Source of the DNA: Symbiodinium sp. CCMP2592 | Lineage: Eukaryota > Sar > Dinophyceae > Suessiales > Symbiodiniaceae | Assembly: GCA_905221615.1 (NCBI GenBank) | Contig: CAJNDT010006013.1 | Location: forward strand, 1,467,879-1,531,878 | Length of the DNA: 64,000 nt | Reading direction: 5' to 3' | In this document: in pieces, positions 1 to 64,000 of the stretch | How positions within the stretch are numbered: position 1 is the stretch's first letter | Layout of the letters: every line of letters starts with the position of its first letter | The notes under the pieces: generated by a model | Databases searched by the model: none | Told to the model about the DNA's origin: nothing | Seen by the model: only the letters and a program-made list of their open reading frames with translations | Translations under genes and position numbers: made by a program

Positions 1-1976
1 GAGCATTGTGTTCCTAAGGTTGCACCCACGAAGCCGCTAAAACTTGATCTCTGCTGGCAGGTAAGTGCTGCACTGTTTGATATCTCGGCTGGCATCCCGC
101 GCACTTTGTTTCAGATGGTCGTAGGGTCGGAGCTGCCGAGGACTCCAGCACAGCAGCCACTGAGTCCGGCAGGAGCAAGGAGCTACGTCAGTATCACAGT
201 ATGAACTTACTTAGTGTAGGTGGTAAGGTGACCGGGCACCGGACTTTAACCATGTCAATGAGGGAGTGTGTATGTAAGAAAAAGATTGGTTTTGACCGAC
301 AGCTGACTGCTGGGAGCAGATATCGTTCAATCGATTGCGAATCCAAGCCCCAAGTAGCCATGTTTTCGGATTCTAAAGGGTGCATCCCAACTTCCTCTCG
401 GCAACCCTTCCTAGCCGAAGCTTAAAACCCAGCTTTATCCCTTTGCGAGCCCTGAAGCACTCACATGAAGCCACACGCCGCTTCCAAGACCCGTGGCCTT
501 AGTTGAAATCTGAAGTGCGATAAAGCATAGAACCAGAAAGCGGAGCTTCAGGAGGCGGCAGTTCACGAACTCGACGCTGCGGTGGACCGGCTCGTGAGCA
601 AGGCAACCTGCCTCTTTCCAATTCGCCGACGTTTGAGTGACTTTGCGGCTTCGAAGGGCATTCTTATGCTTCTTCTTTGATGAATCCGTTGAGCACTTGA
701 GCGGTTCCCTGCTCTCCGACAGATTGCTGCAACCTGTATTCGGACTCCGTGCAGGTCAACCTCGCGCTTGAGGGTTCGATTGGCCATGCAGCTGCTGGCA
801 GCCTACAGGTGCCCAGCCGCACCTCCTTTCCTTACTTTCCTTATCCTTGTCTTTATCCTCCTGGAGGGCTCACTCTTACCTTGATGCTGTTGATGAAGCA
901 GCTCAGATCACGAACCCCGGTCCTGTGAAGGCCTTGTCCCGAGGTCCTCAACACAAGTTCCATTGTCCAAATCCCAAAATCTCACCAGAAAAAGAAGAAT
1001 GAGATTTTTCAAATTGTTGGACCCTTTCGTACTAACATCTTTATCCCGAAGCCTTCAATCTCAGGAGTCCACCGAAGCCCTCAAGAAGTGCCTCAAGGAC
1101 CTGAGCTGCGATGGCAAGGCGCCCTCCTTTGTGTCTACTCGCACAGGGGCCCTTTCTTCTTCTGTGAAACGTTATGAATCTTCCAACTAGACGAAATAGC
1201 GTGAGAGAAGATCTTCTTCTGCAGTATCACAGGTTTTGCTGCCAGCTCAGAACTTTTGTGCGAGCCTGGCACTGGCAGAGTAACCTTGTTTGGGCCTGGC
1301 ATTGCATTGACGATGGTGCTTGCAAGCAGTGATGAGGAACGTGCGTCAATTCCGGTGCCTGAGAGGATGCCGTTGTGCAGCTGCTCTATAGGCGGTTGAA
1401 GGTGGTCCAATGAGCCGAAAAAGCTCCAACTGCCGTTGTGTGGCTCGCAGGTGCTCCAAAAATCCATGAGTGCGATCGAGAGGCGGTGTGTTAGTTTGGC
1501 TTCGGAGTTGCACGATTTGCAGTGTAGGGCCGAAAATTTGGTCTGAGGATCACAGTTCAATTTTTCCGGCTTGTGCATGTTGATTTGAATCTTGGACGTC
1601 GAAGGTTTCGCAGTCCGGCAGCCGAAAACTAAGCATCTGCAGCCTTAAGCCTCCTCCCTTTTCCATGTCAAGTCTCTACATCCCAAATCTCCGTCCGAAC
1701 CCCAGATCTGCTGTGGCATCACTGAGCCGCTGAGCTGTCGGAAAAGAAACACCCAAGAACACCTTGCTCCGCGACGCAGGTGGTAACATTCCTGACAGGC
1801 TGACTGCATCTTCCAGCCGTTTAACTGGAGCTAGTTCCGAAGAATTCAATCCTGAGCCTTCAAGGAGCCTGGCAGAAGTCAAGTTCCCAACGAGGCCTTA
1901 AACCTCACACCGAAAAAAGCAGTCATCACCTCGGCCAGGGCCAGACCCTCCTGAACTCTTTCTTCTCCTCTGGGTA
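1..1976. other. No supportable gene
   Basis: Nearly 2 kb of mixed-composition sequence. The longest open frame is a 147-codon minus-strand frame at 1135-1578 with no motif I recognise and no supporting neighbour. I see no RNA gene or repeat here. Confidence 0.5.
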
Positions 1977-1989
1977 CTACTAGTACTAG

Positions 1990-2042
<53 letters not shown>

Positions 2043-2044
2043 TA

Positions 2045-2091
<47 letters not shown>

Positions 2092-2113
2092 CACTACTAC
2101 TACTACTACTACT

Positions 2114-2170
<57 letters not shown>

Positions 2171-2183
2171 GCTGCTCCTGCTG

Positions 2184-2263
<80 letters not shown>

Positions 2264-2659
2264 ACTACTACTGCCCACGACTACCTGCTACTACCTACTA
2301 CAACCTGCTACTACCTACTGCCTACTCTACCTACTACTACCTACTACGACCTACTACCACCTACTACCACCTACTACTACCGACTACTACCTACTACCAC
2401 CTACTACTACCGACTACTACCTACTACCACCTACTACTACCTACTACTACCTACTACTACCTACTACTACCTACTACTACCTACTACTACCTACTACTAG
2501 CTACTACTACCTACTACTACCTACTACTACCTACTACTACCTACTACTACCTACTACTACCTACTACTACCTACTACTACGTACTACTACGTACTACTAC
2601 GTACTACTACGTACTACTACGTACTACTACGTACTACTACGTACTACTACGTACTACTG

Positions 2660-2706
<47 letters not shown>

Positions 2707-3075
2707 GCTACTGCTAATACTGCTAATACTGCCAATACTGCTAATACTGCTAATACTGCTAATACTGCTAAAAATGCTAATACTGCTACTGCTAATACTA
2801 CTGCTACTGCTACTGCTACTGCTACTGCTACTGCTACTGCTACTGCTACTGCTACTGCTACTGCTACTGCTACTGCTACTGCTACTGCTACTGCTACTGC
2901 TACTGCTACTGCTACTGCTGCTGCTGCTACTGCTACTGCTACTGCTACTGCTACTGCTACTGCTACTGCTACTGCTACTGCTACTACTGCTACTGCTGCT
3001 GCTGCTACTGCTACTGCTACTGCTGCTGCTGCTACTGCTACTGCTACTGCTGCTACTGCTGCTACTGCCTTTGCT
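1977..3075 (+). repeat. Composite microsatellite/minisatellite array
   Basis: The array changes unit several times: TAC trinucleotides (about 1977-2112), CTCCTG hexamers (about 2112-2262), CTACTAC and CTACTACTAC units (about 2262-2580), GTACTACTAC units (about 2581-2655), TAC again, TACTGCTAA-like units, then TACTGC hexamers to about 3070. The long poly-Ser, poly-Leu and Arg-Ser open frames across it are artefacts of the periodicity. Confidence 0.95.
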
Positions 3076-3561
3076 ACTGAAGCGCTGCCAGCTCAAGCGG
3101 CCGCGACTTGTAGCCGTCGAATCACCACAGGACAGCCTGTGGAGGGCCCCACAACCATTAGAGATCTCAACAGCTCCCGGGTCCTCCAACTAACATTTGA
3201 TTGACTTAGATGGGTTGTGCATGGGAGTGCCCATTGCTCTGCTTTGAGGCCCTCGCGCCGTTAGCTGCACCCAGTGGTGCTGCACCCAGTGGTGATACAG
3301 GCAAGCCAATTTGCAGGCGTCATTCACAAGCGGGCCCGTTGACGCATCCGGTCCCTGGGGTCACAGTCTGTCACTCTTGTCTTGGCCTCAGCTTCGCACT
3401 CTTCAGCAGACATACTAGCTCTACTTTGTATCCTGTACATGTGCCGCAGCTCAGGTTCTGTGAGGTAGCCTCCGGGCCCATTGTAAGATGCTCGGAACCA
3501 CGTCAGCAGGCAACCCTGCAGCAAGATCGGCGCAACTGGGACTGCGAGCTTCGGCTTCCGC

Positions 3562-4239
3562 TTGCCCAAACTGGAGAAGTGCCCGCACCAATTGGCGGTT
3601 GCGTTTAGCAACCGCCACTTTTACGACTGGACGCCTTCTGGCCGCCATGGCAAACTCCGCGGGGTTGACCTGCTCCATGCGCCAATGGCCCACACACGAC
3701 GGCATTTTGCTATAGAGTTGTCGGTCAGGGTGGGCACGATCAAGTCTGCAGCGGACGCTCGATATCTCCAGCAGTGCCTTGGATATGGTCATTAGGTTGT
3801 GCCCATTCACTCACGTGGAAGGCACACCAGCCAACGAAGAGGGGTGGCGAGCTCACTTCGCGGACCTTTGCATCGACCCCATCGTGATACCAGTAATTTG
3901 CGCGGGGACACATTGAGGGTTGAGGTAGCTTCCCTTCGAAACCTATGGGGTCGGCTCTATTATCATACAGCCACGGCGAAATGGCGTATCCAACGCGGCT
4001 CCGAGCACCTTCGCATTGCGTTTCATTGCTTTGCTGGGATCAACCGATCCACTGCAGCGGCCATGGCGTTTTTTACTGCAGGAGTGAAATATATCCCGCT
4101 CCGCGTATTGATAGAGCGATTGTGCCAGGTCCGCCCCGGTCAAGAGTACTGGCCTGCCCGCAATCAGTTCCTCCTTGCCCTAATCCGCTTGGATCAGGAG
4201 CTGATCCTCTACCCCAACTTTCAGGTCCGCTTTATCTGA
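3562..4239 (+). pseudogene. Dual-specificity / tyrosine phosphatase-like fragment
   Basis: The frame from 3799 carries HCFAGINRS near residues 76-84, which fits the HCx5R active-site loop of cysteine-based protein phosphatases. It is followed by an Ala-rich helix and then RPG...NQFLLALIRLDQEL, matching the RPG...N..F...L..LE pattern after the P-loop in dual-specificity phosphatases. Upstream coding-like sequence (3562-3795) is in another frame and ends at a stop, and a third frame across 3800-3915 also looks partly coding. The gene therefore appears frameshifted or cut by unrecognised introns. The general acid Asp is not identifiable. If functional it would remove phosphate from Tyr or Ser/Thr residues. 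Confidence 0.5.
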
Positions 4240-5940
4240 TTTTGCATAAGGTGAGGCAGCCTCCTTTGTTTGACTCACGAGCCGCAGCATACTACATGCA
4301 AGACAGCTGCTGACAAGACTGCAGTGCTTTGCTACTGCAACAGCGGCCGTCTCGCTCAGTCACTACCGCAGGCTGCCGGTTCTCGTGAGCCCAGTTCTCA
4401 GGTTTTCATTTTGCTCTAGATCACGAAGAGGAGGCCCGGCCGCTTCCACGCTTCTTGCTTCGTCCAGCATGTCTGAGTGCAGAGCGAGCTTGACTCAACC
4501 TCTTTACCTCACGCAGTGACCCCTACCAAGCCCTCGCACTAACCCAGCATTACCCGGTCATTACCCCTGGCGGCTTCAGCACTTGGCTTGGCCCCAGCAC
4601 AGGCAAGGGTGATCTCAGTTTGAGCTCTTCCACACACACACACACTGGCACAGCGACCTCCGCCAGATTCCCACCCGACCTACATTGGGGCAGTGCTCTA
4701 CCCTCGGAAGGTGCAATCAGACAATCACACATCAGCGAGCAGGCCCCAATCAATCGCTGATCATCACGACCGCTGCGACTGTGGACAGCCATGCTGCAGA
4801 CACAAGGAACGCCATCTTTGGCCCACCTGTTCTTTACCTGCGGCTCGCAGTGGGCAGCTGAGCGCTGCTGGTGATGTGTCAGCTGCATTTCCCTCCGGTG
4901 AGGCAGCCTCCCGGAGATAAACTCAACTCCAGTATGCCCCTATTCAAAGGCATCTAGCGAGGTATCCTTCGAGGGTTGCCGCCTGACGAGACGTCACTGC
5001 TTCTGATCCAAAAGTCCCGCTGTAGTGCGCACTAAGTCTTGTTTTGCCTCTGCTCAGTTTGGAAAAGGTCACACTTGGCAGCTTGCCCTTCAGCTAGTTT
5101 TGCCATAAAAAATCAGCCGCCTCCCAATCCCATGTGCGACCTGGTCCGAGCTTGTTGCGCAGAAGCAAACATATCCCAGACACTGCTATAGACCCGCCGC
5201 CTTCCAAGAGATCTCGTACTGCTAAAGTATCACGAGAACCATCATCTTCGGCAAGACCGACTCCCAAGAAGGACTCCAGCAGCTTCCAACGATTTCACGA
5301 ACCAGCACGGCCTTTTTCTGCGAGTCGGGTGCGAAGTACTGCGCCGAGGACGACCACCAGCTCGCTGGCTAAACCCAAAGGCCCGCCGCCCCCTCAGCCG
5401 GTTCTACTACGCCCCAGGTCACTCTGAGCACGGCGACGCCTGAAGGGGGCCTCAAAATTGTGTTGGTAAATAATCCCTCTCCGTTGGTCTCGCGGAATGC
5501 ACTGAGTCTATCATGTGTGTCGACACAAATAGCGTGCCTCTAGCTTGCTTACCCTGCTGGCTTACGTTGTTTTCAACAGCTGCCTTTGACCTGTGCGCTT
5601 GGAACAAGTTGAAAATTTCATCACCCTGAACCTGGGACAAGCGGCACAGCACGGCACGCGCTCATTGCCGCAATATTGTCCACACGCAGAGTCCGCTCAT
5701 GTCTAACAATCTTCTGCCCTGCGCACCACCTGCCTCGCATCAGCTGCAAACTCTCTCCGAGGCTACATGCAGTGCTGTCTCCTCGGAGCGGCTGTATGTG
5801 CATGTGCTGATCCTCGGGACGGTGTGCGATGGCTGACCACGTAGGATGCATCCGTCTGAGTCTGTGCCACGCTCTGAAGCTTGCCAACTTCGTTTCATTT
5901 CCGATGCCTGCCAAGGTGCGGGACTACCCGCACGCGCTCT
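4240..5940. other. No supportable gene
   Basis: About 1.7 kb with only short open frames and a small CA run near 4632-4645. The 97-codon plus-strand frame at 5134-5427 is Ser/Pro/Arg-rich without a recognisable domain. Confidence 0.5.
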
Positions 5941-6011
5941 TGCTCTTGCGCTTGCCACGGCTCTGGCTCTGGCTCTGACTCTTACTTTTACTCTTACTCT
6001 TCTCTTACTAT

Positions 6012-6068
<57 letters not shown>
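5936..6068 (+). repeat. CTCTTG/CTCTTA then TAC microsatellite
   Basis: Runs of GCTCTT and TTACTC hexamers lead into about 18 TAC units ending near 6068. Frames across it translate to homopolymers and are not genes. Confidence 0.9.
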
Positions 6069-6353
6069 GGGCAAAGGACTGATGTCTATCGTTATCTCCC
6101 GGGCGAAACGTCAAATTCACAACCTCGTCTACTTCTATCCTCAGAATGGCATCCGATGTAGCATCCCTCAGACGCTGTAGCCTCCGTAGTCGCCTCGCGC
6201 TGGCCCCAGGTGACGCTCTGTCGTAGACTATCCACGCAATCCACTTCAGAGCTTCCCAAGACATCACACCCAGCAAGACCAAAACCCGCAATAGCATCCA
6301 GGTAAGCAGCCCATAGTCTACAGACACTACCATAAATCACCACCCCATGTTCC

Positions 6354-6956
6354 TCAGTCACTTGCCAGCACCAGCAATGCAACTAAAACCTTAGGGATTG
6401 GGCTAGGGTTGTGGATGCTGCTGCTGCTGCTGCTGCTGGGTCTGCTGCTGCTGCGATCTTCACCCTGAGCTTCGGCTGGATCATCACGGCCTCGTAGCTC
6501 CTGGTCCTCGATCAAGCCAATGAGGCAGCTCAGCGACTTCATTTTAGCCGATGACAGCGGCTTTGTCAAAAAGTCTGCTGGCTGAACTTCCGCGCTGCAA
6601 TGGTTGAACTCCACAACCCCCTTTGCAATCAGCTCACTAATCCAGGTACTCTTCAACCGCAAATGTCTCGTCCTCCGGCTGCAGGATCCCCTTGCAATCG
6701 CCAAAGCAGAAGTGCGGTCAGAATGCATCTGGAGCTGTAGTGAAACAACCCCAATATCATGCAAAAGAGCCTGTACTCCTTGGAGTGCCACAAGCCCCTC
6801 TACCGCAGCTTCAAGCTCTGCTTCGGCCGTACTTAAACTGATGCAAGACTGTCTGGACGACCCGCGTGCGATCACATTTCCACCTAGCAACACGATCCAG
6901 CCTGTGTGTGATCTGTTAGCATCGGGTGCGAACGAGGCATCGACAAACCCGGTCAA
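6354..6956 (-). pseudogene. Copia RNase H
   Basis: This frame begins with TGFVDASFAPD (first catalytic Asp) and continues with SLSTAEAELEAAVEG (catalytic Glu), MHSDRTSALAIARG (second Asp) and PADFLTKPL (last Asp plus the typical copia end). The order and spacing match copia RNase H, which degrades RNA in the RNA/DNA hybrid. The frame overlaps the RT frame by only a few bases in a different phase. A Ser/Pro-rich tail including a CTG-repeat stretch (about 6418-6450) follows before the stop. Confidence 0.8.
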
Positions 6957-8274
6957 ATTGGGGACACAGCCTTCATATAGCAGCTGGCGACCAATAGTTC
7001 TTTGGAGGTAGCCAAAAATTTCTCCCCAATCTCAGCCGCACGTCTTGGAGCCCGAGTTGCTAATGATCCAATCAACGAGCAGACAAATGCAATGTCTGGT
7101 CGAGTCTGCTGACTGATCCATAACAGCTCACCCGCGATCTGCTGCGCCGCTCGGACTTCACCTTCATTTGCGGGTCCTTCGTCATCTGCTGCAGCAGAGC
7201 TCGCTGACTCCTTGGCTACTGGCACCAAGTCCTTTCGCCTTGAGGTCATCTGCTCTTCAATGTAGGCCCGCTGGGATAGCGCGAAACCTTGGCTCGTGAG
7301 CGAAATCTCAATGCCCAAAAACCGGATCTCGCCCTCTGTGACCAGCTGAAGGGGGCTCGTCTTCCAGATAGCCTTGATGGCTGCAGCCAGCTCCTTGATG
7401 AGCTCGGTTCGTCCACACAAAAGTAGATCGTCTACGTACACCACGAGGATGCCTATCAGCACTGACCCCCTTGCAGCACAGACCACCAGGATGGCTGAAC
7501 CCGGCCTTGCAAAAGTGTCACAGGCTTTCCATCGAACGCCAGCTGGATTTGCGCTAACAGCGTGTCCCTGTAGGAGCCCCAAAGCTTCGGACTTTCTTGC
7601 AGGCCGTAAACTGCGTGAGTCAGTCTCCACAATTCGCCTGGACGGGCCAGGCCTGCTCTCGCAAGCACTACGCGTGCACCAGCGATGCCCCTTTCACTGC
7701 TCGCAATTGCTGCGGGGACTACTTCCGCAGGCGCCGTGCTTGCAAACACTTCAGATGGACAATGCGGAGCCATGTTCCCACAAATAACAATGCGCGATTT
7801 GCGCTTGTACATCTCTGATGGATTCTCCTCCTCGGCGCAAGGGTCGGGCGGCTTAATCGTGTAGACAACTTTCACGGGAATCAGTTGTCCCTTCCCGGAA
7901 TCCTAATCTTGACGGACATGAGGATCATCCCCCATGACTTTATCAACTGCGTGGTCTAGCGTGTTCACCTCCTTCTTGAGCGACGGGATCCACTTCTCAA
8001 ACACAGCCACCACGTCCTTCGGGTTAGCAGTGTACACCACCGACACCGGAGACGTCAACTTGGCAAGGAGCTCCTCAATGCGGTCCACATAAGTAACTTC
8101 TGCTTTCCTTATTGTCGGACGAACACCGTCGCTGGATGACAACGCTGCAGTTTGCGCGGACTCATTCACATCATCAAGCACCAGTTGCATTTCCCAGTCC
8201 CCACAGCTCGCTCGGAATGTTGCTCTTCTCTCCTTCTCCTGAAGCCTCAGACGGTACAGAAGAGCTTGGTCCAC
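6953..8274 (-). pseudogene. Copia reverse transcriptase with internal deletion
   Basis: Three frames cover the RT. 7903-8274 holds the start (WIPSLKKEVNTLDHAV). 7456-7875 holds KSRIVICGN ... RAGLARPGELWRLTHAVYGLQESPKLWG, the copia palm and YGLxxSPRxW block. 6953-7630 holds LVVYVDDLLLCGR with the YVDD catalytic pair, then EGEIRFLGIEI. The stretch that should contain the first catalytic Asp (D-[VI]-x-x-A-F) is missing: sequence passes from AAIASSERGIAGA straight to VVLARAGLARPG. RT would copy the element RNA to cDNA; this copy lacks an essential metal ligand and is frameshifted. Confidence 0.8.
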
Positions 8275-8467
8275 GGGGCGGCTTCATAGAGATAGACCAG
8301 TCGCACTTGAACAGGTACTCACCGTCAGACGTAGGGATTGTCTCCTGCCACCCTCCTCCTCGAAGTGGAACAGCTTCTTTCTCAATCTCCTTGGCTGGCT
8401 TCGCCGAAGAGACCGACAATGCATTGATATACACCTCCGCAGGAGTGTCTTCATCCTCCAAAGGCAA
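8174..8467 (-). pseudogene. Copia linker upstream of RT
   Basis: A 97-codon frame overlapping the end of the oxygenase-like frame and running toward RT. It is rich in Glu, Lys, Pro and Ser and holds GEYLFKCDWSISMKPPRG, but no domain I can name. It lies in a different frame from both neighbours, consistent with indels. Confidence 0.35.
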
Positions 8468-8978
8468 TGGAAAACTCAGCGCTCACAACAGCTCTCGGTC
8501 CAACCTCGGCCCAAGGCATGACAGCGTGACGTCGGTCAGGGTCAACGGAAAAGACTCTCCCCTCTTGCAATGGAAATGCGCAGCCATATCTTGCTCTGCC
8601 CTCTCCGGAAACCAACTCGATCACCTTTCCGGAGACAACATCACCATCACGCAGCTCCATCCATAGCTCACCTCTTCTTCTCGCCATACTGATGGGAAGC
8701 ACATGGTTCATAGCACCTAATGCATTGTTGCGATCAATGTGTACTTCACGCTCATTGTTCATGGACACGTAGATAGCCGCATACTTTGCGTCCGGTGCTC
8801 GCTCTTGCGTCACCTTATTCAGCAACCGAGCAAACCATGGTCTTTCCACCGTGGACTTGGTGACGCCAATTCGCCCTCCATGACGACACATTCCATACAC
8901 CCGATCATCTTCTGGAAGTAGCCGAGCAACTTCCCGAATCAGGTTCTCCGCCTCTTCTAAACTCCAATCCTGCTTCAA
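8451..8978 (-). CDS. Fe(II)/2-oxoglutarate oxygenase-like domain inside copia pol
   Basis: This 175-codon frame lies between integrase and RT on the same strand. Ligand-like residues are H80 and D82 (EVHIDRNN), then ELWMEL, then GRVFSVDPDRRHAVMPW with H151, and R162 in GPRAVVSAEF. The order HxD - beta - distal His - Arg is that of the 2OG-dependent dioxygenase superfamily: two His and one Asp hold iron, and the Arg binds 2-oxoglutarate. The N-terminal part (GRIGVTKSTVERP ... YVSMNN) matches the other copies in this window. All key residues are present, although the element around it is broken. Substrate unknown; TET/JBP-like base oxidation is inference. Confidence 0.65.
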   Translation of the reverse strand: MKQDWSLEEAENLIREVARLLPEDDRVYGMCRHGGRIGVTKSTVERPWFARLLNKVTQERAPDAKYAAIYVSMNNEREVHIDRNNALGAMNHVLPISMARRRGELWMELRDGDVVSGKVIELVSGEGRARYGCAFPLQEGRVFSVDPDRRHAVMPWAEVGPRAVVSAEFSIAFGG

Positions 8979-8982
8979 AACC

Positions 8983-10141
8983 TCAGCCCTCTTTTTGAAA
9001 CTCCGCCTTGAGCCTTGGACACTTCAACGGCGTCTCCTGAGCCAGAAGCCTTTCCGCGCGCACGACGTTCGGGGGTTCAGGTAGATCTGCTTGAACTTCA
9101 TCGTCAGGGGGTCCTGGGTCATGTAATCCAGCCCGAACATGCAAAGTGTGCACGAAGCGCTCCCTGTCATCATCGTTGACGTACACTAAGTGGCCCTTGC
9201 TGAGACTGTCAGACAATCCCACATACGCTCCAGACAGCCACCTCGGTGCCAGATCATCTAGCTTCGGCCCATCTAAATGACGCTTGCGGACCAGCATTTC
9301 TGAGCCACACGGAGCTGCAAGCTTAGGTTCAAATCCAAGGACATCCCCTCTTTGCATAGATGTCGCCGCACTCACAGCCGAAGGCCATAGTCGTTGTGGT
9401 AGTCCTGCTGACAACAGTAATGTCCTAGCCCTTTGCTTCAGCCACGGTATCGTCGATTCCGCTGTCCCATTGGTCTGCTGGACACCCGCCTCAGACGTAG
9501 TCACACACGAATGCCTTCGCCTTGGCGCCACTGTTGAGTCGCTCTGGCTCGATAATCCATACCTCTCGATCGGTGTGAAAGCGAAGCACCGGTATGTTTA
9601 ACGCTCTGCAATAGAGTCAATAGAGGATCACGTCTTGAACCCTTTCAAGGACGGTTGGCGCTTTTTCGTCCTTCAATCCACGCGCAAATATGAGGTTCAC
9701 AAACTCAGGGCCACCAAGGTCTATGTCCTCTTCCGGATCCCGCCTCGGCACCTCTTTAAGCTCAGGTTCCATGTCTTCACCTCCATCATCGCGCGGGTCT
9801 TCTTCTCCACGATCTTCTCCATCAGCAGCAGCCAAACCATCGTCTTGTTCTTCATAGTCCTCTTTGCTAACTTCACCAGGGTCGTAATCAAGCCATACTC
9901 GCCGGCCATCTTCAACGAAATTTTTCGGCGCACGCAACTTCGCAGCAAAGATGTATTTGAACGGCCGTGGGAAAGCACCTCTGCCGTTCGGGTCCACACC
10001 AGCAACTTTCATAATGCCAGACAAGTCTGCCGACACGACAAAGGCCGAGGGGTGCTCAACTCGTGAATGCTTTCTTCCTGTGCCTCCTGCTTGAACACAT
10101 ATTGCGCAATCTGCCCGAAACGGGAGGTGACCTCTTCTCAC
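8983..10141 (-). pseudogene. Copia integrase, frameshifted
   Basis: The N-terminal zinc-binding region reads RGHLPFRADCAICVQ in the frame 9617-10141, followed by the first core Asp in FVVSADLSG. The second Asp (RFHTDREV) lies in a separate reading frame near 9535-9601. The catalytic Glu is in the frame 8983-9531 within QTNGTAES, followed by a typical copia tail (LLLSAGLPQRLWPSAV ... PRWLSGAYVGL). Together these give the D,D-35-E set of a retroviral-type integrase, which would insert the element cDNA into the genome. At least two frame changes and a stop show this copy is dead. An acidic stretch follows the first Asp. Confidence 0.75.
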
Positions 10142-10193
10142 CTGGTCTCTCCCGCTGCTCCGTACTCATCTTCAGCATCCTTGGAACCTTGCC

Positions 10194-10958
10194 TCAGTCT
10201 CGCAAAATTATGGTGAGGTGCTCGTAGAACTCCTGAGGCCACACACACGCCGGCGCCTTCACCGGAACTGATCCATCGGAATGCCACCTCATACGCAGCC
10301 CATCCAAATGCCGAAGATGTAGATTGGTGCCCAGAGTCATATCAAAGCTATAAGTCTGCAGCCCAGCTTCCAAGGCATATTCCGTCCACAACGAAGTCCT
10401 CCACAAACTCACCACATCCGGGTACAATGGGTCCTGGAACTTCAGGTATCCACGAGGATCACGAGTATGCTCTAGGAGAAATGCAGCTTCACGGCTAGAT
10501 TCAGGGTCTGGCTGAGCTCTCAACCTGCCTGCTGTAGCCAAGGCGTGAAGGTAAATCATCCTGGTGATCAGCTTCGTCTCCCTGTTGACAGTCCACACAT
10601 CACTGTCCGATCGGCCCGGCCAGTTTTCGAACGGATACTCATTGGATCGAACTGGTTCAGGTCCTCCAACCACGTGCCGGGAGATCATGAAGGTGCTCTG
10701 CGGGGGGTGCCGACGATCGCTGCAGTCTTTCCCTTCCGGGCCCCAAAATCCAGCGCTCGCCCGGTACTTGACCCTCTCGATGTCGAGCTCCAGAATCGTA
10801 TATCCGTGGCCCTCCAAGTTGAACAACACGTCGCTCAGACTTCCCAGCATACAGGTGAACAGGCCACTTGTTAGACGACCACAATCGCTTTCTCGTCCTC
10901 CGACAAAGCCTACCCCCCGTTCTCTTCTGGAACAGCATCCGCCAGACCGGCCTTGCAT
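10194..10958 (-). pseudogene. Copia segment between protease and integrase, possible methyltransferase-like
   Basis: A 254-codon frame fills the gap between protease and integrase, where classical copia elements have only a short linker. It includes FLLEHTRDP and SLWRTSLWTEYALEAGLQTY, followed by LGTNLHLRHLDGL. From memory, dinoflagellate copia proteins carry a similar block (LLEqPaDP ... PSxWRT) that looks like the C-terminal part of a cytosine C5-methyltransferase-type fold. I see no clear S-adenosylmethionine-binding motif or PPC catalytic loop here, so the assignment is weak. It could equally be an element-specific domain of unknown role. Confidence 0.35.
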
Positions 10959-10960
10959 TC

Positions 10961-11843
10961 CTATGGCACTTCTTGAAAGAAGGGTGCGCTTTCAACCACC
11001 TTCAGAGCTTGTGAGGTGATCTCACCATCGACATACGAAATCAGATAGTCAAAGCACGTTCGCTCCATGGCAAGCGCTGCCGCCTTCACTCTAGTCCGAG
11101 TGTCCGCTGTTCTCCGACGGAGCTCTTGCAGCCTCGCACCCTCAAGCTGAGAGATCAACCTCGACGCCTCCTGCTCTGTGACCTCCGGACATCCTTCACG
11201 AACACGAAGAACAATAACCTCGCCATTCTTGCCCTCTAGCTTGCACTTGGTTTTTCCCCACGTCATTGTGTATCCCAACTGGCTAACCAAGGCTCCCAAC
11301 GGCACTATCGGAGAAGCAGAAGTCGCCGAGGTCATCGAGTTAATGGGTACAAGAATTGTACCCGCAGCATTCATGCGGAGACCAATGGACTCGCCGCCAG
11401 CAAGGTTCACCGTCACTTGATCAGACTCCTCCCACTCCTCCTGGGATGTGGCACGCCACAAAGCATGCGTAGATCCCAAGTCAACTAGCGCAAACATTGC
11501 CAACTCATCAGAAGTAGAAGCCGGCTTTCTCAACGCCATGACACTCACCGAAGGAGACTTAGGGTTTGGAGGCTGAGCTCCGGCGACTTTCGCCGCTGCC
11601 TGAAGCAAGCTTTCAAGAGTCCAGACTGGCTCCCCTGCTACCACCTGAGGCACTGCCACTGGTGACGTTTCCCCCTCCGGCTCGACACTGGTGACCTTCG
11701 GGGCATTCGTAGGCGAAGTAGTCGAAGATGATGCCGAACCCGCAGCTTGAAACGCCTGCCGGTCTTCCGCTCTGCTTCGGCGTCTTTGTGGGACAGTCCT
11801 TGTGTCTGTGTTCTTCACTGCCACATACTAAGCATTTGCGCAC
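10961..11843 (-). pseudogene. Copia zinc knuckle and aspartic protease segment
   Basis: One frame (11613-11843) starts with a CCHC knuckle, CLVCGSEEHRHKDCP (Cx2Cx4Hx4C), typical of retroviral-type nucleocapsids. The overlapping 287-codon frame (10961-11824) contains FALVDLGSTHALW near residues 110-122. This sits where copia proteases have their DTG/DSG active site, but the triplet reads D-L-G-S. The flanking pattern (hydrophobic stretch, Asp, Gly-Ser/Ala-Thr, Ala-Leu) still supports a retropepsin. Copia proteases cut the polyprotein inside the particle. The central T/S to L change suggests loss of activity. Confidence 0.55.
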
Positions 11844-11851
11844 GCTCCGCC

Positions 11852-12755
11852 TTACTCACCCCCATTCATGTCATGCACATATGGACAACGCTGACCACGC
11901 CGACACCCACCCTGCTTCAGGAAGTATTTGCACTCAGGCTTCGAAGTGGTTCCCGATGGTGCCGAGGAGCTTATAGGAGTTGTCCCCAAGGCCTTGACCG
12001 CGGGTACTGGAGCAGGAATGACCGTCCGCGCCGCAATCATAGACTCAGTCTCAGCCTGCAGGTGCTGGTGGTACTTCACGACGTCCAGGAGTCCAGGTTG
12101 TCCATCGATCCCCAGGCTCGACCGCAAAAGCTGTGTGCGGAAGTGCGTGTCCGCATTCTCGGCCACGAATTTCGCGACCGTAGTCAGGGCTTTGGCAAGG
12201 ATCGTCCGGTCCGGAACCATCATGCTCAAGTCTTGCACCTTTGAACCCATCGGGGCCACGACCTCAACCAGGTCAAAACATCATCCACAGACGTTGGCTG
12301 CGCCGGGCTCTGCAAGTTCCCCAGCACTCCTGATCGCTCAGACGCACCTCCAGGTTAATAACACGTGTGTAGCCGGAAGAGCATAAGAGGAGCGCTTTGA
12401 ACCGCTCGTCTTGCAATCAGATCTAGTCTGATCGCCTCCACTAAGCTCTGGAAGATCAGCGAACAAGTCCTCGAGTTCACCCTGGTTCACTTGGCCGAGG
12501 TCCACGCCTCATGTCCAACCGGTTCCAGCTGAAGCCTTTCAAGCGGGGTCGCAGAAAGCCATGTAGAATACGCTTCGGATCCAACGAGATTCGCTGGACC
12601 CGAGCCTCGAGCTCCGGTTTCCGCCCCGTTCCCTCCACATGAGCAGCTCCAGCATCAACCCCATTCTGTAGCGGAGCGCTTGCGCCATTTCCAGCCTGGG
12701 TGCTCATAACCTGAAGATCAGGACTTACGGCAGTCGAAGACAACGGTCCATCCAT
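11852..12755 (-). pseudogene. Copia gag remnant with CCCH zinc finger
   Basis: Two minus-strand open frames (12477-12755 and 11852-12259) make up a broken gag. The second ends with a CCCH zinc finger, CKYFLKQGGCRRGQRCPYVH, just before its stop. CCCH fingers at the gag C-terminus also occur in the plus-strand copia and in the tyrosine-recombinase element of this window. The finger would bind the element RNA during particle assembly. The 12260-12476 interval between the frames is not open in one frame, so the gene is interrupted. Confidence 0.6.
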
Positions 12756-12759
12756 CGCA

Positions 12760-13019
12760 GCCTGATCCTACGTGAAAGACTTTTGCGCACGCGACATTAA
12801 GCTGCACTCCGAGATCTAAATGTACAAGGTGGATCTCCGTGCTACTTCAGTTCGGTACAGGTCTCGATATGTGCACCTGCTAGTGCTGTGATCATCTTTA
12901 CATGGCCAAGGGGGCATGATTCCGCAGCCTTCCCCTGCAATCCAAAACAGCAGCAACATCAAGAGCTTCCAAACAACTGCGCATGTAATGTGACGGCAAC
13001 CGTCACTCCCAACTTTTTG
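12760..13019. other. Spacer between copia and microsatellite
   Basis: About 260 bases upstream (in element sense) of the copia gag. It is where a 5' LTR or leader might be expected, but I see no second copy of it downstream of the element. Confidence 0.4.
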
Positions 13020-15225
13020 CACTTACTCTTACTCTTACTTTTACTCTTATGCTTAATCTTACTCTTACTCTTGCTCTTACTCATACTCTTACGTTACTCT
13101 CACTCTCACTCTCTATCACTATCGCGATTACTAATTACTAATTACTAATACTCTTACTCTTACTGTTACTGACTATTGTTATTGCTATTACTATTACGAT
13201 TGCTATTCCTATTACTAGTACTAGTATTCTTACTGTTACAACTACCATTACTACGACTGTTGCAATTACTAATACCAAGACTATTGCTATTGCTATTGCT
13301 ATTGCTATTGCTATTGCTATTATTATTACTATTATCCTTACTATTACTTGTACTATGAGTATTACTATTACTATTACTATTACTATTACTATTACTATTA
13401 CTATTACTATTACTAATACTATTACTATTACTATTACTATTACTATTACTCTTACTCTTACTCTTATTCTTACCATTACCATTACCATTACCATTACCAT
13501 TACCATTACTATTACTACTATTATTACTAATACTAGTATTATTACTATTACTATTATTGTTACTATTACTATTACTATTACTATTACTATTACTATTACT
13601 ATTACTATTACTATTACTATTACTATTACTATTACTATTACTATTACTATTACTATTATTATTACTATTACTATTACTATTACTATTATTATTACTATTA
13701 TTATTACTATTACTATTTCTATTATTATTACTATTACTATTACTATTCCTGTTACTATTATTACTATTATTATTACTATTACTATTTTTATTCCTGTTAT
13801 TATTACTATTACTATTACTAGTACTAGTACTAGTACTAATACTATTACTATTACCATAACAATTATTTTTGCTATTACTTTTACTAGTACTATTATTACT
13901 ATTATTATTACTATTACTATTACTATTACTTTTACTATTACTATTATTATTACTATTACTATTACTATTACTATTACTATTACTATTACTATTATTATTA
14001 CTATTACTATTACTATTACTATTACTAGTACTAGTGCTAGTACTAGTACTAGTACTAGTGCTAGTGCTAGTGCTAGCTAGTGCTATTGCTATTATTATTA
14101 CTATTATTATCACTAGTACTATTAGTATTACTATTATTATTATTCTTATTATTACTATTATTATTACTATTACTATTACTATTACTCTTACTCTTACTAT
14201 TACTCTTACTCTTATTCTTACTAGCACTATTACTATTACTATTGCTAGTATTAGTATTATTATTATTGCTATTACTATTATTATTTCTATTACTATTACT
14301 ATTCCTAGTATTAGTACTAGTACTAGTGCTAGTGCTAGTGCTAGTGCTACTATTATTACTATCATTATTACTATTACTATTTTTATTTCTATTATTATTA
14401 CTATTACTATTACTATTACTATTATTATTACTATTACTATTACTATTACTATTACTATTACTATTATTACCTTACTATTACTATTACTATTATTATTTAC
14501 TATTATTATTACTATATTACTATATATGAGTACTATTATTATCATTTTTTATTATTATTTTTACTATTACTATTACTATTATACTATATTACTATTGCTA
14601 TTACTATTACTACTATTATTATTATTATTATTACTTACTTACTATTACTATTACTATTACTATTACTATTACTATTACTATTACTATTACTATTATTATT
14701 ATTACTATTACTATTACTTATTACTTACTATTCTATTACTATTACTATTACTATTACTATTACTATTACTATTGTATATTACTATTACTTTTACTTTACT
14801 ATTATATTCTATTTCTATTATTATTACTATTACTTTTACTTTTATGAGTACTATTATTATCACTATTATCATTACTATTATTATTACTATTATTAATACT
14901 ATTACTAATACTAGTATTATTACTATTACTATTACTATTACTATTACTATTACTATTACTATTATTATTACGATTGCTATTACTCTTACTATTACTATTA
15001 CTATTACTATTATTATTACTATTACTATTAGTACTATTACTATTACTGTTATTGTTACTACTATTATAATTATTACTATTATTATTGCTATTACTATTAC
15101 TATTATTATTACTATGATTATTACTATTGCTATTACTATTACTATTACTATTACTATTACTATTACTATTATTGTTACCATTACTATTACTATTACTATT
15201 ACTATTACTATTACTATTACTATTA
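13020..15225 (+). repeat. Large ATTACT-type hexanucleotide array
   Basis: About 2.2 kb built on ATTACT/TTACTC hexamers with interspersed ATTATT, ACTAGT, GCTAGT and TTGCTA variants. All frames on both strands stay open for hundreds of codons as Thr/Ile, Leu or Asn/Ser repeats, purely from the period. Confidence 0.97.
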
Positions 15226-15229
15226 GAGG

Positions 15230-15253
15230 TAAGACATTACGGGCCCCATATTT
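15230..15253 (+). repeat. Left arm of 24-bp inverted repeat
   Basis: Starts TAAGACATTACGGGCCCC and ends ATATTT; perfect reverse complement of 18409-18432. It contains the palindrome GGGCCC. Confidence 0.9.
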
Positions 15254-18000
15254 TCCAGTCAAAATGCTGTTTTCTAAGAGTTTTCAGTACAAAAACTTAC
15301 AATCGTCATAATTTGCATACTAGTGGTTTTCAAGCTTACTTAACCCTGTTGCTCTTGCTGCCTGATATGGGAAATACTTTTCCAATCAACATGGGATGCA
15401 CGTGTGACTACCTTTCATTGTGGAGTCTCATGAAGACTATCCGATAAATCAATGCCACTTCAATCTTGTGGTTGTTCTTTGTGTCTCATAGTATAATCTT
15501 GCAGATAAATGAGATACAATGCGTCTGCGAAACCGTGCATTTCTCCACCCTTGAATGATGTACAAGACCGGTCAATCTATATAACTTTTGTATATCAACG
15601 TAAAGAATCGCTTACATATCCTACCGGTTTTTGCAGGCCCCATCATGTGCATGGTAACATATGATTTTGGATATAGACGTCCAGCATATACTGTAGCATG
15701 ACAAGTTGAGTTTGGCATCATACAGGCAGGTTGCTCAAACGGTTCCCACCGTCTCAAGCTGTATACATGCAGGCGATCAACTGGATCGTGTTACCGGATC
15801 CATTTGCATATGTACATATATACATATATGTGCATAGATGTCTTTGCTACATTCAGTTTCGATACCGTTTTTCGTATGTATGCTAGCTTGTTTAGTGCAA
15901 CCTCCTTCAAAAGCGAATTTATTGTTTGCGATTATTATTGCATTGGTTGTCCTTGTTTCGGAGCTCCCAGTCCAATAATTTGTCCAGTATTTGGAGCTGT
16001 GTGTGCGGAATTGTGTATTTCAATTGCAATAGCTTCTCACAGAAGCCAACCCAGAAAACTGAAAACCTACGACCTTCGAAGACAATCATCGCATGGATGT
16101 TGCTGTATACATCCTGACAGCTACAATGCTGGCTTATTCAGATTAGTGATCATTGCGGCTGAAGCCCACAAGCCCCCAAAGGATAAGGATATAATTGAGT
16201 TAATATACTTTTCAAGGAGATGGTGCTTTGCTATCATTATTGTATATGCAGACATATGGAGATCCACCTGCAATATTAATCATTTTCGCTGTCTTGTTGC
16301 TCATACCATCTAGTCATAAGTTGACTGCCGTGAAAACACATTATTTGCACATGCACACACAAACATACACCGACACGCACATACGATTGTCATCAGCTGT
16401 AAACGATACCGCTTGTTATATCTATGCTGCAGGCAATGCACCTGTATGCCGCAACCATTCTGATATGGTCTTGTTAAAGCCCATGACGCACTTCATCGTG
16501 TGTCTTGTGGATATCTCCGTAAACTAAATCCTGTTACCCAAGAAAACGTATAAGAACTATACTATGCCTAAAACCAACTTTTTAATATGTGACATCATCA
16601 AGAAGTCAAGTATCTCTTGTGGTGGAAGTAAACATGGCAGATTACATTGGCAGCTGCATGCCAGTTTTGGCAAGAGTAATGGAGCCATCATAATGAGGCA
16701 CCCAACCGGCAGTTGAACAGGATATTCGCCACATTCCTTCGATGTAAAAGGCATGTTATGTGTTGAATATGGCCATATCAACATAGAGCACCAGGAAATT
16801 TCTTCAACATATCATTATGATATTGAGCCATCCGTATAGATCATCGCAGTATGTGTCCTTATAAGATGCCCACATCGTTCGGGCTTCCCCCTTTACGCCT
16901 TCCGGCCGCGCGGGCAAGCGGGATTGCACCACATATTGGTTAAACCCCTCGGTAGACCTTTCTAAAAGCCCGGAGACTTATTCTCACACATAAACCCAAT
17001 CTCGCATGAAGTTACAACAGTCACAGCTAAGTATGAATAGGTCGCAAGATGCAGGCAGCATCTCATGACACATATCTTCACTATGAGATTTGACTTAAAT
17101 GTCCTCGTGCATCCCGTGGGCTACCTCATGCTACATGCGCACGAGTGTGTTACGCCATATCATACTATGATGCGCATGGTTCACGGGAAGATTGATACTT
17201 GACCATGACGTGCTCATGAGATATATTGTTTCCATATCTAGCCAGTTGTGGTATAGTGATATTCAGATTACTGCGAGTAGCCGATCCTGATCACAGGAAC
17301 ATAAACCAATAATGATTTCCAGTTGTAAACTCCCCGACAGAGCCCACCATGTTGCTCGAACATCGCACAAGTGGAATATTCAAACTCCCGTTTTCATGCA
17401 CCTATAAGATAGTCGGATTCGGATTCCTTACATCGCAACCTGTCAATGAAAGGCGAAGACAGTGTTTGTTGTATATGTTATCGAGGAGACTGGTCATACA
17501 TGTATCTGACATCCAGCATATATACCGACCGTATGTCCTCGCATATGCTACCACATCATATGCGACATCAAGCATTGTTGTTATCGTTTGACTACGACAG
17601 ACCCTTCAACTGGTTGTCCACCTGCCATTGCTCAGGCAGTGGTTGTGTCGTGAGTTCGCATCCATCGAATGTATGTTAATGTAAGGTCTCCTCGTCATAT
17701 GATGTCATCAGTCATAAATAGTTTATCATCTTTGTGAGCTGTAATCTCAGATATCGACTTTTCTACACGCAGTAAGTCTCTGAGGTCTTTTATAGATTCT
17801 ATAGATGTTTATCTGGTAAATTTGTAATCTCATGGATCTTAATATTCGGCATAGAGTATCTACTCACTTGCAGTGAGGCTTACATGGGCTAACGGCTAAG
17901 GACACCAGGTTTAAATCATGTGGCTCTTGGTTGGTGTCCGCTCCCGCAGTATGGCGCACCATGGCGTTGGCTGTCGCTTGCCTTGCTGTCCCCGCTCGCG

Positions 18001-18192
18001 GGGGGGGGGGGGGCAGCCACAAAAAAAAAAAAAAAAAATCTGGCGGGGGTGGGGGGGGGGCAGCGCCAAAAAAAAAAAAAAAACGATTTTAGATTTTAAT
18101 TTTTTTTTATTTTATTTTTTGGCGCTGCCCCCCCCCCCCCCTCCCCTGCAGATTTTTTTTTTTTCGGCCGCCGCCCCCCCCCCCCCCCCCGG
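18001..18192. repeat. Homopolymer-block imperfect palindrome
   Basis: G-runs, A-runs, T-runs and C-runs are arranged as a large inverted repeat. Poly-G, CAGCGCC and poly-A (about 18045-18083) mirror poly-T, GGCGCTG and poly-C (about 18112-18142), with a second outer layer of similar blocks. A smaller stem (CCCCGC/GCGGGG) lies at its left edge near 17992-18005. The 118-codon frame across it is an artefact. Confidence 0.85.
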
Positions 18193-18408
18193 CCTTCAGT
18201 GTTCTCGCCCTTCGGGCCTAAACCAGCCAAGAAGTGAGTCAAACCTCCTGCTCTATAGTCACGTCGACAGTTGAAACAAGCACATGTATGGGTATACGCA
18301 CAAGTATCCTATTTAAGAATATGCATATGATGATAACGATATCGTGTGCACGAGTGATGTTGCTTCAAATCTGAAGCAAACCAAAAACATGAAAAACAGT
18401 AATGCTGT

Positions 18409-18432
18409 AAATATGGGGCCCGTAATGTCTTA
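18409..18432 (-). repeat. Right arm of 24-bp inverted repeat
   Basis: Perfect reverse complement of 15230-15253, directly before the next microsatellite array. Confidence 0.9.
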
Positions 18433-18436
18433 TTTT

Positions 18437-18654
18437 CTGTACTATTACTATCACTATTACAATTACAATTACTATTACTATTACTATTACTATTACTATT
18501 ACTCTTACTATTACTCTTACTCTTATTCTTACTATTACTATTACTATTACTATTACTATTACTATTACTATTACTATTGCTATTGCTATTGCTATTGCTA
18601 TTGCTATTACTACTACTACAGCTACTACTACTATTACTATTGCTACTACTACAG

Positions 18655-18695
<41 letters not shown>

Positions 18696-19620
18696 GCTAC
18701 TGCTGCTACTACTACTGCTACTGCTATTGCTACTGCTACTGCTACTGCTACTGCTATTGCTATTGCTACTGCTACTGCTACTGCTACTGCTACTGCTACT
18801 GCTGCTCTACTGCTACTGCTATAGCGACTGCGACTGCTACTGCTACTGCTACTGCTACTGCTGCTGCTACGGCTGCTGCTGCTACTGCTACTGCTACTGC
18901 TACTGCTACTGCCACTGCCACTGCCACTGCCACTGCCACTGCCACTGCCACTGCCACTGCCACTGCCACTGCAACTGCCACTGCCACTTCCACTGCCACT
19001 GCCACTGCCACTGCCACTGCCACTGCCACTGCCACTGCCACTGCCACTGCCACTGCCACTGCCACTGCTACTGCTACTGGCTACTGCTACTGCTACTGCT
19101 ACTGCTACTGCTCCTGCTCCTGCTCCTGCTGCTGCTGCTGCTACTGCTACTGCTATTGCTACTGCTACTGCTCCTGCTCCTGCTGCTGCTGCTGCTACTG
19201 CTACTGCTATTGCTACTGCTACTGCTCCTGCTCCTGCTGCTGCTGCTGCTACTGCTACTGCTGCTGCTGCTACTGCTGCTGCTGCTGCTACTGCTACTGC
19301 TGCTGCTGCTGCGGCTGCCGCTGCCGCTGCCGCTGCCGCTGCCGCTGCCACTGCCACTGCCACTGCCACTGCCACTGCCACTGCCACTGCCACTGCCACT
19401 GCCACTGCCACTGCCACTGCCACTGCCACTGCTGCTACTTCTGCTACTACTGCTATTACTGCTACTACCACTCCTGCTGCTGCTACTACTACTACTACTA
19501 CTGCTACTACCTACACCTACTACTGCAACTACTACCACTACTGCTACTACTACTACTAGTACTACTACTACTACTACTGCTACTACTACTACTACTACTG
19601 CTGCTCTTGCTGCCGCTACA
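18437..19620 (+). repeat. Large ATTACT/GCTACT/GCCACT hexanucleotide array
   Basis: About 1.2 kb that shifts from ATTACT through TAC and GCTACT to homogeneous GCCACT blocks (about 18909-19070 and 19345-19430) with CTGCTC and GCC interludes. The long Ala-Val, Cys-Tyr and Ser-Gly frames are periodic artefacts. Confidence 0.97.
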
Positions 19621-19639
19621 GGTACCAAGTATCAACAGA

Positions 19640-22195
19640 CAGATTCTTGTTAGGCACAGCCGAAACACTGCCAATAGCAAGACAGGTAATCATGCAAATA
19701 TTCGTGACAACAAGTAGAACCTTGTCCTGGCCTCCTCAGGCCAGGAACTGGCGGACATGCTACCAATCCGTGGGGAACCCAGTGGCGAGTTGCACGAAGA
19801 CAGGGCTTCATGCGCCGATAGCCACAGAGCAACTCACGGCCCCAAGGCCCGAAACTAATTTAAAAGAGCTTTGAGGGCCTCAGAAGCAGACGAGGCCCCG
19901 AGACAGACAGATGTCAAGGCTTACAGTGTTCTTCCAACTTCTTTCTGCTTTGGGGTTTAGAAGGGTGGATAGGAGGAACTACATAGCAGATTCGGGGTGA
20001 GCTTGGCGAGCTGTTTGGAAATTCTCTTGTGTTCGATCGTTTTGTTCGAGAAGGGAACGTTTTGAGAAATCCAATTCGCTGTTTGAGATGGTAACGGGGG
20101 CCACAGGGGACAATGCAGGGGTAAACAAGAAGCACATTTTTCCGCCCCCCTCCGAAACCCGTCATGCGCTGCCTATTGAACACTGTTCAAGCCTTAAACA
20201 TAAGCCTCTGGCACCTGAGACTATAGACTTGCTTGAGGCATGGCCCCCACCCACATGCGGTGCGTGTGGGGCGAATCCCTCAGCTCTTGCTGAGATGTGG
20301 CGAGTTGTCACTCCCCAGTCATGTTTCAGATGCGGTGGTTTTGGTGCTTGCTCGGGTTACTGAGTTTAGGGGTGTGTTCGGGAGCGGAGTTTGCCTGATT
20401 GCATTTCAACTTTCATGTTTAGCTTTGCCTGTAATTGTGCTATTGAAACCGGTTTCCAAACCGAGGTTGACACGAGCCTTAAACGCCCTCGCATATCCGG
20501 TCATCAATTTTGCATGCGTCCCGAATCCGTTCGGCTGTGGGCTTTTGGTGCAGTGTAGGGTTTCAGGGCGAGGAGGCCTTCGGGTTTGCAATGCTGCAAG
20601 GGTTTGGAGATGATTTTGTTCGGCTCGGAGGCTTTGATGTTGGATGTTATTGACGGCTAAGGACAATAGGGCGACACCCTACTTCGGAACCTGTTTCCAG
20701 GTCTCCCAACGGCCGCTCGAAGCTCAGTGCCGGTTCGGAAGATTCGGCTCTGTCTTGCGATGGGTTTAGGTCGGAATGTGTCAGGCTATACATAGACACA
20801 TGCCTCCCAGAACGGTACAGTATAGTCTCCACGATAATTTCTACGACCAACCTCCATTGCAAACGCTTTCGATCAAGCCTTTCATGGATCGACAATTCGC
20901 TCAGCCTCTCGGCAGCTGGAGTCTTGTTTGGCCTGTCGCAGTTCATCTCATCGTTGGGCACAAGCAGCAGCTCGGTTTCGGCATTGTCTGGATGACGACT
21001 CTTGAGGTTTTTTGTTCCGAAACTGTCGCCAACCCTGCGAAATCTCAAACCCTCTTTGAAGAAGGCTGTCTGATGCTTGGAGCGAGATCTCTGATAGAAG
21101 CTCGTGTGAGAAAAAATGCAGCGTGTCATCGTGCTGTAGAGACTGTAATAAACTTGTTTCACTTCTCTAATTATGAAAGGAGGCATGATGAGGTGCAGGA
21201 GAGAGTTGGGACGAGCCTGCTGATTGTTGTTGCAACTGTTATTGTTCCAGTCTCTAAGCCGAATCTAAGCGCTATTGGATAATTAGGTTTTGAGGTATTG
21301 CAGTCTCATTCACTGTTCTCTTTCAACCCATGCAGCAGCATGGCACTCAAGCCCATTAGCTGGGTTCCTTCAAGAGGTTGGATCATGCTCTGCAGGATCT
21401 GCTCATAATCGAGCCCCTCATCCCTCCCTGAGTCCATCTGCCCCTGACATGCCCCGCTAAGTCCCTGAGCCGAAGGCTTCCGCTCGGCGTCGCCCCCTCG
21501 TGGTGCTCAACAGCCAAGGCCCCCCAGCTGCACGGAGCCACGCTGAGAGCACCTCTTTGCAGCATTTCTTCCCTTGGACCAGGTTCCATTCAGGGCAATT
21601 TCGCGGCTACGCGCAGTCCCTGACAGCACCTGCTCAGCAGGCAAGGGCTGTGACGAGTTTCTGGACTCAAGGGTATTGCGGAGTCCCAAAGGAGAAACCT
21701 GGAGCGAACCAAGCATGTATCTAGTTCAGGGAGAAGTTCTGCGTGTCACGCAGCCAATGTGTGGTTGGGGCTAGTCGCCGACAAGTGACCCATCGCCAGC
21801 CTTACAGGACTCAGGCCTGGCGGCCTGGCCATACAGATAGAAGCATTTCAACTGAGTCTTGCAGCTCATGCGGCACAGGTTTCGCAGCCAAAGTGTGTCG
21901 GAAGCCTCGAAGAAGATGTTGCAGGTCCAAGCTGTAGACAAGTCGTAATATGTCCTAAAAGCGCACATGGTGTACCCGCAAAAAATCACTGCAAGTCTAC
22001 AGATTCCTGCATACTCAAGGAATCCTGACGAATCACCGTAAATCTTGACGGGGCTTCAAATTTGGCAAACATTTCAGCTCGGGCCTTGGCTCACAAGCGC
22101 GAAGCCTAAACCCTTATGGGGTCTGGTTTTACAGCAGTTGTTGCCACAAAGTGGACATGCAACATCCTGGAAACCTAAGAACAGAATACCGGGCA
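19640..22195. other. No supportable gene
   Basis: About 2.5 kb with scattered short frames on both strands. The longest are a 179-codon minus frame at 20647-21186 and its plus-strand counterpart at 20776-21282. Neither shows a motif I recognise. Confidence 0.5.
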
Positions 22196-22200
22196 GATAC

Positions 22201-22231
22201 CGCATCATCATCATCATCATCATCATCATCG
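22201..22231 (+). repeat. ATC microsatellite
   Basis: About ten ATC units. Confidence 0.95.
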
Positions 22232-22326
22232 TTGTTCCGGTTTCCAACTTCTGTGGGTCGAAGCCTTCTTCATCAACTTTGGGCGTTTCTGTCAACCAAG
22301 ATTCTTTCGACTCCGATTCCTTCAAC

Positions 22327-22425
22327 TAGGGTTTACGTTGTAGGGTTTAGGTCTTGGGGTTTAGGGTTTAGGGTTTGCCAGGGTTTACGTTTTGGGGTTG
22401 AGGGTTTAGGCTTTAGGGTTGAGTG
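22327..22425 (+). repeat. Interstitial telomere-like TTTAGGG block
   Basis: Degenerate copies of GGGTTTA, including two or three clean consecutive units, then GGGTTTGCC, GGGTTTACG, GGGTTGA and GGGTTTAGG variants. TTTAGGG is the Arabidopsis-type telomere repeat reported for dinoflagellates. Confidence 0.75.
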
Positions 22426-22816
22426 CATCTGCTGGGTACAGTTGACAGAATCCGTTGGTGACATTGAAGAAATCCTGGGGGGAAAGTTGAAAGAATTTGT
22501 TTGCGACCAACTTCTGTTGGGTGAACATTATGGTTTCAGCTTTACGGGCTTCATAGTTTCGGATTAAGGATTGCGGCTTCGGGTTTCTAAACCCCAATCC
22601 GAGTTGACTGCTTGCATCAGGTTGCTCAGTACTCCCGGGGCTGTCCCACTCAGCCCGTTCTGCCTGTTGCTGGCCCTGGCCACGCGCAGTCTGCGAGGCG
22701 TCCATGAGCGAGGCTGTGGGCTAAAGCTAAAGTTGGTTTGGGTCTTGTGGCTTGCGATTTGGATTTGGAATGTTTGTGGGATATGGATGACCCCGGCTTT
22801 TTCTGATTGTGTTACA

Positions 22817-22905
22817 TGGGGGTGGTGGTGGTGGTGGTGGTGGTGGTGGTGGTGGTGGTGGTGGTGGTGCTGCTGCTGGTGGTGGTGCTGGTGGTGGTGA
22901 AGATG
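22817..22905 (+). repeat. GGT microsatellite
   Basis: GGT units with a CTGCTGCTG interruption near 22870. Confidence 0.95.
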
Positions 22906-23765
22906 ATGCCGATCGTGCAACTCCAGCCGCAGTAGATAGAAGCTTGGGGTGGGCAGAACCGCATTCGCCCGGAAGAGGAGAGTAAAAACCTCGTCGTCCT
23001 CATAGTCGTTCTTGTAATCCTAGGCATCGGCGAAGCACTTCTGACTGAGGTCTCCGAAGCAGCAAGAAGAGGTGGAGCAGCACAGTACAACCAAGCAGTG
23101 GGATGATAGACGCTCGTCCCAAAACTGCCTTGCCCATCCAGGTCCTGCCACGTACGACGTGGGGTCCAGGGTCGGCTCCTGTTTCAAGCGAATCTACTAG
23201 CAAAAATTGCGAAGACCATAACGCCCAAACCACGAAGCCCCGTTCCCAAAATGAGCCCAAGAGGCAAATTTCGCAACTCACAGATCTCCAACCCCAAGCC
23301 CTACAGCCCACCACGACAAAGTCCGAAGGTTCTGCACCCAGGCTTTAAACTTTAAAGTTAAGGACACTTACTGTAGCTGAAGCCGTTGAGTCGTGCCGCT
23401 TTATAGTTATGTCCTCAGCCCGAACCGGTCATGCTCAGACTGACTCCAGGCCCTGCTTGCAAGTTGTGCCGGTATCTGATCCGGGCGTTTAAATTGTTTA
23501 AGTTTTCTGTCTGATTTTAAGCTACGCAACATAAATTGGTAAACAGATTAAACAGCGTATTGTCGAAATCGAAAGCTTGATCGCTAAGCCTGCGCAGATA
23601 CGTCATGTCAACTAAGCTGCGTGATAATGTGTGCTTCTACCCTTGACATCCCTTGACCATGGCCCACCTCAGCCCATGATTCCGCAATGAGACTCCCAGC
23701 CACGATGCAGACATCGGGAGCGTTTAGCATTCAGCAGCGTGCACGTTCGAGGGGTGCCTCTCTAA
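22906..23765. other. No supportable gene
   Basis: About 860 bases with no recognisable coding or RNA feature. Confidence 0.5.
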
Positions 23766-23787
23766 CAGCAGCAGCAGCAGTAGTAAC

Positions 23788-23823
<36 letters not shown>

Positions 23824-23852
23824 CGTCGTCGTCGTAGCAGAAGTAGTAGTGA

Positions 23853-23914
<62 letters not shown>

Positions 23915-23930
23915 ATAGTAGTAGTGGTAA
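23766..23930 (+). repeat. AGT/AGC/CGT microsatellite
   Basis: CAG units, then AGT units interrupted by a short CGT block (about 23823-23835) and AGT again. Val, Leu, Thr and Tyr homopolymer frames across it are artefacts. Confidence 0.95.
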
Positions 23931-24176
23931 TCCGCATCGCTTTGCTTCAGAAGAAGCTCCAGGTGGCACAGCGGCAGTACCGCCAAATCTCGCATCTGTG
24001 TGTACGGCTGTCGTCAAAGTGAACTGATGCAGAAAGACAAGACTGCACATGTAGAACAAGATCACTTTGCCACACCCAATACTGGACTTGGGACCGGTGC
24101 GGCTGTTCTTGGAGCTCACGAGGGAGGTCTGCTCTCACCTCTTTCATTGCGAGCTCGAGATGTCCGCTGCATCTGT

Positions 24177-25067
24177 TTAAGTGTGAATGAGAGTGAGAAA
24201 AAGTCGATCATATATTTGAGGAGCCCTGGGTGCAGTGGTACAAACCCATCCGTGGATCACATGTTTGCACAAAGCTGACGAGGTGATACTGGATAAGCTT
24301 GGCACTGAAGTTTTCAGGAAGGAGGGCATAGAGTACATGGCCACCCATGTGCAATTCAGACATGTTGAGGAAGCAGTCTGCACAACCGGTGTCTGCACTG
24401 CTGCATTCTTTTGGACCCACGTTGGCTGCACAGGTGTCGGATCTTCCAGAGCATCGTCGTAAGGGACAAAACGCTCGAAGCAGTTGCACCGAGCTCCCAG
24501 ACACACACTACTACTCAGGGCGCCCCTAGCTATCACTGTGCCGTCGCCTGAGCACTGGTTGGTGTAAGGTCTACTACGAACCAACGAAAGCGACTGCCAT
24601 GTATGCAAAGTCACAGTCAAATGAGGTCCCTGCTTGCGATTGGCCTTTGGCTTGGCCGTGGCTCCGCCGCGGTTGCGATCGGTGAAGTTGGGTGGCGTAG
24701 TAGGCGACGCTGCCGTGGCGTGCCCAGCGCTCCCTGCTGCATCCGGCACCGTAGCTTGAGGTCCCCAAGTCACAGCCGTCACAGCCGCCCTTTCCTCAGA
24801 GTCCAAGCTGTTGATCATGTCACGTAGCTCAATGTCCCCCAAGAGTCTGGCCTCCTCAGCCGGGGTCATTGTCGTGCGTCCTTCCCGCTCCATGGTCTCC
24901 ACTATCTCCCCGGTGATGCCAGCCCTGGGATCGCTGTCTGTCGCCGTCTCGGTGGTCGCAGCCACGCCGGAAGCTCCCGGCAGCTCAGCAGCTGCTTCCG
25001 TAGCCGCGTCCGTAGCCGCGTCCGTGACCTCCTCGCCACTGTCGCCGCTGCCATCTTCAAAGTGCAA
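24177..25067 (-). CDS. Hypothetical acidic protein segment
   Basis: A 296-codon minus-strand frame. It begins with an acidic Ala/Thr/Glu-rich stretch holding a short tandem of ATDA/ATEA units. A helix-like part follows (EEARLLGDIELRDMINSLDSEERAAV), then a Pro/Thr/Lys-rich linker. The last third is Ser/Cys-rich and less convincing. Low-complexity acidic linkers of this type are common in eukaryotic regulatory proteins, but no family is evident. Confidence 0.35.
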   Translation of the reverse strand: MHFEDGSGDSGEEVTDAATDAATEAAAELPGASGVAATTETATDSDPRAGITGEIVETMEREGRTTMTPAEEARLLGDIELRDMINSLDSEERAAVTAVTWGPQATVPDAAGSAGHATAASPTTPPNFTDRNRGGATAKPKANRKQGPHLTVTLHTWQSLSLVRSRPYTNQCSGDGTVIARGALSSSVCLGARCNCFERFVPYDDALEDPTPVQPTWVQKNAAVQTPVVQTASSTCLNCTWVAMYSMPSFLKTSVPSLSSITSSALCKHVIHGWVCTTAPRAPQIYDRLFLTLIHT

Positions 25068-25356
25068 GCGTATTCGGATGCTGAGACGCCAAGCGATCTC
25101 CTAGAAAGGAGATGGCCGCCCGGATCGAGTCCATTTGTGTCACATCGCCTGTCATCAAGGTAAGCGCCCGGCACAGGCTCACTCCATGCCTTGTCAGCTC
25201 CACATAGAGGGCACTCGAAATCCTATGTGACAGGGGGCGAAGATGCTGGACAGCCACCGGCGGTGTAACAGCAGACACTGCTGAAAAGCCACCCTCCAAC
25301 GCCTGGCATGGATGTCCTGTGCTTCTGAGCCCGTCGCCGAGGGCCGCGCCTGACAC
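25057..25356 (-). CDS. Hypothetical protein exon, unknown family
   Basis: A 99-codon minus-strand frame with balanced composition (YVELTRHGVSLCRALTLMTG, MDSIRAAISFLGDRLAS). It lies directly downstream of the 25410-25954 segment and upstream of 24177-25067 on the same strand. It may be the middle exon of one gene. No domain recognised. Confidence 0.3.
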   Translation of the reverse strand: MSGAALGDGLRSTGHPCQALEGGFSAVSAVTPPVAVQHLRPLSHRISSALYVELTRHGVSLCRALTLMTGDVTQMDSIRAAISFLGDRLASQHPNTLAL

Positions 25357-25409
25357 CGATGTGAGGCCATCTTCTTCTCCATCGGCGTCCGGTTTTCCCT
25401 ATGCAGGTA

Positions 25410-25954
25410 AGTTTCAGAGCCCAAGGTCCCCTAATCGAGGCTGTGAAGGTCGAGGAGACCTCCCGAACGTTGCTCACTCGGGTACCCTTGAGGCCACAGG
25501 TGTGACAGCCAACAGGGGTAATGCAATCTGCGCCACACATACAGAGTGACTTCATTCGGAGCAAAAATGGATCTCCGAGCAGCTTGCAGCACCCGTCCCA
25601 GGTGAGATTGTACCTTGAAACGGTCCCAGCATCGAAAATTCTCCATGTTGGCAATGTAGCCTCCATGAGCCCATGATGCTTGCACAACATCCCTTGCCCG
25701 AGACCATGCAGAAAGTGTGTGTGCCCTGACCGTTGGCCATCAAACAACTCCCTAGCTATGTCTGCCTCGGTACACAAAGTAATTTTATTGTGGTTGGGAA
25801 TCCAGGCATCGTACATGCAACGGTAGTCATCTGGCTCCAAATGAATTCCCAGCCATTCACACATAGTGTTAGCAGCAAATGGCCAATCCTCTTCATATGC
25901 AGATGAATCGGACGCCAATCCCAAACCGTGCCAGAGCCGGAAATTCTTGATCAA
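25410..25954 (-). CDS. Hypothetical protein exon, unknown family
   Basis: The 5' part of a 243-codon minus-strand frame looks protein-like: WHGLGLASDSS, WPFAANTMCEWLGIHLEPDDYRC, a Cys-rich patch CMCGADCITPVGCHTCG, then TRVSNVREVSS. After about 25420 the same frame becomes Arg-rich and less natural. That suggests the coding exon ends near there, but I cannot fix a splice site. The Cys patch may bind zinc. I do not recognise the family. Confidence 0.35.
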
Positions 25955-26046
25955 ACCGCGATCGCGGCTAGCACAGCGAGGAGAGAGAATGGCTCGGCCT
26001 CCGCCCTAACTTCACAGGACACCTCGTCCCTGTCAGCCGAGATGCT

Positions 26047-26155
26047 TGTAGTAGCAGTAGTAGTAGTCGTCGTGGTGGTGGTGGTGGTGTTGGTGGTAGT
26101 CGTGGTAGTAGTAGTCGTCGTCTTCGTCGTCGTAGTAGTAGTAGTAGTCGCAGCA
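26047..26155 (+). repeat. AGT/CGT/GGT microsatellite
   Basis: Mixed GTAGTAGT, CGTCGT and GGTGGT units. Confidence 0.9.
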
Positions 26156-26159
26156 ACAT

Positions 26160-26668
26160 TACAGATTGTCGCACGCCCCTGTGAAGACTGTGGAGCCGTC
26201 ATCAAGGCACCCCGCCAGCATCCTGCGAAGTGCCTGTTCTTTGGCAGATCAGTTTCATGCACCTTAAGCTCCTGGCCGCAAGGAACGGATCAGCTACAGG
26301 AAGTCTTCGGCCCACTCGTGGAAGCACAGTTGAACGCGATGGAGTGGACGACATCCAAAAGGGAAGCCGAGCCCAGGCTCGGCATCTTCCGAACGGAGAA
26401 AGGCATCGAGAACAGGGCAGGGCAAGGCGCCCGTGGACTACGGCCCCCACAAACAAACCACACTGGAAACAAGGACGGGCCGAACGTAGCCTACCTGATC
26501 AAGGCACTGGCGCGCCTAACGCTACGGCAGGAGACGGCAATCAAGATCTTGCGCGTCCTCTTCGTCCAGCCGGACAACCAGGGGGATACATCAAGCATCT
26601 TCCATCCCGAGTTGCCCCGCATGCGCCGCTGCAATGGAAAGCTGATGATAGCAATAGTAAACCTTTAG
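26160..26668 (+). CDS. Possible dinoflagellate-type conserved ORF of unknown function
   Basis: The C-terminal half of a plus-strand frame (open from 25928, but the first part is microsatellite-derived) reads CEDCGAVIKAPRQHPAKC, then NVAYLIKALARLTLRQETAIKILRVLFVQPDNQ, and stops at 26668. From memory, many predicted dinoflagellate proteins contain a similar short helix pair (ARLxLRQExxxxxLRxDxxFV...). Its function is unknown to me. The true start cannot be fixed. Confidence 0.4.
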
Positions 26669-27120
26669 AGCCCATCAAGACAGCAGTGTTGCATGATTCT
26701 GTGCTCGGTCAGGAATGCTATATCATCCTGCTGTGCCGGTGCTAGCGAACTGACTGCAGGGGTAGCCGTTTGTGGGGGGCGCGCGAGCAGCACGTGCTCC
26801 GAAAAAATTGCACGCATGTTGCCCAGCGCCCACGGCTACCCTACGCGCCACACCCACATTGCTGCAGGTACCTTCAGAGTGAGGCTTGCCCACTCAAGTG
26901 TGCCACTGGCCACGTCAGCTTTTGCGTGCAATTCGTTCTTGGGAAAAATTGTTGTCAGAACCGACTTGAAGGCAGATACAGAAAAATTGCTTGATTGAGC
27001 CTTCATGCCTGCGATACATTCTTTCTTTATTGCCACCTACGGATATGGGGTTCGAGACTCCGTGCTGCACTGCCGGAGAACAGCCTCACTATCCGTAGTG
27101 TGCTGAAAGTCAGCATGGAG

Positions 27121-27838
27121 GATGAAACTGACAAGAGACCTCCTCCTGAAGCCCATGTGGTGCGAATTCCTTACTCCTTGGAAACAGAGGACAGCATCCC
27201 CCAATGCATGCCAAGGCCCACTCATGTAGCTGAGCAAATTGCGGCGGACATGATTGTCAGTGGGCAAGTCCGTATGAACATTTGGGAGCTATTATGCGGC
27301 TGTCTGCCCACCAGTGAACTGCGCAGAGAGGCCAGCACAGATCGCTCCAGCGGTATGTGCTTCTTCAGTGGAGGCTACAGTCAAAGCCCACAGTATGGAT
27401 TGCGATGCATCACCACGCTGTTCCCTTGGGTGACGCTTCTGGTTTGCAAATACACGAGATCCTGCACTCATGTGCCATTCTCAAGTTTTGTGCTACATCG
27501 CAATACCTCGATGTGCGCACATCGGGATCTCAACAATAACCCTGACAGCGTCAACGTTGTGTTTCCTTGCTGAACCTTCACTGGCGGTGGCCTCTGCATG
27601 GTTGCAATCCCCGAGTGGTGACTGCCCTTCTCTGGATGGCACCCTTCGCGGACATGTGCACAACCTTACCATGTCCGGGGTTGCATTCAATCCGCATAAT
27701 TGGCATGAGACCTGCCTCTGGGAGGGACATCGTAACACCATTGCGATTTACACCGCCAAAGCGGTAACTACCCTCAATCAGGATGACATCGACACCTTTC
27801 GTCGTCTACAGTTTGTGCTGCCAGCCCTGGAACCGTGA
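27121..27838 (+). pseudogene. Broken Fe(II)/2-oxoglutarate oxygenase-like gene
   Basis: The first frame (to 27573) carries GMCFFSGGYSQSP, GLRCITTLFPWVTLLVCKYT, FSSFVLHRN and then the iron-binding pattern AHRDLNNNPDSVNVVFPC, ending at a TGA. Immediately after, sequence encoding FTGGGLCMV continues without a gap. A second frame (to 27838) carries FNPHNWHETCLWEGHR (distal His and 2OG-binding Arg), IAIYTAKAV and LQFVLP. Every element of the family seen elsewhere in this window is present, split by a stop and a frameshift. It stands alone, with no RT or integrase beside it. Confidence 0.6.
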
Positions 27839-28149
27839 ACAGGCACATAAGTGCGCAATATGTGGCCACTCCTTAGTGTGCCCTTTGGGCCACTTGTACA
27901 TTCGCTGAACCAGGCTCTGTATAGTGTACAAATTGCAAGGGATTTAGACTACGATGTTGGATCGGTGAACCACACCTATTTTTCACACTCTCGCATTTTG
28001 TTGCATTGCCTCAGGACATATGCTGTCGCAATCAAGTACAGCTGTTAACCATGCGCTGTTCTCTTGACAAGTTGAGTAGGTCGCAAGTTTGCAGCTATCC
28101 GTAGCGAAACTTGGCCGCGTGGATTTTGTGCTCTTGAAGCACCGGTGCA

Positions 28150-28957
28150 ATGCACTGCCACATACCTGACGCCAAGCTGAGCGACCGGCTGCGATTGGTA
28201 TCATTTTCAGCACGGGGGCTTGTGTTTGGACATCAAGTGCGGGTTTGTCCTCCCTTGGACACAAGTGCTGGGTCACCTAACAACAGACTGGGGAGGATAC
28301 AATCCTGCGCCTGCGGGCCAGCTTCCGGGAGAATTTATGGCTATGGTGACAGGGGTGAAAACGGACCACATCTTTCAAGGCTTCATCTACGGCAAGGCCA
28401 ACCATCCCCTGGTTCGCCAGGCAATTCAGCATGCTTTCGGGCGTCAGGTTTTTGCCGCCCAGGCCAATGTGGAGCACATGATCTTCTGTAAGTACTTGTG
28501 GAATGTGCTGAAGAAGGACATGGGCCACGAGCCGACCGTAGGATGGAATGTCAGCCTAACCTATGGCCCCATCTACCTCTTTCAGGGGAGGCATGATGGC
28601 CAGAAAAAGCGGACGAAGACCTACGACAACGAGGGTCATCACTTCGTCACGGCGAACGGAACGCTGGTGGCCTACGCTCGGTGTTGGGAGTGGCAGAAGG
28701 GATTTCAGGGAGACCCCGCCGCCAAGAACTCGCCGACAAGCTTTGCGAATCAGCATCCTGAGATTGTGCTCGAGGTCTCGGAGGGAGGGGCAAGCGAGAT
28801 GGAGCACAGCTCACAACAGCGCCAAGAACCGCCCGGCACCCCCCCGCCATGGAGTATATCAAGACCTATGTGGTGGAGGGCATCAAGGACAGGGACAACA
28901 CGTTTTCCAACATCATGGAAGCAGGCTCGCCATCGGAGCAGGATGTGCTGGTGTTGA
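28150..28957 (+). pseudogene. Glycosyltransferase-like (DXD sugar-binding) fragment
   Basis: The first frame holds IPDAKLSDRLR. A second frame then gives HFQHGGLCLDIKCGFVLPW near 28205-28260. Together they match the A/K-x-D-x-x-R ... Y-x-x-GG-x-Y-L-D-[IV]-[DK] region of GT32-like and capsular-type glycosyltransferases, which uses acidic residues to hold a nucleotide sugar. Downstream, FIYGKANHPLVRQAIQHAF and SLTYGPIYLF fit the later conserved blocks (a...GHP/NHP and TGP). The frame switch at the GG motif means either a frameshift or a missed splice. The tail after about 28770 is low-complexity. A role in glycan synthesis is inferred from family only. Confidence 0.5.
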
Positions 28958-28997
28958 TCTCACGTGGACTTGGCTTGATTCTGATTGAAGGCAGCCA

Positions 28998-30271
28998 ATG
29001 GCTGTGTTGCCGTCACTGACAACACAGTTCGCTCCAGTACCGGAAATGGCATCCGGAACCACTTCAGACGCGCCTACGCTATCACCTGTGACTTCTGCCC
29101 CGCCACCGCCTCCCCCTCCAAAGCAAGCGAAGGAAACCCAGCCACCCTCCACCATGAGGACCAAAGGCATCACCAAGGGCAAGGGTTTTGACCCTCCTTG
29201 CCTCCGCCCTTTCTCATGGCTGAGCAACCACGGACGCAGCCAAGGCTCCCTCTCTGCCGGTCTAAGCGGCCCCAGGTCCGCTACTTGGACCCTTTTCGGG
29301 CCTCAATCCACAGTCCCGCCAATGCCATGCCCCACATTGCCCATGGCCCCATCCGTCCTCCGACCCCAGTGGAGGAAAAGTCACACAGTCCTCCCATCAA
29401 ACAGACGAGAGACCCCAATGGGCCTCGTATGCCTCGGCCGCCTTCAGCCGGGGCTCCTCAAGTGGACTACACGCCTCAGCTGCCGCCCGTCACGGACAAG
29501 ATCTACAGCAGGCAGGAATTGGTGCAGATGCTTGGATCGCCGGCGCTGCAGGATTGGATTTGAGCTCTGGCAGGGTTCAATGTGTTGGGCTCGCCGGTTC
29601 TTGGAGGACTCTCTGATCAAGCGCAGCAACCTCTTTGGGCTACGCGTGTTGAGGCACTTCGCCAGGTCCCGCCACTCTTTGAGGCGATCAAGAATGTCAG
29701 AACCAAAACAGACCTCACGTGGGAGATCGACATGTCTGTTCGCAGAGTCCTCGCCAAGGAGGGTCAAGTGACGATCGTCACAGGTCATGGTGACACCTAC
29801 CGTGAGATGACGACGCCCACCAAAGTTCACGGTCTTGTCGGTGCCTGCTTCAACGACGTGTGGATGGAGCCCATGATGTCCAGACACTTCCCAACTTACA
29901 CGGAGTTCAACCTGGTCGCCACCACTATCAGCACGGTCTACAATGAGGCGGCAAAGTCGACAGACCTCATGACGTGCATGCTTAAGTTTAAGCCACAGAG
30001 AGGTGAGGCACCTCTCAAAAGAATCCGCATAGATCATGACAAGGGTGACAAGGACGATACCACAGACGCCTGCAGCCCCGTCGGCCTCGTCCAGCGCCAA
30101 GAGACACTGCAGCAGCATAAGAGCGAGAACCAGGACAGCAAGCGTCCTCGCGAATCTGCTCCTTCCTCGTCTTCCGCTAGTCAGCGACCAGAGAGACCTC
30201 GGAACCAGCCGGCGTGGGACTGGGCAGTGGCAATCCTGGAACTGGCATGGCGATGTGCCTACTCATCATGA
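28998..30271 (+). CDS. Hypothetical proline-rich ORF with in-frame stop
   Basis: The frame from 29198 is Pro/Arg/Ser-rich (RPPTPVEEKSHSPP) and runs to a TGA at 29561-29563. The same frame then continues to 30271 with a more structured region: LFEAIKNVRTKTDLTWEIDM, VTIVTGHGDTYREM, LVGACFNDVWMEPMMSRHF, then a basic Ser-rich tail. An overlapping frame at 28998 adds an eight-residue Pro run. The single in-frame stop suggests one gene with a nonsense change or an unrecognised intron. I do not recognise a domain. Confidence 0.35.
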
Positions 30272-30320
30272 TTGGCAGCGTCAGCAGAGGTAGTGAAGCC
30301 ACCTCTTTTACCGACAACAG

Positions 30321-30590
30321 ACAACGCCGGCACAGCGTGGTTGTGTCTCATAATGTAGCACGGCCTCCACAGAGACGAATAATTTGCAAGGCATTTTGCC
30401 TCATCTGCAGTCCTCCCCAGCTTGTTCTTTCACTATGCCTGAGAAAAGACCCAGACTTCTGACAACGCTGGCGCAGCCACGTTGTGTCTCTAACGTGGCA
30501 CAGCCTACACAGAGGCAATTGCTCGTATAGCATTTTGCTGATCCTTTCAGGTTTGTTTTTACATTGCCTCGCACCTGTAGACTGTAGATT
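30321..30590 (+). repeat. Diverged tandem duplication, unit about 141 bp
   Basis: The stretch from 30321 (ACAACGCCGGC, then GTTGTGTCTC, CCACAGAG, GCATTTTGC and CTATGCCT) is repeated from 30462 with the same landmarks in order (ACAACGCTGGC, GTTGTGTCTC, ACACAGAG, GCATTTTGC, ATTGCCT). Confidence 0.75.
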
Positions 30591-30821
30591 GGCCTTGACT
30601 GAATCAAGAGCCTTGATGAAAACAGGCGGCTCGTGCTCAGTTCATGTTCTGAGTTGATGTGACACATTTTGGCCTTCGGCCCACAGATTCAGGTACAGCA
30701 TTCATCCACTCGTCATGCCGTTACGGCCCACTAGACGGGAACTCAGGGCGCCAACTCTTCGGGGTACGACCCAACTGATCCCAAGTGCATGAGTACTGGA
30801 CGCAGTGACTCACACTGAGTA

Positions 30822-30825
30822 GTAC

Positions 30826-30893
<68 letters not shown>
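30822..30893 (+). repeat. AGT microsatellite
   Basis: About 23 uninterrupted AGT units. Confidence 0.97.
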
Positions 30894-30894
<1 letters not shown>

Positions 30895-31019
30895 TTCATT
30901 CAGCAGCGTCTCTCGGAGTACCGATGCACGACGAGGGTAGGACAGATCTATCATCCGGCCGCTCTGTGGCAGCATCAGGAGCCTTGCCTGATTCCTTGAA
31001 GCACACAGCAGTAGACTTC

Positions 31020-31541
31020 TTAGTCCCTTGCGTCTAGATCTAAAGCACTAGCGCTTGCCCTCGCACTGTGATGAACATGTTTGCGATCTGACATTCCTTC
31101 CGATGTGTAGTCGGAGTCACGGGACCCTGTCGCAGCCATAGCAGAACTCATCTGAGACCTGTTGTTGGCCCGAGCAACTTCCGGAAATGATGAAGACGTA
31201 CCATGAGGTACAGCTGGCGAAGCCGCTGAACCTGCACCTCCTGAGCCTGAGCCATCCAAACTCCGCTGTGCTGGATCTCCCCTTCGAGCGCTGCTTGCAT
31301 AGCTCGTTCCGGCACCACTGTTCCTCATAGCTCGTTGCAGTTTTCGGCAGCGGTTGGTGTGAAAATCTGTACCACAAAGGGAGCAGCAGTGACGATGCCT
31401 TGCATTAGCAGAGCAGTAGAAGCCTCGGCCACAACCTGGCGTTGTGCATCGCTTGTGGAGGATCCCAATGCCCTGATCTAAAGACGTGGGAGGCCCTCCA
31501 GCATCATCATCATCATCCAGACCTGTGGACGGTGATTCCAC
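31020..31541 (-). CDS. Small Cys/His-rich protein, putative zinc-binding
   Basis: A 173-codon minus-strand frame. After an acidic start (LDDDDDAG) it has a cluster of Cys and His over residues 31-66: CTTPGCGRGFYCSANARHRH, CCSLC, then HTNRC. The spacing suggests one or two zinc sites. From memory, dinoflagellate proteins contain a similar CxTPGCG ... CC..C ... H...C pattern of unknown function. The rest is Ser/Ala/Gly-rich and probably disordered. The frame ends at a TAA read from 31020. Downstream of the LINE and oxygenase-like fragments on the same strand. Confidence 0.45.
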   Translation of the reverse strand: MESPSTGLDDDDDAGGPPTSLDQGIGILHKRCTTPGCGRGFYCSANARHRHCCSLCGTDFHTNRCRKLQRAMRNSGAGTSYASSARRGDPAQRSLDGSGSGGAGSAASPAVPHGTSSSFPEVARANNRSQMSSAMAATGSRDSDYTSEGMSDRKHVHHSARASASALDLDARD

Positions 31542-31902
31542 AGAGCCACCTGTCGGCTATGCCTCTGCGAAACGGCCGCCTCGCTCACTGCTGCCGCCGC
31601 TGACATCTGCAGCAGTCATTGCAGCCATGGGAGTGACCTGGGCAGATGGGCCGATGCCCGTTTCCCGGCTAAAGTTGCAGCTATAGCGGCAAGGCAGGGC
31701 TCGTTAGGCACAGGTGTGGGGACTAGGGGGACCAGGGGGGAACGGGCCTAGGAGAGCATGTTTTGCTGGCACTGTCCGGTCTGTACATGACTGACTCCTA
31801 GGCACACTTTCGGTGTGCCCTGCTATGTTGTAACATCTCAAGAACCAAGAACCAACTCCGGCGCTGTTGACTGCATGACATCTGCGCAAGATAGTAACGC
31901 CG

Positions 31903-33177
31903 TTAGGCGACCGGATCAAGCAGAATTTTCGGAAAAGTACGCAGGCTGGTGTGTGCAGGAGTGTCAGTCCTCGGACTTTCAGGCATTTGAAAACCCAGAG
32001 ACCGCAGGGTACTTTGCATGGCCGCGGGCAGATGAGCCCAACTTCGCACTGTGTAAGCAACCAGTGTGTAACGATCATAATGACCCCAGGCTTGCGTGGC
32101 GTGCCAGTGTGTGTGTGCGCAGGAAAAATGAGATACTGATCCTGCAGCTGATGAAACCGACCTCCACACATGCCCTCCCGGATTTCATTGAAAATCACAT
32201 CCAGTCAAATCTTGCAGCCAGAGCCCTCCGCTATCTGTGGTACTGACCATGGTCAACAGGTTGGAAAATGGGCCATTGGCGGGATCGCGGTGCGCGGGCG
32301 CACCATAGTTGCAGTCCACCACTAGCGTGGTCCAGCAGAAGCCAGGGCACAGGTGCGTAATGTACGAGCAGAGAAGCTTGCATACATTGGAGTGCACAAG
32401 CGTGGCTTCACTCAGTCCCACATATATGCCAACAGTGAAGCTGAGTGCTCTCGGCTGTTGTTGTGCCATGATCTGTGCCTGGCCTCTCAAAGTGCAGCTG
32501 TCCAATGACCCGACGTACGGCTTCCCAGATCGAAGCATTGCATTGCCGGTTTCCAGTATACACGAGGCCAGGGAGTCAGCTGGGCTGTTGCTCCCACCAG
32601 GGAGTGGAACCGCCTCCGGCAGTACTGGGCTGGGATAGGAGGGCAAAACCTCGCTCAGTTCAGCAGAGTAACACAGAAAATTCACATAGTTGTCGCCTGC
32701 TAGGAGTGTTTTCGCTGCTCGTACAAGGTCATTGCGACAGATCATACTGAAGCCAGATGGCAGATCAGAGCCATCCTGTGATTTTAGCAGCGAAGCAAGA
32801 CACGCCAGCAACAAATGGCTTTCAAGTGCTTTTGTGTCTACATCGGCCGGGAGCGGACATTCAGCAGCCATCCGGTCACCGCACAGAAGGAAAGGATGCG
32901 AACCCCAGCTGAGAAAAACTCTACCGGCCGAAAGAGAACGAAAAACTACGAACCCTCGATCAAGTCCTGAGCTGAGGCCGGAGCAGTGGCGTGACCCGGA
33001 CACCCGATGGCAAACTACACGGCAAAACTTGCTTGGGAGATCTCGCTGCCGAGACTGCAAATGATCGAAACAATGCAAGTGTGAGGCATGTGCTTTGTGC
33101 AAAAAGACAAGCATGCAAGAGACTGCAAACGAGCTGGCAGACAAATTAAGCAAACTAACATGAATTGAGTGGAACAA
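31903..33177 (-). pseudogene. Broken Fe(II)/2-oxoglutarate oxygenase-like gene near LINE
   Basis: The 330-codon frame 32185-33177 ends with VGIYVGLSEATLVHSN, FCWTTLVVDCNYGAPAHRDP (HxD iron site) and SGGLWLQD. A different frame (31903-32169) continues with HATQAWGHYDRYTLVAYTVR and LRSLGFQMP. This supplies the distal His, the 2OG-binding Arg and the same LRSLGF tail that the oxygenase domain of the element at 51976 has. So the domain is complete apart from a frameshift near 32190. It lies about 100 bp beyond the LINE on the same strand. Whether it was once part of that LINE or a separate gene is unclear. The N-terminal half is not recognisable. Confidence 0.6.
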
Positions 33178-33275
33178 CTGCGCGACAACGCTTCGGCATC
33201 ATGCATGGTGGAGGCACCATGCGCGGTGCGACGGGCTCCCGTGGAAGCAACTGTGCAGGTCGGCACAAGCCGCTA

Positions 33276-33862
33276 TTATTCAACCCGGAGGTGCCCAATC
33301 AAGTAACCACTGGCAGCAATGATGTCATGATCATGATCTTCCCTTTTAGCTTTGCGAGGAGCAGTATTATCTCTAGATCGATGCGGAAGCAGAACACGAT
33401 GATTGCTAAACGCAATCCCGCACTCTGGACAAGGCACACCCGGCACTCCTTCTGCAGAGAAATGCACTTCGTACTGGCAGCTGCGAGCAGGTCAGCCCGA
33501 ATCCGCTGAAACCAAGGTTTATCAGCATCAGACACTACCTGTGCTCGCTTGTCCAAAAGCTTAATGAGGCACTGAGTGGGGGAGAGAACTCGGAGTCGGG
33601 ATCTCAGGGCTTCGTTATATGTGTACCGGGGATTTTGCAATAGCTCTTAAAGCCCTGATGTCGAATGCTTCCAGCCGCCGAAGTGCTGCTTCAGTGAGGC
33701 CAGTAGTACAGTAGCCTGCAATCCGTAAAAAAGAGCACTTCTGACACAAGCACAGTAGAGTCGGACCCTTTCGTGCACGGTGAGTATCTTGTTGTGTAAG
33801 ACCTTCAGCAGTCTGTGCCTGTTCTGGGCCGCTGCTTGGACGCGATGTTGCAAGGTCTGCAT
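33276..33862 (-). pseudogene. LINE thumb region and C-terminal zinc finger
   Basis: RVRLYCACVRSALFYGLQA (33647-33862) fits the helix-rich region after RT in LINEs. Further on, CPECGIAFSNHRVLLPHRSR (33276-33467) is a C2H2-type finger, which LINE ORF2 proteins often carry at the C-terminus for nucleic-acid binding. The two lie in different frames. Confidence 0.6.
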
Positions 33863-33922
33863 TTCGAAGCCGTGAAAGGAGGCAACTATCCCAAGATAAA
33901 CAATGGAGAAAGCTTTAGGAAC

Positions 33923-35648
33923 CTAAATGGGATTATGGGGGACCCCTAAGTGAACCATGAAGCCATCCTCGGTTTTGCGGCTATGCTTGCGGACCCAGCG
34001 TGCTGCAGCGCTGCCACGGAGTGACAGAACGAGCTTGGACTTGGTCGAATTGACTTGCATGCCATCCGCGGCAAGCAGCTCAAAGGTGACGCGCACACAG
34101 TGACACATAAAGGTGAGATCACTCAGTGTCTCCACATGCCAAGCAAGATGCTTGTCATCCGCGAAAGCTGTGAAAAGAGCCTGGACCCAGGCCCTCGACG
34201 TTCCGGCCTCTATTCTCTCCATAAGGTGCACCGTGTATAGGGTGTACAACAACGGAGACAAAGCGCAACCCTGACGAACACCAACTTGCATGGGAAACAT
34301 ACCCTGTTGATCGTGATGCCGAACCGTGTATCGACATTGGTTATGCACCTGAAGGATGGCTTGGCATAGATCGTCGGGCACCGTTGAGGCCCGGAGCGAT
34401 GACTCCAGTGCTGCGCGGGTCAGCTAGTCAGATGCGCGACTTAGGTCTGAGCATTGCTCCACCGTAGCAGGTGCTTTCCCGCTGTCCAGCGCGTCTCTAT
34501 TGCACATTAAAGACGCCAACACGGACTCGCTCACGTATGTCCGAACAGAAACGGGAGACTCTGGCTATGGCTATGTCAATGGATTTGCCAGGACAGTAGG
34601 CGTGCTGATTGCTTGCCAGTATTCGTCCGTGCGTTATCCCAAGCAAGCGCTCTCGCAGGACGATAGCGTAGACCTTGGCACTGGGATCCTGAAGTCCTAA
34701 TGGCCTTAAGTCCTGGGGTCTCCTGTTGACTTTGCCCGGTTTGGGCAAAAGTGACAGCTCGCAGTCGGCAAGCTCTGATGGTGGAAGCACTTGTGCCACA
34801 TGGCAATGTTCCAGAGTGATTGCCATATACTCAGCGAATTGCTGTGGACACAACTTCCAAACATCCGCAGGGATACTCTGGCGTGGCACGGCTTTACCTC
34901 CCTTCAAAGCCTGCGTTGCAGAAAGGAGTTCCGCAACATCCGGCACAAGCACAGCGCCTGTGTCGGCTGGAGAGGGAGCTGAGGCAGAGAAGTCTTTGCT
35001 GAAGTCCTGATAGATCTCACGATATTCTTCAGTCTTCTTCAGGAGCTGACCGTCAGCACTCTTAATGCGAACCTGCTCTCTTCTCCTACGGGGGGCTATG
35101 GTGTTAATCGCCCGATAAACCGCACTTTGGTTGTGAGCTGCAGCCGCATTTTCTGCCTCGTGCAGAAGGTCTATAAGCCACTGTTTCCTCGCTGCACGGG
35201 AAGCTGCACGCAGCTCCCGCGTTCTGGCCTGAAACCGACACCTGCGCCGTACAAGTTCTGCACTACGCTGAAACAGTGGTCCAGCAACAGGTTGCTGTAT
35301 GGCATCATGGGCTATCCACATGTTCTGAATGCCCTGTATCACAGGCTCAGTACGACCAGGCCGCTTGATGTCAGACGGAGGCTTCGGAAACAGCCGCTGA
35401 CACACTCGCAAAACCTCTCGATTGACCTGTGCAAGGGTCCCGGAGTCTTTGTGAGCAGTCACTATGCCTGTAGCAGCAGCCTGAAGCTCGAGAGCTCTAG
35501 AAGTACCAAGCCTAATATGCTGTTTCATAGCATCCAAAGAAAACGTTGCTGAACAGGTTTGGGTTTGACAAACGTCCAGCCAGCAACCCATTTCAGATTG
35601 CCGCACACCGGCCTGTGGCGTGGTCCAAGGCGCCAGGGAACTAAGCAA
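33923..35648 (-). pseudogene. LINE reverse transcriptase, interrupted in motif A
   Basis: The 383-codon frame 34497-35648 covers the N-terminal region through ADCELSLLPKPGK, DLRPLGLQDPSAKVYA and SNQHAYCPGKS. Motif A is readable between the frames as SDLSRASD followed by a stop (near 34425), where intact relatives have an F and a sense codon. The frame 33923-34381 has QVGVRQGCALSPLLYTLY and the catalytic ALFTAFADDKHLAW. The element is inactive. Confidence 0.8.
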
Positions 35649-36414
35649 AGATCGTGAGGCGCAGCACTCTTTGCAGTTGGATCAGCTGTCAGCCGCCGTG
35701 TCGCCAGGAAGTCCAGCTGTGTTTTGGTGGCTCCGTTACAGAAAGTATGCGCACGCCCAGCAGAAGAACGACCCCACGTGTTGAGCAGGGTAATCTGATG
35801 TGTTTCCAGAACGGCTTCAAGCTCGGGATCAAAACCTTGCCTGCCCCTAAGAAGACCACGTCCGATGAGACCAGGCTGACTTCGCACCTTGGTGTTAAGG
35901 TCCAGTCCCAGCACAAGTAGATGTCGAACGGGCAGCGTATGTAGAAGACCACTAAGTTTCTCCCATTTTCTTGCCAGACGTGTTGATATCCTGCCACCAC
36001 ATCTGTGGTGACCTTTTGCCCTTCGCAGCGAACATGTAAAAGCCTGCCCGGTATGATGACGTTGTACCCGATCTGATCGTCGCGCGCCACGTTGGAGTTG
36101 ACGAAAACACCAACGCCACAGTATCTGTGTTTAGGATCTGGGCTGATCAGGGCCGTCCAGGATCCAATTTGCCATCGATTTTCAGACTTCCCACATCCAC
36201 GATGGATCTCTTGCAGTATAACAATATCCGCTAAGTCTTGTTTGACAAGCCAGTCACAGAAAACATCGTATGAAGCTGCACAGAGGCCTCCAACGTTGTA
36301 GGTCAGGACTCGGAGTCGACGCCCAGTTTGTTGCCTCGCTGGCTTACTGGGGGTGCGTGTCACAGTGGGTGTGTGGGCAACTGTCGTGCCCAGGTCGCTG
36401 GCCGAACACCACAT
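35525..36414 (-). pseudogene. LINE AP-type endonuclease
   Basis: The frame 35689-36414 holds RRLRVLTYNVGGLC (N-terminal Asn) and DIVILQEIHRG (metal-binding Glu), followed by CGVGVFVN. The frame 35525-35914 holds LGLDLNTKVR (the D-x-N pair), TQLDFLATR and HRPVC (the final His). These are the ordered motifs of exonuclease/endonuclease/phosphatase-fold LINE nucleases, which nick the target DNA. The frame change lies between about 35800 and 35914. Confidence 0.75.
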
Positions 36415-36776
36415 GCCTCTATATATCGTTCCACCTGTCAGTTCTGCTCGCCGCCTTGCACGGCGAAAAGCACCTTGCGCGAGTCAGAAAATTGAGCAGC
36501 TGTGTGGCTACCCTCTCCAGAAATTTTCGCCACCGAAGTGACTTCCGGATCCCGTGTGGGTAAAGATCCAACCCTCGGGTTTACCTGCGCCAGCAATGAT
36601 GTATGGTCGGCTGGGTCCAACGCAGGTCTGGGGAATTGGGACCCCAGCGGCTGAGGCATCGCGCCCGAGTTGTAAATCGCAGAAGAAAAGAAGCAGTCCA
36701 AAAGCAGAACAATCCAGAAAGCCATGAAATGTTCAGCGGGACCCTACCTGACAGCTCGCCTCCAGCCGAAACCCTT

Positions 36777-36794
36777 AGTAGTAGTTGTTGTCGC

Positions 36795-36834
<40 letters not shown>

Positions 36835-38055
36835 ATAGTCGTCGCAGTAGCAGTAGCAGTAGCAGTAGCAGTAGCAGTAGCAGAAGCAGAAGCAGAAGCA
36901 GAAGCAGAAGCAGAAGCAGTAGCAGTAGCAGTAGCAGTAGCAGTAGCAGTAGCAGTAGCAGTAGTAGTAGTAGTAGTAGTAGTAGCAGTAGTAGTAGTAG
37001 TATAGTAATATAGTAGTCTAGTAGTCTAGTAATCTAGTAGTATCGTAGTATCGTAGTATCGTAGTATCGTAGTCTAGTAGTCTAGTAGTCTAGTAGTCTA
37101 GTAGTCTAGTAGTCTAGTAGTCTAGTAGTCTAGTAGTCTAGTAGTCTAGTAGTCTAGTAGTATAGTAGTATAGTAGTATAGTAGTATAGTAGTATAGTAG
37201 TATAGTAGTATAGTAGTATAGTAGTATAGTAGTATAGTAGTATGGTATTATGGTAGTATAGTAGTATAGTAGTATAGTAGTATAGTAGTATAGTAGTATA
37301 GTAGTATAGTAGTATAGTAGTATAGTAGTATAGTAGTATAGTAGTACAGTAGTATAGTAGTATAGTAGTATGGTAGTATGGTAGTATAGTAGTATAGTAG
37401 TATGGTAGTATGGTAGTATAGTAGTATAGTAGTATAGTAGTATAGTAGTATAGTAGTATAGTAGTATAGTAGTATAGTAGTATAGTAGTATAGTAGTTTA
37501 GTAGTATAGTAGTATAGTAGTATAGTAGTTTAGTAGTTTAGTAGTATAGTAGTATAGTAGTATAGTAGTATAGTAGTATAGTAGTATAGTAGTATAGTAG
37601 TATAGTAGTATAGTAGTATAGTAGTATAGTAGTATAGTAGTATAATAGTGTAGTAGTATAGCAGTATAGCAGTATAGCAGTATAGCAGTATAGCAGTATA
37701 GTAGTATATATATAGTAGCATAGTAGCATAGTAGCATAGTGGCACAATGGCATAGCAGCATAGTAGCATAGTAGCATAGTAGCATAGTAGCATAGTAGCA
37801 TAGTAGCATAGTAGCATAGTAGCATAGTAGCATAGTAGCATAGTAGCATAGTAGCATAGTAGCATAGTAGCATAGTAGCATAGTAGCATAGTAGCATAGT
37901 AGCATAGTAGCATAGTAGTATAGTAGTATAGTAGTATAGTAGTTTAGTAGTATAGTAGTATAGTAGTATAGTAGTATAGTAGTATAGTAGTATAGTAGTA
38001 TAGTAGTATAGTAGTATAGTAGTAGTCGTCGTCGTCGTCGTAGTCGTAGTAGCAG
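36777..38055 (+). repeat. Long AGT / TAGTCTAG / TAGTATAG / TAGCATAG array
   Basis: About 1.3 kb: AGT and AGC/AGA trinucleotides (36777-37005), then an 8-bp unit TAGTCTAG (about 37013-37155), TAGTATAG (about 37155-37710), TAGCATAG (about 37716-37915) and TAGTATAG again, ending with CGT units near 38030-38042. Long Tyr/Leu and Leu/Cys frames are artefacts. Confidence 0.97.
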
Positions 38056-38309
38056 AAGTGGCATTCAAACCCCTGGGCCGTCCACATTTTAGCAGAAATC
38101 ATTGTAACCCTTCGCCGAAGACATGGAGCTTCTGCGACCTTCCGTGCACGCTCTCCAAGCCAGGGCAGTTTCAAGCGTATGTAGTTTCAATTTATACAGT
38201 CTCTGGAAGCGACCTCATGCGTGAATTGAACATTTTCGTTGATTGTGCTTGCTTGGAAGAATGTGTTTGGCAACAGCCGTTGGCACTGATGGCGATGATG
38301 TTGTTGACC

Positions 38310-38465
38310 GTGATGACGACCGTCACGGTGCCGATGCTGACAAAGATGACCTTGATGTTGATGTTGATGTTGGTGTTGGTGTTGGTGTTGGTCTTGATTT
38401 TGATGTTGATGTTGACGTTGATGTTGATGCTGATGCTGCTGCTGTTGTTGTTGTGGTTGTTAGTC
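38310..38465 (+). repeat. GTTGAT/GTTGGT hexanucleotide stretch
   Basis: GATGTT, GGTGTT and GACGTT units; Asp/Val and Leu/Met frames across it arise from the period. Confidence 0.85.
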
Positions 38466-38469
38466 ATAC

Positions 38470-40360
38470 TGATGGTGGTGATGATCGACAAGTACTCGCC
38501 TTCTCGTCGGCCGTGGGTGAATGCGGGGAGATATGTCTGGGCGTAATCTTGCGACTCGTATTATCAATTCTTGTGCTTTGCTCTTGTTTTTTGTTGTGTT
38601 ACAGCTGTGTTTCAATCGTCAACAGCACTATTGCCAGTATCTGCCTTATTTGTAGGTACCCTTGCTCCTCTGCGTACCTTAAAATGATCACGAATGTTCT
38701 TTTGGAAGCTCTTGACCCATGAAGACTACCTGCGACTAGAAGCTACCATGAAGCTCTCTTCCGTACACAGGTAGCCTTTTTCCTGCGATGTGCGTATGGT
38801 ATCCGTCCAAATTGGTGGGTGCAAGACAGGGAAGACACAGCGTTCAGAAGCACTCCAAGCTCATGCCCTCCGTTTTTTAAGCAAGTGCCAGTGAGTGCTT
38901 TGGATGAGAGCGTGCGCGATTTCTGAAGGTCTCTTCGTAGATGATGGCCATGGGGCACGAAATATTCGTGCCGTCCTTGTCCCATCGCTCTGCGAGCATA
39001 ACTCGGATTCCAACCTCTTCTTGCTTCGTCGCACAGCTCAGCTCGGGCAGCACAGCACTGAAGTGGAAAGATGTTGGACGTGCTTAAACAGTAGGGCTGA
39101 GGTTTTCACTGCGGACAGCTTATCACCAGAACATGTCGTGCAAGGCTGTCAAACCAGCCCCTCAACCCCAAAAGACTCAAGCCCCTGTGTCAGGGTCGTT
39201 GCCATACACGTGTCTCCGACCACCACGCGCCCTGTTCCCTAAGCAAGCAGCTGCAATGCACAGCAAAGTCAGCAGTGCTAGTAGTAGCAGCTTTAGCACT
39301 ATAGTTACAGTAGGAGCAGTATGGTGGTGCTGTTGATGTTAATTGGTCGTGATGAGGAAGCTCTGCTTGGGCTCAGGCTGATGATTCAAGGCTTTCAGAT
39401 TGAGGCGGCTAGGCTGTGTGCACCATGAGCTGGTGCAGCGGTCCCCCAAGCGGTGGTTTGCCGTCAGCCTCACGGAGCGCCGCCCCACGAGAGCGGGAGA
39501 GCGCCCAATGCGCGAGAAGAAAACTCAGAATGCGCAGACTTTTCGAGGGATTCTCAGCTCAAAACTGCAACTGAACCACCGAAGGCTGGCACCCCATCAT
39601 GACCGCAACCTCCGTACTCAACGCTTTGAGGCCGCGAGGCCTCAAGGCCAAGACGATCCCATTCTGTTGCACATTCTTAAAAGAAGACAGAAAGCCCAGA
39701 ATCGCGATGCCAACCAAACATATTAGACCTTGTGGGGCAGCAAAACCCGGGATCTTTCCGGCTCGAGCCCTCGGAAGCTGACACGAGCCGCTGTTCAGAA
39801 GTCGCCCAGCCGGGACCTGAACACGAGGAGGTGCTGCTGACAGTCGCTGTGTAGGTTGCTCGGACCGTGGTGGTGCCGGTGATGGTGGTGGTTGTGGTTG
39901 AGATTGTGCTAGTGTTCTCCTGCTATATTCTTCTACAAGTTCACACTCTAGACACTGTCCTAGACTATGCGGTTTTCGGGTCTGAGGCGTGGGGGTTTTG
40001 ACTTGCCCAAGGTTGCGACGCGGTTCAAGATGCAAGAGGCTGTGCCTGATCTCGTGTCACGCCCCCAGAGCCATCTTTCCAACGACTGGTCTGAATCTGC
40101 CATTGCGTGACAAAGTTGTATGTGATCAGTTTGGCTGTTGCATGGTTGCACCGCAGAATTTTGTAGTATGGCAGTGTGGACAAGGCAAGACCCAAGGTGT
40201 AGAGTAAGTGCCTGGGGCCCTCGTGGTGTCTGAAACAAGTGCAAACCCGTGCAACCTATCGGCCACAAGGTGTGACAAGTCCGAAGGCTCCTGTGGAGTT
40301 GCCCCTGGCCACGGTGCTAGAGACGCCCCGTGTGAATTTCTCATAATCGTATTATTTGCG
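38470..40360. other. No supportable gene
   Basis: About 1.9 kb. The longest frame is a minus-strand 158-codon frame at 39559-40035 that is Pro/Arg/Ser-rich and unrecognised. No RNA gene seen. Confidence 0.5.
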
Positions 40361-40361
40361 T

Positions 40362-40455
40362 GTGGCCCGTGGCCCGCGGCCCGCGGCTCGCGGCCGGGCT
40401 GCGGCGTGCGGCCACGCCGCCTGCGGCCATGCCGCCCACGGCCCGCGCCACAACG
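40362..40455. repeat. GC-rich palindrome-dense stretch
   Basis: About 90 bases of GTGGCCCG, CGCGGCCC, CTCGCGGCC, TGCGGCC and CATGCCGCC words forming many overlapping inverted repeats. Confidence 0.7.
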
Positions 40456-40489
40456 ACAACAAGAACATTCACAACAACAGCAACATTTA

Positions 40490-40812
40490 GGGTTCAGATG
40501 GTTCAGGGTTTCGCACCCACCCACTCCTTTTAGGGTTTGACTGTTTCGTAGCTACCCACCCGTTTTGGGCTTCAGGGTTTCGCAACCACCCACGGTCACC
40601 CACGCAATCCTTTTAGGGTTTCACTCCTTTTCGGGTTCAGGCTTTCGCTCCCACGCGCTCCTTTTTGGGTTTGGGGTTTCGCAGCCACCCACTCCTTTTA
40701 GGGCCGGTTCAGTGTTTCGCACCCACCTACCCACTCCTTCTAGGGTCTGAGGTTTCGCGCACACCTACGCCTTTAGGGCCACCCGCTCCTTTTAGGGTTT
40801 GGGGTTTCGCGC
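40490..40812 (+). repeat. Telomere-like/satellite tandem repeat
   Basis: At least six imperfect copies of a unit containing TTTTAGGGTTT followed by TTTCGCACCCACCCACTCC, with spacing of roughly 40-50 bp. The TTTAGGG core resembles the dinoflagellate telomere repeat. Confidence 0.75.
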
Positions 40813-41030
40813 ACAAGGAGGAAGGAAGGAAGGAAAGAAGAAGGGAGAGAAGAAAGGAAGGAAGTAAGGAAGGAAGAAAGCGAGGAGACAAGGAAGGAAG
40901 GAAGGAAAGGAAGCAAGGAAGAAGGATCGAAGGAAGAAAGGAAAGAAACAAAGCAAGGAGGGAGGAAAGGATGGAAGCAAGGAAGGAAAGAAAGAAGGAA
41001 GAAAGGAAGGACGGTAGTATGTCAGTATAT
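40813..41030 (+). repeat. Purine-rich GGAA repeat
   Basis: AAGGAAGG and AAGAAAGG units, a one-strand polypurine tract of about 210 bp. Confidence 0.9.
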
Positions 41031-41043
41031 AAAGTAAATATGG

Positions 41044-41465
41044 TGTATATATATATATATATAGTATATATAGTATATATAGTATATATAGTATATATAG
41101 TATATATAGTATATATAGTAATATAGTATGTATACTGTTTCATAGTATATATATATATAGTGTATATATATATATATTTATATTATATAGTATATGCAGT
41201 ATATAAAGTATATATAGTACATATAGTATAATTATATAGTATATAGTATATATAGTATATATAGTATATATAGTATATAGAGTATATATTGTATATATAG
41301 TATATATAGTATATATCGTATATAGTGTATATAGTGTATATACAGTATCTATAGTATATATAGAAAGTCTATACAGTGTATATAGTATATATAGTATATA
41401 TAGTATATATAGTATATATGGTATATATATAGTATATGTAGTATATATAGTATATATAGTATATT
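41044..41465. repeat. TATATAG-type AT-rich array
   Basis: About 420 bp of TATATAG and TATAGTA units. Confidence 0.95.
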
Positions 41466-41466
41466 T

Positions 41467-41498
<32 letters not shown>

Positions 41499-41527
41499 TG
41501 TATATATATATATATATACATATGTAC
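41466..41527. repeat. GA run followed by perfect 36-bp palindrome
   Basis: A GA dinucleotide run (to about 41491) abuts a perfect palindrome at 41492-41527, made of GTACATATG, nine TA units and CATATGTAC. Confidence 0.95.
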
Positions 41528-41589
41528 ACCTGTGGAGGGCCTGTTATTTGGGATCTTGTTTTTTGTCTTTTTTGTTTGGTGCTTTTCCT

Positions 41590-42520
41590 TCGGTTTTCCT
41601 GCGGAAAATACTATTTTCCTACGTTTTGGACGGATCTGGTGTGCTTTTCTTGGTTTTTTCCACCGGAAACGAAAAGAACCCCAGGAAGAAAGAAAGAAAC
41701 ACCCCAGAACAAGGACCAAAGCAAGGAAGAAGAACAGAAACGGAAGACAGACGGTTTGAAACCCAGGTCCAACCCTCCGCCCCCGCCCCCATGAGAAAAC
41801 TAAACTCCCGGCCGGCTCTCTAGAGCCGCGAAGAAATGAACAAAAACGTATTGGCCAACACACAAGAAGGAGAAAGCCAGACAACAACGCTTCAGGGTGG
41901 TTCAACGCGAAGTAAACACAATCAGTCGTAAAGGTTTTAAAATGTTTGCAAATGGGGGGGCTGCGCCTCCCCCAACCCCCCGTTTTTTTAGACTAAACCC
42001 CCCACTCACTAAAGCCGCGAAAAGGTGCACAAACGCATATTCGCCAACACACAATTAATTAAGAGGGTTTGACGCGAAGAAACACAATCAATCGTGAAGG
42101 ATTTATAAGGTTTGCAATTGGGGGGGTGCGCCCCCCCAACCCCCCCGCTGTTTTATAGACATTCAACTCCCCGCTAAAGCAGCAAAGACAATAACAGCAA
42201 CACTAACCACAGCCACAACCACAACGACGACAACAACAGCAAGGTAGTGTAAGATTTCCTGACGGGACCAAGAAAAATCACACCAAATCCGTCCAAGATG
42301 CAAGCAAAATAGTGTTTCTCTTGGGTAAAGCCAAGCAAAAGAAGCAAAGTCCAAAATGAGTCCAACATGTACGGCCAACGGTTTATTCCCTAGAACAACG
42401 CAAGGTTACGTATTCTTCGCTCGACGTATTGTAGGTTTTTCTGAAAAAAACCAAAGACAATCACACGAAGTCCGTCCGCGATGGTAACAAAAAGGCGTTG
42501 TCCCGAGGAAAACCTAAGAT
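41590..42520. repeat. Family of diverged direct and inverted repeats
   Basis: Two copies of a roughly 150-bp unit (about 41815-41985 and 42005-42150) share GCCGCGAA, GCCAACACACAA, ACGCGAAG, ACACAATCA, TTTGCAA and a G-run/GCGCC/C-run hairpin. A second module with ACCAAG, ATCACAC and GTCCGTCC occurs near 42258-42335 and 42430-42510 in direct orientation and near 41595-41663 inverted. Confidence 0.7.
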
Positions 42521-42533
42521 AATGTACGTTTTA

Positions 42534-42550
42534 CGCGCGCGCGCGCGCGT
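42534..42550. repeat. CG dinucleotide run
   Basis: Alternating CGCG sequence of about 16 bases, a potential Z-DNA former. Confidence 0.9.
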
Positions 42551-42559
42551 TTCAACTGG

Positions 42560-43320
42560 GCCTACACGGGGCATTCCAAAGATCCCTCATTGTCAGATCC
42601 TCATGTTCAGGTGGTCTTTGGGGCCCGTTTTTGTAGTGGAGGATAGCAGATAGCAGACCCTACTGGAGCCCGCAGTAGTGGTAGCAAAGCCTCAACAAGC
42701 ATCCAAGACCTGAAACTTCCGATACAACAGTGCAAATAGCTTTGCCTGTGTGAAGCAAAGGTTGCTTAGCGAAATGTAGGTGGGTAGTCAAAACCAGGCC
42801 TTTCCTCAGCTTCAACGCTGCCGTTTCTCCACAAATTGATGAGTATTTGGAGCTATGCCGGCATGTTTGTGAGCACGAGCCGCAAAGTTCGGGAGCATCC
42901 AGCTCGGCATGCATGCTAAACTGCTAAGGCTAAACCCTGTCCTGCATTCCTGAATTAAACCATGCTCTTCTCACTCCATGGATGAGTCACCACCAGATAG
43001 ACCTGCGCTCTCATCATCCCGATTGGCTGGCTGTGGTGGGTGATTAGTATAATAGTGGAGATCAAAAATCAAGACGGAGCGAAGCTCATGATGGTCATGC
43101 TGGTTTGGTGATTGGTGGTTGGGATTGTAGTGATACGTGTTCTTGTGAATGTTTGTAAATGGTTGTGGTCCCAGGTGATGCAAGTCTTGATATTGACATG
43201 TTCGTTGTTGATAATAGTGCTGGTGCTGGTGGTTGCGACAATCATAGCTGCAGTTGACAAGCATCATCGCAATAATGTAAGCTAATCACGACTATCGTCG
43301 TCGTGCTCATCATCACCTTC
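42560..43320. other. No supportable gene
   Basis: Short frames only. The 43200-43240 region has a few GTGCTG-like units. Confidence 0.5.
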
Positions 43321-43324
43321 CCCA

Positions 43325-43575
43325 CCATCGCTCGCACTCACCAGCAGCACCAGCAGCACCAGCAGCACCAGCAGCACCGGCAGCACCAGCAGCACCAGCA
43401 GCACCACCGGCACCATCAGCACCACCAGCACCACCAGCACCACTAACAGCAGCAGCAGCAACAACAACATAGGTCGGAAACACCAACAGCAATACCGCCA
43501 GCACCACCAGCACCACCAGCACCACCAGCACCACCAGCAACACCAGCAATACCGGCAACACCACCAGCAACCAAC
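43325..43575 (+). repeat. CAGCAC / CACCAG microsatellite
   Basis: AGCACC trinucleotide-based units with an interruption at about 43445-43490. Confidence 0.92.
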
Positions 43576-43579
43576 TCCG

Positions 43580-45111
43580 GCACTACAGCAGGTGCAGCAC
43601 CGACCACACCGGTAAACCAACGGACCTGTGCACCCGCACACCGGCAAACTAGCACACCAGCGCAGCAGCATACCAGCACACCCGCGCAGTGGCACATGGC
43701 CCACCATCACCACCGCCACTAGCAGTCAACACCAGCGAGATGCCCACATCATCCTGGTCACTGACCTTGAATCTTGGCTTCGTCAGTCATCATCGGTATC
43801 GTCGTTGTCACGGTCGCAACCTCGTGGCAGGTCCAACGAGCATCAGACCTCGGACAAGGAGCCGGTCTCTTCAGTTTAGGTTCTGTCGCCGCCTGCATTC
43901 TATGTGCTAGGGCCCTATGGCTCTGGTGTAGGAGTCGAGGCTTGCGTGCCTTGCTTGAAAAAGTTCTGAAGACCGAGAACCTGAACAGGGAGAGTACTTG
44001 GGAGGATTGTCGGTGATTCCAATCATTTCAATCCACTTCACCGTCCCTTCATGCCCCAAAAACAATCCTCCAAAATTGGAGCTTCGAATCCTTAGGAGCG
44101 ACTTTGAAGGACCAAGCTCTTCGCTCCAAGTGGGTCCTCTGGGCTCGGCACTCACTTGTGTTCGGAATTCTGGGCTTGGGGTGAAGGCGTTGAGCTCGTC
44201 TAAAGTCTAAAGCTTCCAAACCAGAGTACATCTAGATTCTGATTCACTCCTTCCACGCCATGGAATCTTTGTATCTGAAACCCATGGCTGCAGCATCCAT
44301 CTTCTGGGCAGCTTGAATTTTTGACCCATCAGTTCAAGTCTCGGAACACTACACAACCCAAAACTCTTACTCTAGCGTGACACGCCAAGGCAGGTCTGCT
44401 CACTAGCTTCGTGTTTGCAGCCCTCGGTTCCCAGCCCCAACCGCTACGCGAGCTGTACTTTGGACCCTTATTGCAGCTCAAGTCATCGAAACCTCTCTTT
44501 CCTTCCACCAGCATTTCGTCAGCAGTGAGTTTTATGATCTTATGTCGTAGAGGCTAAGAACTCCAAATGTTCGCGATCGAAGTTCCAAGACATTTCGATT
44601 GGTGGAGTCAAGGAACAGCTGGGCCTCTCTGCAGCTCAGAAAGACAGCTCCCAGTGCGCGGACTGGACCAACACAGTTCATTATGACTGCTCATGGTATC
44701 ATGATCGTGATGTATCTGTGTGGTTGTTATGCTGGTGACTGTGCCGGTGGTGATTGATGGTGCTGTTGCTGCCGCGGCGGCAGCAGTGGTGGGCTGCTGT
44801 CGCTGCCGATGCTTTTGCTGTGCTCATGCACAGGAGGACGAAGAGGAGAAAATTCAGATGCTGCTGCTGATACTGCTGCTCATGCTGCGGCTGATGCTGC
44901 TGCTGCTTGTGGCTCTGCTGCTGATGACAACAACGATTGTAGATTTTACCCTGCCTCCATCACTACTGTTGTGGTCCTTAGCTATTCTCTTACGCGACGC
45001 ACCCCTTGGCCCAAGTCCCCAATGGAAAAAGCCCACAGGGTTGACTTACCAGTAGTTAGTCGTGTCTAGCTGTTGACCTGGGAAACTTCAGTTTATCAGC
45101 CGTAGGTTGCT
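43580..45111. other. No supportable gene; GCT-rich patch
   Basis: A GCT/GCTGAT-rich patch lies at about 44760-44935. I saw no LTR-like duplicate of sequence lying past the copia end, and no primer-binding site ahead of the gag frame at 45112. Confidence 0.45.
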
Positions 45112-45841
45112 TTGACAATGGACATTGTGCCTTTTATCGCTGCAACGGGCAACACGGATGGTCAGAGAACAGAAGCGGAGGCCAATCGGTATTTCCTAAA
45201 ACTACTGCTGGAAAACAACCAGGTCAATATCTTCCTGAGCGATCCTCGCATACAGCAGGCACTCGAACTCAGAGCGGAGAGACGGCATCAATTCGTCCTC
45301 GACAATGTCTATGCTGAGGCGAATGCGTACATAGCGCACTTGGAAGCCACCGCAGATGTTAACCACCGACAGCAACTAGCATTCGTGAGTCAGTCTACCA
45401 ATGTGCTGGTAGGGCAACTTCACAGCGAAGCTAGGGTGCTCGAAAGCATTGTTCGTGCAGAACAGCGAACAGCACAAGAGCTTCAGGCACAGCTGACACG
45501 CACACATCAGGAATGTCAAGACGAGCGGTCATTGGCTATGCGGTTTGATGCACATCGCTCCGAGCTGGAAGCAGCTGCGCACACACTCACCGCGGAACAC
45601 AGACAGCACGAACATCATCTCGCTGAGTTGCGCACTTCTTTCGACGAAAACCGTAATGAGCTCATAGAGTATTTGGGTTCCGAATTTGAGGAAAAGCTTC
45701 AGTGGGAGGAGAATGAAAGTGAGTTTCGGCTTACCTTTGAGGAACAGCAGTACGACAGCTTGATTGACGATCTTCATGATCGCAATGCGGAGCTTATAGC
45801 TGAGGTCAACTCTATAAGGACTGTCTTGACGACAGCGCAAA
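45112..45841 (+). pseudogene. Copia gag, N-terminal part (interrupted by insertion)
   Basis: About 243 codons of highly helical, charged sequence with heptad-like spacing (LRAERRHQFVLDNVYAEANA, LHSEARVLESIVRAEQRT, DDLHDRNAELIAEVNSI), a strong coiled-coil candidate. The frame runs into the inner element at 45842. Beyond that element, 56575 resumes an open frame in the phase that would continue this one. That and the shared strand are why I join the two as one gag. Coiled coils are usual in retroelement gag proteins, where they help particle assembly. The call as gag rests on position, not on a recognised motif. Confidence 0.5.
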
Positions 45842-45943
45842 GGTTCCTGTGTTTACTCAGGGTTGTTTCGGACTTACTCTTCCCGCGGCCCCGCTTGGGT
45901 TCAAGCATACACCACGCAACAGCAGCTTGCTTTCAAAAACTTT
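45842..45943 (+). repeat. Split direct repeat A1
   Basis: 102 bp that by eye are identical to A2 at 56079-56180. It includes a 13-mer (45908-45920) that is the reverse complement of a 13-mer near the end of each B repeat. Confidence 0.93.
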
Positions 45944-46048
45944 TAGCTTTAGCTGTTCACTTTCCAGCTTTGCTTCATGCTTAGGCTTTTAGCTGTCAGG
46001 ACTACTTTTCAGCAGCTTTAAGCTAAGCGAGTTCAGCCAGCCTCGTGC

Positions 46049-46366
46049 ATGGACAACCTGCCGGCCGCTTTCCGCCCTCAGCTGCAGCTCCAACTGACCG
46101 GAGAGGTCAGATCACTGCTCGATAGGCTCGTCGACTTGGAGGCTGAGGGGGCCGCACAACGAGCGGAAATCTCCCGCTTGCACTGCAGGGTCAGCCGGCT
46201 TGAAGCTCAGGTACATCAAGGTCACAACTGGCTTTTGCACTTAGCGGACAGGGCCACCTCATTGGAAGAGGTCACACAGAAGCTTTCTATCAGGCTGCGG
46301 GCCTTGGTCAGCTTGCTCCGCGAAACGCTTTCTGAGACTGTTGCCCGTCTTCGGATCTGGTTCTAG
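46049..46366 (+). CDS. Small coiled-coil ORF1
   Basis: A 105-codon ATG-started frame with Leu/Ile/Val heptads (LLDRLVDLEAEGAAQRAEISRL, HLADRATSLEEVTQKLSI). It is the first ORF after the A1 repeat, and its stop ends two bases before the ATG of the recombinase ORF. That tight spacing suggests coupled expression. A gag-like or assembly role is possible, but no specific motif is seen. Confidence 0.6.
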   Translation: MDNLPAAFRPQLQLQLTGEVRSLLDRLVDLEAEGAAQRAEISRLHCRVSRLEAQVHQGHNWLLHLADRATSLEEVTQKLSIRLRALVSLLRETLSETVARLRIWF

Positions 46367-46368
46367 GT

Positions 46369-48489
46369 ATGGCTGCCTCTGGCTCGGGCGGTGGTGATGC
46401 ACCAGCTTTGCCTTCTAGCAGGGTGGCTACGGACATACTCTTGGCTGACTCATCGCCTTTATGCACGGATGCTGACGCTTTGGAACTTAGGGAATCTTTT
46501 CGCAACCACTTTGCTGACTTTGCGGACCCTGAGTACCCTAATCAAGTGCCCTCAGCTTCGGCGCCCACTTTTGAGGTTGCCGATTCAGATGCAGAGGAAG
46601 CCTTTGAACCCAGGAGCAAGCTTCGACGCCGCTGGCTTCACCAAGCACATTGTGCCCCGGTGACTCTTCCCCTACCTATGGAAACCAGCCCAGGTGCATC
46701 CAGCGGTGATCACTCTTGGCAGCTTATAGAGCAGCACCAGCCGGAGGCCGAGACGCCTTCCTTTGAGGGGCTCACTTCAGGCTATTCGACCTTTCAGTTT
46801 TTACCGCTGCGACCAACCCCTCCTCGACCCAGCTTGTCAGCTACGTCGAGGGCACCCACTTGGCGGGCTCCAAGGGTGTGCTTAAGGTACAACTCCCCTT
46901 TTCAGGTGGGGCACACCGGGCGTCAGCCTACAGTGGCTCGGCTCCGCCCACGCTCCCCCTTTTCAGCCCCGCTTCAGGCCCCCAGCATTGTACCTGTTCA
47001 GCAGTCTACACCGCAAAACTTCCCGGCGGCGAAGGCACTGCCGCACTTTCAGGACGCGTCGGCTTATGCAGCATATCCTACGCTTCAGCAGACTCCTGTT
47101 CAGGCATCAATCTCTTTGGCGACTCCTAGACCGGTCCAGTCCTCACCGGCAGCTTTGCGAGTGCCCTTGGAACTGCACCCCCCGGCGTTGCGAGCTCCGA
47201 CAGCTGGCATGATGACGAGCAAGGAAAATCATCAGGCATGCGATGAGCGGAACAAGGCTCTTTTCGACCAGCTTTGCAAATCGCATGGGGCCTACAGCTC
47301 GGTGCTGCAGCAGCTTGAAAGTAGCCGCGAGGGAGCCGTGATTCGGTCCCGCTTGCTGAACAAGGTTAGCGACACCACAGCCGCCCGCTACCTTCGATCT
47401 GTTCAGCTTTTCTTTTGTGCCTTTGAGGAGCTGGGCGGCAGCATGGAGGCCATAGATCAGGGTCTGTTCCTCGATGCTTTCTTCGCTTTGTCTCGAGGTG
47501 CTGATTCAGGCCCCGTTTCAAATAGCATCAACGTCCTCAAGGCGCTCCGGTGGTATAAGAAACTTCTGGCAATCGCTTGTATGCCCGACTTGTATGGCAC
47601 CGCTTTCAGCCTGCTCTCCAACCCGGCCGGGCAGGAGAAACGCGAGAGTATACCTCTCCCTTTGTCGTTCGTCGCTTTTCTTGAACGCATGCTCCTGTCT
47701 GGCAAGGCAAGCTTGATGGACATGATCTGGGCAGGCTCCTTCCTTGTGGCTATTGGTGCTAGCCTCCGCTTTGCAGATGCACAACACATTCGCTGGAGCA
47801 CGCTCTGCGTTAGCAGCTTCACTTTGCGAGGAATCTGCTACAGGACAAAGACCACTAAAGGGGGATGCCCATGGGGCCTCCTCAGCTTTGGAGTCTTCTC
47901 GTCCTCCGAGGAATGGGGCATGACATGGCTTCCCCACTGGCTTGGGGCACTGGACACAGTATGGTGCGAGGTTCGCTCCCGCTTTGGGCCCGACTGTCTG
48001 TTTTTCCTTTGGAGCGATACCGGCTTTGCACCCGCATCCTACTCCCAAGCCCTGCAGAAGCTTCGCTACATGCTTACACTCTCTGGTATAGCACCGGCTC
48101 AGGCAGCACAATATACGCTTCACAGCCTCAAGACCACCTTTCTGTCTTGGATGAGTCAGCTGTCTATCCCACTCTCTTCCCGCTTCCTGCAGGGGCACCA
48201 CAAGGCTCCAGGGTCAGCTCAACTTTACTCGCGGGACGACGTGTGGCCAGCTTTGCGTGCACAGTGGCTGCTTTGGCGTTCAATACACGCCGGCTTTCGT
48301 CCAGCGAGACCACAGCACAGAGGCGGCCAGTCCCCGCTTGTTGAGCCACTTGTGGACACTGCAGGTTTCCAGTGGGTGGAGCACTGCCCGGACCTCTCCT
48401 GCTTTTCCGTTGGCAACGACTGTCAGTCCTTCTTAGCCCTGGAGCAGCAGGATGGCGACCTCCGTGACGCCCGGGAACGCGTCTGTTAA
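46369..48489 (+). CDS. Tyrosine recombinase (YR)
   Basis: 706 codons from an ATG two bases after the ORF1 stop. The first 300 residues are Pro/Ser/Ala-rich. From about 330 there is a SAM-like N-terminal helix bundle (TTAARYLRSVQLFFCAFEEL, NSINVLKALRWYKKLL). The catalytic half then has R467 (GASLRFADAQHIRW), a Lys in RTKTTKGG, H585 and K588 (TLHSLKTTFLSW), H610-H611 (LQGHHKAPGS) and Y620 (AQLYSRDD). This is the R-K-H-x-x-R/K-H-Y set of site-specific tyrosine recombinases, with K where HxxR is canonical; I recall the same change in other dinoflagellate copies. The protein would integrate circular element DNA. Confidence 0.85.
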   Translation: MAASGSGGGDAPALPSSRVATDILLADSSPLCTDADALELRESFRNHFADFADPEYPNQVPSASAPTFEVADSDAEEAFEPRSKLRRRWLHQAHCAPVTLPLPMETSPGASSGDHSWQLIEQHQPEAETPSFEGLTSGYSTFQFLPLRPTPPRPSLSATSRAPTWRAPRVCLRYNSPFQVGHTGRQPTVARLRPRSPFSAPLQAPSIVPVQQSTPQNFPAAKALPHFQDASAYAAYPTLQQTPVQASISLATPRPVQSSPAALRVPLELHPPALRAPTAGMMTSKENHQACDERNKALFDQLCKSHGAYSSVLQQLESSREGAVIRSRLLNKVSDTTAARYLRSVQLFFCAFEELGGSMEAIDQGLFLDAFFALSRGADSGPVSNSINVLKALRWYKKLLAIACMPDLYGTAFSLLSNPAGQEKRESIPLPLSFVAFLERMLLSGKASLMDMIWAGSFLVAIGASLRFADAQHIRWSTLCVSSFTLRGICYRTKTTKGGCPWGLLSFGVFSSSEEWGMTWLPHWLGALDTVWCEVRSRFGPDCLFFLWSDTGFAPASYSQALQKLRYMLTLSGIAPAQAAQYTLHSLKTTFLSWMSQLSIPLSSRFLQGHHKAPGSAQLYSRDDVWPALRAQWLLWRSIHAGFRPARPQHRGGQSPLVEPLVDTAGFQWVEHCPDLSCFSVGNDCQSFLALEQQDGDLRDARERVC

Positions 48490-48939
48490 CTTTCCGGAGC
48501 CAAGCTTCCACCATGTGTTCGCGCCCGTGCCCAGGTGGACCACTTCGAGGACTCCGACGCGGACGAATCAGGCCCGGCTCGTGCCGCTTCCAGCGCTCCC
48601 CGCGATCCGGAGGTCGATCCCACATGGCAAGCTGAGTCCGGTGAGGCACCCAGCCTTTCACCCAACCCGCAGCCGCTTGCTGCCCCGCCCGCTGAGGGTC
48701 TCCGCTCTAGCTGTATAGAGGTACGATACCTCTTGGGAGCCTCTGGGGTGGCACACTCTTGCATTTCCCACCCCGGCTCCCGTATGACGTGCTTGGCATG
48801 CAGGGACCCTTCCTGTTCAGTACGATGCCACCCCGCTTGTGGTTGCATCTCGGAATTTTCACCTTTTGTCCATTTTCCGCCCGACTCCCGCTTATGCAAG
48901 TGGCGGGCTTGTATCATGGCCTCCCTTGACGCAGCTTGA
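48490..48939 (+). CDS. Cys/His-rich ORF in phase with YR
   Basis: Open directly after the YR stop (TAA, 48487-48489) in the same frame. No in-frame ATG starts it convincingly. After an acidic segment (HFEDSDADESG) it has CLACRDPSCSVRCHPACGC and CKWRAC, an evident zinc-binding pattern. It may be a C-terminal extension of the recombinase reached by readthrough, or a separate product with an unidentified start. Confidence 0.5.
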   Translation, partial: LSGAKLPPCVRARAQVDHFEDSDADESGPARAASSAPRDPEVDPTWQAESGEAPSLSPNPQPLAAPPAEGLRSSCIEVRYLLGASGVAHSCISHPGSRMTCLACRDPSCSVRCHPACGCISEFSPFVHFPPDSRLCKWRACIMASLDAA

Positions 48940-49063
48940 GTGCGGCCAGCCGTTAAAACATTCGACGTGGGCGCACTGCATTTGAATTGCATCAGCTTAG
49001 AAATGCTGCTAACTTCCTGAACTGAGTGCTACAGCTTTATGTTCATCGCTTTCTTAGCTCGAA

Positions 49064-50021
49064 ATGCGCTTTAAGCCCACTTTCTTGCCTTGTTGGGTCA
49101 TGGCGAAACTTTCCCCTGAGTACGCCTTTACACTCCTCAAGACCATGACTGACGAGGAGAAAACCCGCTTCCTCAAGCAGCTGGAGAACGATCCGCTTCT
49201 CCCCGTCCACTACGAGCTCATCTTCGGTGGAGGCACCCGCTGTGCAACCAGTCGCAGCACTTATGGCAGACCCCATAGGGGAAAACATCGCCGCCGAGGA
49301 TTACAGCTTACCTTCAGTGGAGCCGGCTGCTTCACCGTCACCTCCGGCCAAAGCGGCACCCGCTTCTGTCACAGCGGACGAGCCCGAGGCCACCCACGAC
49401 GACGGTGCACCCGCTTCCAGGACCCCTGCAGATGGCGACGGGGGCAACACCGCCACTGGTGGCGGAGGCGATGGTGTTGCCAACGCAAAACGTTGGCAAC
49501 GGGAACCCGAGGTGAAAGAACCGCCACCACGGCCGCCCTCTTCACCAAAGGCGAGTCCTTCAACACCGGCTCCGACTGGCCCTCCGCTTAAGGCCAAGAG
49601 TGTGGCCTCACCTCCGAAGCCCGCTTCGGCTTCAGGTGCACCGGCCGCACCGACTCCCAGCGCCCCTCCTGCGGCCAAGGAGAAAGCTCCTCCACCTCCG
49701 CTTGCAGAAACTGGGGCCACCGACGGCAATGCGGGCACTGCAAGAGAGGCAACGCCCGCTTCTACTACGCCAACGCCCGCTTCGGCTACGGCTACGGCTA
49801 CTCCGTCGGGCAACAGGGCCCCACTTCTGGCGAGCGAGGCCCCGGCGAGCCGCTTGGGGCACACCATCTACGACGGTGAGGGGAACCCCACACTTCAATT
49901 AGTCCAGCTTTGGGCATGCCGTAAGCAGTGCTCCCAATGCTCGCTTGGTCACTGCCAGGCTACCTTCAGCGACCGCTCCATGCAACAGCTACCACACCAC
50001 CCACTTATGCAGAGACTGTAA
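49064..50021 (+). CDS. Low-complexity ORF with N-terminal helical segment
   Basis: The frame from 49064 begins MRFKPTFLPCWVMAKLSPEY and continues with a helix (LKTMTDEEKTRFLKQLENDP). Near 49222 the natural-looking sequence passes to the frame starting at 49227, which is a 264-codon Ala/Pro/Thr/Glu-rich region ending with CRKQCSQCSLGHC. A third frame (49945-50166) then has HLCRDCKRAR and a Trp/Gly/Gln-rich tail. So the gene either contains frameshifts or is spliced. The Cys/His residues near the end may form a zinc site. Function unknown. Confidence 0.4.
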
Positions 50022-50169
50022 GCGGGCCCGTGGTAGAGAGCGTCAAGAAGCCGCTTCTCAATGGAGCCAGGGCTATGAAGAGTGGGGCCAGAACCAGTCC
50101 GGCTGGGATGATCAACCCGCTTGGGGATCCTGGAACTGGAGTGGCCGCAACTGGCAGCACCAATGATGC

Positions 50170-50607
50170 TTTTGCCCCCGCTCCATGCTTATGCCGGCTT
50201 TGGCATTGAATCGCCCACTTTTGGGCTTGCCCATATAGATCAAGGGCAGCCCCGCTTGGGCTTGTGGGTATAAAGCGCCCGGCTTCTCCGAAGCCAGACA
50301 TACTCGAGCTCCGCTTCCCGCTTGAAAAAGCCAGCAGACCCACGCCCCGCACGCTCGGGAACAGTTCACGCTTTGAACTTGTGGCTTGTTTTTCACTCTT
50401 GTTTCCCGCTTGGATCAAGAAAGACTTCCGGGCCCCCCCCCGGCTCTGGGTATCCCGCGCTCCCACGTTACAGGCCACAGATGCCCACTTGTCATCACTA
50501 GCAACATGCTTCCCTGCTGCAGGACCACTTCGGGCAACGCTGCATCCTCAGTTTCAGTTCTTTGCCTACTTTTGGCAGTATGTGCACCTGCTTCAGGTCA
50601 AGCGAAG
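50170..50607. other. Spacer upstream of gag
   Basis: About 440 bases between the low-complexity ORF and the gag ATG. It is open in the gag frame from 50386 but without an ATG I trust, and it carries several CCCGCTTG/CCGCTT words. It may serve as the leader for gag-pol expression. Confidence 0.4.
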
Positions 50608-51915
50608 ATGGCTGACTTCACGCAACTAGTGGCCGACTGCAATGTGCCAGCAGCTGTCGCCCCTTTGCTTTCAGCATTCGACGTTGCTTTGTTTGCCCGG
50701 TCCTGCACCACTTCGGCAGAGCTTGAAGAGTTGGTGAACCACTTTCTGGCGGAAGCCTCAGTTACTGATGCAGCTGAGCGCTTTATCACCAAAGCTTCGC
50801 TTCGCTTGCTCTTTTGCAAATGCCGAACTTCAGAGGGCATGGCATCCTTGGAAGCCGCTCCCACTCCCACCACACCGCTTGGGGATGGGCCTCCCGCTGC
50901 TACCCCGGCTCCCCCGGCCACGCCTCCGCTTTCCAGCTCCTGGCAAGAGGCTTGGCCTGCGAAGCTGAGTGGGGAGCGAACCGCGGCGCTTAGGAAGAGG
51001 TTCGAGGAGGACTACCCCACTGAACTTCTTGACGCCGAGAGCTTTCCAAGCGCCCGCTTATTGGCCCTCACCAATAAGATGCTTTCAGACAAGGAGGTGC
51101 GATGGATTCCTTGGAAGTACCGCTTAAGCGCTCGTGCTCAAGAAGACAGTCTCCTCGTTCGGCCCAGGAAACAGGCCCGCTTTGACCTAACAGAGCTCTT
51201 TCTGGACGAGGCGCCTACACGTGACATACATGAAGGCCCCGCTTCCTTTGGCCTCGTCACTCAGCTTCTGTCACTGGCTGCCAATGCCATTGCGCTCTGT
51301 CAAGGTGCACATCTTGGGTCTCTGAAGCTTTATAATAAACGCTTCATGAGGATCTGCTTCACGAAGTACGATGCCGCCGCCAGCTTACGAGGTCCCACTA
51401 CCGTGGAAGCCCAGGCCGCCGACCGCCGCTGTTGGGAAATCATCGCCGACTTAGTCAATGTGCACCACTGGAAGTTGGACGATGCGCTTCACGAAGTGGC
51501 CGAGGTGCGCTCTGACATGCACAGCCTGCTTGCACCGAGGCCCTTTATTCCCAAACCGAAGTTCGACCCGGACAACAGCTGGAAGGCCCGCTTCACAGGC
51601 AACGGTCGAGGCGGCAAAGGCGGTGGCCGCGGCGGCAAAGGCCGTGACGGCAAGGGCGAGAAGGGAGAGCGCTTTGAGAGAGGGGGCAAAGGTGGCAAGG
51701 GCAAGGACAACAAGCAAGCCACCCCCCCCGGCAAGTGGCTTTCCACCCTCTTCATGGATGGCAAACGTCAGACGCTTTGCATGAGGTACCAGAGCGGGCA
51801 GTGCAAGGACCCGGCCACATGCCGCTACTTGCACAGATGCGCAGTGCCTAAGAGTGACGGCACAGCTTGCGGAGGCAATCACCCAGCTTCGCAACATGTT
51901 GCCACCCCGCATTAG
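50608..51915 (+). CDS. Gag-like protein with Gly/Lys-rich region and CCCH finger
   Basis: 436 codons from the in-frame ATG (MADFTQLVADCNVP). The N-terminal half is helical, followed by a Pro-rich linker and a second helical domain (ALRKRFEEDYPTELLDAES, FGLVTQLLSLAANAIALCQG). Near the end there is a Gly/Lys/Arg-rich stretch (GRGGKGGGRGGKGRDGKG) of RGG type and a CCCH finger, CMRYQSGQCKDPATCRYLH, both expected to bind RNA. It ends with TAG at 51913-51915, and the pol frame continues in the same phase. The role as gag is inferred from position, RNA-binding features and similar CCCH fingers in the two copia gags here. Confidence 0.65.
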   Translation: MADFTQLVADCNVPAAVAPLLSAFDVALFARSCTTSAELEELVNHFLAEASVTDAAERFITKASLRLLFCKCRTSEGMASLEAAPTPTTPLGDGPPAATPAPPATPPLSSSWQEAWPAKLSGERTAALRKRFEEDYPTELLDAESFPSARLLALTNKMLSDKEVRWIPWKYRLSARAQEDSLLVRPRKQARFDLTELFLDEAPTRDIHEGPASFGLVTQLLSLAANAIALCQGAHLGSLKLYNKRFMRICFTKYDAAASLRGPTTVEAQAADRRCWEIIADLVNVHHWKLDDALHEVAEVRSDMHSLLAPRPFIPKPKFDPDNSWKARFTGNGRGGKGGGRGGKGRDGKGEKGERFERGGKGGKGKDNKQATPPGKWLSTLFMDGKRQTLCMRYQSGQCKDPATCRYLHRCAVPKSDGTACGGNHPASQHVATPH

Positions 51916-54900
51916 GAAACCCACTTCAGCGAGCTGCGGGACATCGCTGAGGAGGTCACGACCGTCCCGCTTAGTGTGCCGGCGCAACCGTCAGGCTCAG
52001 CAGGGGCCACTTCGGCACTGCCCAAGGCACGTGCCCTAGTCTCCGATGCAGCATCGGCACTCAGTGAAGGCTCTCTCGATTTCGCTACTTGCTTGGAGCT
52101 TCTAGCGCAGTACTTTTCCATTCCCTTCGCTTCTTCTTCTCTCTGCCCCGACAATGCCATTGCAGCCTCTGAAGCATATTTCAATTTGGGGGCTTTCGCT
52201 TTTGACAATGGCGCCAGGTCGGGCATCTTTCAGCGTACCGAGCAATTTTCAGACGTTCTTCGATTCTTGAACGCTTTTATGCAGCTTCAGTTCCCTGAAG
52301 CCTCCTGGAGCTCCCTCTGCGTCAGCCACAACGTTCGCACCCGCTTACACACAGATTCTGGCAACGCTGCAGGGTCTCTGAATCACACAGTTTCACTTGG
52401 CAACTTCAGCGGTGGCGAGGTTTGGCTTTGCCCCGCTTTGAACCAGGCGGCTTCTCAGGTACCAGCCCCCTTGGATGCCTCATCCGAGGCGCACAGTGCA
52501 TCTGAAGCGGGTACAGGCGAGGTGCGCGACACATGGCACGCGCCGCTCTCCTTTAGCTGTGAAGCACTTCACTGTACGCTTCCGATACAAGGAGACCGGT
52601 GGGTATTGACTGCCTACACTTGCAAGAGCCTAGACCGCTTTGATGCAACGTCACTGGCACACCTGAGGTCTCTGGGCTTCCCGCTCCCGCCGGCAACCCC
52701 ATGCCACCCGCAGTCAATACATCCCCCGCTCAAGGACACGACATGCGTGGAGCTCTTCCTGGATATATGCTGTGGGGCCGCTCACCCACTTACCACGGCG
52801 ATGTCTTCATACGGAATCACTTGTCTGCCCATAGATCTACTGGGCGAGGAGCAACTCGACCTGCTCAACGACGACACCTACGACCACTTGCTTCGGCTGT
52901 GCTTTGCTGGGATCGTCCGCTTAGCTCACGGATCGCCACCCTGCAAGGAGTACTCCCGCTTGAAGCTTCGTCCAGGTGGACCTCCAGCCATTCGATCGCC
53001 GGATCACATGAATGGTCTGCCAGGGAACACCGCTTCTCAGCAAGCTAGAGTACACAGCAGCCAGAAGCTTCTATATCGTTGCGTATGCCTTCTGAGAGCA
53101 GCTTTTTGTTCAGGCGCACATGTATCCCTGGAACAACCCACTAACGCCATGTCCTGGCTTGAGCCTTTTGTTCAGGACATGCTTTCCGAAATACAGGCCT
53201 CACTGGTCAATATCCCGGCATGTTCAGTGGGACAGGATATAGCAAAATCGTGGCTTTTTGCTTGCAGTTACAGCGAATTCCGCTTTCTGGCAAGCACATG
53301 TTCGCATGCAGGAGGCCACCAGTCCGTCGCAGGAACCAGGGACGAACACGGGACCTTTTTGTCCCAGAGGACGGCGGAGTACCCGTCCCAGCTTGCCGAG
53401 AAATTCTCAGCGCAGGCAGTGCACTTGTTTTCTTCGGCAAGACCTGCTTATTCGGTTGCGCCCTGTTCCTTGAAGTTCGCACTGGCCTCAGTTCCCAAAA
53501 AGCCGCGTTCATCAACGCCTACAGCAGCACAGGATGGCGGGGGCATCTACTCTTTGCCCGACTGGTCCCTTGGCCCAAGGTACCAGTCCGACAGCTTACA
53601 CGACCTGCGGAAGGAATGGCAATCTTGGCTGCTTCAGAACAGAATTCCTCTCAGACTCCAGCAACACGTTGCCGAAGCCAGCAATAAACCGCTTTTCTCA
53701 AAGGAAGAAACGGAGTGGCTTCGCTCTTCTTTCAAGCGCTTTTCGGACGCTCACTCCCCGTGCCAGGACTGGAACTTCTCAGTGACAGAAGGCCAGCCAT
53801 ACTGCTTGTCTGCACTGGAGCGCTTGAGTACTATGCTGGGTGACAAGGACACTTCCCTTTTCCCCGCTTTGCAGAAGGGTGTGCCTACGGGGTTCGACGG
53901 CGACATCCCTCGCAGCCACACACTCCGACCTCGTGATCCCAACAACTCAGACGAACCCACTGACCTGCTTGTTTGCGAAGGTAACTGGCAGGGGGCTGAG
54001 GCAGACCCGGCACTGCTTCAGGAGTTGATCGAGGAGGAGGTTTCGGCCGGCTACATAGAAGAAGTTCCCAGCTTAGAGGCTGCTTACGAAAGGTGGGGCA
54101 AGGATCGTGTTGCGGTGGGCCGTGTGAACATTGTCAAAGCCCCAGGACGCTCTGCCCGCTTGGTTATAGACAACAGCATCTGCAACACGAACCAGAACTG
54201 CCACGTGCCTGAACAGTTCTCCTTGCCCAGCCTCCAGGACATTCAGTCCGCTTACCCTCCGAGGGAGGACGAGGAGCCGGTTTCGGGTTTCAGCTTAGAT
54301 GTGAAGGGAGCGCACAAAACTTCACTTGTGCGCGAGAAAGACAGAGGCCTGCTTGGACTAAGACAACAAGAACGCCTCTTTTTCTACCGTGTCTGTCCCT
54401 TCGGGGCCACTTTTTCTAGCCACTGGTTTGCCCGCTTAGGGGGCTTTTTCGTGCGCTGCCTTCACCTACTTATCTGGTTGTCACACGTCCTCATGCTGTA
54501 CGTCGATGATTTGCTTCTCTGGCAAAATTCTCGTGCACTGCCGCTTAGCGCTTCTCTGGTCTTGGCATTCTGCGCCTGCTTCAACATACCGCTTAGTTGG
54601 CGGAAATTGCAGATGGGGCCGTCTATAACCTGGATAGGGTGGCAGATCGACTTCAAGGCTGGCTGTTACACTTTACCAGAGCTCAAACGCTTGAAGCTGC
54701 TTGTCCAGGTGGAGGAATGCCTTCGGCACCGACTTGTCAGCCGCAAACAGCTTGACAAACTGCTAGGTCTGCTTCAGTGGATTCTGCATGGTCTTCCTGC
54801 TTTACGCCCCTGGCTATGCACTCTGTATGATGACATGCATAGACCACTTGGTACCAATGTCAGCATCAGCCCAGTTGTTTGGCCAGGCATCCACTCTTAC

Positions 54901-55782
54901 CTGGACGACAAGCTTCGCTTCACAGGTTGCCCCCCGGGCACGGGCATTTCACCTGGCTCAACGCTGCTTTCAGCTCGGCATAAGCCTCTTAAGAGTAAAG
55001 AAGACCTGGCTCTAGTCCCCGTAAGCACAAAGCGCATGTGGCTCCGAGTTACGGACCCCACTTCCTCCAAGCGGCGCTTATGTGAATCCAGCAGAGAAAC
55101 CCTTGCCTTCTTTGCCCACTTGAGCTCCAGGGACTGGCGGCCCAGGCCACTTCGACCACCACCTACCAGTTCGGTGGAGTCGGCCGCAGATGCTTTCGGC
55201 AAGGGCAATGATTGTGGCGTGGGAGGTTGGCTCCTCCTCCCCAGCGGACGCCTGCTTTGGTTTGCTCACCGCTACACAGTCAAAGACTTCCTGGACTTAG
55301 GCCTACCCATGCAAGCAGATGCCAACCTAGACATCTCCAGCTACGAGACATTGGCACAGTGCTTTGTGCTTTTGGCTTTTTGGAAAGCCCATGGTTCCGG
55401 TCGCTTGGCTTTGACATTACCAGCTTTGAGCGATAATAGTGGTGCGGAGTCTGTGTGTAATAAGCTTTACACCTCTAAAGTACCACTTAACCTTTTCGTT
55501 CGCAAGCTTTCAATGTGGAGCTCGATTACCGGTGTCACTTTGGACTGCAGCCATATAGCTGGCGAGAAGAACGATGACGCAGACCTGCTTTCTCGGTGGG
55601 ATGGCTCCGCGGAACTCCCTGCCAAGTTTCTGGCTTCGAACCGCATCGAGCTCTCACTTTCTGAGTTCTGGCAGATCCGCTTTCAAGTGACGCTTTTTCC
55701 CGCTGACACATTTTTGAAATGGCAGCTTCCGTCAGCTGACAGCTTGGGCCCGACAAACCGCGGTTCAAGGAAGCGCAAGTAG
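51916..55782 (+). CDS. Pol: 2OG-oxygenase-like, C5-methyltransferase-like, RT, RNase H
   Basis: The frame is open from the codon after the gag TAG; residue numbers here count from 51976. Oxygenase-like domain (about 75-240): H125-x-D127 (RTRLHTDSGN), FSGGEVWL, H199, R208 (GDRWVLTAYT), LRSLGFPLP. Methyltransferase-like domain (about 258-480): FLDICCG (261-267), GSPPCKEYS with the PPC loop at 321-323, and LEQP (385-388). RT: FSLDVKGAHK with D775, and LYVDDLLL with Y842-D845. RNase H: AADAFGKGND, SSYETLAQ, LSDNSGAES, NDDADLLSRW. The end is basic (SRKRK), a possible nuclear signal. No frameshift was seen over 1,268 codons. Confidence 0.8.
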   Translation, partial: ETHFSELRDIAEEVTTVPLSVPAQPSGSAGATSALPKARALVSDAASALSEGSLDFATCLELLAQYFSIPFASSSLCPDNAIAASEAYFNLGAFAFDNGARSGIFQRTEQFSDVLRFLNAFMQLQFPEASWSSLCVSHNVRTRLHTDSGNAAGSLNHTVSLGNFSGGEVWLCPALNQAASQVPAPLDASSEAHSASEAGTGEVRDTWHAPLSFSCEALHCTLPIQGDRWVLTAYTCKSLDRFDATSLAHLRSLGFPLPPATPCHPQSIHPPLKDTTCVELFLDICCGAAHPLTTAMSSYGITCLPIDLLGEEQLDLLNDDTYDHLLRLCFAGIVRLAHGSPPCKEYSRLKLRPGGPPAIRSPDHMNGLPGNTASQQARVHSSQKLLYRCVCLLRAAFCSGAHVSLEQPTNAMSWLEPFVQDMLSEIQASLVNIPACSVGQDIAKSWLFACSYSEFRFLASTCSHAGGHQSVAGTRDEHGTFLSQRTAEYPSQLAEKFSAQAVHLFSSARPAYSVAPCSLKFALASVPKKPRSSTPTAAQDGGGIYSLPDWSLGPRYQSDSLHDLRKEWQSWLLQNRIPLRLQQHVAEASNKPLFSKEETEWLRSSFKRFSDAHSPCQDWNFSVTEGQPYCLSALERLSTMLGDKDTSLFPALQKGVPTGFDGDIPRSHTLRPRDPNNSDEPTDLLVCEGNWQGAEADPALLQELIEEEVSAGYIEEVPSLEAAYERWGKDRVAVGRVNIVKAPGRSARLVIDNSICNTNQNCHVPEQFSLPSLQDIQSAYPPREDEEPVSGFSLDVKGAHKTSLVREKDRGLLGLRQQERLFFYRVCPFGATFSSHWFARLGGFFVRCLHLLIWLSHVLMLYVDDLLLWQNSRALPLSASLVLAFCACFNIPLSWRKLQMGPSITWIGWQIDFKAGCYTLPELKRLKLLVQVEECLRHRLVSRKQLDKLLGLLQWILHGLPALRPWLCTLYDDMHRPLGTNVSISPVVWPGIHSYLDDKLRFTGCPPGTGISPGSTLLSARHKPLKSKEDLALVPVSTKRMWLRVTDPTSSKRRLCESSRETLAFFAHLSSRDWRPRPLRPPPTSSVESAADAFGKGNDCGVGGWLLLPSGRLLWFAHRYTVKDFLDLGLPMQADANLDISSYETLAQCFVLLAFWKAHGSGRLALTLPALSDNSGAESVCNKLYTSKVPLNLFVRKLSMWSSITGVTLDCSHIAGEKNDDADLLSRWDGSAELPAKFLASNRIELSLSEFWQIRFQVTLFPADTFLKWQLPSADSLGPTNRGSRKRK

Positions 55783-55853
55783 CTTCCTCACCTCACTTTT
55801 CTGCTTGGCCTTTTCACTACGTTTGCGAGGTTTCGGCTTGCCAGTTTCAGACC

Positions 55854-56079
55854 CGGGCTTTTGCGACTGCTCCGCTGCTTCAGCTTTTGCTTTACGATCT
55901 CGGACGGATCAAAGATCCGATCGGGATAGCCGACGTCTGAGCAGTCGCTTTACCGGCAAGCCGAAAAAAGGACAGTGTGCGTACCTTCTTGCATGCTCCA
56001 GCTTTTACCTGCTTTCGCTTCGCACAGCATTCCTCGCAGTAGCCTTTTGGTGTTGCGTGGTGTAGCAATGTCCTGAACG
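55854..56079 (+). repeat. Split direct repeat B1
   Basis: About 226 bp repeated at 56349-56574 at a constant offset of 495 bp. I see one mismatch (56066 versus 56561). It overlaps the first base of A2. Confidence 0.93.
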
Positions 56080-56180
56080 GTTCCTGTGTTTACTCAGGGT
56101 TGTTTCGGACTTACTCTTCCCGCGGCCCCGCTTGGGTTCAAGCATACACCACGCAACAGCAGCTTGCTTTCAAAAACTTT
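56079..56180 (+). repeat. Split direct repeat A2
   Basis: 102-bp copy of A1, directly following B1. The 13-mer at 56145-56157 is inverted relative to 56052-56064 in B1, so B1 and A2 can fold together. Confidence 0.93.
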
Positions 56181-56348
56181 CCCACCCGCCCATACCTTTG
56201 GGCACGCTTTCAGCGCAGGGAGCTTTTCAGTCACAGCCCGCTAGACAGTCTTGTATCGCTTTCCGCTGTTATTGCTCTAACTACTTCTCAGCTTTGTCAC
56301 TACTTATCAGCTTTGTTGCTCTTTTGCTTACACGCTTACATGACGATA

Positions 56349-56574
56349 CGGGCTTTTGCGACTGCTCCGCTGCTTCAGCTTTTGCTTTACGATCTCGGAC
56401 GGATCAAAGATCCGATCGGGATAGCCGACGTCTGAGCAGTCGCTTTACCGGCAAGCCGAAAAAAGGACAGTGTGCGTACCTTCTTGCATGCTCCAGCTTT
56501 TACCTGCTTTCGCTTCGCACAGCATTCCTCGCAGTAGCCTTTTGGTGTTGCGTGGTGTAGTAATGTCCTGAACG
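56349..56574 (+). repeat. Split direct repeat B2
   Basis: Second copy of B and right end of the element. The host copia sequence resumes at 56574/56575. Confidence 0.93.
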
Positions 56575-56578
56575 TAGC

Positions 56579-56592
56579 CCACCGCAAGGTGG
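56579..56592 (+). repeat. GCAA-loop hairpin 1
   Basis: Stem CCACC/GGTGG with loop GCAA, inside a 21-bp sequence repeated at 56642-56662. It begins only a few bases from the right edge of the inner element. Confidence 0.8.
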
Positions 56593-56644
56593 TGCCACGC
56601 CGGTGAATGTTGATCTTAGTGAGAGCTCCGGTCCGCAATCAAGC

Positions 56645-56658
56645 CCACCGCAAGGTGG
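56645..56658 (+). repeat. GCAA-loop hairpin 2
   Basis: Identical to hairpin 1 (CCACC, GCAA, GGTGG), 66 bp downstream. Confidence 0.8.
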
Positions 56659-57389
56659 TGCCACTGCGTCGGTTGTTCAGGGTCCTAATAATCCGTGGGT
56701 TCGTACCCTGCCTAACCCGAGGGAGATTCCAGCTGCTCTTCGGGGTGTTTTGGGAAGGCCCCAGCGGTTTAACATTGCTGAGCCTGCGGATACGAAGGCC
56801 CCCGGCGTAGAGGTGTCGACTGCTGAACAGAGTGATTTGAAGGAACCGGTGACCCCCAAAGACAACAAACAGCCTAGTGTAATCCTCGCTGAAGCGCTCA
56901 AGTCAGTCATCCAGAAGCCTGAAGACGACAAACCGAAGGCTAAGGAAGCTGAGACGGTGAAGCTACCCGACTTCCCCAACCCGGAAACCTACAGAAGCTG
57001 GAAAATCACGGTTAGGGGAGCTGTCAGGGCGGCATCGGACAAACCCGATGAGGCGTTCAAATGGGTTCAAGCGGTTTATTCGAGGGACGCTGACATTGAG
57101 CGGTTGAGGGATACTGGCAAATTCCTCACATTGGATACAAAGATCTTGTCAGCACTTTCGCGAGTTGCCAGGGGTGACCTAGGTCGACAGATCATAAACT
57201 ACAAGGAGTCGGAAGCTTCTGCTGGTAGAGCGGTTCTCGGCAGACAAGTTTTGCTTATGTTTGAGCATTACTTCAAGACGAACGAAGAAGCCGGATCACT
57301 TTACTCCGTAGAAGACCTCCTCAAGGTCCAGCTGAGCGGGGATGACCTCAGTACCTTTATCCACAACTGGGAATCGGTTAATTATTGCT

Positions 57390-58877
57390 GGTCTGAACCA
57401 CCAACCGGAGGAAACAACCTTGAGAGACATCCTTCTCCGACAGCTTCGCAATTCTAGCAAGCTCAAGTTTGATTTGGAGGTCTACGACAGGGCAAAAGAA
57501 GGAACGGATCAACACACTTATGATTACCTTGTCAAGTGTGTCAAGGAGCTTTTGGCTAGGGATAGAACCCGTAAGAACAGGACGGCTATCGCCAAGGCCC
57601 ACGGGGCTAAATTTGATGCTCCCGCTCCCTCTGATGCTCCTCACACCCCTCACGGTAGAAGTCAGGACAGACCTTGCTATGCATTCCAGCGGGGCAAATG
57701 CCCCAGAGGTGACAAGTGCCCTTACAAGCATGTCAAGCCAGAACAGACCAGGGGCAAGACTCCTCCTAGAACTCCTTCTAGGAAAGGTGGAGGTAAAGGT
57801 GGCAAAGGCGGGGATAAGAAGGATACTTCAAAGATTCCGTGTACCTTCTTTCCCAAGGGTACCTGCAAGAATGGAAAGAACTGCCCTTTCATGCACAAGG
57901 ACGCCAGCCCATCTGTCCCGGCCAAGGGAGACAAGCCTGACAAAGGCGGTAGGAGATCGCCATCCGGCAAGCGCAGGCACCCCAGTAAGAAGAGGGCTAA
58001 GCGCGAGGACAAAACGGCAGCGTGTTGCCTTTCACTCACGGGTGAGCCCTCATCTGATGCTGGGAAGTCTTTCGCGCTAGCAGCCCGCAAGGGCCATGCC
58101 GTGAAGCAGAAGACCAAAAAGGTCCAATTCCTGAGGCCAGAGATCATCGACATTCCGCTTGAAGGTGAAGGTTGGAGGTTCGTCACAGAGAAGCGTAAGT
58201 ACGATTTCAGGTTCAAGTCGGCGGACCAGTGCCCACCATCAGGCCCGGAGGACACCGAAAAGGCCTTGCAGAATGCCCGTTACTTGGAATCGGCAGTGAA
58301 CGGTATGAGGCTTAAGGTTCGGGTCAAGTGCAACTACAGGTGTCGGGGTAGAGAAGGATTCTGCGCGAACTGCAAAGAAGCCATTCCCTTGCCCCAACTT
58401 GCTGCAGCAGCGGTGACAGGTGAAAACCTCGAAATCATCGCAGACACCGGTAGCGAGGAAGACTTGATTAGTCACTCTGATTTGGAGGCCCATTTCAAGG
58501 GCAAGGCTAAGAAGGTTGCTTCCAACCCAGTGAGTTTGATCACTGCGAACGGACCCGTAGATGCTGAGACGAAGCACGAGGTCTACATTGAGTCATTGAA
58601 GAACCCTTTGCAATTCGTTGAGCTCCCCAACACTCCTGCAGTTTGCTCTGTAGGGAAGAAATGCATGGAACAGGGATTCTCTTTTCATTGGCCTTCGGGT
58701 GAGGCGCCATATTTCATTTGCCCAGACGGCCAGAAGGTAACATGCCAGCTCCGAGGCAACATTCCGGTGTTTGGCGACCGAGGACCATTGATGGCATGCA
58801 CAGCTGCAAAATCTTCAGATTCGGACGGCAGCAAGGTTGCACCAACCTCTGTAAAGTCTGATTCGGGTTTTCGGTAA
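57390..58877 (+). pseudogene. Copia gag end with two CCCH fingers, and aspartic protease
   Basis: The frame includes LRDILLRQLRNSSKLKFDLE, then two CCCH zinc fingers, CYAFQRGKCPRGDKCPYKH and CTFFPKGTCKNGKNCPFMH, separated by a Gly/Lys-rich linker. A basic stretch (GKRRHPSKKRAKRE) and LAARKGHA from a hairpin repeat follow. The retropepsin site is IIADTGSEEDLISHSDLE, with a correct DTG. The frame stops with TAA at 58875-58877, but the same frame remains open beyond. Tandem CCCH fingers would bind RNA and the protease would process the polyprotein. Confidence 0.75.
58083..58094 (+). repeat. GCAA-loop hairpin 3
   Basis: GCCC, GCAA, GGGC; read as A-A-R-K-G in the gag-protease frame. Confidence 0.75.
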
Positions 58878-58882
58878 ACAGC

Positions 58883-58896
58883 TGCCCGCGAGGGCA
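58883..58896 (+). repeat. GCGA-loop hairpin 4
   Basis: TGCCC, GCGA, GGGCA just after the TAA at 58875; read as A-A-R-E-G. Confidence 0.75.
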
Positions 58897-60342
58897 TGCC
58901 GCACCAGCAAGGGGGGAATCCTCCCATTCCTGGGGTGGAAACACGGCAACTGCTAAAGGCAGGTTGGACGGTCATCAACGGCAGCCCCGCGGCTAAGGTG
59001 GCTCATTTCCCAAAGACTTTTCGCACACCAGCTCCTAAGTTCCCGAGGTATAGAATCCGGACTACTTGGGGATTCAAGGATGACGTGTGGTCTTTGTTGG
59101 AGGATTCGGTCAACATTGACGAATTGGACGGTATCTATGGGGAAGTACCTGAAGGGACTATTGCAACCATTACATTGTTTGCTTTGCCTGAAGGGGAAGT
59201 CGAGGCGCAAGCCGACAGCGATGTCGAGCCATATGCAATGCCAAAGTCTAAGAAGGATGAAGCTTCCTTGAGGGCTGAGGCTATGTCATTGGAACATCGA
59301 CTGACCCATAGGCCAAAGAATCCGTTCTGCCCCATTTGCCAAAGGGCCAAGATGTATGCGCCACAGGCGCGAAAATCTGGTGGACCCTCTACAATCTACA
59401 GTAAAGCGTTCGGTGACCACATCACAGTAGATCACATCGTGACTGCTGATGCCAAGGATTACGGGTTTCAAGAAGAAACCGTCGCTCATGTTGTGAAGGA
59501 TGTGTACTCTAAGTTTCAGATACGTGTATCCTTCCAAGACAAAGTCTGGTGAGCAATGCTACGAAGACATGTTGCATTTCCTTGACACCGATGATGAGGT
59601 CAAAGTCATTTATTCCGATAATGCTTTGGAGTTTGACTTTGCAGCCGCAGCCAGGCAGCTTCGTGCCCGTCACAACACCTCCAGGGAGTATGTGAACGAA
59701 AATAAGGCTGTAATCGAACGTGAAATCAGAACTATCTTAGAAGGCACACGGGCCAGTCTAGTGCAATCTGGTCTCCCAGATCGCTACTGGCCAGTAGCAT
59801 CCCAACATCATGCTATGTGTCTTAACATCACCGCGGGAATAGACAATGGTCAGGTCCCGTGGGAACTCAGGTACGGTGAGAAGTTCAACGGCGTGGGCAT
59901 TCCCTTTGGAGCGAAAATCCTCTATTGGGCACCCACGAAGCAACGCAAGCCTGAACGATCCAAATTTGCTGGCACTGGTATTGAAGGTATATTCCTCGGG
60001 TATTACATTCAGCCCGGTTTTATCTTCAAGTGTGAGTACGTTGTTGCTCCCCTCCACAACATTGAAGCCGCGTTGGAGAACGAAGACTTACGTGTGTTTC
60101 GTACAGAGAGACTAGAGCTACCTGATGGTGACTTCAAGTTCCCTTTGGATAAACCACCAAGCCTTGATGCACAACATCACAACGTCCTTGACGAGCAAAA
60201 CCCGAATCCTCCTCTGGAGGAAGGGGGTGGATACGACGAAGACGAAACTCAGGCACAGCTTAGCCAAGACCTGGATGAAATGTTCCCAGAGCTATTTGGT
60301 CCTGATCGTGACAAAGATCCTCCGCCGAAGGACGCGAAAGCC

Positions 60343-60354
60343 GCCCGCAAGGGT
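60343..60354 (+). repeat. GCAA-loop hairpin 5
   Basis: CCC, GCAA, GGG plus a G-T pair; read as A-A-R-K-G in the integrase tail. Confidence 0.65.
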
Positions 60355-60719
60355 GAGCCGGAGTTAGATTCCCGAGCAGCATTGCTTGATGACGTTCCGT
60401 TTTCTGTTAAGCAGAAGCTGAAGTCCAGCGCAGCAGTAGCAGCGCATCAACCACCGTATGGTTATGTTTGGAGTGGTGAATGTTTGGTCAAAAAGAAGAA
60501 CAAGAATCGCCCCAACGCTGTTGATCATACTGCATGGAAGACTATGTCGAGAAGACAAAGGGCGACAGCAATTGCCGAACATGAGAAGAAGCTACATGAG
60601 GAGAATGGGGCACTGTATCGTGAAGCTATAAAGGTGGTACCTGCAATGCCAGTCCTACATGGTTGTAGCGAGGAACACCGGGAACGACTCAAAGAACTGT
60701 ACGACAAAAGGGTTTCCAG

Positions 60720-61814
60720 ATCGCAGATGAAATGTATGCTGCTGTCGCCAAGGTCCTGTCGTCTAAGGAGATCGCATCGAACCCTGAGGCGCAGGCTGCT
60801 ATGGACAAGGAATGGAAGCAGCTGGTTGACAAAGGCTGCTGGGTACAGAACAAGGTTAGGGAGTTCGAGTCGGTTGCCACTGAGGCTAAGAAATCTCAGA
60901 CCAAGGTACACTTTGGCGATGTTCTCGAGATTGGTACCCTAAAGGGAGCCGAGCTGAAGGAAGGTGACCCTAATCGAAAGTATAAGGGACGTTCGGTATT
61001 TCAGGGGAACAAAGTACTTGACGAAATCGCCGATCACGCTCTCTTCGCGGAGATGTCGAGCAGTCCTGCATCCATGGAAGCAGGGAAGATCCTAGACGTC
61101 TTCGGCTCCCAACCGGGTTCATCATCCAGCAGGCCGACGCGAAACAAGCATACACTCAAGCCCTGCTCCAAGGAGTTGCCACTTGGGTAAGATTGCCTCG
61201 CAATCGTTGGCCTAAGGAATGGCGGGGTATGAAAGACCCTGTTGTCCCACTCAGATTGGCGCTTTACGGACACCCTGATTCAGGGGGGATTTGGGAGCAT
61301 CACTGCGAGACGGAGCTAAAGAAAGTTGGGTTCGAAGCAGTATTGACGGACATTTTGGAAGAGTGTATTCTACCACCCGAAGAAGAAGCTGCTGCTAGTG
61401 GTTTACGTTGATGACTTTAAGCTCGCTGGCCCTAAGAACTCTATCAAGGAGGGATGGGGTCTTATTTCGATCGTCATTGATATGGATCTTCCGGAAGCTA
61501 TTGGTAGATACTTTGGGTGCATGCACAAGGAAGAGCACAACCTCAAGCTGCCCAAGGAAGCACACCCATTCCGTCACGTGTTTGAGCCTGAATCATCAGC
61601 TGCAACTCCTGCTAGAAAAGAAGATTATTGGGACATTGACCCCGAGAATCTCATAGCAATCCGACATCACCGTTACCCTTGTAAGCGATTGTATGTTCCT
61701 AACGAGGACGACGCTAGAATGTTCCCGGGGATTGGCCCTCGGCGATACACGGTGGTGGCTAAAGCCACCCGCAAGGGTGAGTCGGAGGAAGTTGTTGTTG
61801 ACAATTGCAACTAA
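60720..61814 (+). pseudogene. Copia reverse transcriptase
   Basis: Three frames: 60732-61190 (MDKEWKQLVDKGCW, KYKGRSVFQGNKV), a frame around 61112-61411 carrying the first catalytic Asp in IIQQADAKQAYTQALLQG and LRLALYGHPDSGGIWEHHC, and 61398-61814 with MVYVDDFKLAG (YVDD pair). All RT metal ligands are readable but spread over frames. The last frame ends at TAA 61812-61814 after hairpin-derived KATRKGESE and the same frame continues into RNase H. Confidence 0.8.
61767..61778 (+). repeat. GCAA-loop hairpin 6
   Basis: ACCC, GCAA, GGGT; read as A-T-R-K-G. A second overlapping hairpin (GGTGGCT with AGCCACC) lies just upstream. Confidence 0.75.
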
Positions 61815-61909
61815 ATGCGCGATCGCTGTCTTCAGGATTGGTGGGATGGCGAAACCTACTTCGACCTTGGAGGCCGGGAACAGTCTGATTTCGAGCTGGC
61901 AGTTGCAGC

Positions 61910-61923
61910 TACCCGCAAGGGTA
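61910..61923 (+). repeat. GCAA-loop hairpin 7
   Basis: TACCC, GCAA, GGGTA; read as A-T-R-K-G. Confidence 0.78.
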
Positions 61924-62635
61924 AGCCGGTTCGTAACAAGTCTGAGGCTAAGAAAGAGGCGAAGCAAAGCAAGTTCATTTCCCTTTCACAAGACCAGAAA
62001 GCGAAGCCCGGTGCACGCATCACTTTTGACATGAAGGACTTCCTGGATTCCTGTGTTGAGCGGTATTGTGAGCTTGCCAAAGTTGAGCGCAAAACCCTGA
62101 AACCAGCTGTGACCCCGGTGACCCCCTTTCATGAACTTCGTGTGGCGTTGACAACAGCTTCTGAAGGGGAAAAGGCAGGGCGGTTGCAACCGATCGCAAG
62201 TAAGGTGTTGATGAACATTTTATTTGCTGCTCGCATGGCAAGATGGGATCTTTTGAGGGCAACGCAGTCTTTGGCGTCGAGGGTGACCAAGTGGAGTCCG
62301 GATTGCGTTTTAGGACTTCATCGTTTGGTTTGCTACATCAACTCTTCGCTTGATGTCCCTATGAGTGGTTTCATCGGTGACAGTATTATGGATTGCAGAC
62401 TTTGGTTGTTCAGCGATTCCGACTTTGCGGGTGAGTTTGACTCAAAGTCAACAACTGGGTGTGCGATGTTTTTGGTTGGGCCGAACACGTACTTCCCACT
62501 CAACGCCTTTAGCAAAAAGCAAACTTCGATCACAATGAGCTCTACTGAGTCCGAAATCGTAGCGGCAAACCATGGTTTACGTGCCGAAGGTCTACCTTGC
62601 CTGAGCTTGTGGTATTTCCTCTGGCGTGGAGATGC

Positions 62636-62649
62636 CGGCCGCAAGGCCG
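62636..62649 (+). repeat. GCAA-loop hairpin 8
   Basis: CGGCC, GCAA, GGCCG; read as A-G-R-K-A within RNase H. Confidence 0.78.
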
Positions 62650-63294
62650 AGCCAAGGGCTGAGAGGGTGGACTCGATAGTCGCACGAATTGACCCCGAAC
62701 TTGATGAGATTCGATATGGGTCCAATAGACCGGATGGGTTGTCGATAGCAGACATCAGTGGCCTCTGCGTCCAACTTCCTGAAAGTTTTGAGGTTGGGCA
62801 TTTGGAGGATAACGAAGCAACTATCACCCTTTCGTTGCTGGGGCAAGCTGGTGTTCTACGACATACAGATCGGACGCAGAGGGTAAGCTTTTCATGGCTA
62901 AAGCAGCAATATGAGAATGGGCACTTCAAGCTACTGAATGGCGGTACAGCTGAACAAGTGGCGGATGTTTTCACGAAGCCTTTCACTGAAAAGAACAAGT
63001 GGACGCATGCCCTGAAGCTCATTGGACATACAACCAGCGCGAATGTAGCCGGGTGCAAGCCCGAGTCGAAGGTCGAGGTCGACAACAAGGTTTCGGTAGC
63101 AGCAGCTCCGGATGCAGCAAAGGCCGTCGAGGACTTCGCTAAGCAATCGTTCGACTCTAATGACTTCAGTTTCAAGACCTTCGAGAAGCTAGCTGGACTT
63201 ATTCGTATCAATCTCGAAGCTTCATTGGCAAAACCGCGATCATATATGGCTTTCGAGACAGTATCCAAGTACTTGGTATTCGGCGCTTGGGTTC

Positions 63295-63918
63295 ATGGAG
63301 GATGCTTTGGTGTTACCAATCGCACAAAACAATACCCATGGATTTGCAGGTATGTCAACGAATTTGTTAAGCGATCATCGCCGAATGGGTTTACATGGAC
63401 TTCGTTCGTGTTCAACTTCAATGGCAAGGCCCGCAGATAAGTACAACCAAAAGGAATCGTACAATTTGACGTTCTCCTTCGGTAACTATACAGGGGGGAC
63501 ACTGTGGATTGAAGGAGCAAGCCAATTGGGACCGCCGGCAATGTACAAAGATGATCATGGGCAAGACCACAAAGGCAACAACTGCAATACATACCGCAAG
63601 CCCACTCTGCTGCATCCTTCTACAAAACACGGGGTACAACCCTACACTGGTGAACGACATTCATTCATCGCCTACTCATCAGGGGGGTACCAGAAGTTTA
63701 ACAAGAAGCAAAAGCAGATCCTACATCAAGCACAGTTCCTCTTGCCTACGGCTCAGTTGAGGTTACCAGCTCAGAAAGCAATGGTTTGTTTGGGGTTATG
63801 TGTTCGTTCCCCTTCCGATGAGGGGGGTAGGGTTTCAAAACCGTGTTCTCGTTTCGAACATGATTCGTTTGCACACATCGCTCGAGTGCACAAACACACA
63901 ACAAGCTGCAAGCCTTGA
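63295..63918 (+). pseudogene. C-terminal 2OG-oxygenase-like domain of copia, iron ligand altered
   Basis: From about 63430 this frame continues the domain begun in the RNase H frame: RPADKYNQKESYNLTFSFGN, YTGGTLWIEG, TKHGVQPYTGERHSFIAYSS and LHQAQFLLP. Compared with the other four copies, the HxD motif reads P-A-D: the first His is Pro while Asp, distal His and Arg are kept. Position after RNase H differs from the minus-strand copia, where the domain precedes RT. Beyond 63760 the frame has no recognisable feature. Confidence 0.55.
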
Positions 63919-64000
63919 CCATATAGTCACGACTTCTTCCTGTATGTGCACGACTACCATTGCAACATCAGCTGGCTCTGAACTCCCCGCCTCGCCAAAA

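Follow-up and report, generated by a model that had tools for sequence, protein, structure and literature searches.

Iyer et al. reportedly described TET/JBP genes on fungal DNA transposons and Helitrons in 2014. Such genes on these two kinds of element are documented in the available passages of a 2025 fungal study, which also discusses why retrotransposons lack them (PMC12730594). The same passages describe phage hypermodification systems combining a C5-methyltransferase (C5-MTase), a TET/JBP enzyme and a glycosyltransferase. From Symbiodinium, SymbioDIRS-Dnmt3 and SymbioLINE-Dnmt have been reported, the former DIRS-like with the layout A-coding-B-A-B and a DNMT3-type domain in pol, as well as Copia elements without any DNMT domain (PMC5890265); none of the terms TET, JBP, hydroxymethyl-, oxygenase or dioxygenase appears in the main text of that paper. 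Among the literature matches listed, a scope outside which most subscription papers fall, none reported a retrotransposon-encoded TET/JBP domain; the published mobile-element genes found there belong to DNA transposons and Helitrons, and carriage by retroelements would extend this arms race. The family described here resembles the fungal one, as far as the available passages of PMC12730594 go, in being encoded by mobile elements of several lineages and in having mostly undisrupted genes. Unlike the genes on fungal DNA transposons and Helitrons, it lies inside the polyproteins of DIRS-like and Copia-type retrotransposons, in a dinoflagellate.

The DNA studied was a stretch of 64,000 nt, called the window below, from Symbiodinium sp. 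CCMP2592 (GCA_905221615.1, contig CAJNDT010006013.1, 1,467,879-1,531,878, forward strand). A first-pass annotation had proposed one oxygenase domain at five loci, here copies A to E. We searched the 954 six-frame segments of at least 40 aa with a profile of domain rows from which copy D had been taken out (A2 minus D, five rows). Every copy was recovered: D at 8.4e-93, A at 1.3e-12, and the first and second halves of B at 1.1e-7 and 1.3e-9, of C at 1.1e-9 and 9.4e-10 and of E at 2.6e-7 and 1.4e-14, the best other segment scoring 0.89. The match of D was to be expected since three of the five remaining rows are 58-62% identical to it. Reversed segments gave 1.2 at best and ten shuffles gave one value of 0.0022 and nine between 0.07 and 0.66. 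The domain is thus homologous at all five loci, and the list of shared parts drawn up before (G-x-T...P, HxD, GGxLW, distal His, G-x-R, AYT-like strand and tail) was correct.

Each copy had been entered as a single span. Across the domain core this holds for copy A, in a 190-aa frame that loses the AYT strand at its end, and for copy D, in a 1288-aa frame; frameshifts interrupt B and E, and a stop codon interrupts C. The first half of copy B (26995..27570, + strand) has HRD and its nearest relative is P0037 (2e-10), and the second half (27434..27835, +) has the distal H and R, with P0035 as nearest (3.2e-8). Copy C on the − strand shows the same division, with HRD in the first half (32188..33198, domain from ~32481) and H and R in the second (31906..32184). 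The H-x-D, the distal H and the R, which form the active site of TET/JBP enzymes and were in part also seen in the alignment to TET2, are complete in A, B, C and D. Copy E, for which HxD had likewise been claimed, reads P-A-D with the first His gone, and its relatives have I-H-T-D. Many open copies of the domain exist elsewhere in the genome, where a first look gave 1962-4727 candidates per query, of which 150 were scored for each; with A and with E as query all 150 matched. In the extracted open rows (48, of which 45 are distinct over the profile columns) H, D and R are kept in all 48 and the distal H in 47. The oxygenase domain is under purifying selection.

The predicted domain model adopts the barrel fold of 2OG oxygenases. 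In both search programs the solved structures closest to it are 2OG oxygenases of nucleic acids, headed by a TET/JBP enzyme, and the earlier assignment to Fe(II)/2OG enzymes was upheld by this model. The solved TET/JBP enzymes NgTET1, CcTet, CMD1 and TET2 are its nearest folds or among them, at only ~10-15% sequence identity in the structural alignments, and the activity is a predicted one. Placement closest to TET/JBP, also proposed before, fared less clearly. NgTET1 scored 10.8 and FTO 9.5, a gap of 1.3, and CcTet (9.5), AlkB (9.4) and TET2 (9.3) tie. The alignment to TET2 and the Pfam matches favor TET/JBP: Tet_JBP was matched by five of the 27 members of set A4 (E up to 1), and the best match, that of the L001 domain, reached 30.3 bits (E 2.9e-7), below the curated cut-off of 34.9 bits. 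The window copies themselves did not match Tet_JBP at the thresholds used, a Pfam search of the window pieces named no oxygenase, and the broad profile A4 had no sequence match in the PDB. The silence of Pfam on the window pieces does not refute the assignment: a relative elsewhere in this genome, tied to D by BLASTP (9e-16), matches Tet_JBP.

AlkB domains occur in the polyproteins of some plant RNA viruses, where they are thought to repair or demethylate nucleic acid. An AlkB/FTO-like demethylase with the RNA or cDNA of the element as its substrate, for repair or demethylation, would fit the high fold scores of FTO and AlkB; the Pfam matches listed for the scanned members included no AlkB family, and we regard this alternative as rather doubtful. 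With FTO and AlkB scoring near NgTET1, the choice of TET/JBP over AlkB draws on several weak-to-moderate lines that agree. A 2OG protein hydroxylase (prolyl- or Asp/Arg-type), with gag or a host protein as its substrate, was suggested because the first fold search included prolyl 4-hydroxylase 6iuq and two of the 27 members matched Asp_Arg_Hydrox (best 0.18). With a better domain model, however, nucleic-acid oxygenases top both fold lists, and we consider such a function extremely unlikely. The domain is, in our judgment, probably an Fe(II)/2OG dioxygenase of the TET/JBP branch or next to it, encoded within polyproteins of several families of retrotransposons and acting on the 5-methyl groups of pyrimidines.

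Copy D (52060..52707, +) is intact by profile and predicted fold, with HTD, H and R present. Its element, on the + strand throughout, begins with repeat A1 (45839..45943), which is 99% identical to A2 (56076..56180), and repeats B1 (55854..56079) and B2 (56349..56574) are 100% identical to each other. This A-coding-B-A-B arrangement, together with a pol that bears an RT (RVT_1 6e-5, under the Pfam cut-off), makes the element DIRS-like. An open frame of 717 aa (46336..48486) has no Pfam match at 0.1 and is probably a tyrosine recombinase, judged from an HSLK...LQGHHK...LYSR pattern read by eye and from the ORF order as in L005, in whose ORF the one Pfam match, to an integrase SAM-like domain, has a value of 0.42. 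It is followed by a gag-like frame of 512 aa (50377..51912) with a Cys/His cluster near its end, seen by eye, and a weak match to Pfam Torus (0.067). The open pol of 1288 aa (51916..55779) comprises the oxygenase, a C5-MTase-like domain, the RT and, by eye, an RNase H-like part. The C5-MTase-like domain (52735..53442) lies directly 3' of the oxygenase; it has a predicted cytosine-type MTase fold and a PPC motif, and no Pfam match. This DNMT3-like neighbor was absent from the first-pass annotation. The element fits SymbioDIRS-Dnmt3 (PMC5890265) by layout but differs from its published description in having an oxygenase ahead of the MTase-like domain and in the Pfam-negative nature of the latter. 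As in the phage system of PMC12730594, as far as its available passages go, a cytosine MTase(-like) and a TET/JBP(-like) enzyme are encoded together by one selfish element, the pairing described there; here, unlike in phages, both are fused in one retrotransposon pol. In the scanned frames, Pfam named no glycosyltransferase.

Copy A (8454..9023, core ~8478-8885, −) lies between the integrase and RT of a decayed Copia-type element (6357..12280, −), whose parts were read by eye and from the order in L066, and its RT from RVT_2. The element comprises a CCCH gag (11855-12280), a protease (10964-11827), an MTase-like remnant (10197-10991), the integrase (8986-10165; no Pfam match in a scan of 8986-9597), the oxygenase with HID, H and R present and the last strand lost, the RT (6956-7902) and RNase H (6357-7031). 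RVT_2 was matched at 3e-5 (6956-7693), under the cut-off, and at 4.2e-14 in the relative L066. In a second Copia-type element, an RNase H part recognized by eye runs into the first half of copy E (61815..63437 for the two together, oxygenase domain from ~63162, +; 9e-62 to relatives of this element), and the second half of the copy (63424..63762, +) retains the distal H and R. The E element is labeled Copia from its order and its sequence as judged by eye; in the pieces scanned, Pfam named neither RT nor RNase H. The MTase-like remnant of the Copia type aligned weakly to the DIRS MTase profile (hhalign E 2.8e-4, probability 41%). In L066, the one intact copy read, this region has PPR where PPC is expected and looks inactive from its sequence. 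Captured domains may therefore persist without catalysis, as would be the case if the oxygenase were a non-catalytic barrel that the polyprotein retains for structure or DNA binding, a reading also in line with weak Cupin_2 matches in four of the 27 members (best 0.084). Against this, the invariant columns include the metal and 2OG residues although rows outside the family of D are just 21-30% identical to D, and loss of catalysis appears very unlikely.

If the domain is a pyrimidine 5-methyl dioxygenase, it would work within pol, or cut from it, on element cDNA or fresh insertions. In the DIRS-like element the adjoining DNMT3-like domain would methylate cytosine and the oxygenase would convert the product to 5hmC or further, so that the element would modify its own DNA and thereby evade methyl-dependent silencing or mark this DNA as self. 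In the Copia type, where the MTase-like region looks dead in the intact copy, the oxygenase would act on 5mC made by the host or on thymine, the latter yielding 5hmU. We would tentatively go further and propose that the DIRS pol is a two-step cassette that hydroxymethylates its own cDNA, that the Copia oxygenase acts alone on thymine and that intact copies together are a source of genomic 5hmU and of its enrichment in repeats, though we hold this combination to be doubtful. An improbable variant is that the domain makes 5hmU from thymine throughout and that its many open copies are a main source of dinoflagellate 5hmU. JBP enzymes indeed hydroxylate thymine (available passages of PMC12730594), dinoflagellates carry 5hmU in place of 12-70% of T (likewise, PMC6723414), most repeats of one species are enriched in it (likewise, PMC11071213), and the candidates counted in the genome are numerous. 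However, the neighboring DIRS-like domain has a predicted cytosine-type fold, the titles of the NgTET1, CcTet and TET2 structures name 5mC-related DNA, and most intronless DNMT (retroelement) genes are reported silent (PMC5890265). Furthermore, protein searches returned only records named Symbiodinium or unnamed, a single protein in the case of the L005 domain, whereas 5hmU spans dinoflagellates more widely. TET-family enzymes are the likely makers of 5hmU in general according to the available part of a review (PMC6723414), and the literature passages covered name no dinoflagellate gene for it; the element-encoded oxygenases are concrete candidates for making this repeat-enriched base. The presence of a conserved TET/JBP-related domain in retrotransposon polyproteins, in one family beside a DNA-methyltransferase-like domain, suggests that these elements may chemically rewrite their own DNA.

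As to carriers, the first-pass annotation had named two copia elements, a tyrosine recombinase element and two stand-alone loci, and had suggested repeated capture. Carriage by a DIRS-like element and by two elements of Copia type, with the domain at differing polyprotein positions, was supported; for B and C 'stand-alone' was not established. Repeated capture is likely and moderately supported: insertion sites differ, and in a tree of 31 domain rows the two Copia lineages are not joined, E grouping with D at UFBoot 85, support too weak for captures to be counted. The open segment of copy C begins ~80 bp past a stretch that, by eye, looks like the final part of a same-strand LINE.

A homologous, conserved and selected 2OG-oxygenase domain resembling TET/JBP enzymes is carried by DIRS-like and Copia-type retroelements, and the first-pass annotation was right in placing it at five sites of the window (copies A to E). 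Profile A2 was built from copy D (52060..52707, +), from L001, a DIRS-like relative of D's element found by Pfam Tet_JBP in the same genome, and from four protein pieces; D was removed again before all 954 six-frame window segments of at least 40 aa were searched. Eight segments from the five places matched, with E-values from 8.4e-93 to 2.6e-7, and the next-best reached 0.89. Reversed segments gave 1.2, and ten shuffles gave 0.0022 once and otherwise 0.07 to 0.66. Since three of the five remaining profile rows are 58-62% identical to D, the proper test lies in the seven non-D segments. The L001 domain as sole query ranked the same eight segments on top (E 4.9e-13 to 0.21; next 0.6), and D aligned with L001 in BLASTP at 30% identity across 168 aa (E 9e-16). 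In hmmscan, L001 matched Tet_JBP at 3.6e-6 for a piece of its frame and at 2.9e-7 for the domain alone, whose 30.3 bits are below the cut-off of 34.9. Searching the own-genome assembly (1.098 Gb, 5383 contigs; the 64-kb window lies on contig C5151) with Tet_JBP, we obtained matches for 4 of 150 scored candidates (best E 2.2e-4); this profile matched in 0 of 14 control genomes. The domain region of D shows 100% identity to a sequence from Symbiodinium sp. CCMP2592, which makes a Symbiodinium dinoflagellate the likely source.

The active site had been described as HxD, a distal His and G-x-R throughout. HxD, the distal H and R are present in A (HID...H...GPR), B (HRD...H...GHR), C (HRD...H...DR) and D (HTD...H...GDR); E has lost the first His (PAD), keeping H and GER. 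The core is open in A and D, frameshift-broken in B and E, and interrupted by a stop codon in C. For a wider residue count the domain was cut from genome loci with at least 141 open profile positions; 64 of 66 were used, as L033 dropped out and so did L036 (broken copy E of the window). L001 and L005 are one place, and L006 is window copy A. Together with window copies A and D, these loci gave 48 rows distinct as strings and 45 distinct over the profile columns, by type 27 A, 12 E and four L001, plus L066 and D. H, D, the N at +5 from H, and R each occurred in 48/48 rows and the distal H in 47, with a Y instead common to L026 and L027. Alignment A5, a selection of 27 rows that share 21-62% identity with D, has the invariant columns G53, G64, H106, D108, N111, N117, G128, G162, H180, P184, G187, R189 and F216. 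One of the ten relatives in alignment A1, protein record P0028, is garbled where HxD is expected.

Nei-Gojobori dN/dS of the domain, from pairs with dS of 0.05-1.5, had a median of 0.072 for A-like copies (29, 27 distinct; 14/351 pairs usable, most being saturated) and 0.168 for E-like copies (29, 26 distinct; 176/325 pairs), and was 0.18 for the single usable L001-like pair of three. In 100-aa bins, the A-like domain had pN/pS values of 0.31 and 0.24 and its flanks 0.18-0.67, so that the domain is constrained about as tightly as pol. For the E type, the two bins within the domain gave 0.26 and 0.06, those towards RNase H 0.04-0.07 and those beyond the domain end 0.11-0.52; the bin straddling that end, where synonymous changes are few, gave 1.66. 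In this type the domain is in part constrained less tightly than RNase H.

Own-genome searches scored the best 150 first-look candidates per query. Candidates are not confirmed copies, and the counts are lower bounds biased to intact copies, because only these 150 were scored. For A, all of the best 150 of 3704 matched; 147 have no internal stop, and open frames of 3034-3043 aa hold at least 30 of these. For the second half of E, the best 150 of 2254 likewise all matched (148 without stop); many are close relatives (91-93%) in 2974-2987-aa frames, and many others are distant (about 40%), with frames of 3187 aa. For the second half of B, 148 of the best 150 of 1962 matched; its close relatives among these were few and in short frames, and B thus looks like a member of a small, decayed lineage. 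With D, all of the best 150 of 4727 matched. A frame of 1288 aa occurs in nine rows, counting the window itself, and the identical domain recurs at one other locus. Frames of 1183 aa hold most of a second set, at about 40% identity, and frames of 1244 aa hold a third set.

As annotated, the carriers belong to different retroelement types, D lying in a DIRS-like pol and A and E in Copia-type elements, at different polyprotein positions. Copy A sits between integrase and RT of a decayed element. Its relative L066 has a single frame with CCCH finger, protease, MTase-like remnant, integrase (rve 0.13), oxygenase (aa 1681-1854) and RT (RVT_2 4.2e-14), the protease, remnant and integrase being labelled mostly by eye. 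This MTase-like remnant (L066 aa about 900-1120; 10197-10991 of the window, -) separates the protease from the integrase, and in hhalign it aligned weakly to the DIRS MTase profile (E 2.8e-4, prob 41). Its motif reads PPR in place of PPC and is therefore probably inactive. In a different Copia-type polyprotein, copy E lies downstream of a region read by eye as RNase H. In its family member L064, an open frame of about 500 aa continues beyond the oxygenase to the locus end (aa 612-1110); the sole Pfam match of the 1110-aa piece is weak (TPIP1 0.072, aa 438-460) and outside this stretch.

The DIRS-like element of D starts with repeat A1 (45839-45943), followed by recombinase-like, gag-like and pol ORFs and, 3' of pol, by repeats B1 (55854-56079), A2 (56076-56180) and, last, B2 (56349-56574). 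The A1/A2 pair is 99% and the B1/B2 pair 100% identical, which points to a probably young insertion. The pol reads oxygenase, MTase-like, RT (RVT_1 6e-5) and RNase H-like (by eye), and the open relative L005 has the same ORF order. This layout resembles SymbioDIRS-Dnmt3 (de Mendoza et al., PMC5890265), in the main text of which the words TET, JBP, hydroxymethyl-, oxygenase and dioxygenase are absent. For the MTase-like domain of D's pol (52735-53442), the predicted fold is DNMT3-like and a PPC motif is present. It had no Pfam match, so that numbers of DNMT retroelements obtained with Pfam may be underestimates for this genus. P0035, a DIRS-like pol, has kept the oxygenase site (HRD, H, R) and shows no PPC in the MTase-like stretch of alignment A1; the oxygenase may have been kept there without the MTase.

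A tree of 31 rows gave four groups: L001/P0037, D with P0035, copia E, and copia A with L066. Copia E joins D (UFBoot 85) and not copia A. Together with the differing insertion points, this favours, without proving, the repeated capture or exchange between element classes that had been suggested.

The oxygenase would oxidise 5-methyl pyrimidines on element DNA and, in DIRS-like elements, might act together with the MTase. In dinoflagellates 5hmU is reported in place of 12-70% of T (PMC6723414), and in Breviolum minutum it is enriched over most repeats (PMC11071213).

Long low-complexity repeat tracts at 1990-3204, 13138-15311 and 18317-19717 produce spurious long open frames. A decayed LINE lies at 33279-36483 (-), with an Exo_endo_phos match at 8.8e-6 and with RT and a C-terminal finger recognised by eye; on the same strand, the open segment of copy C starts some 80 bp after its end.
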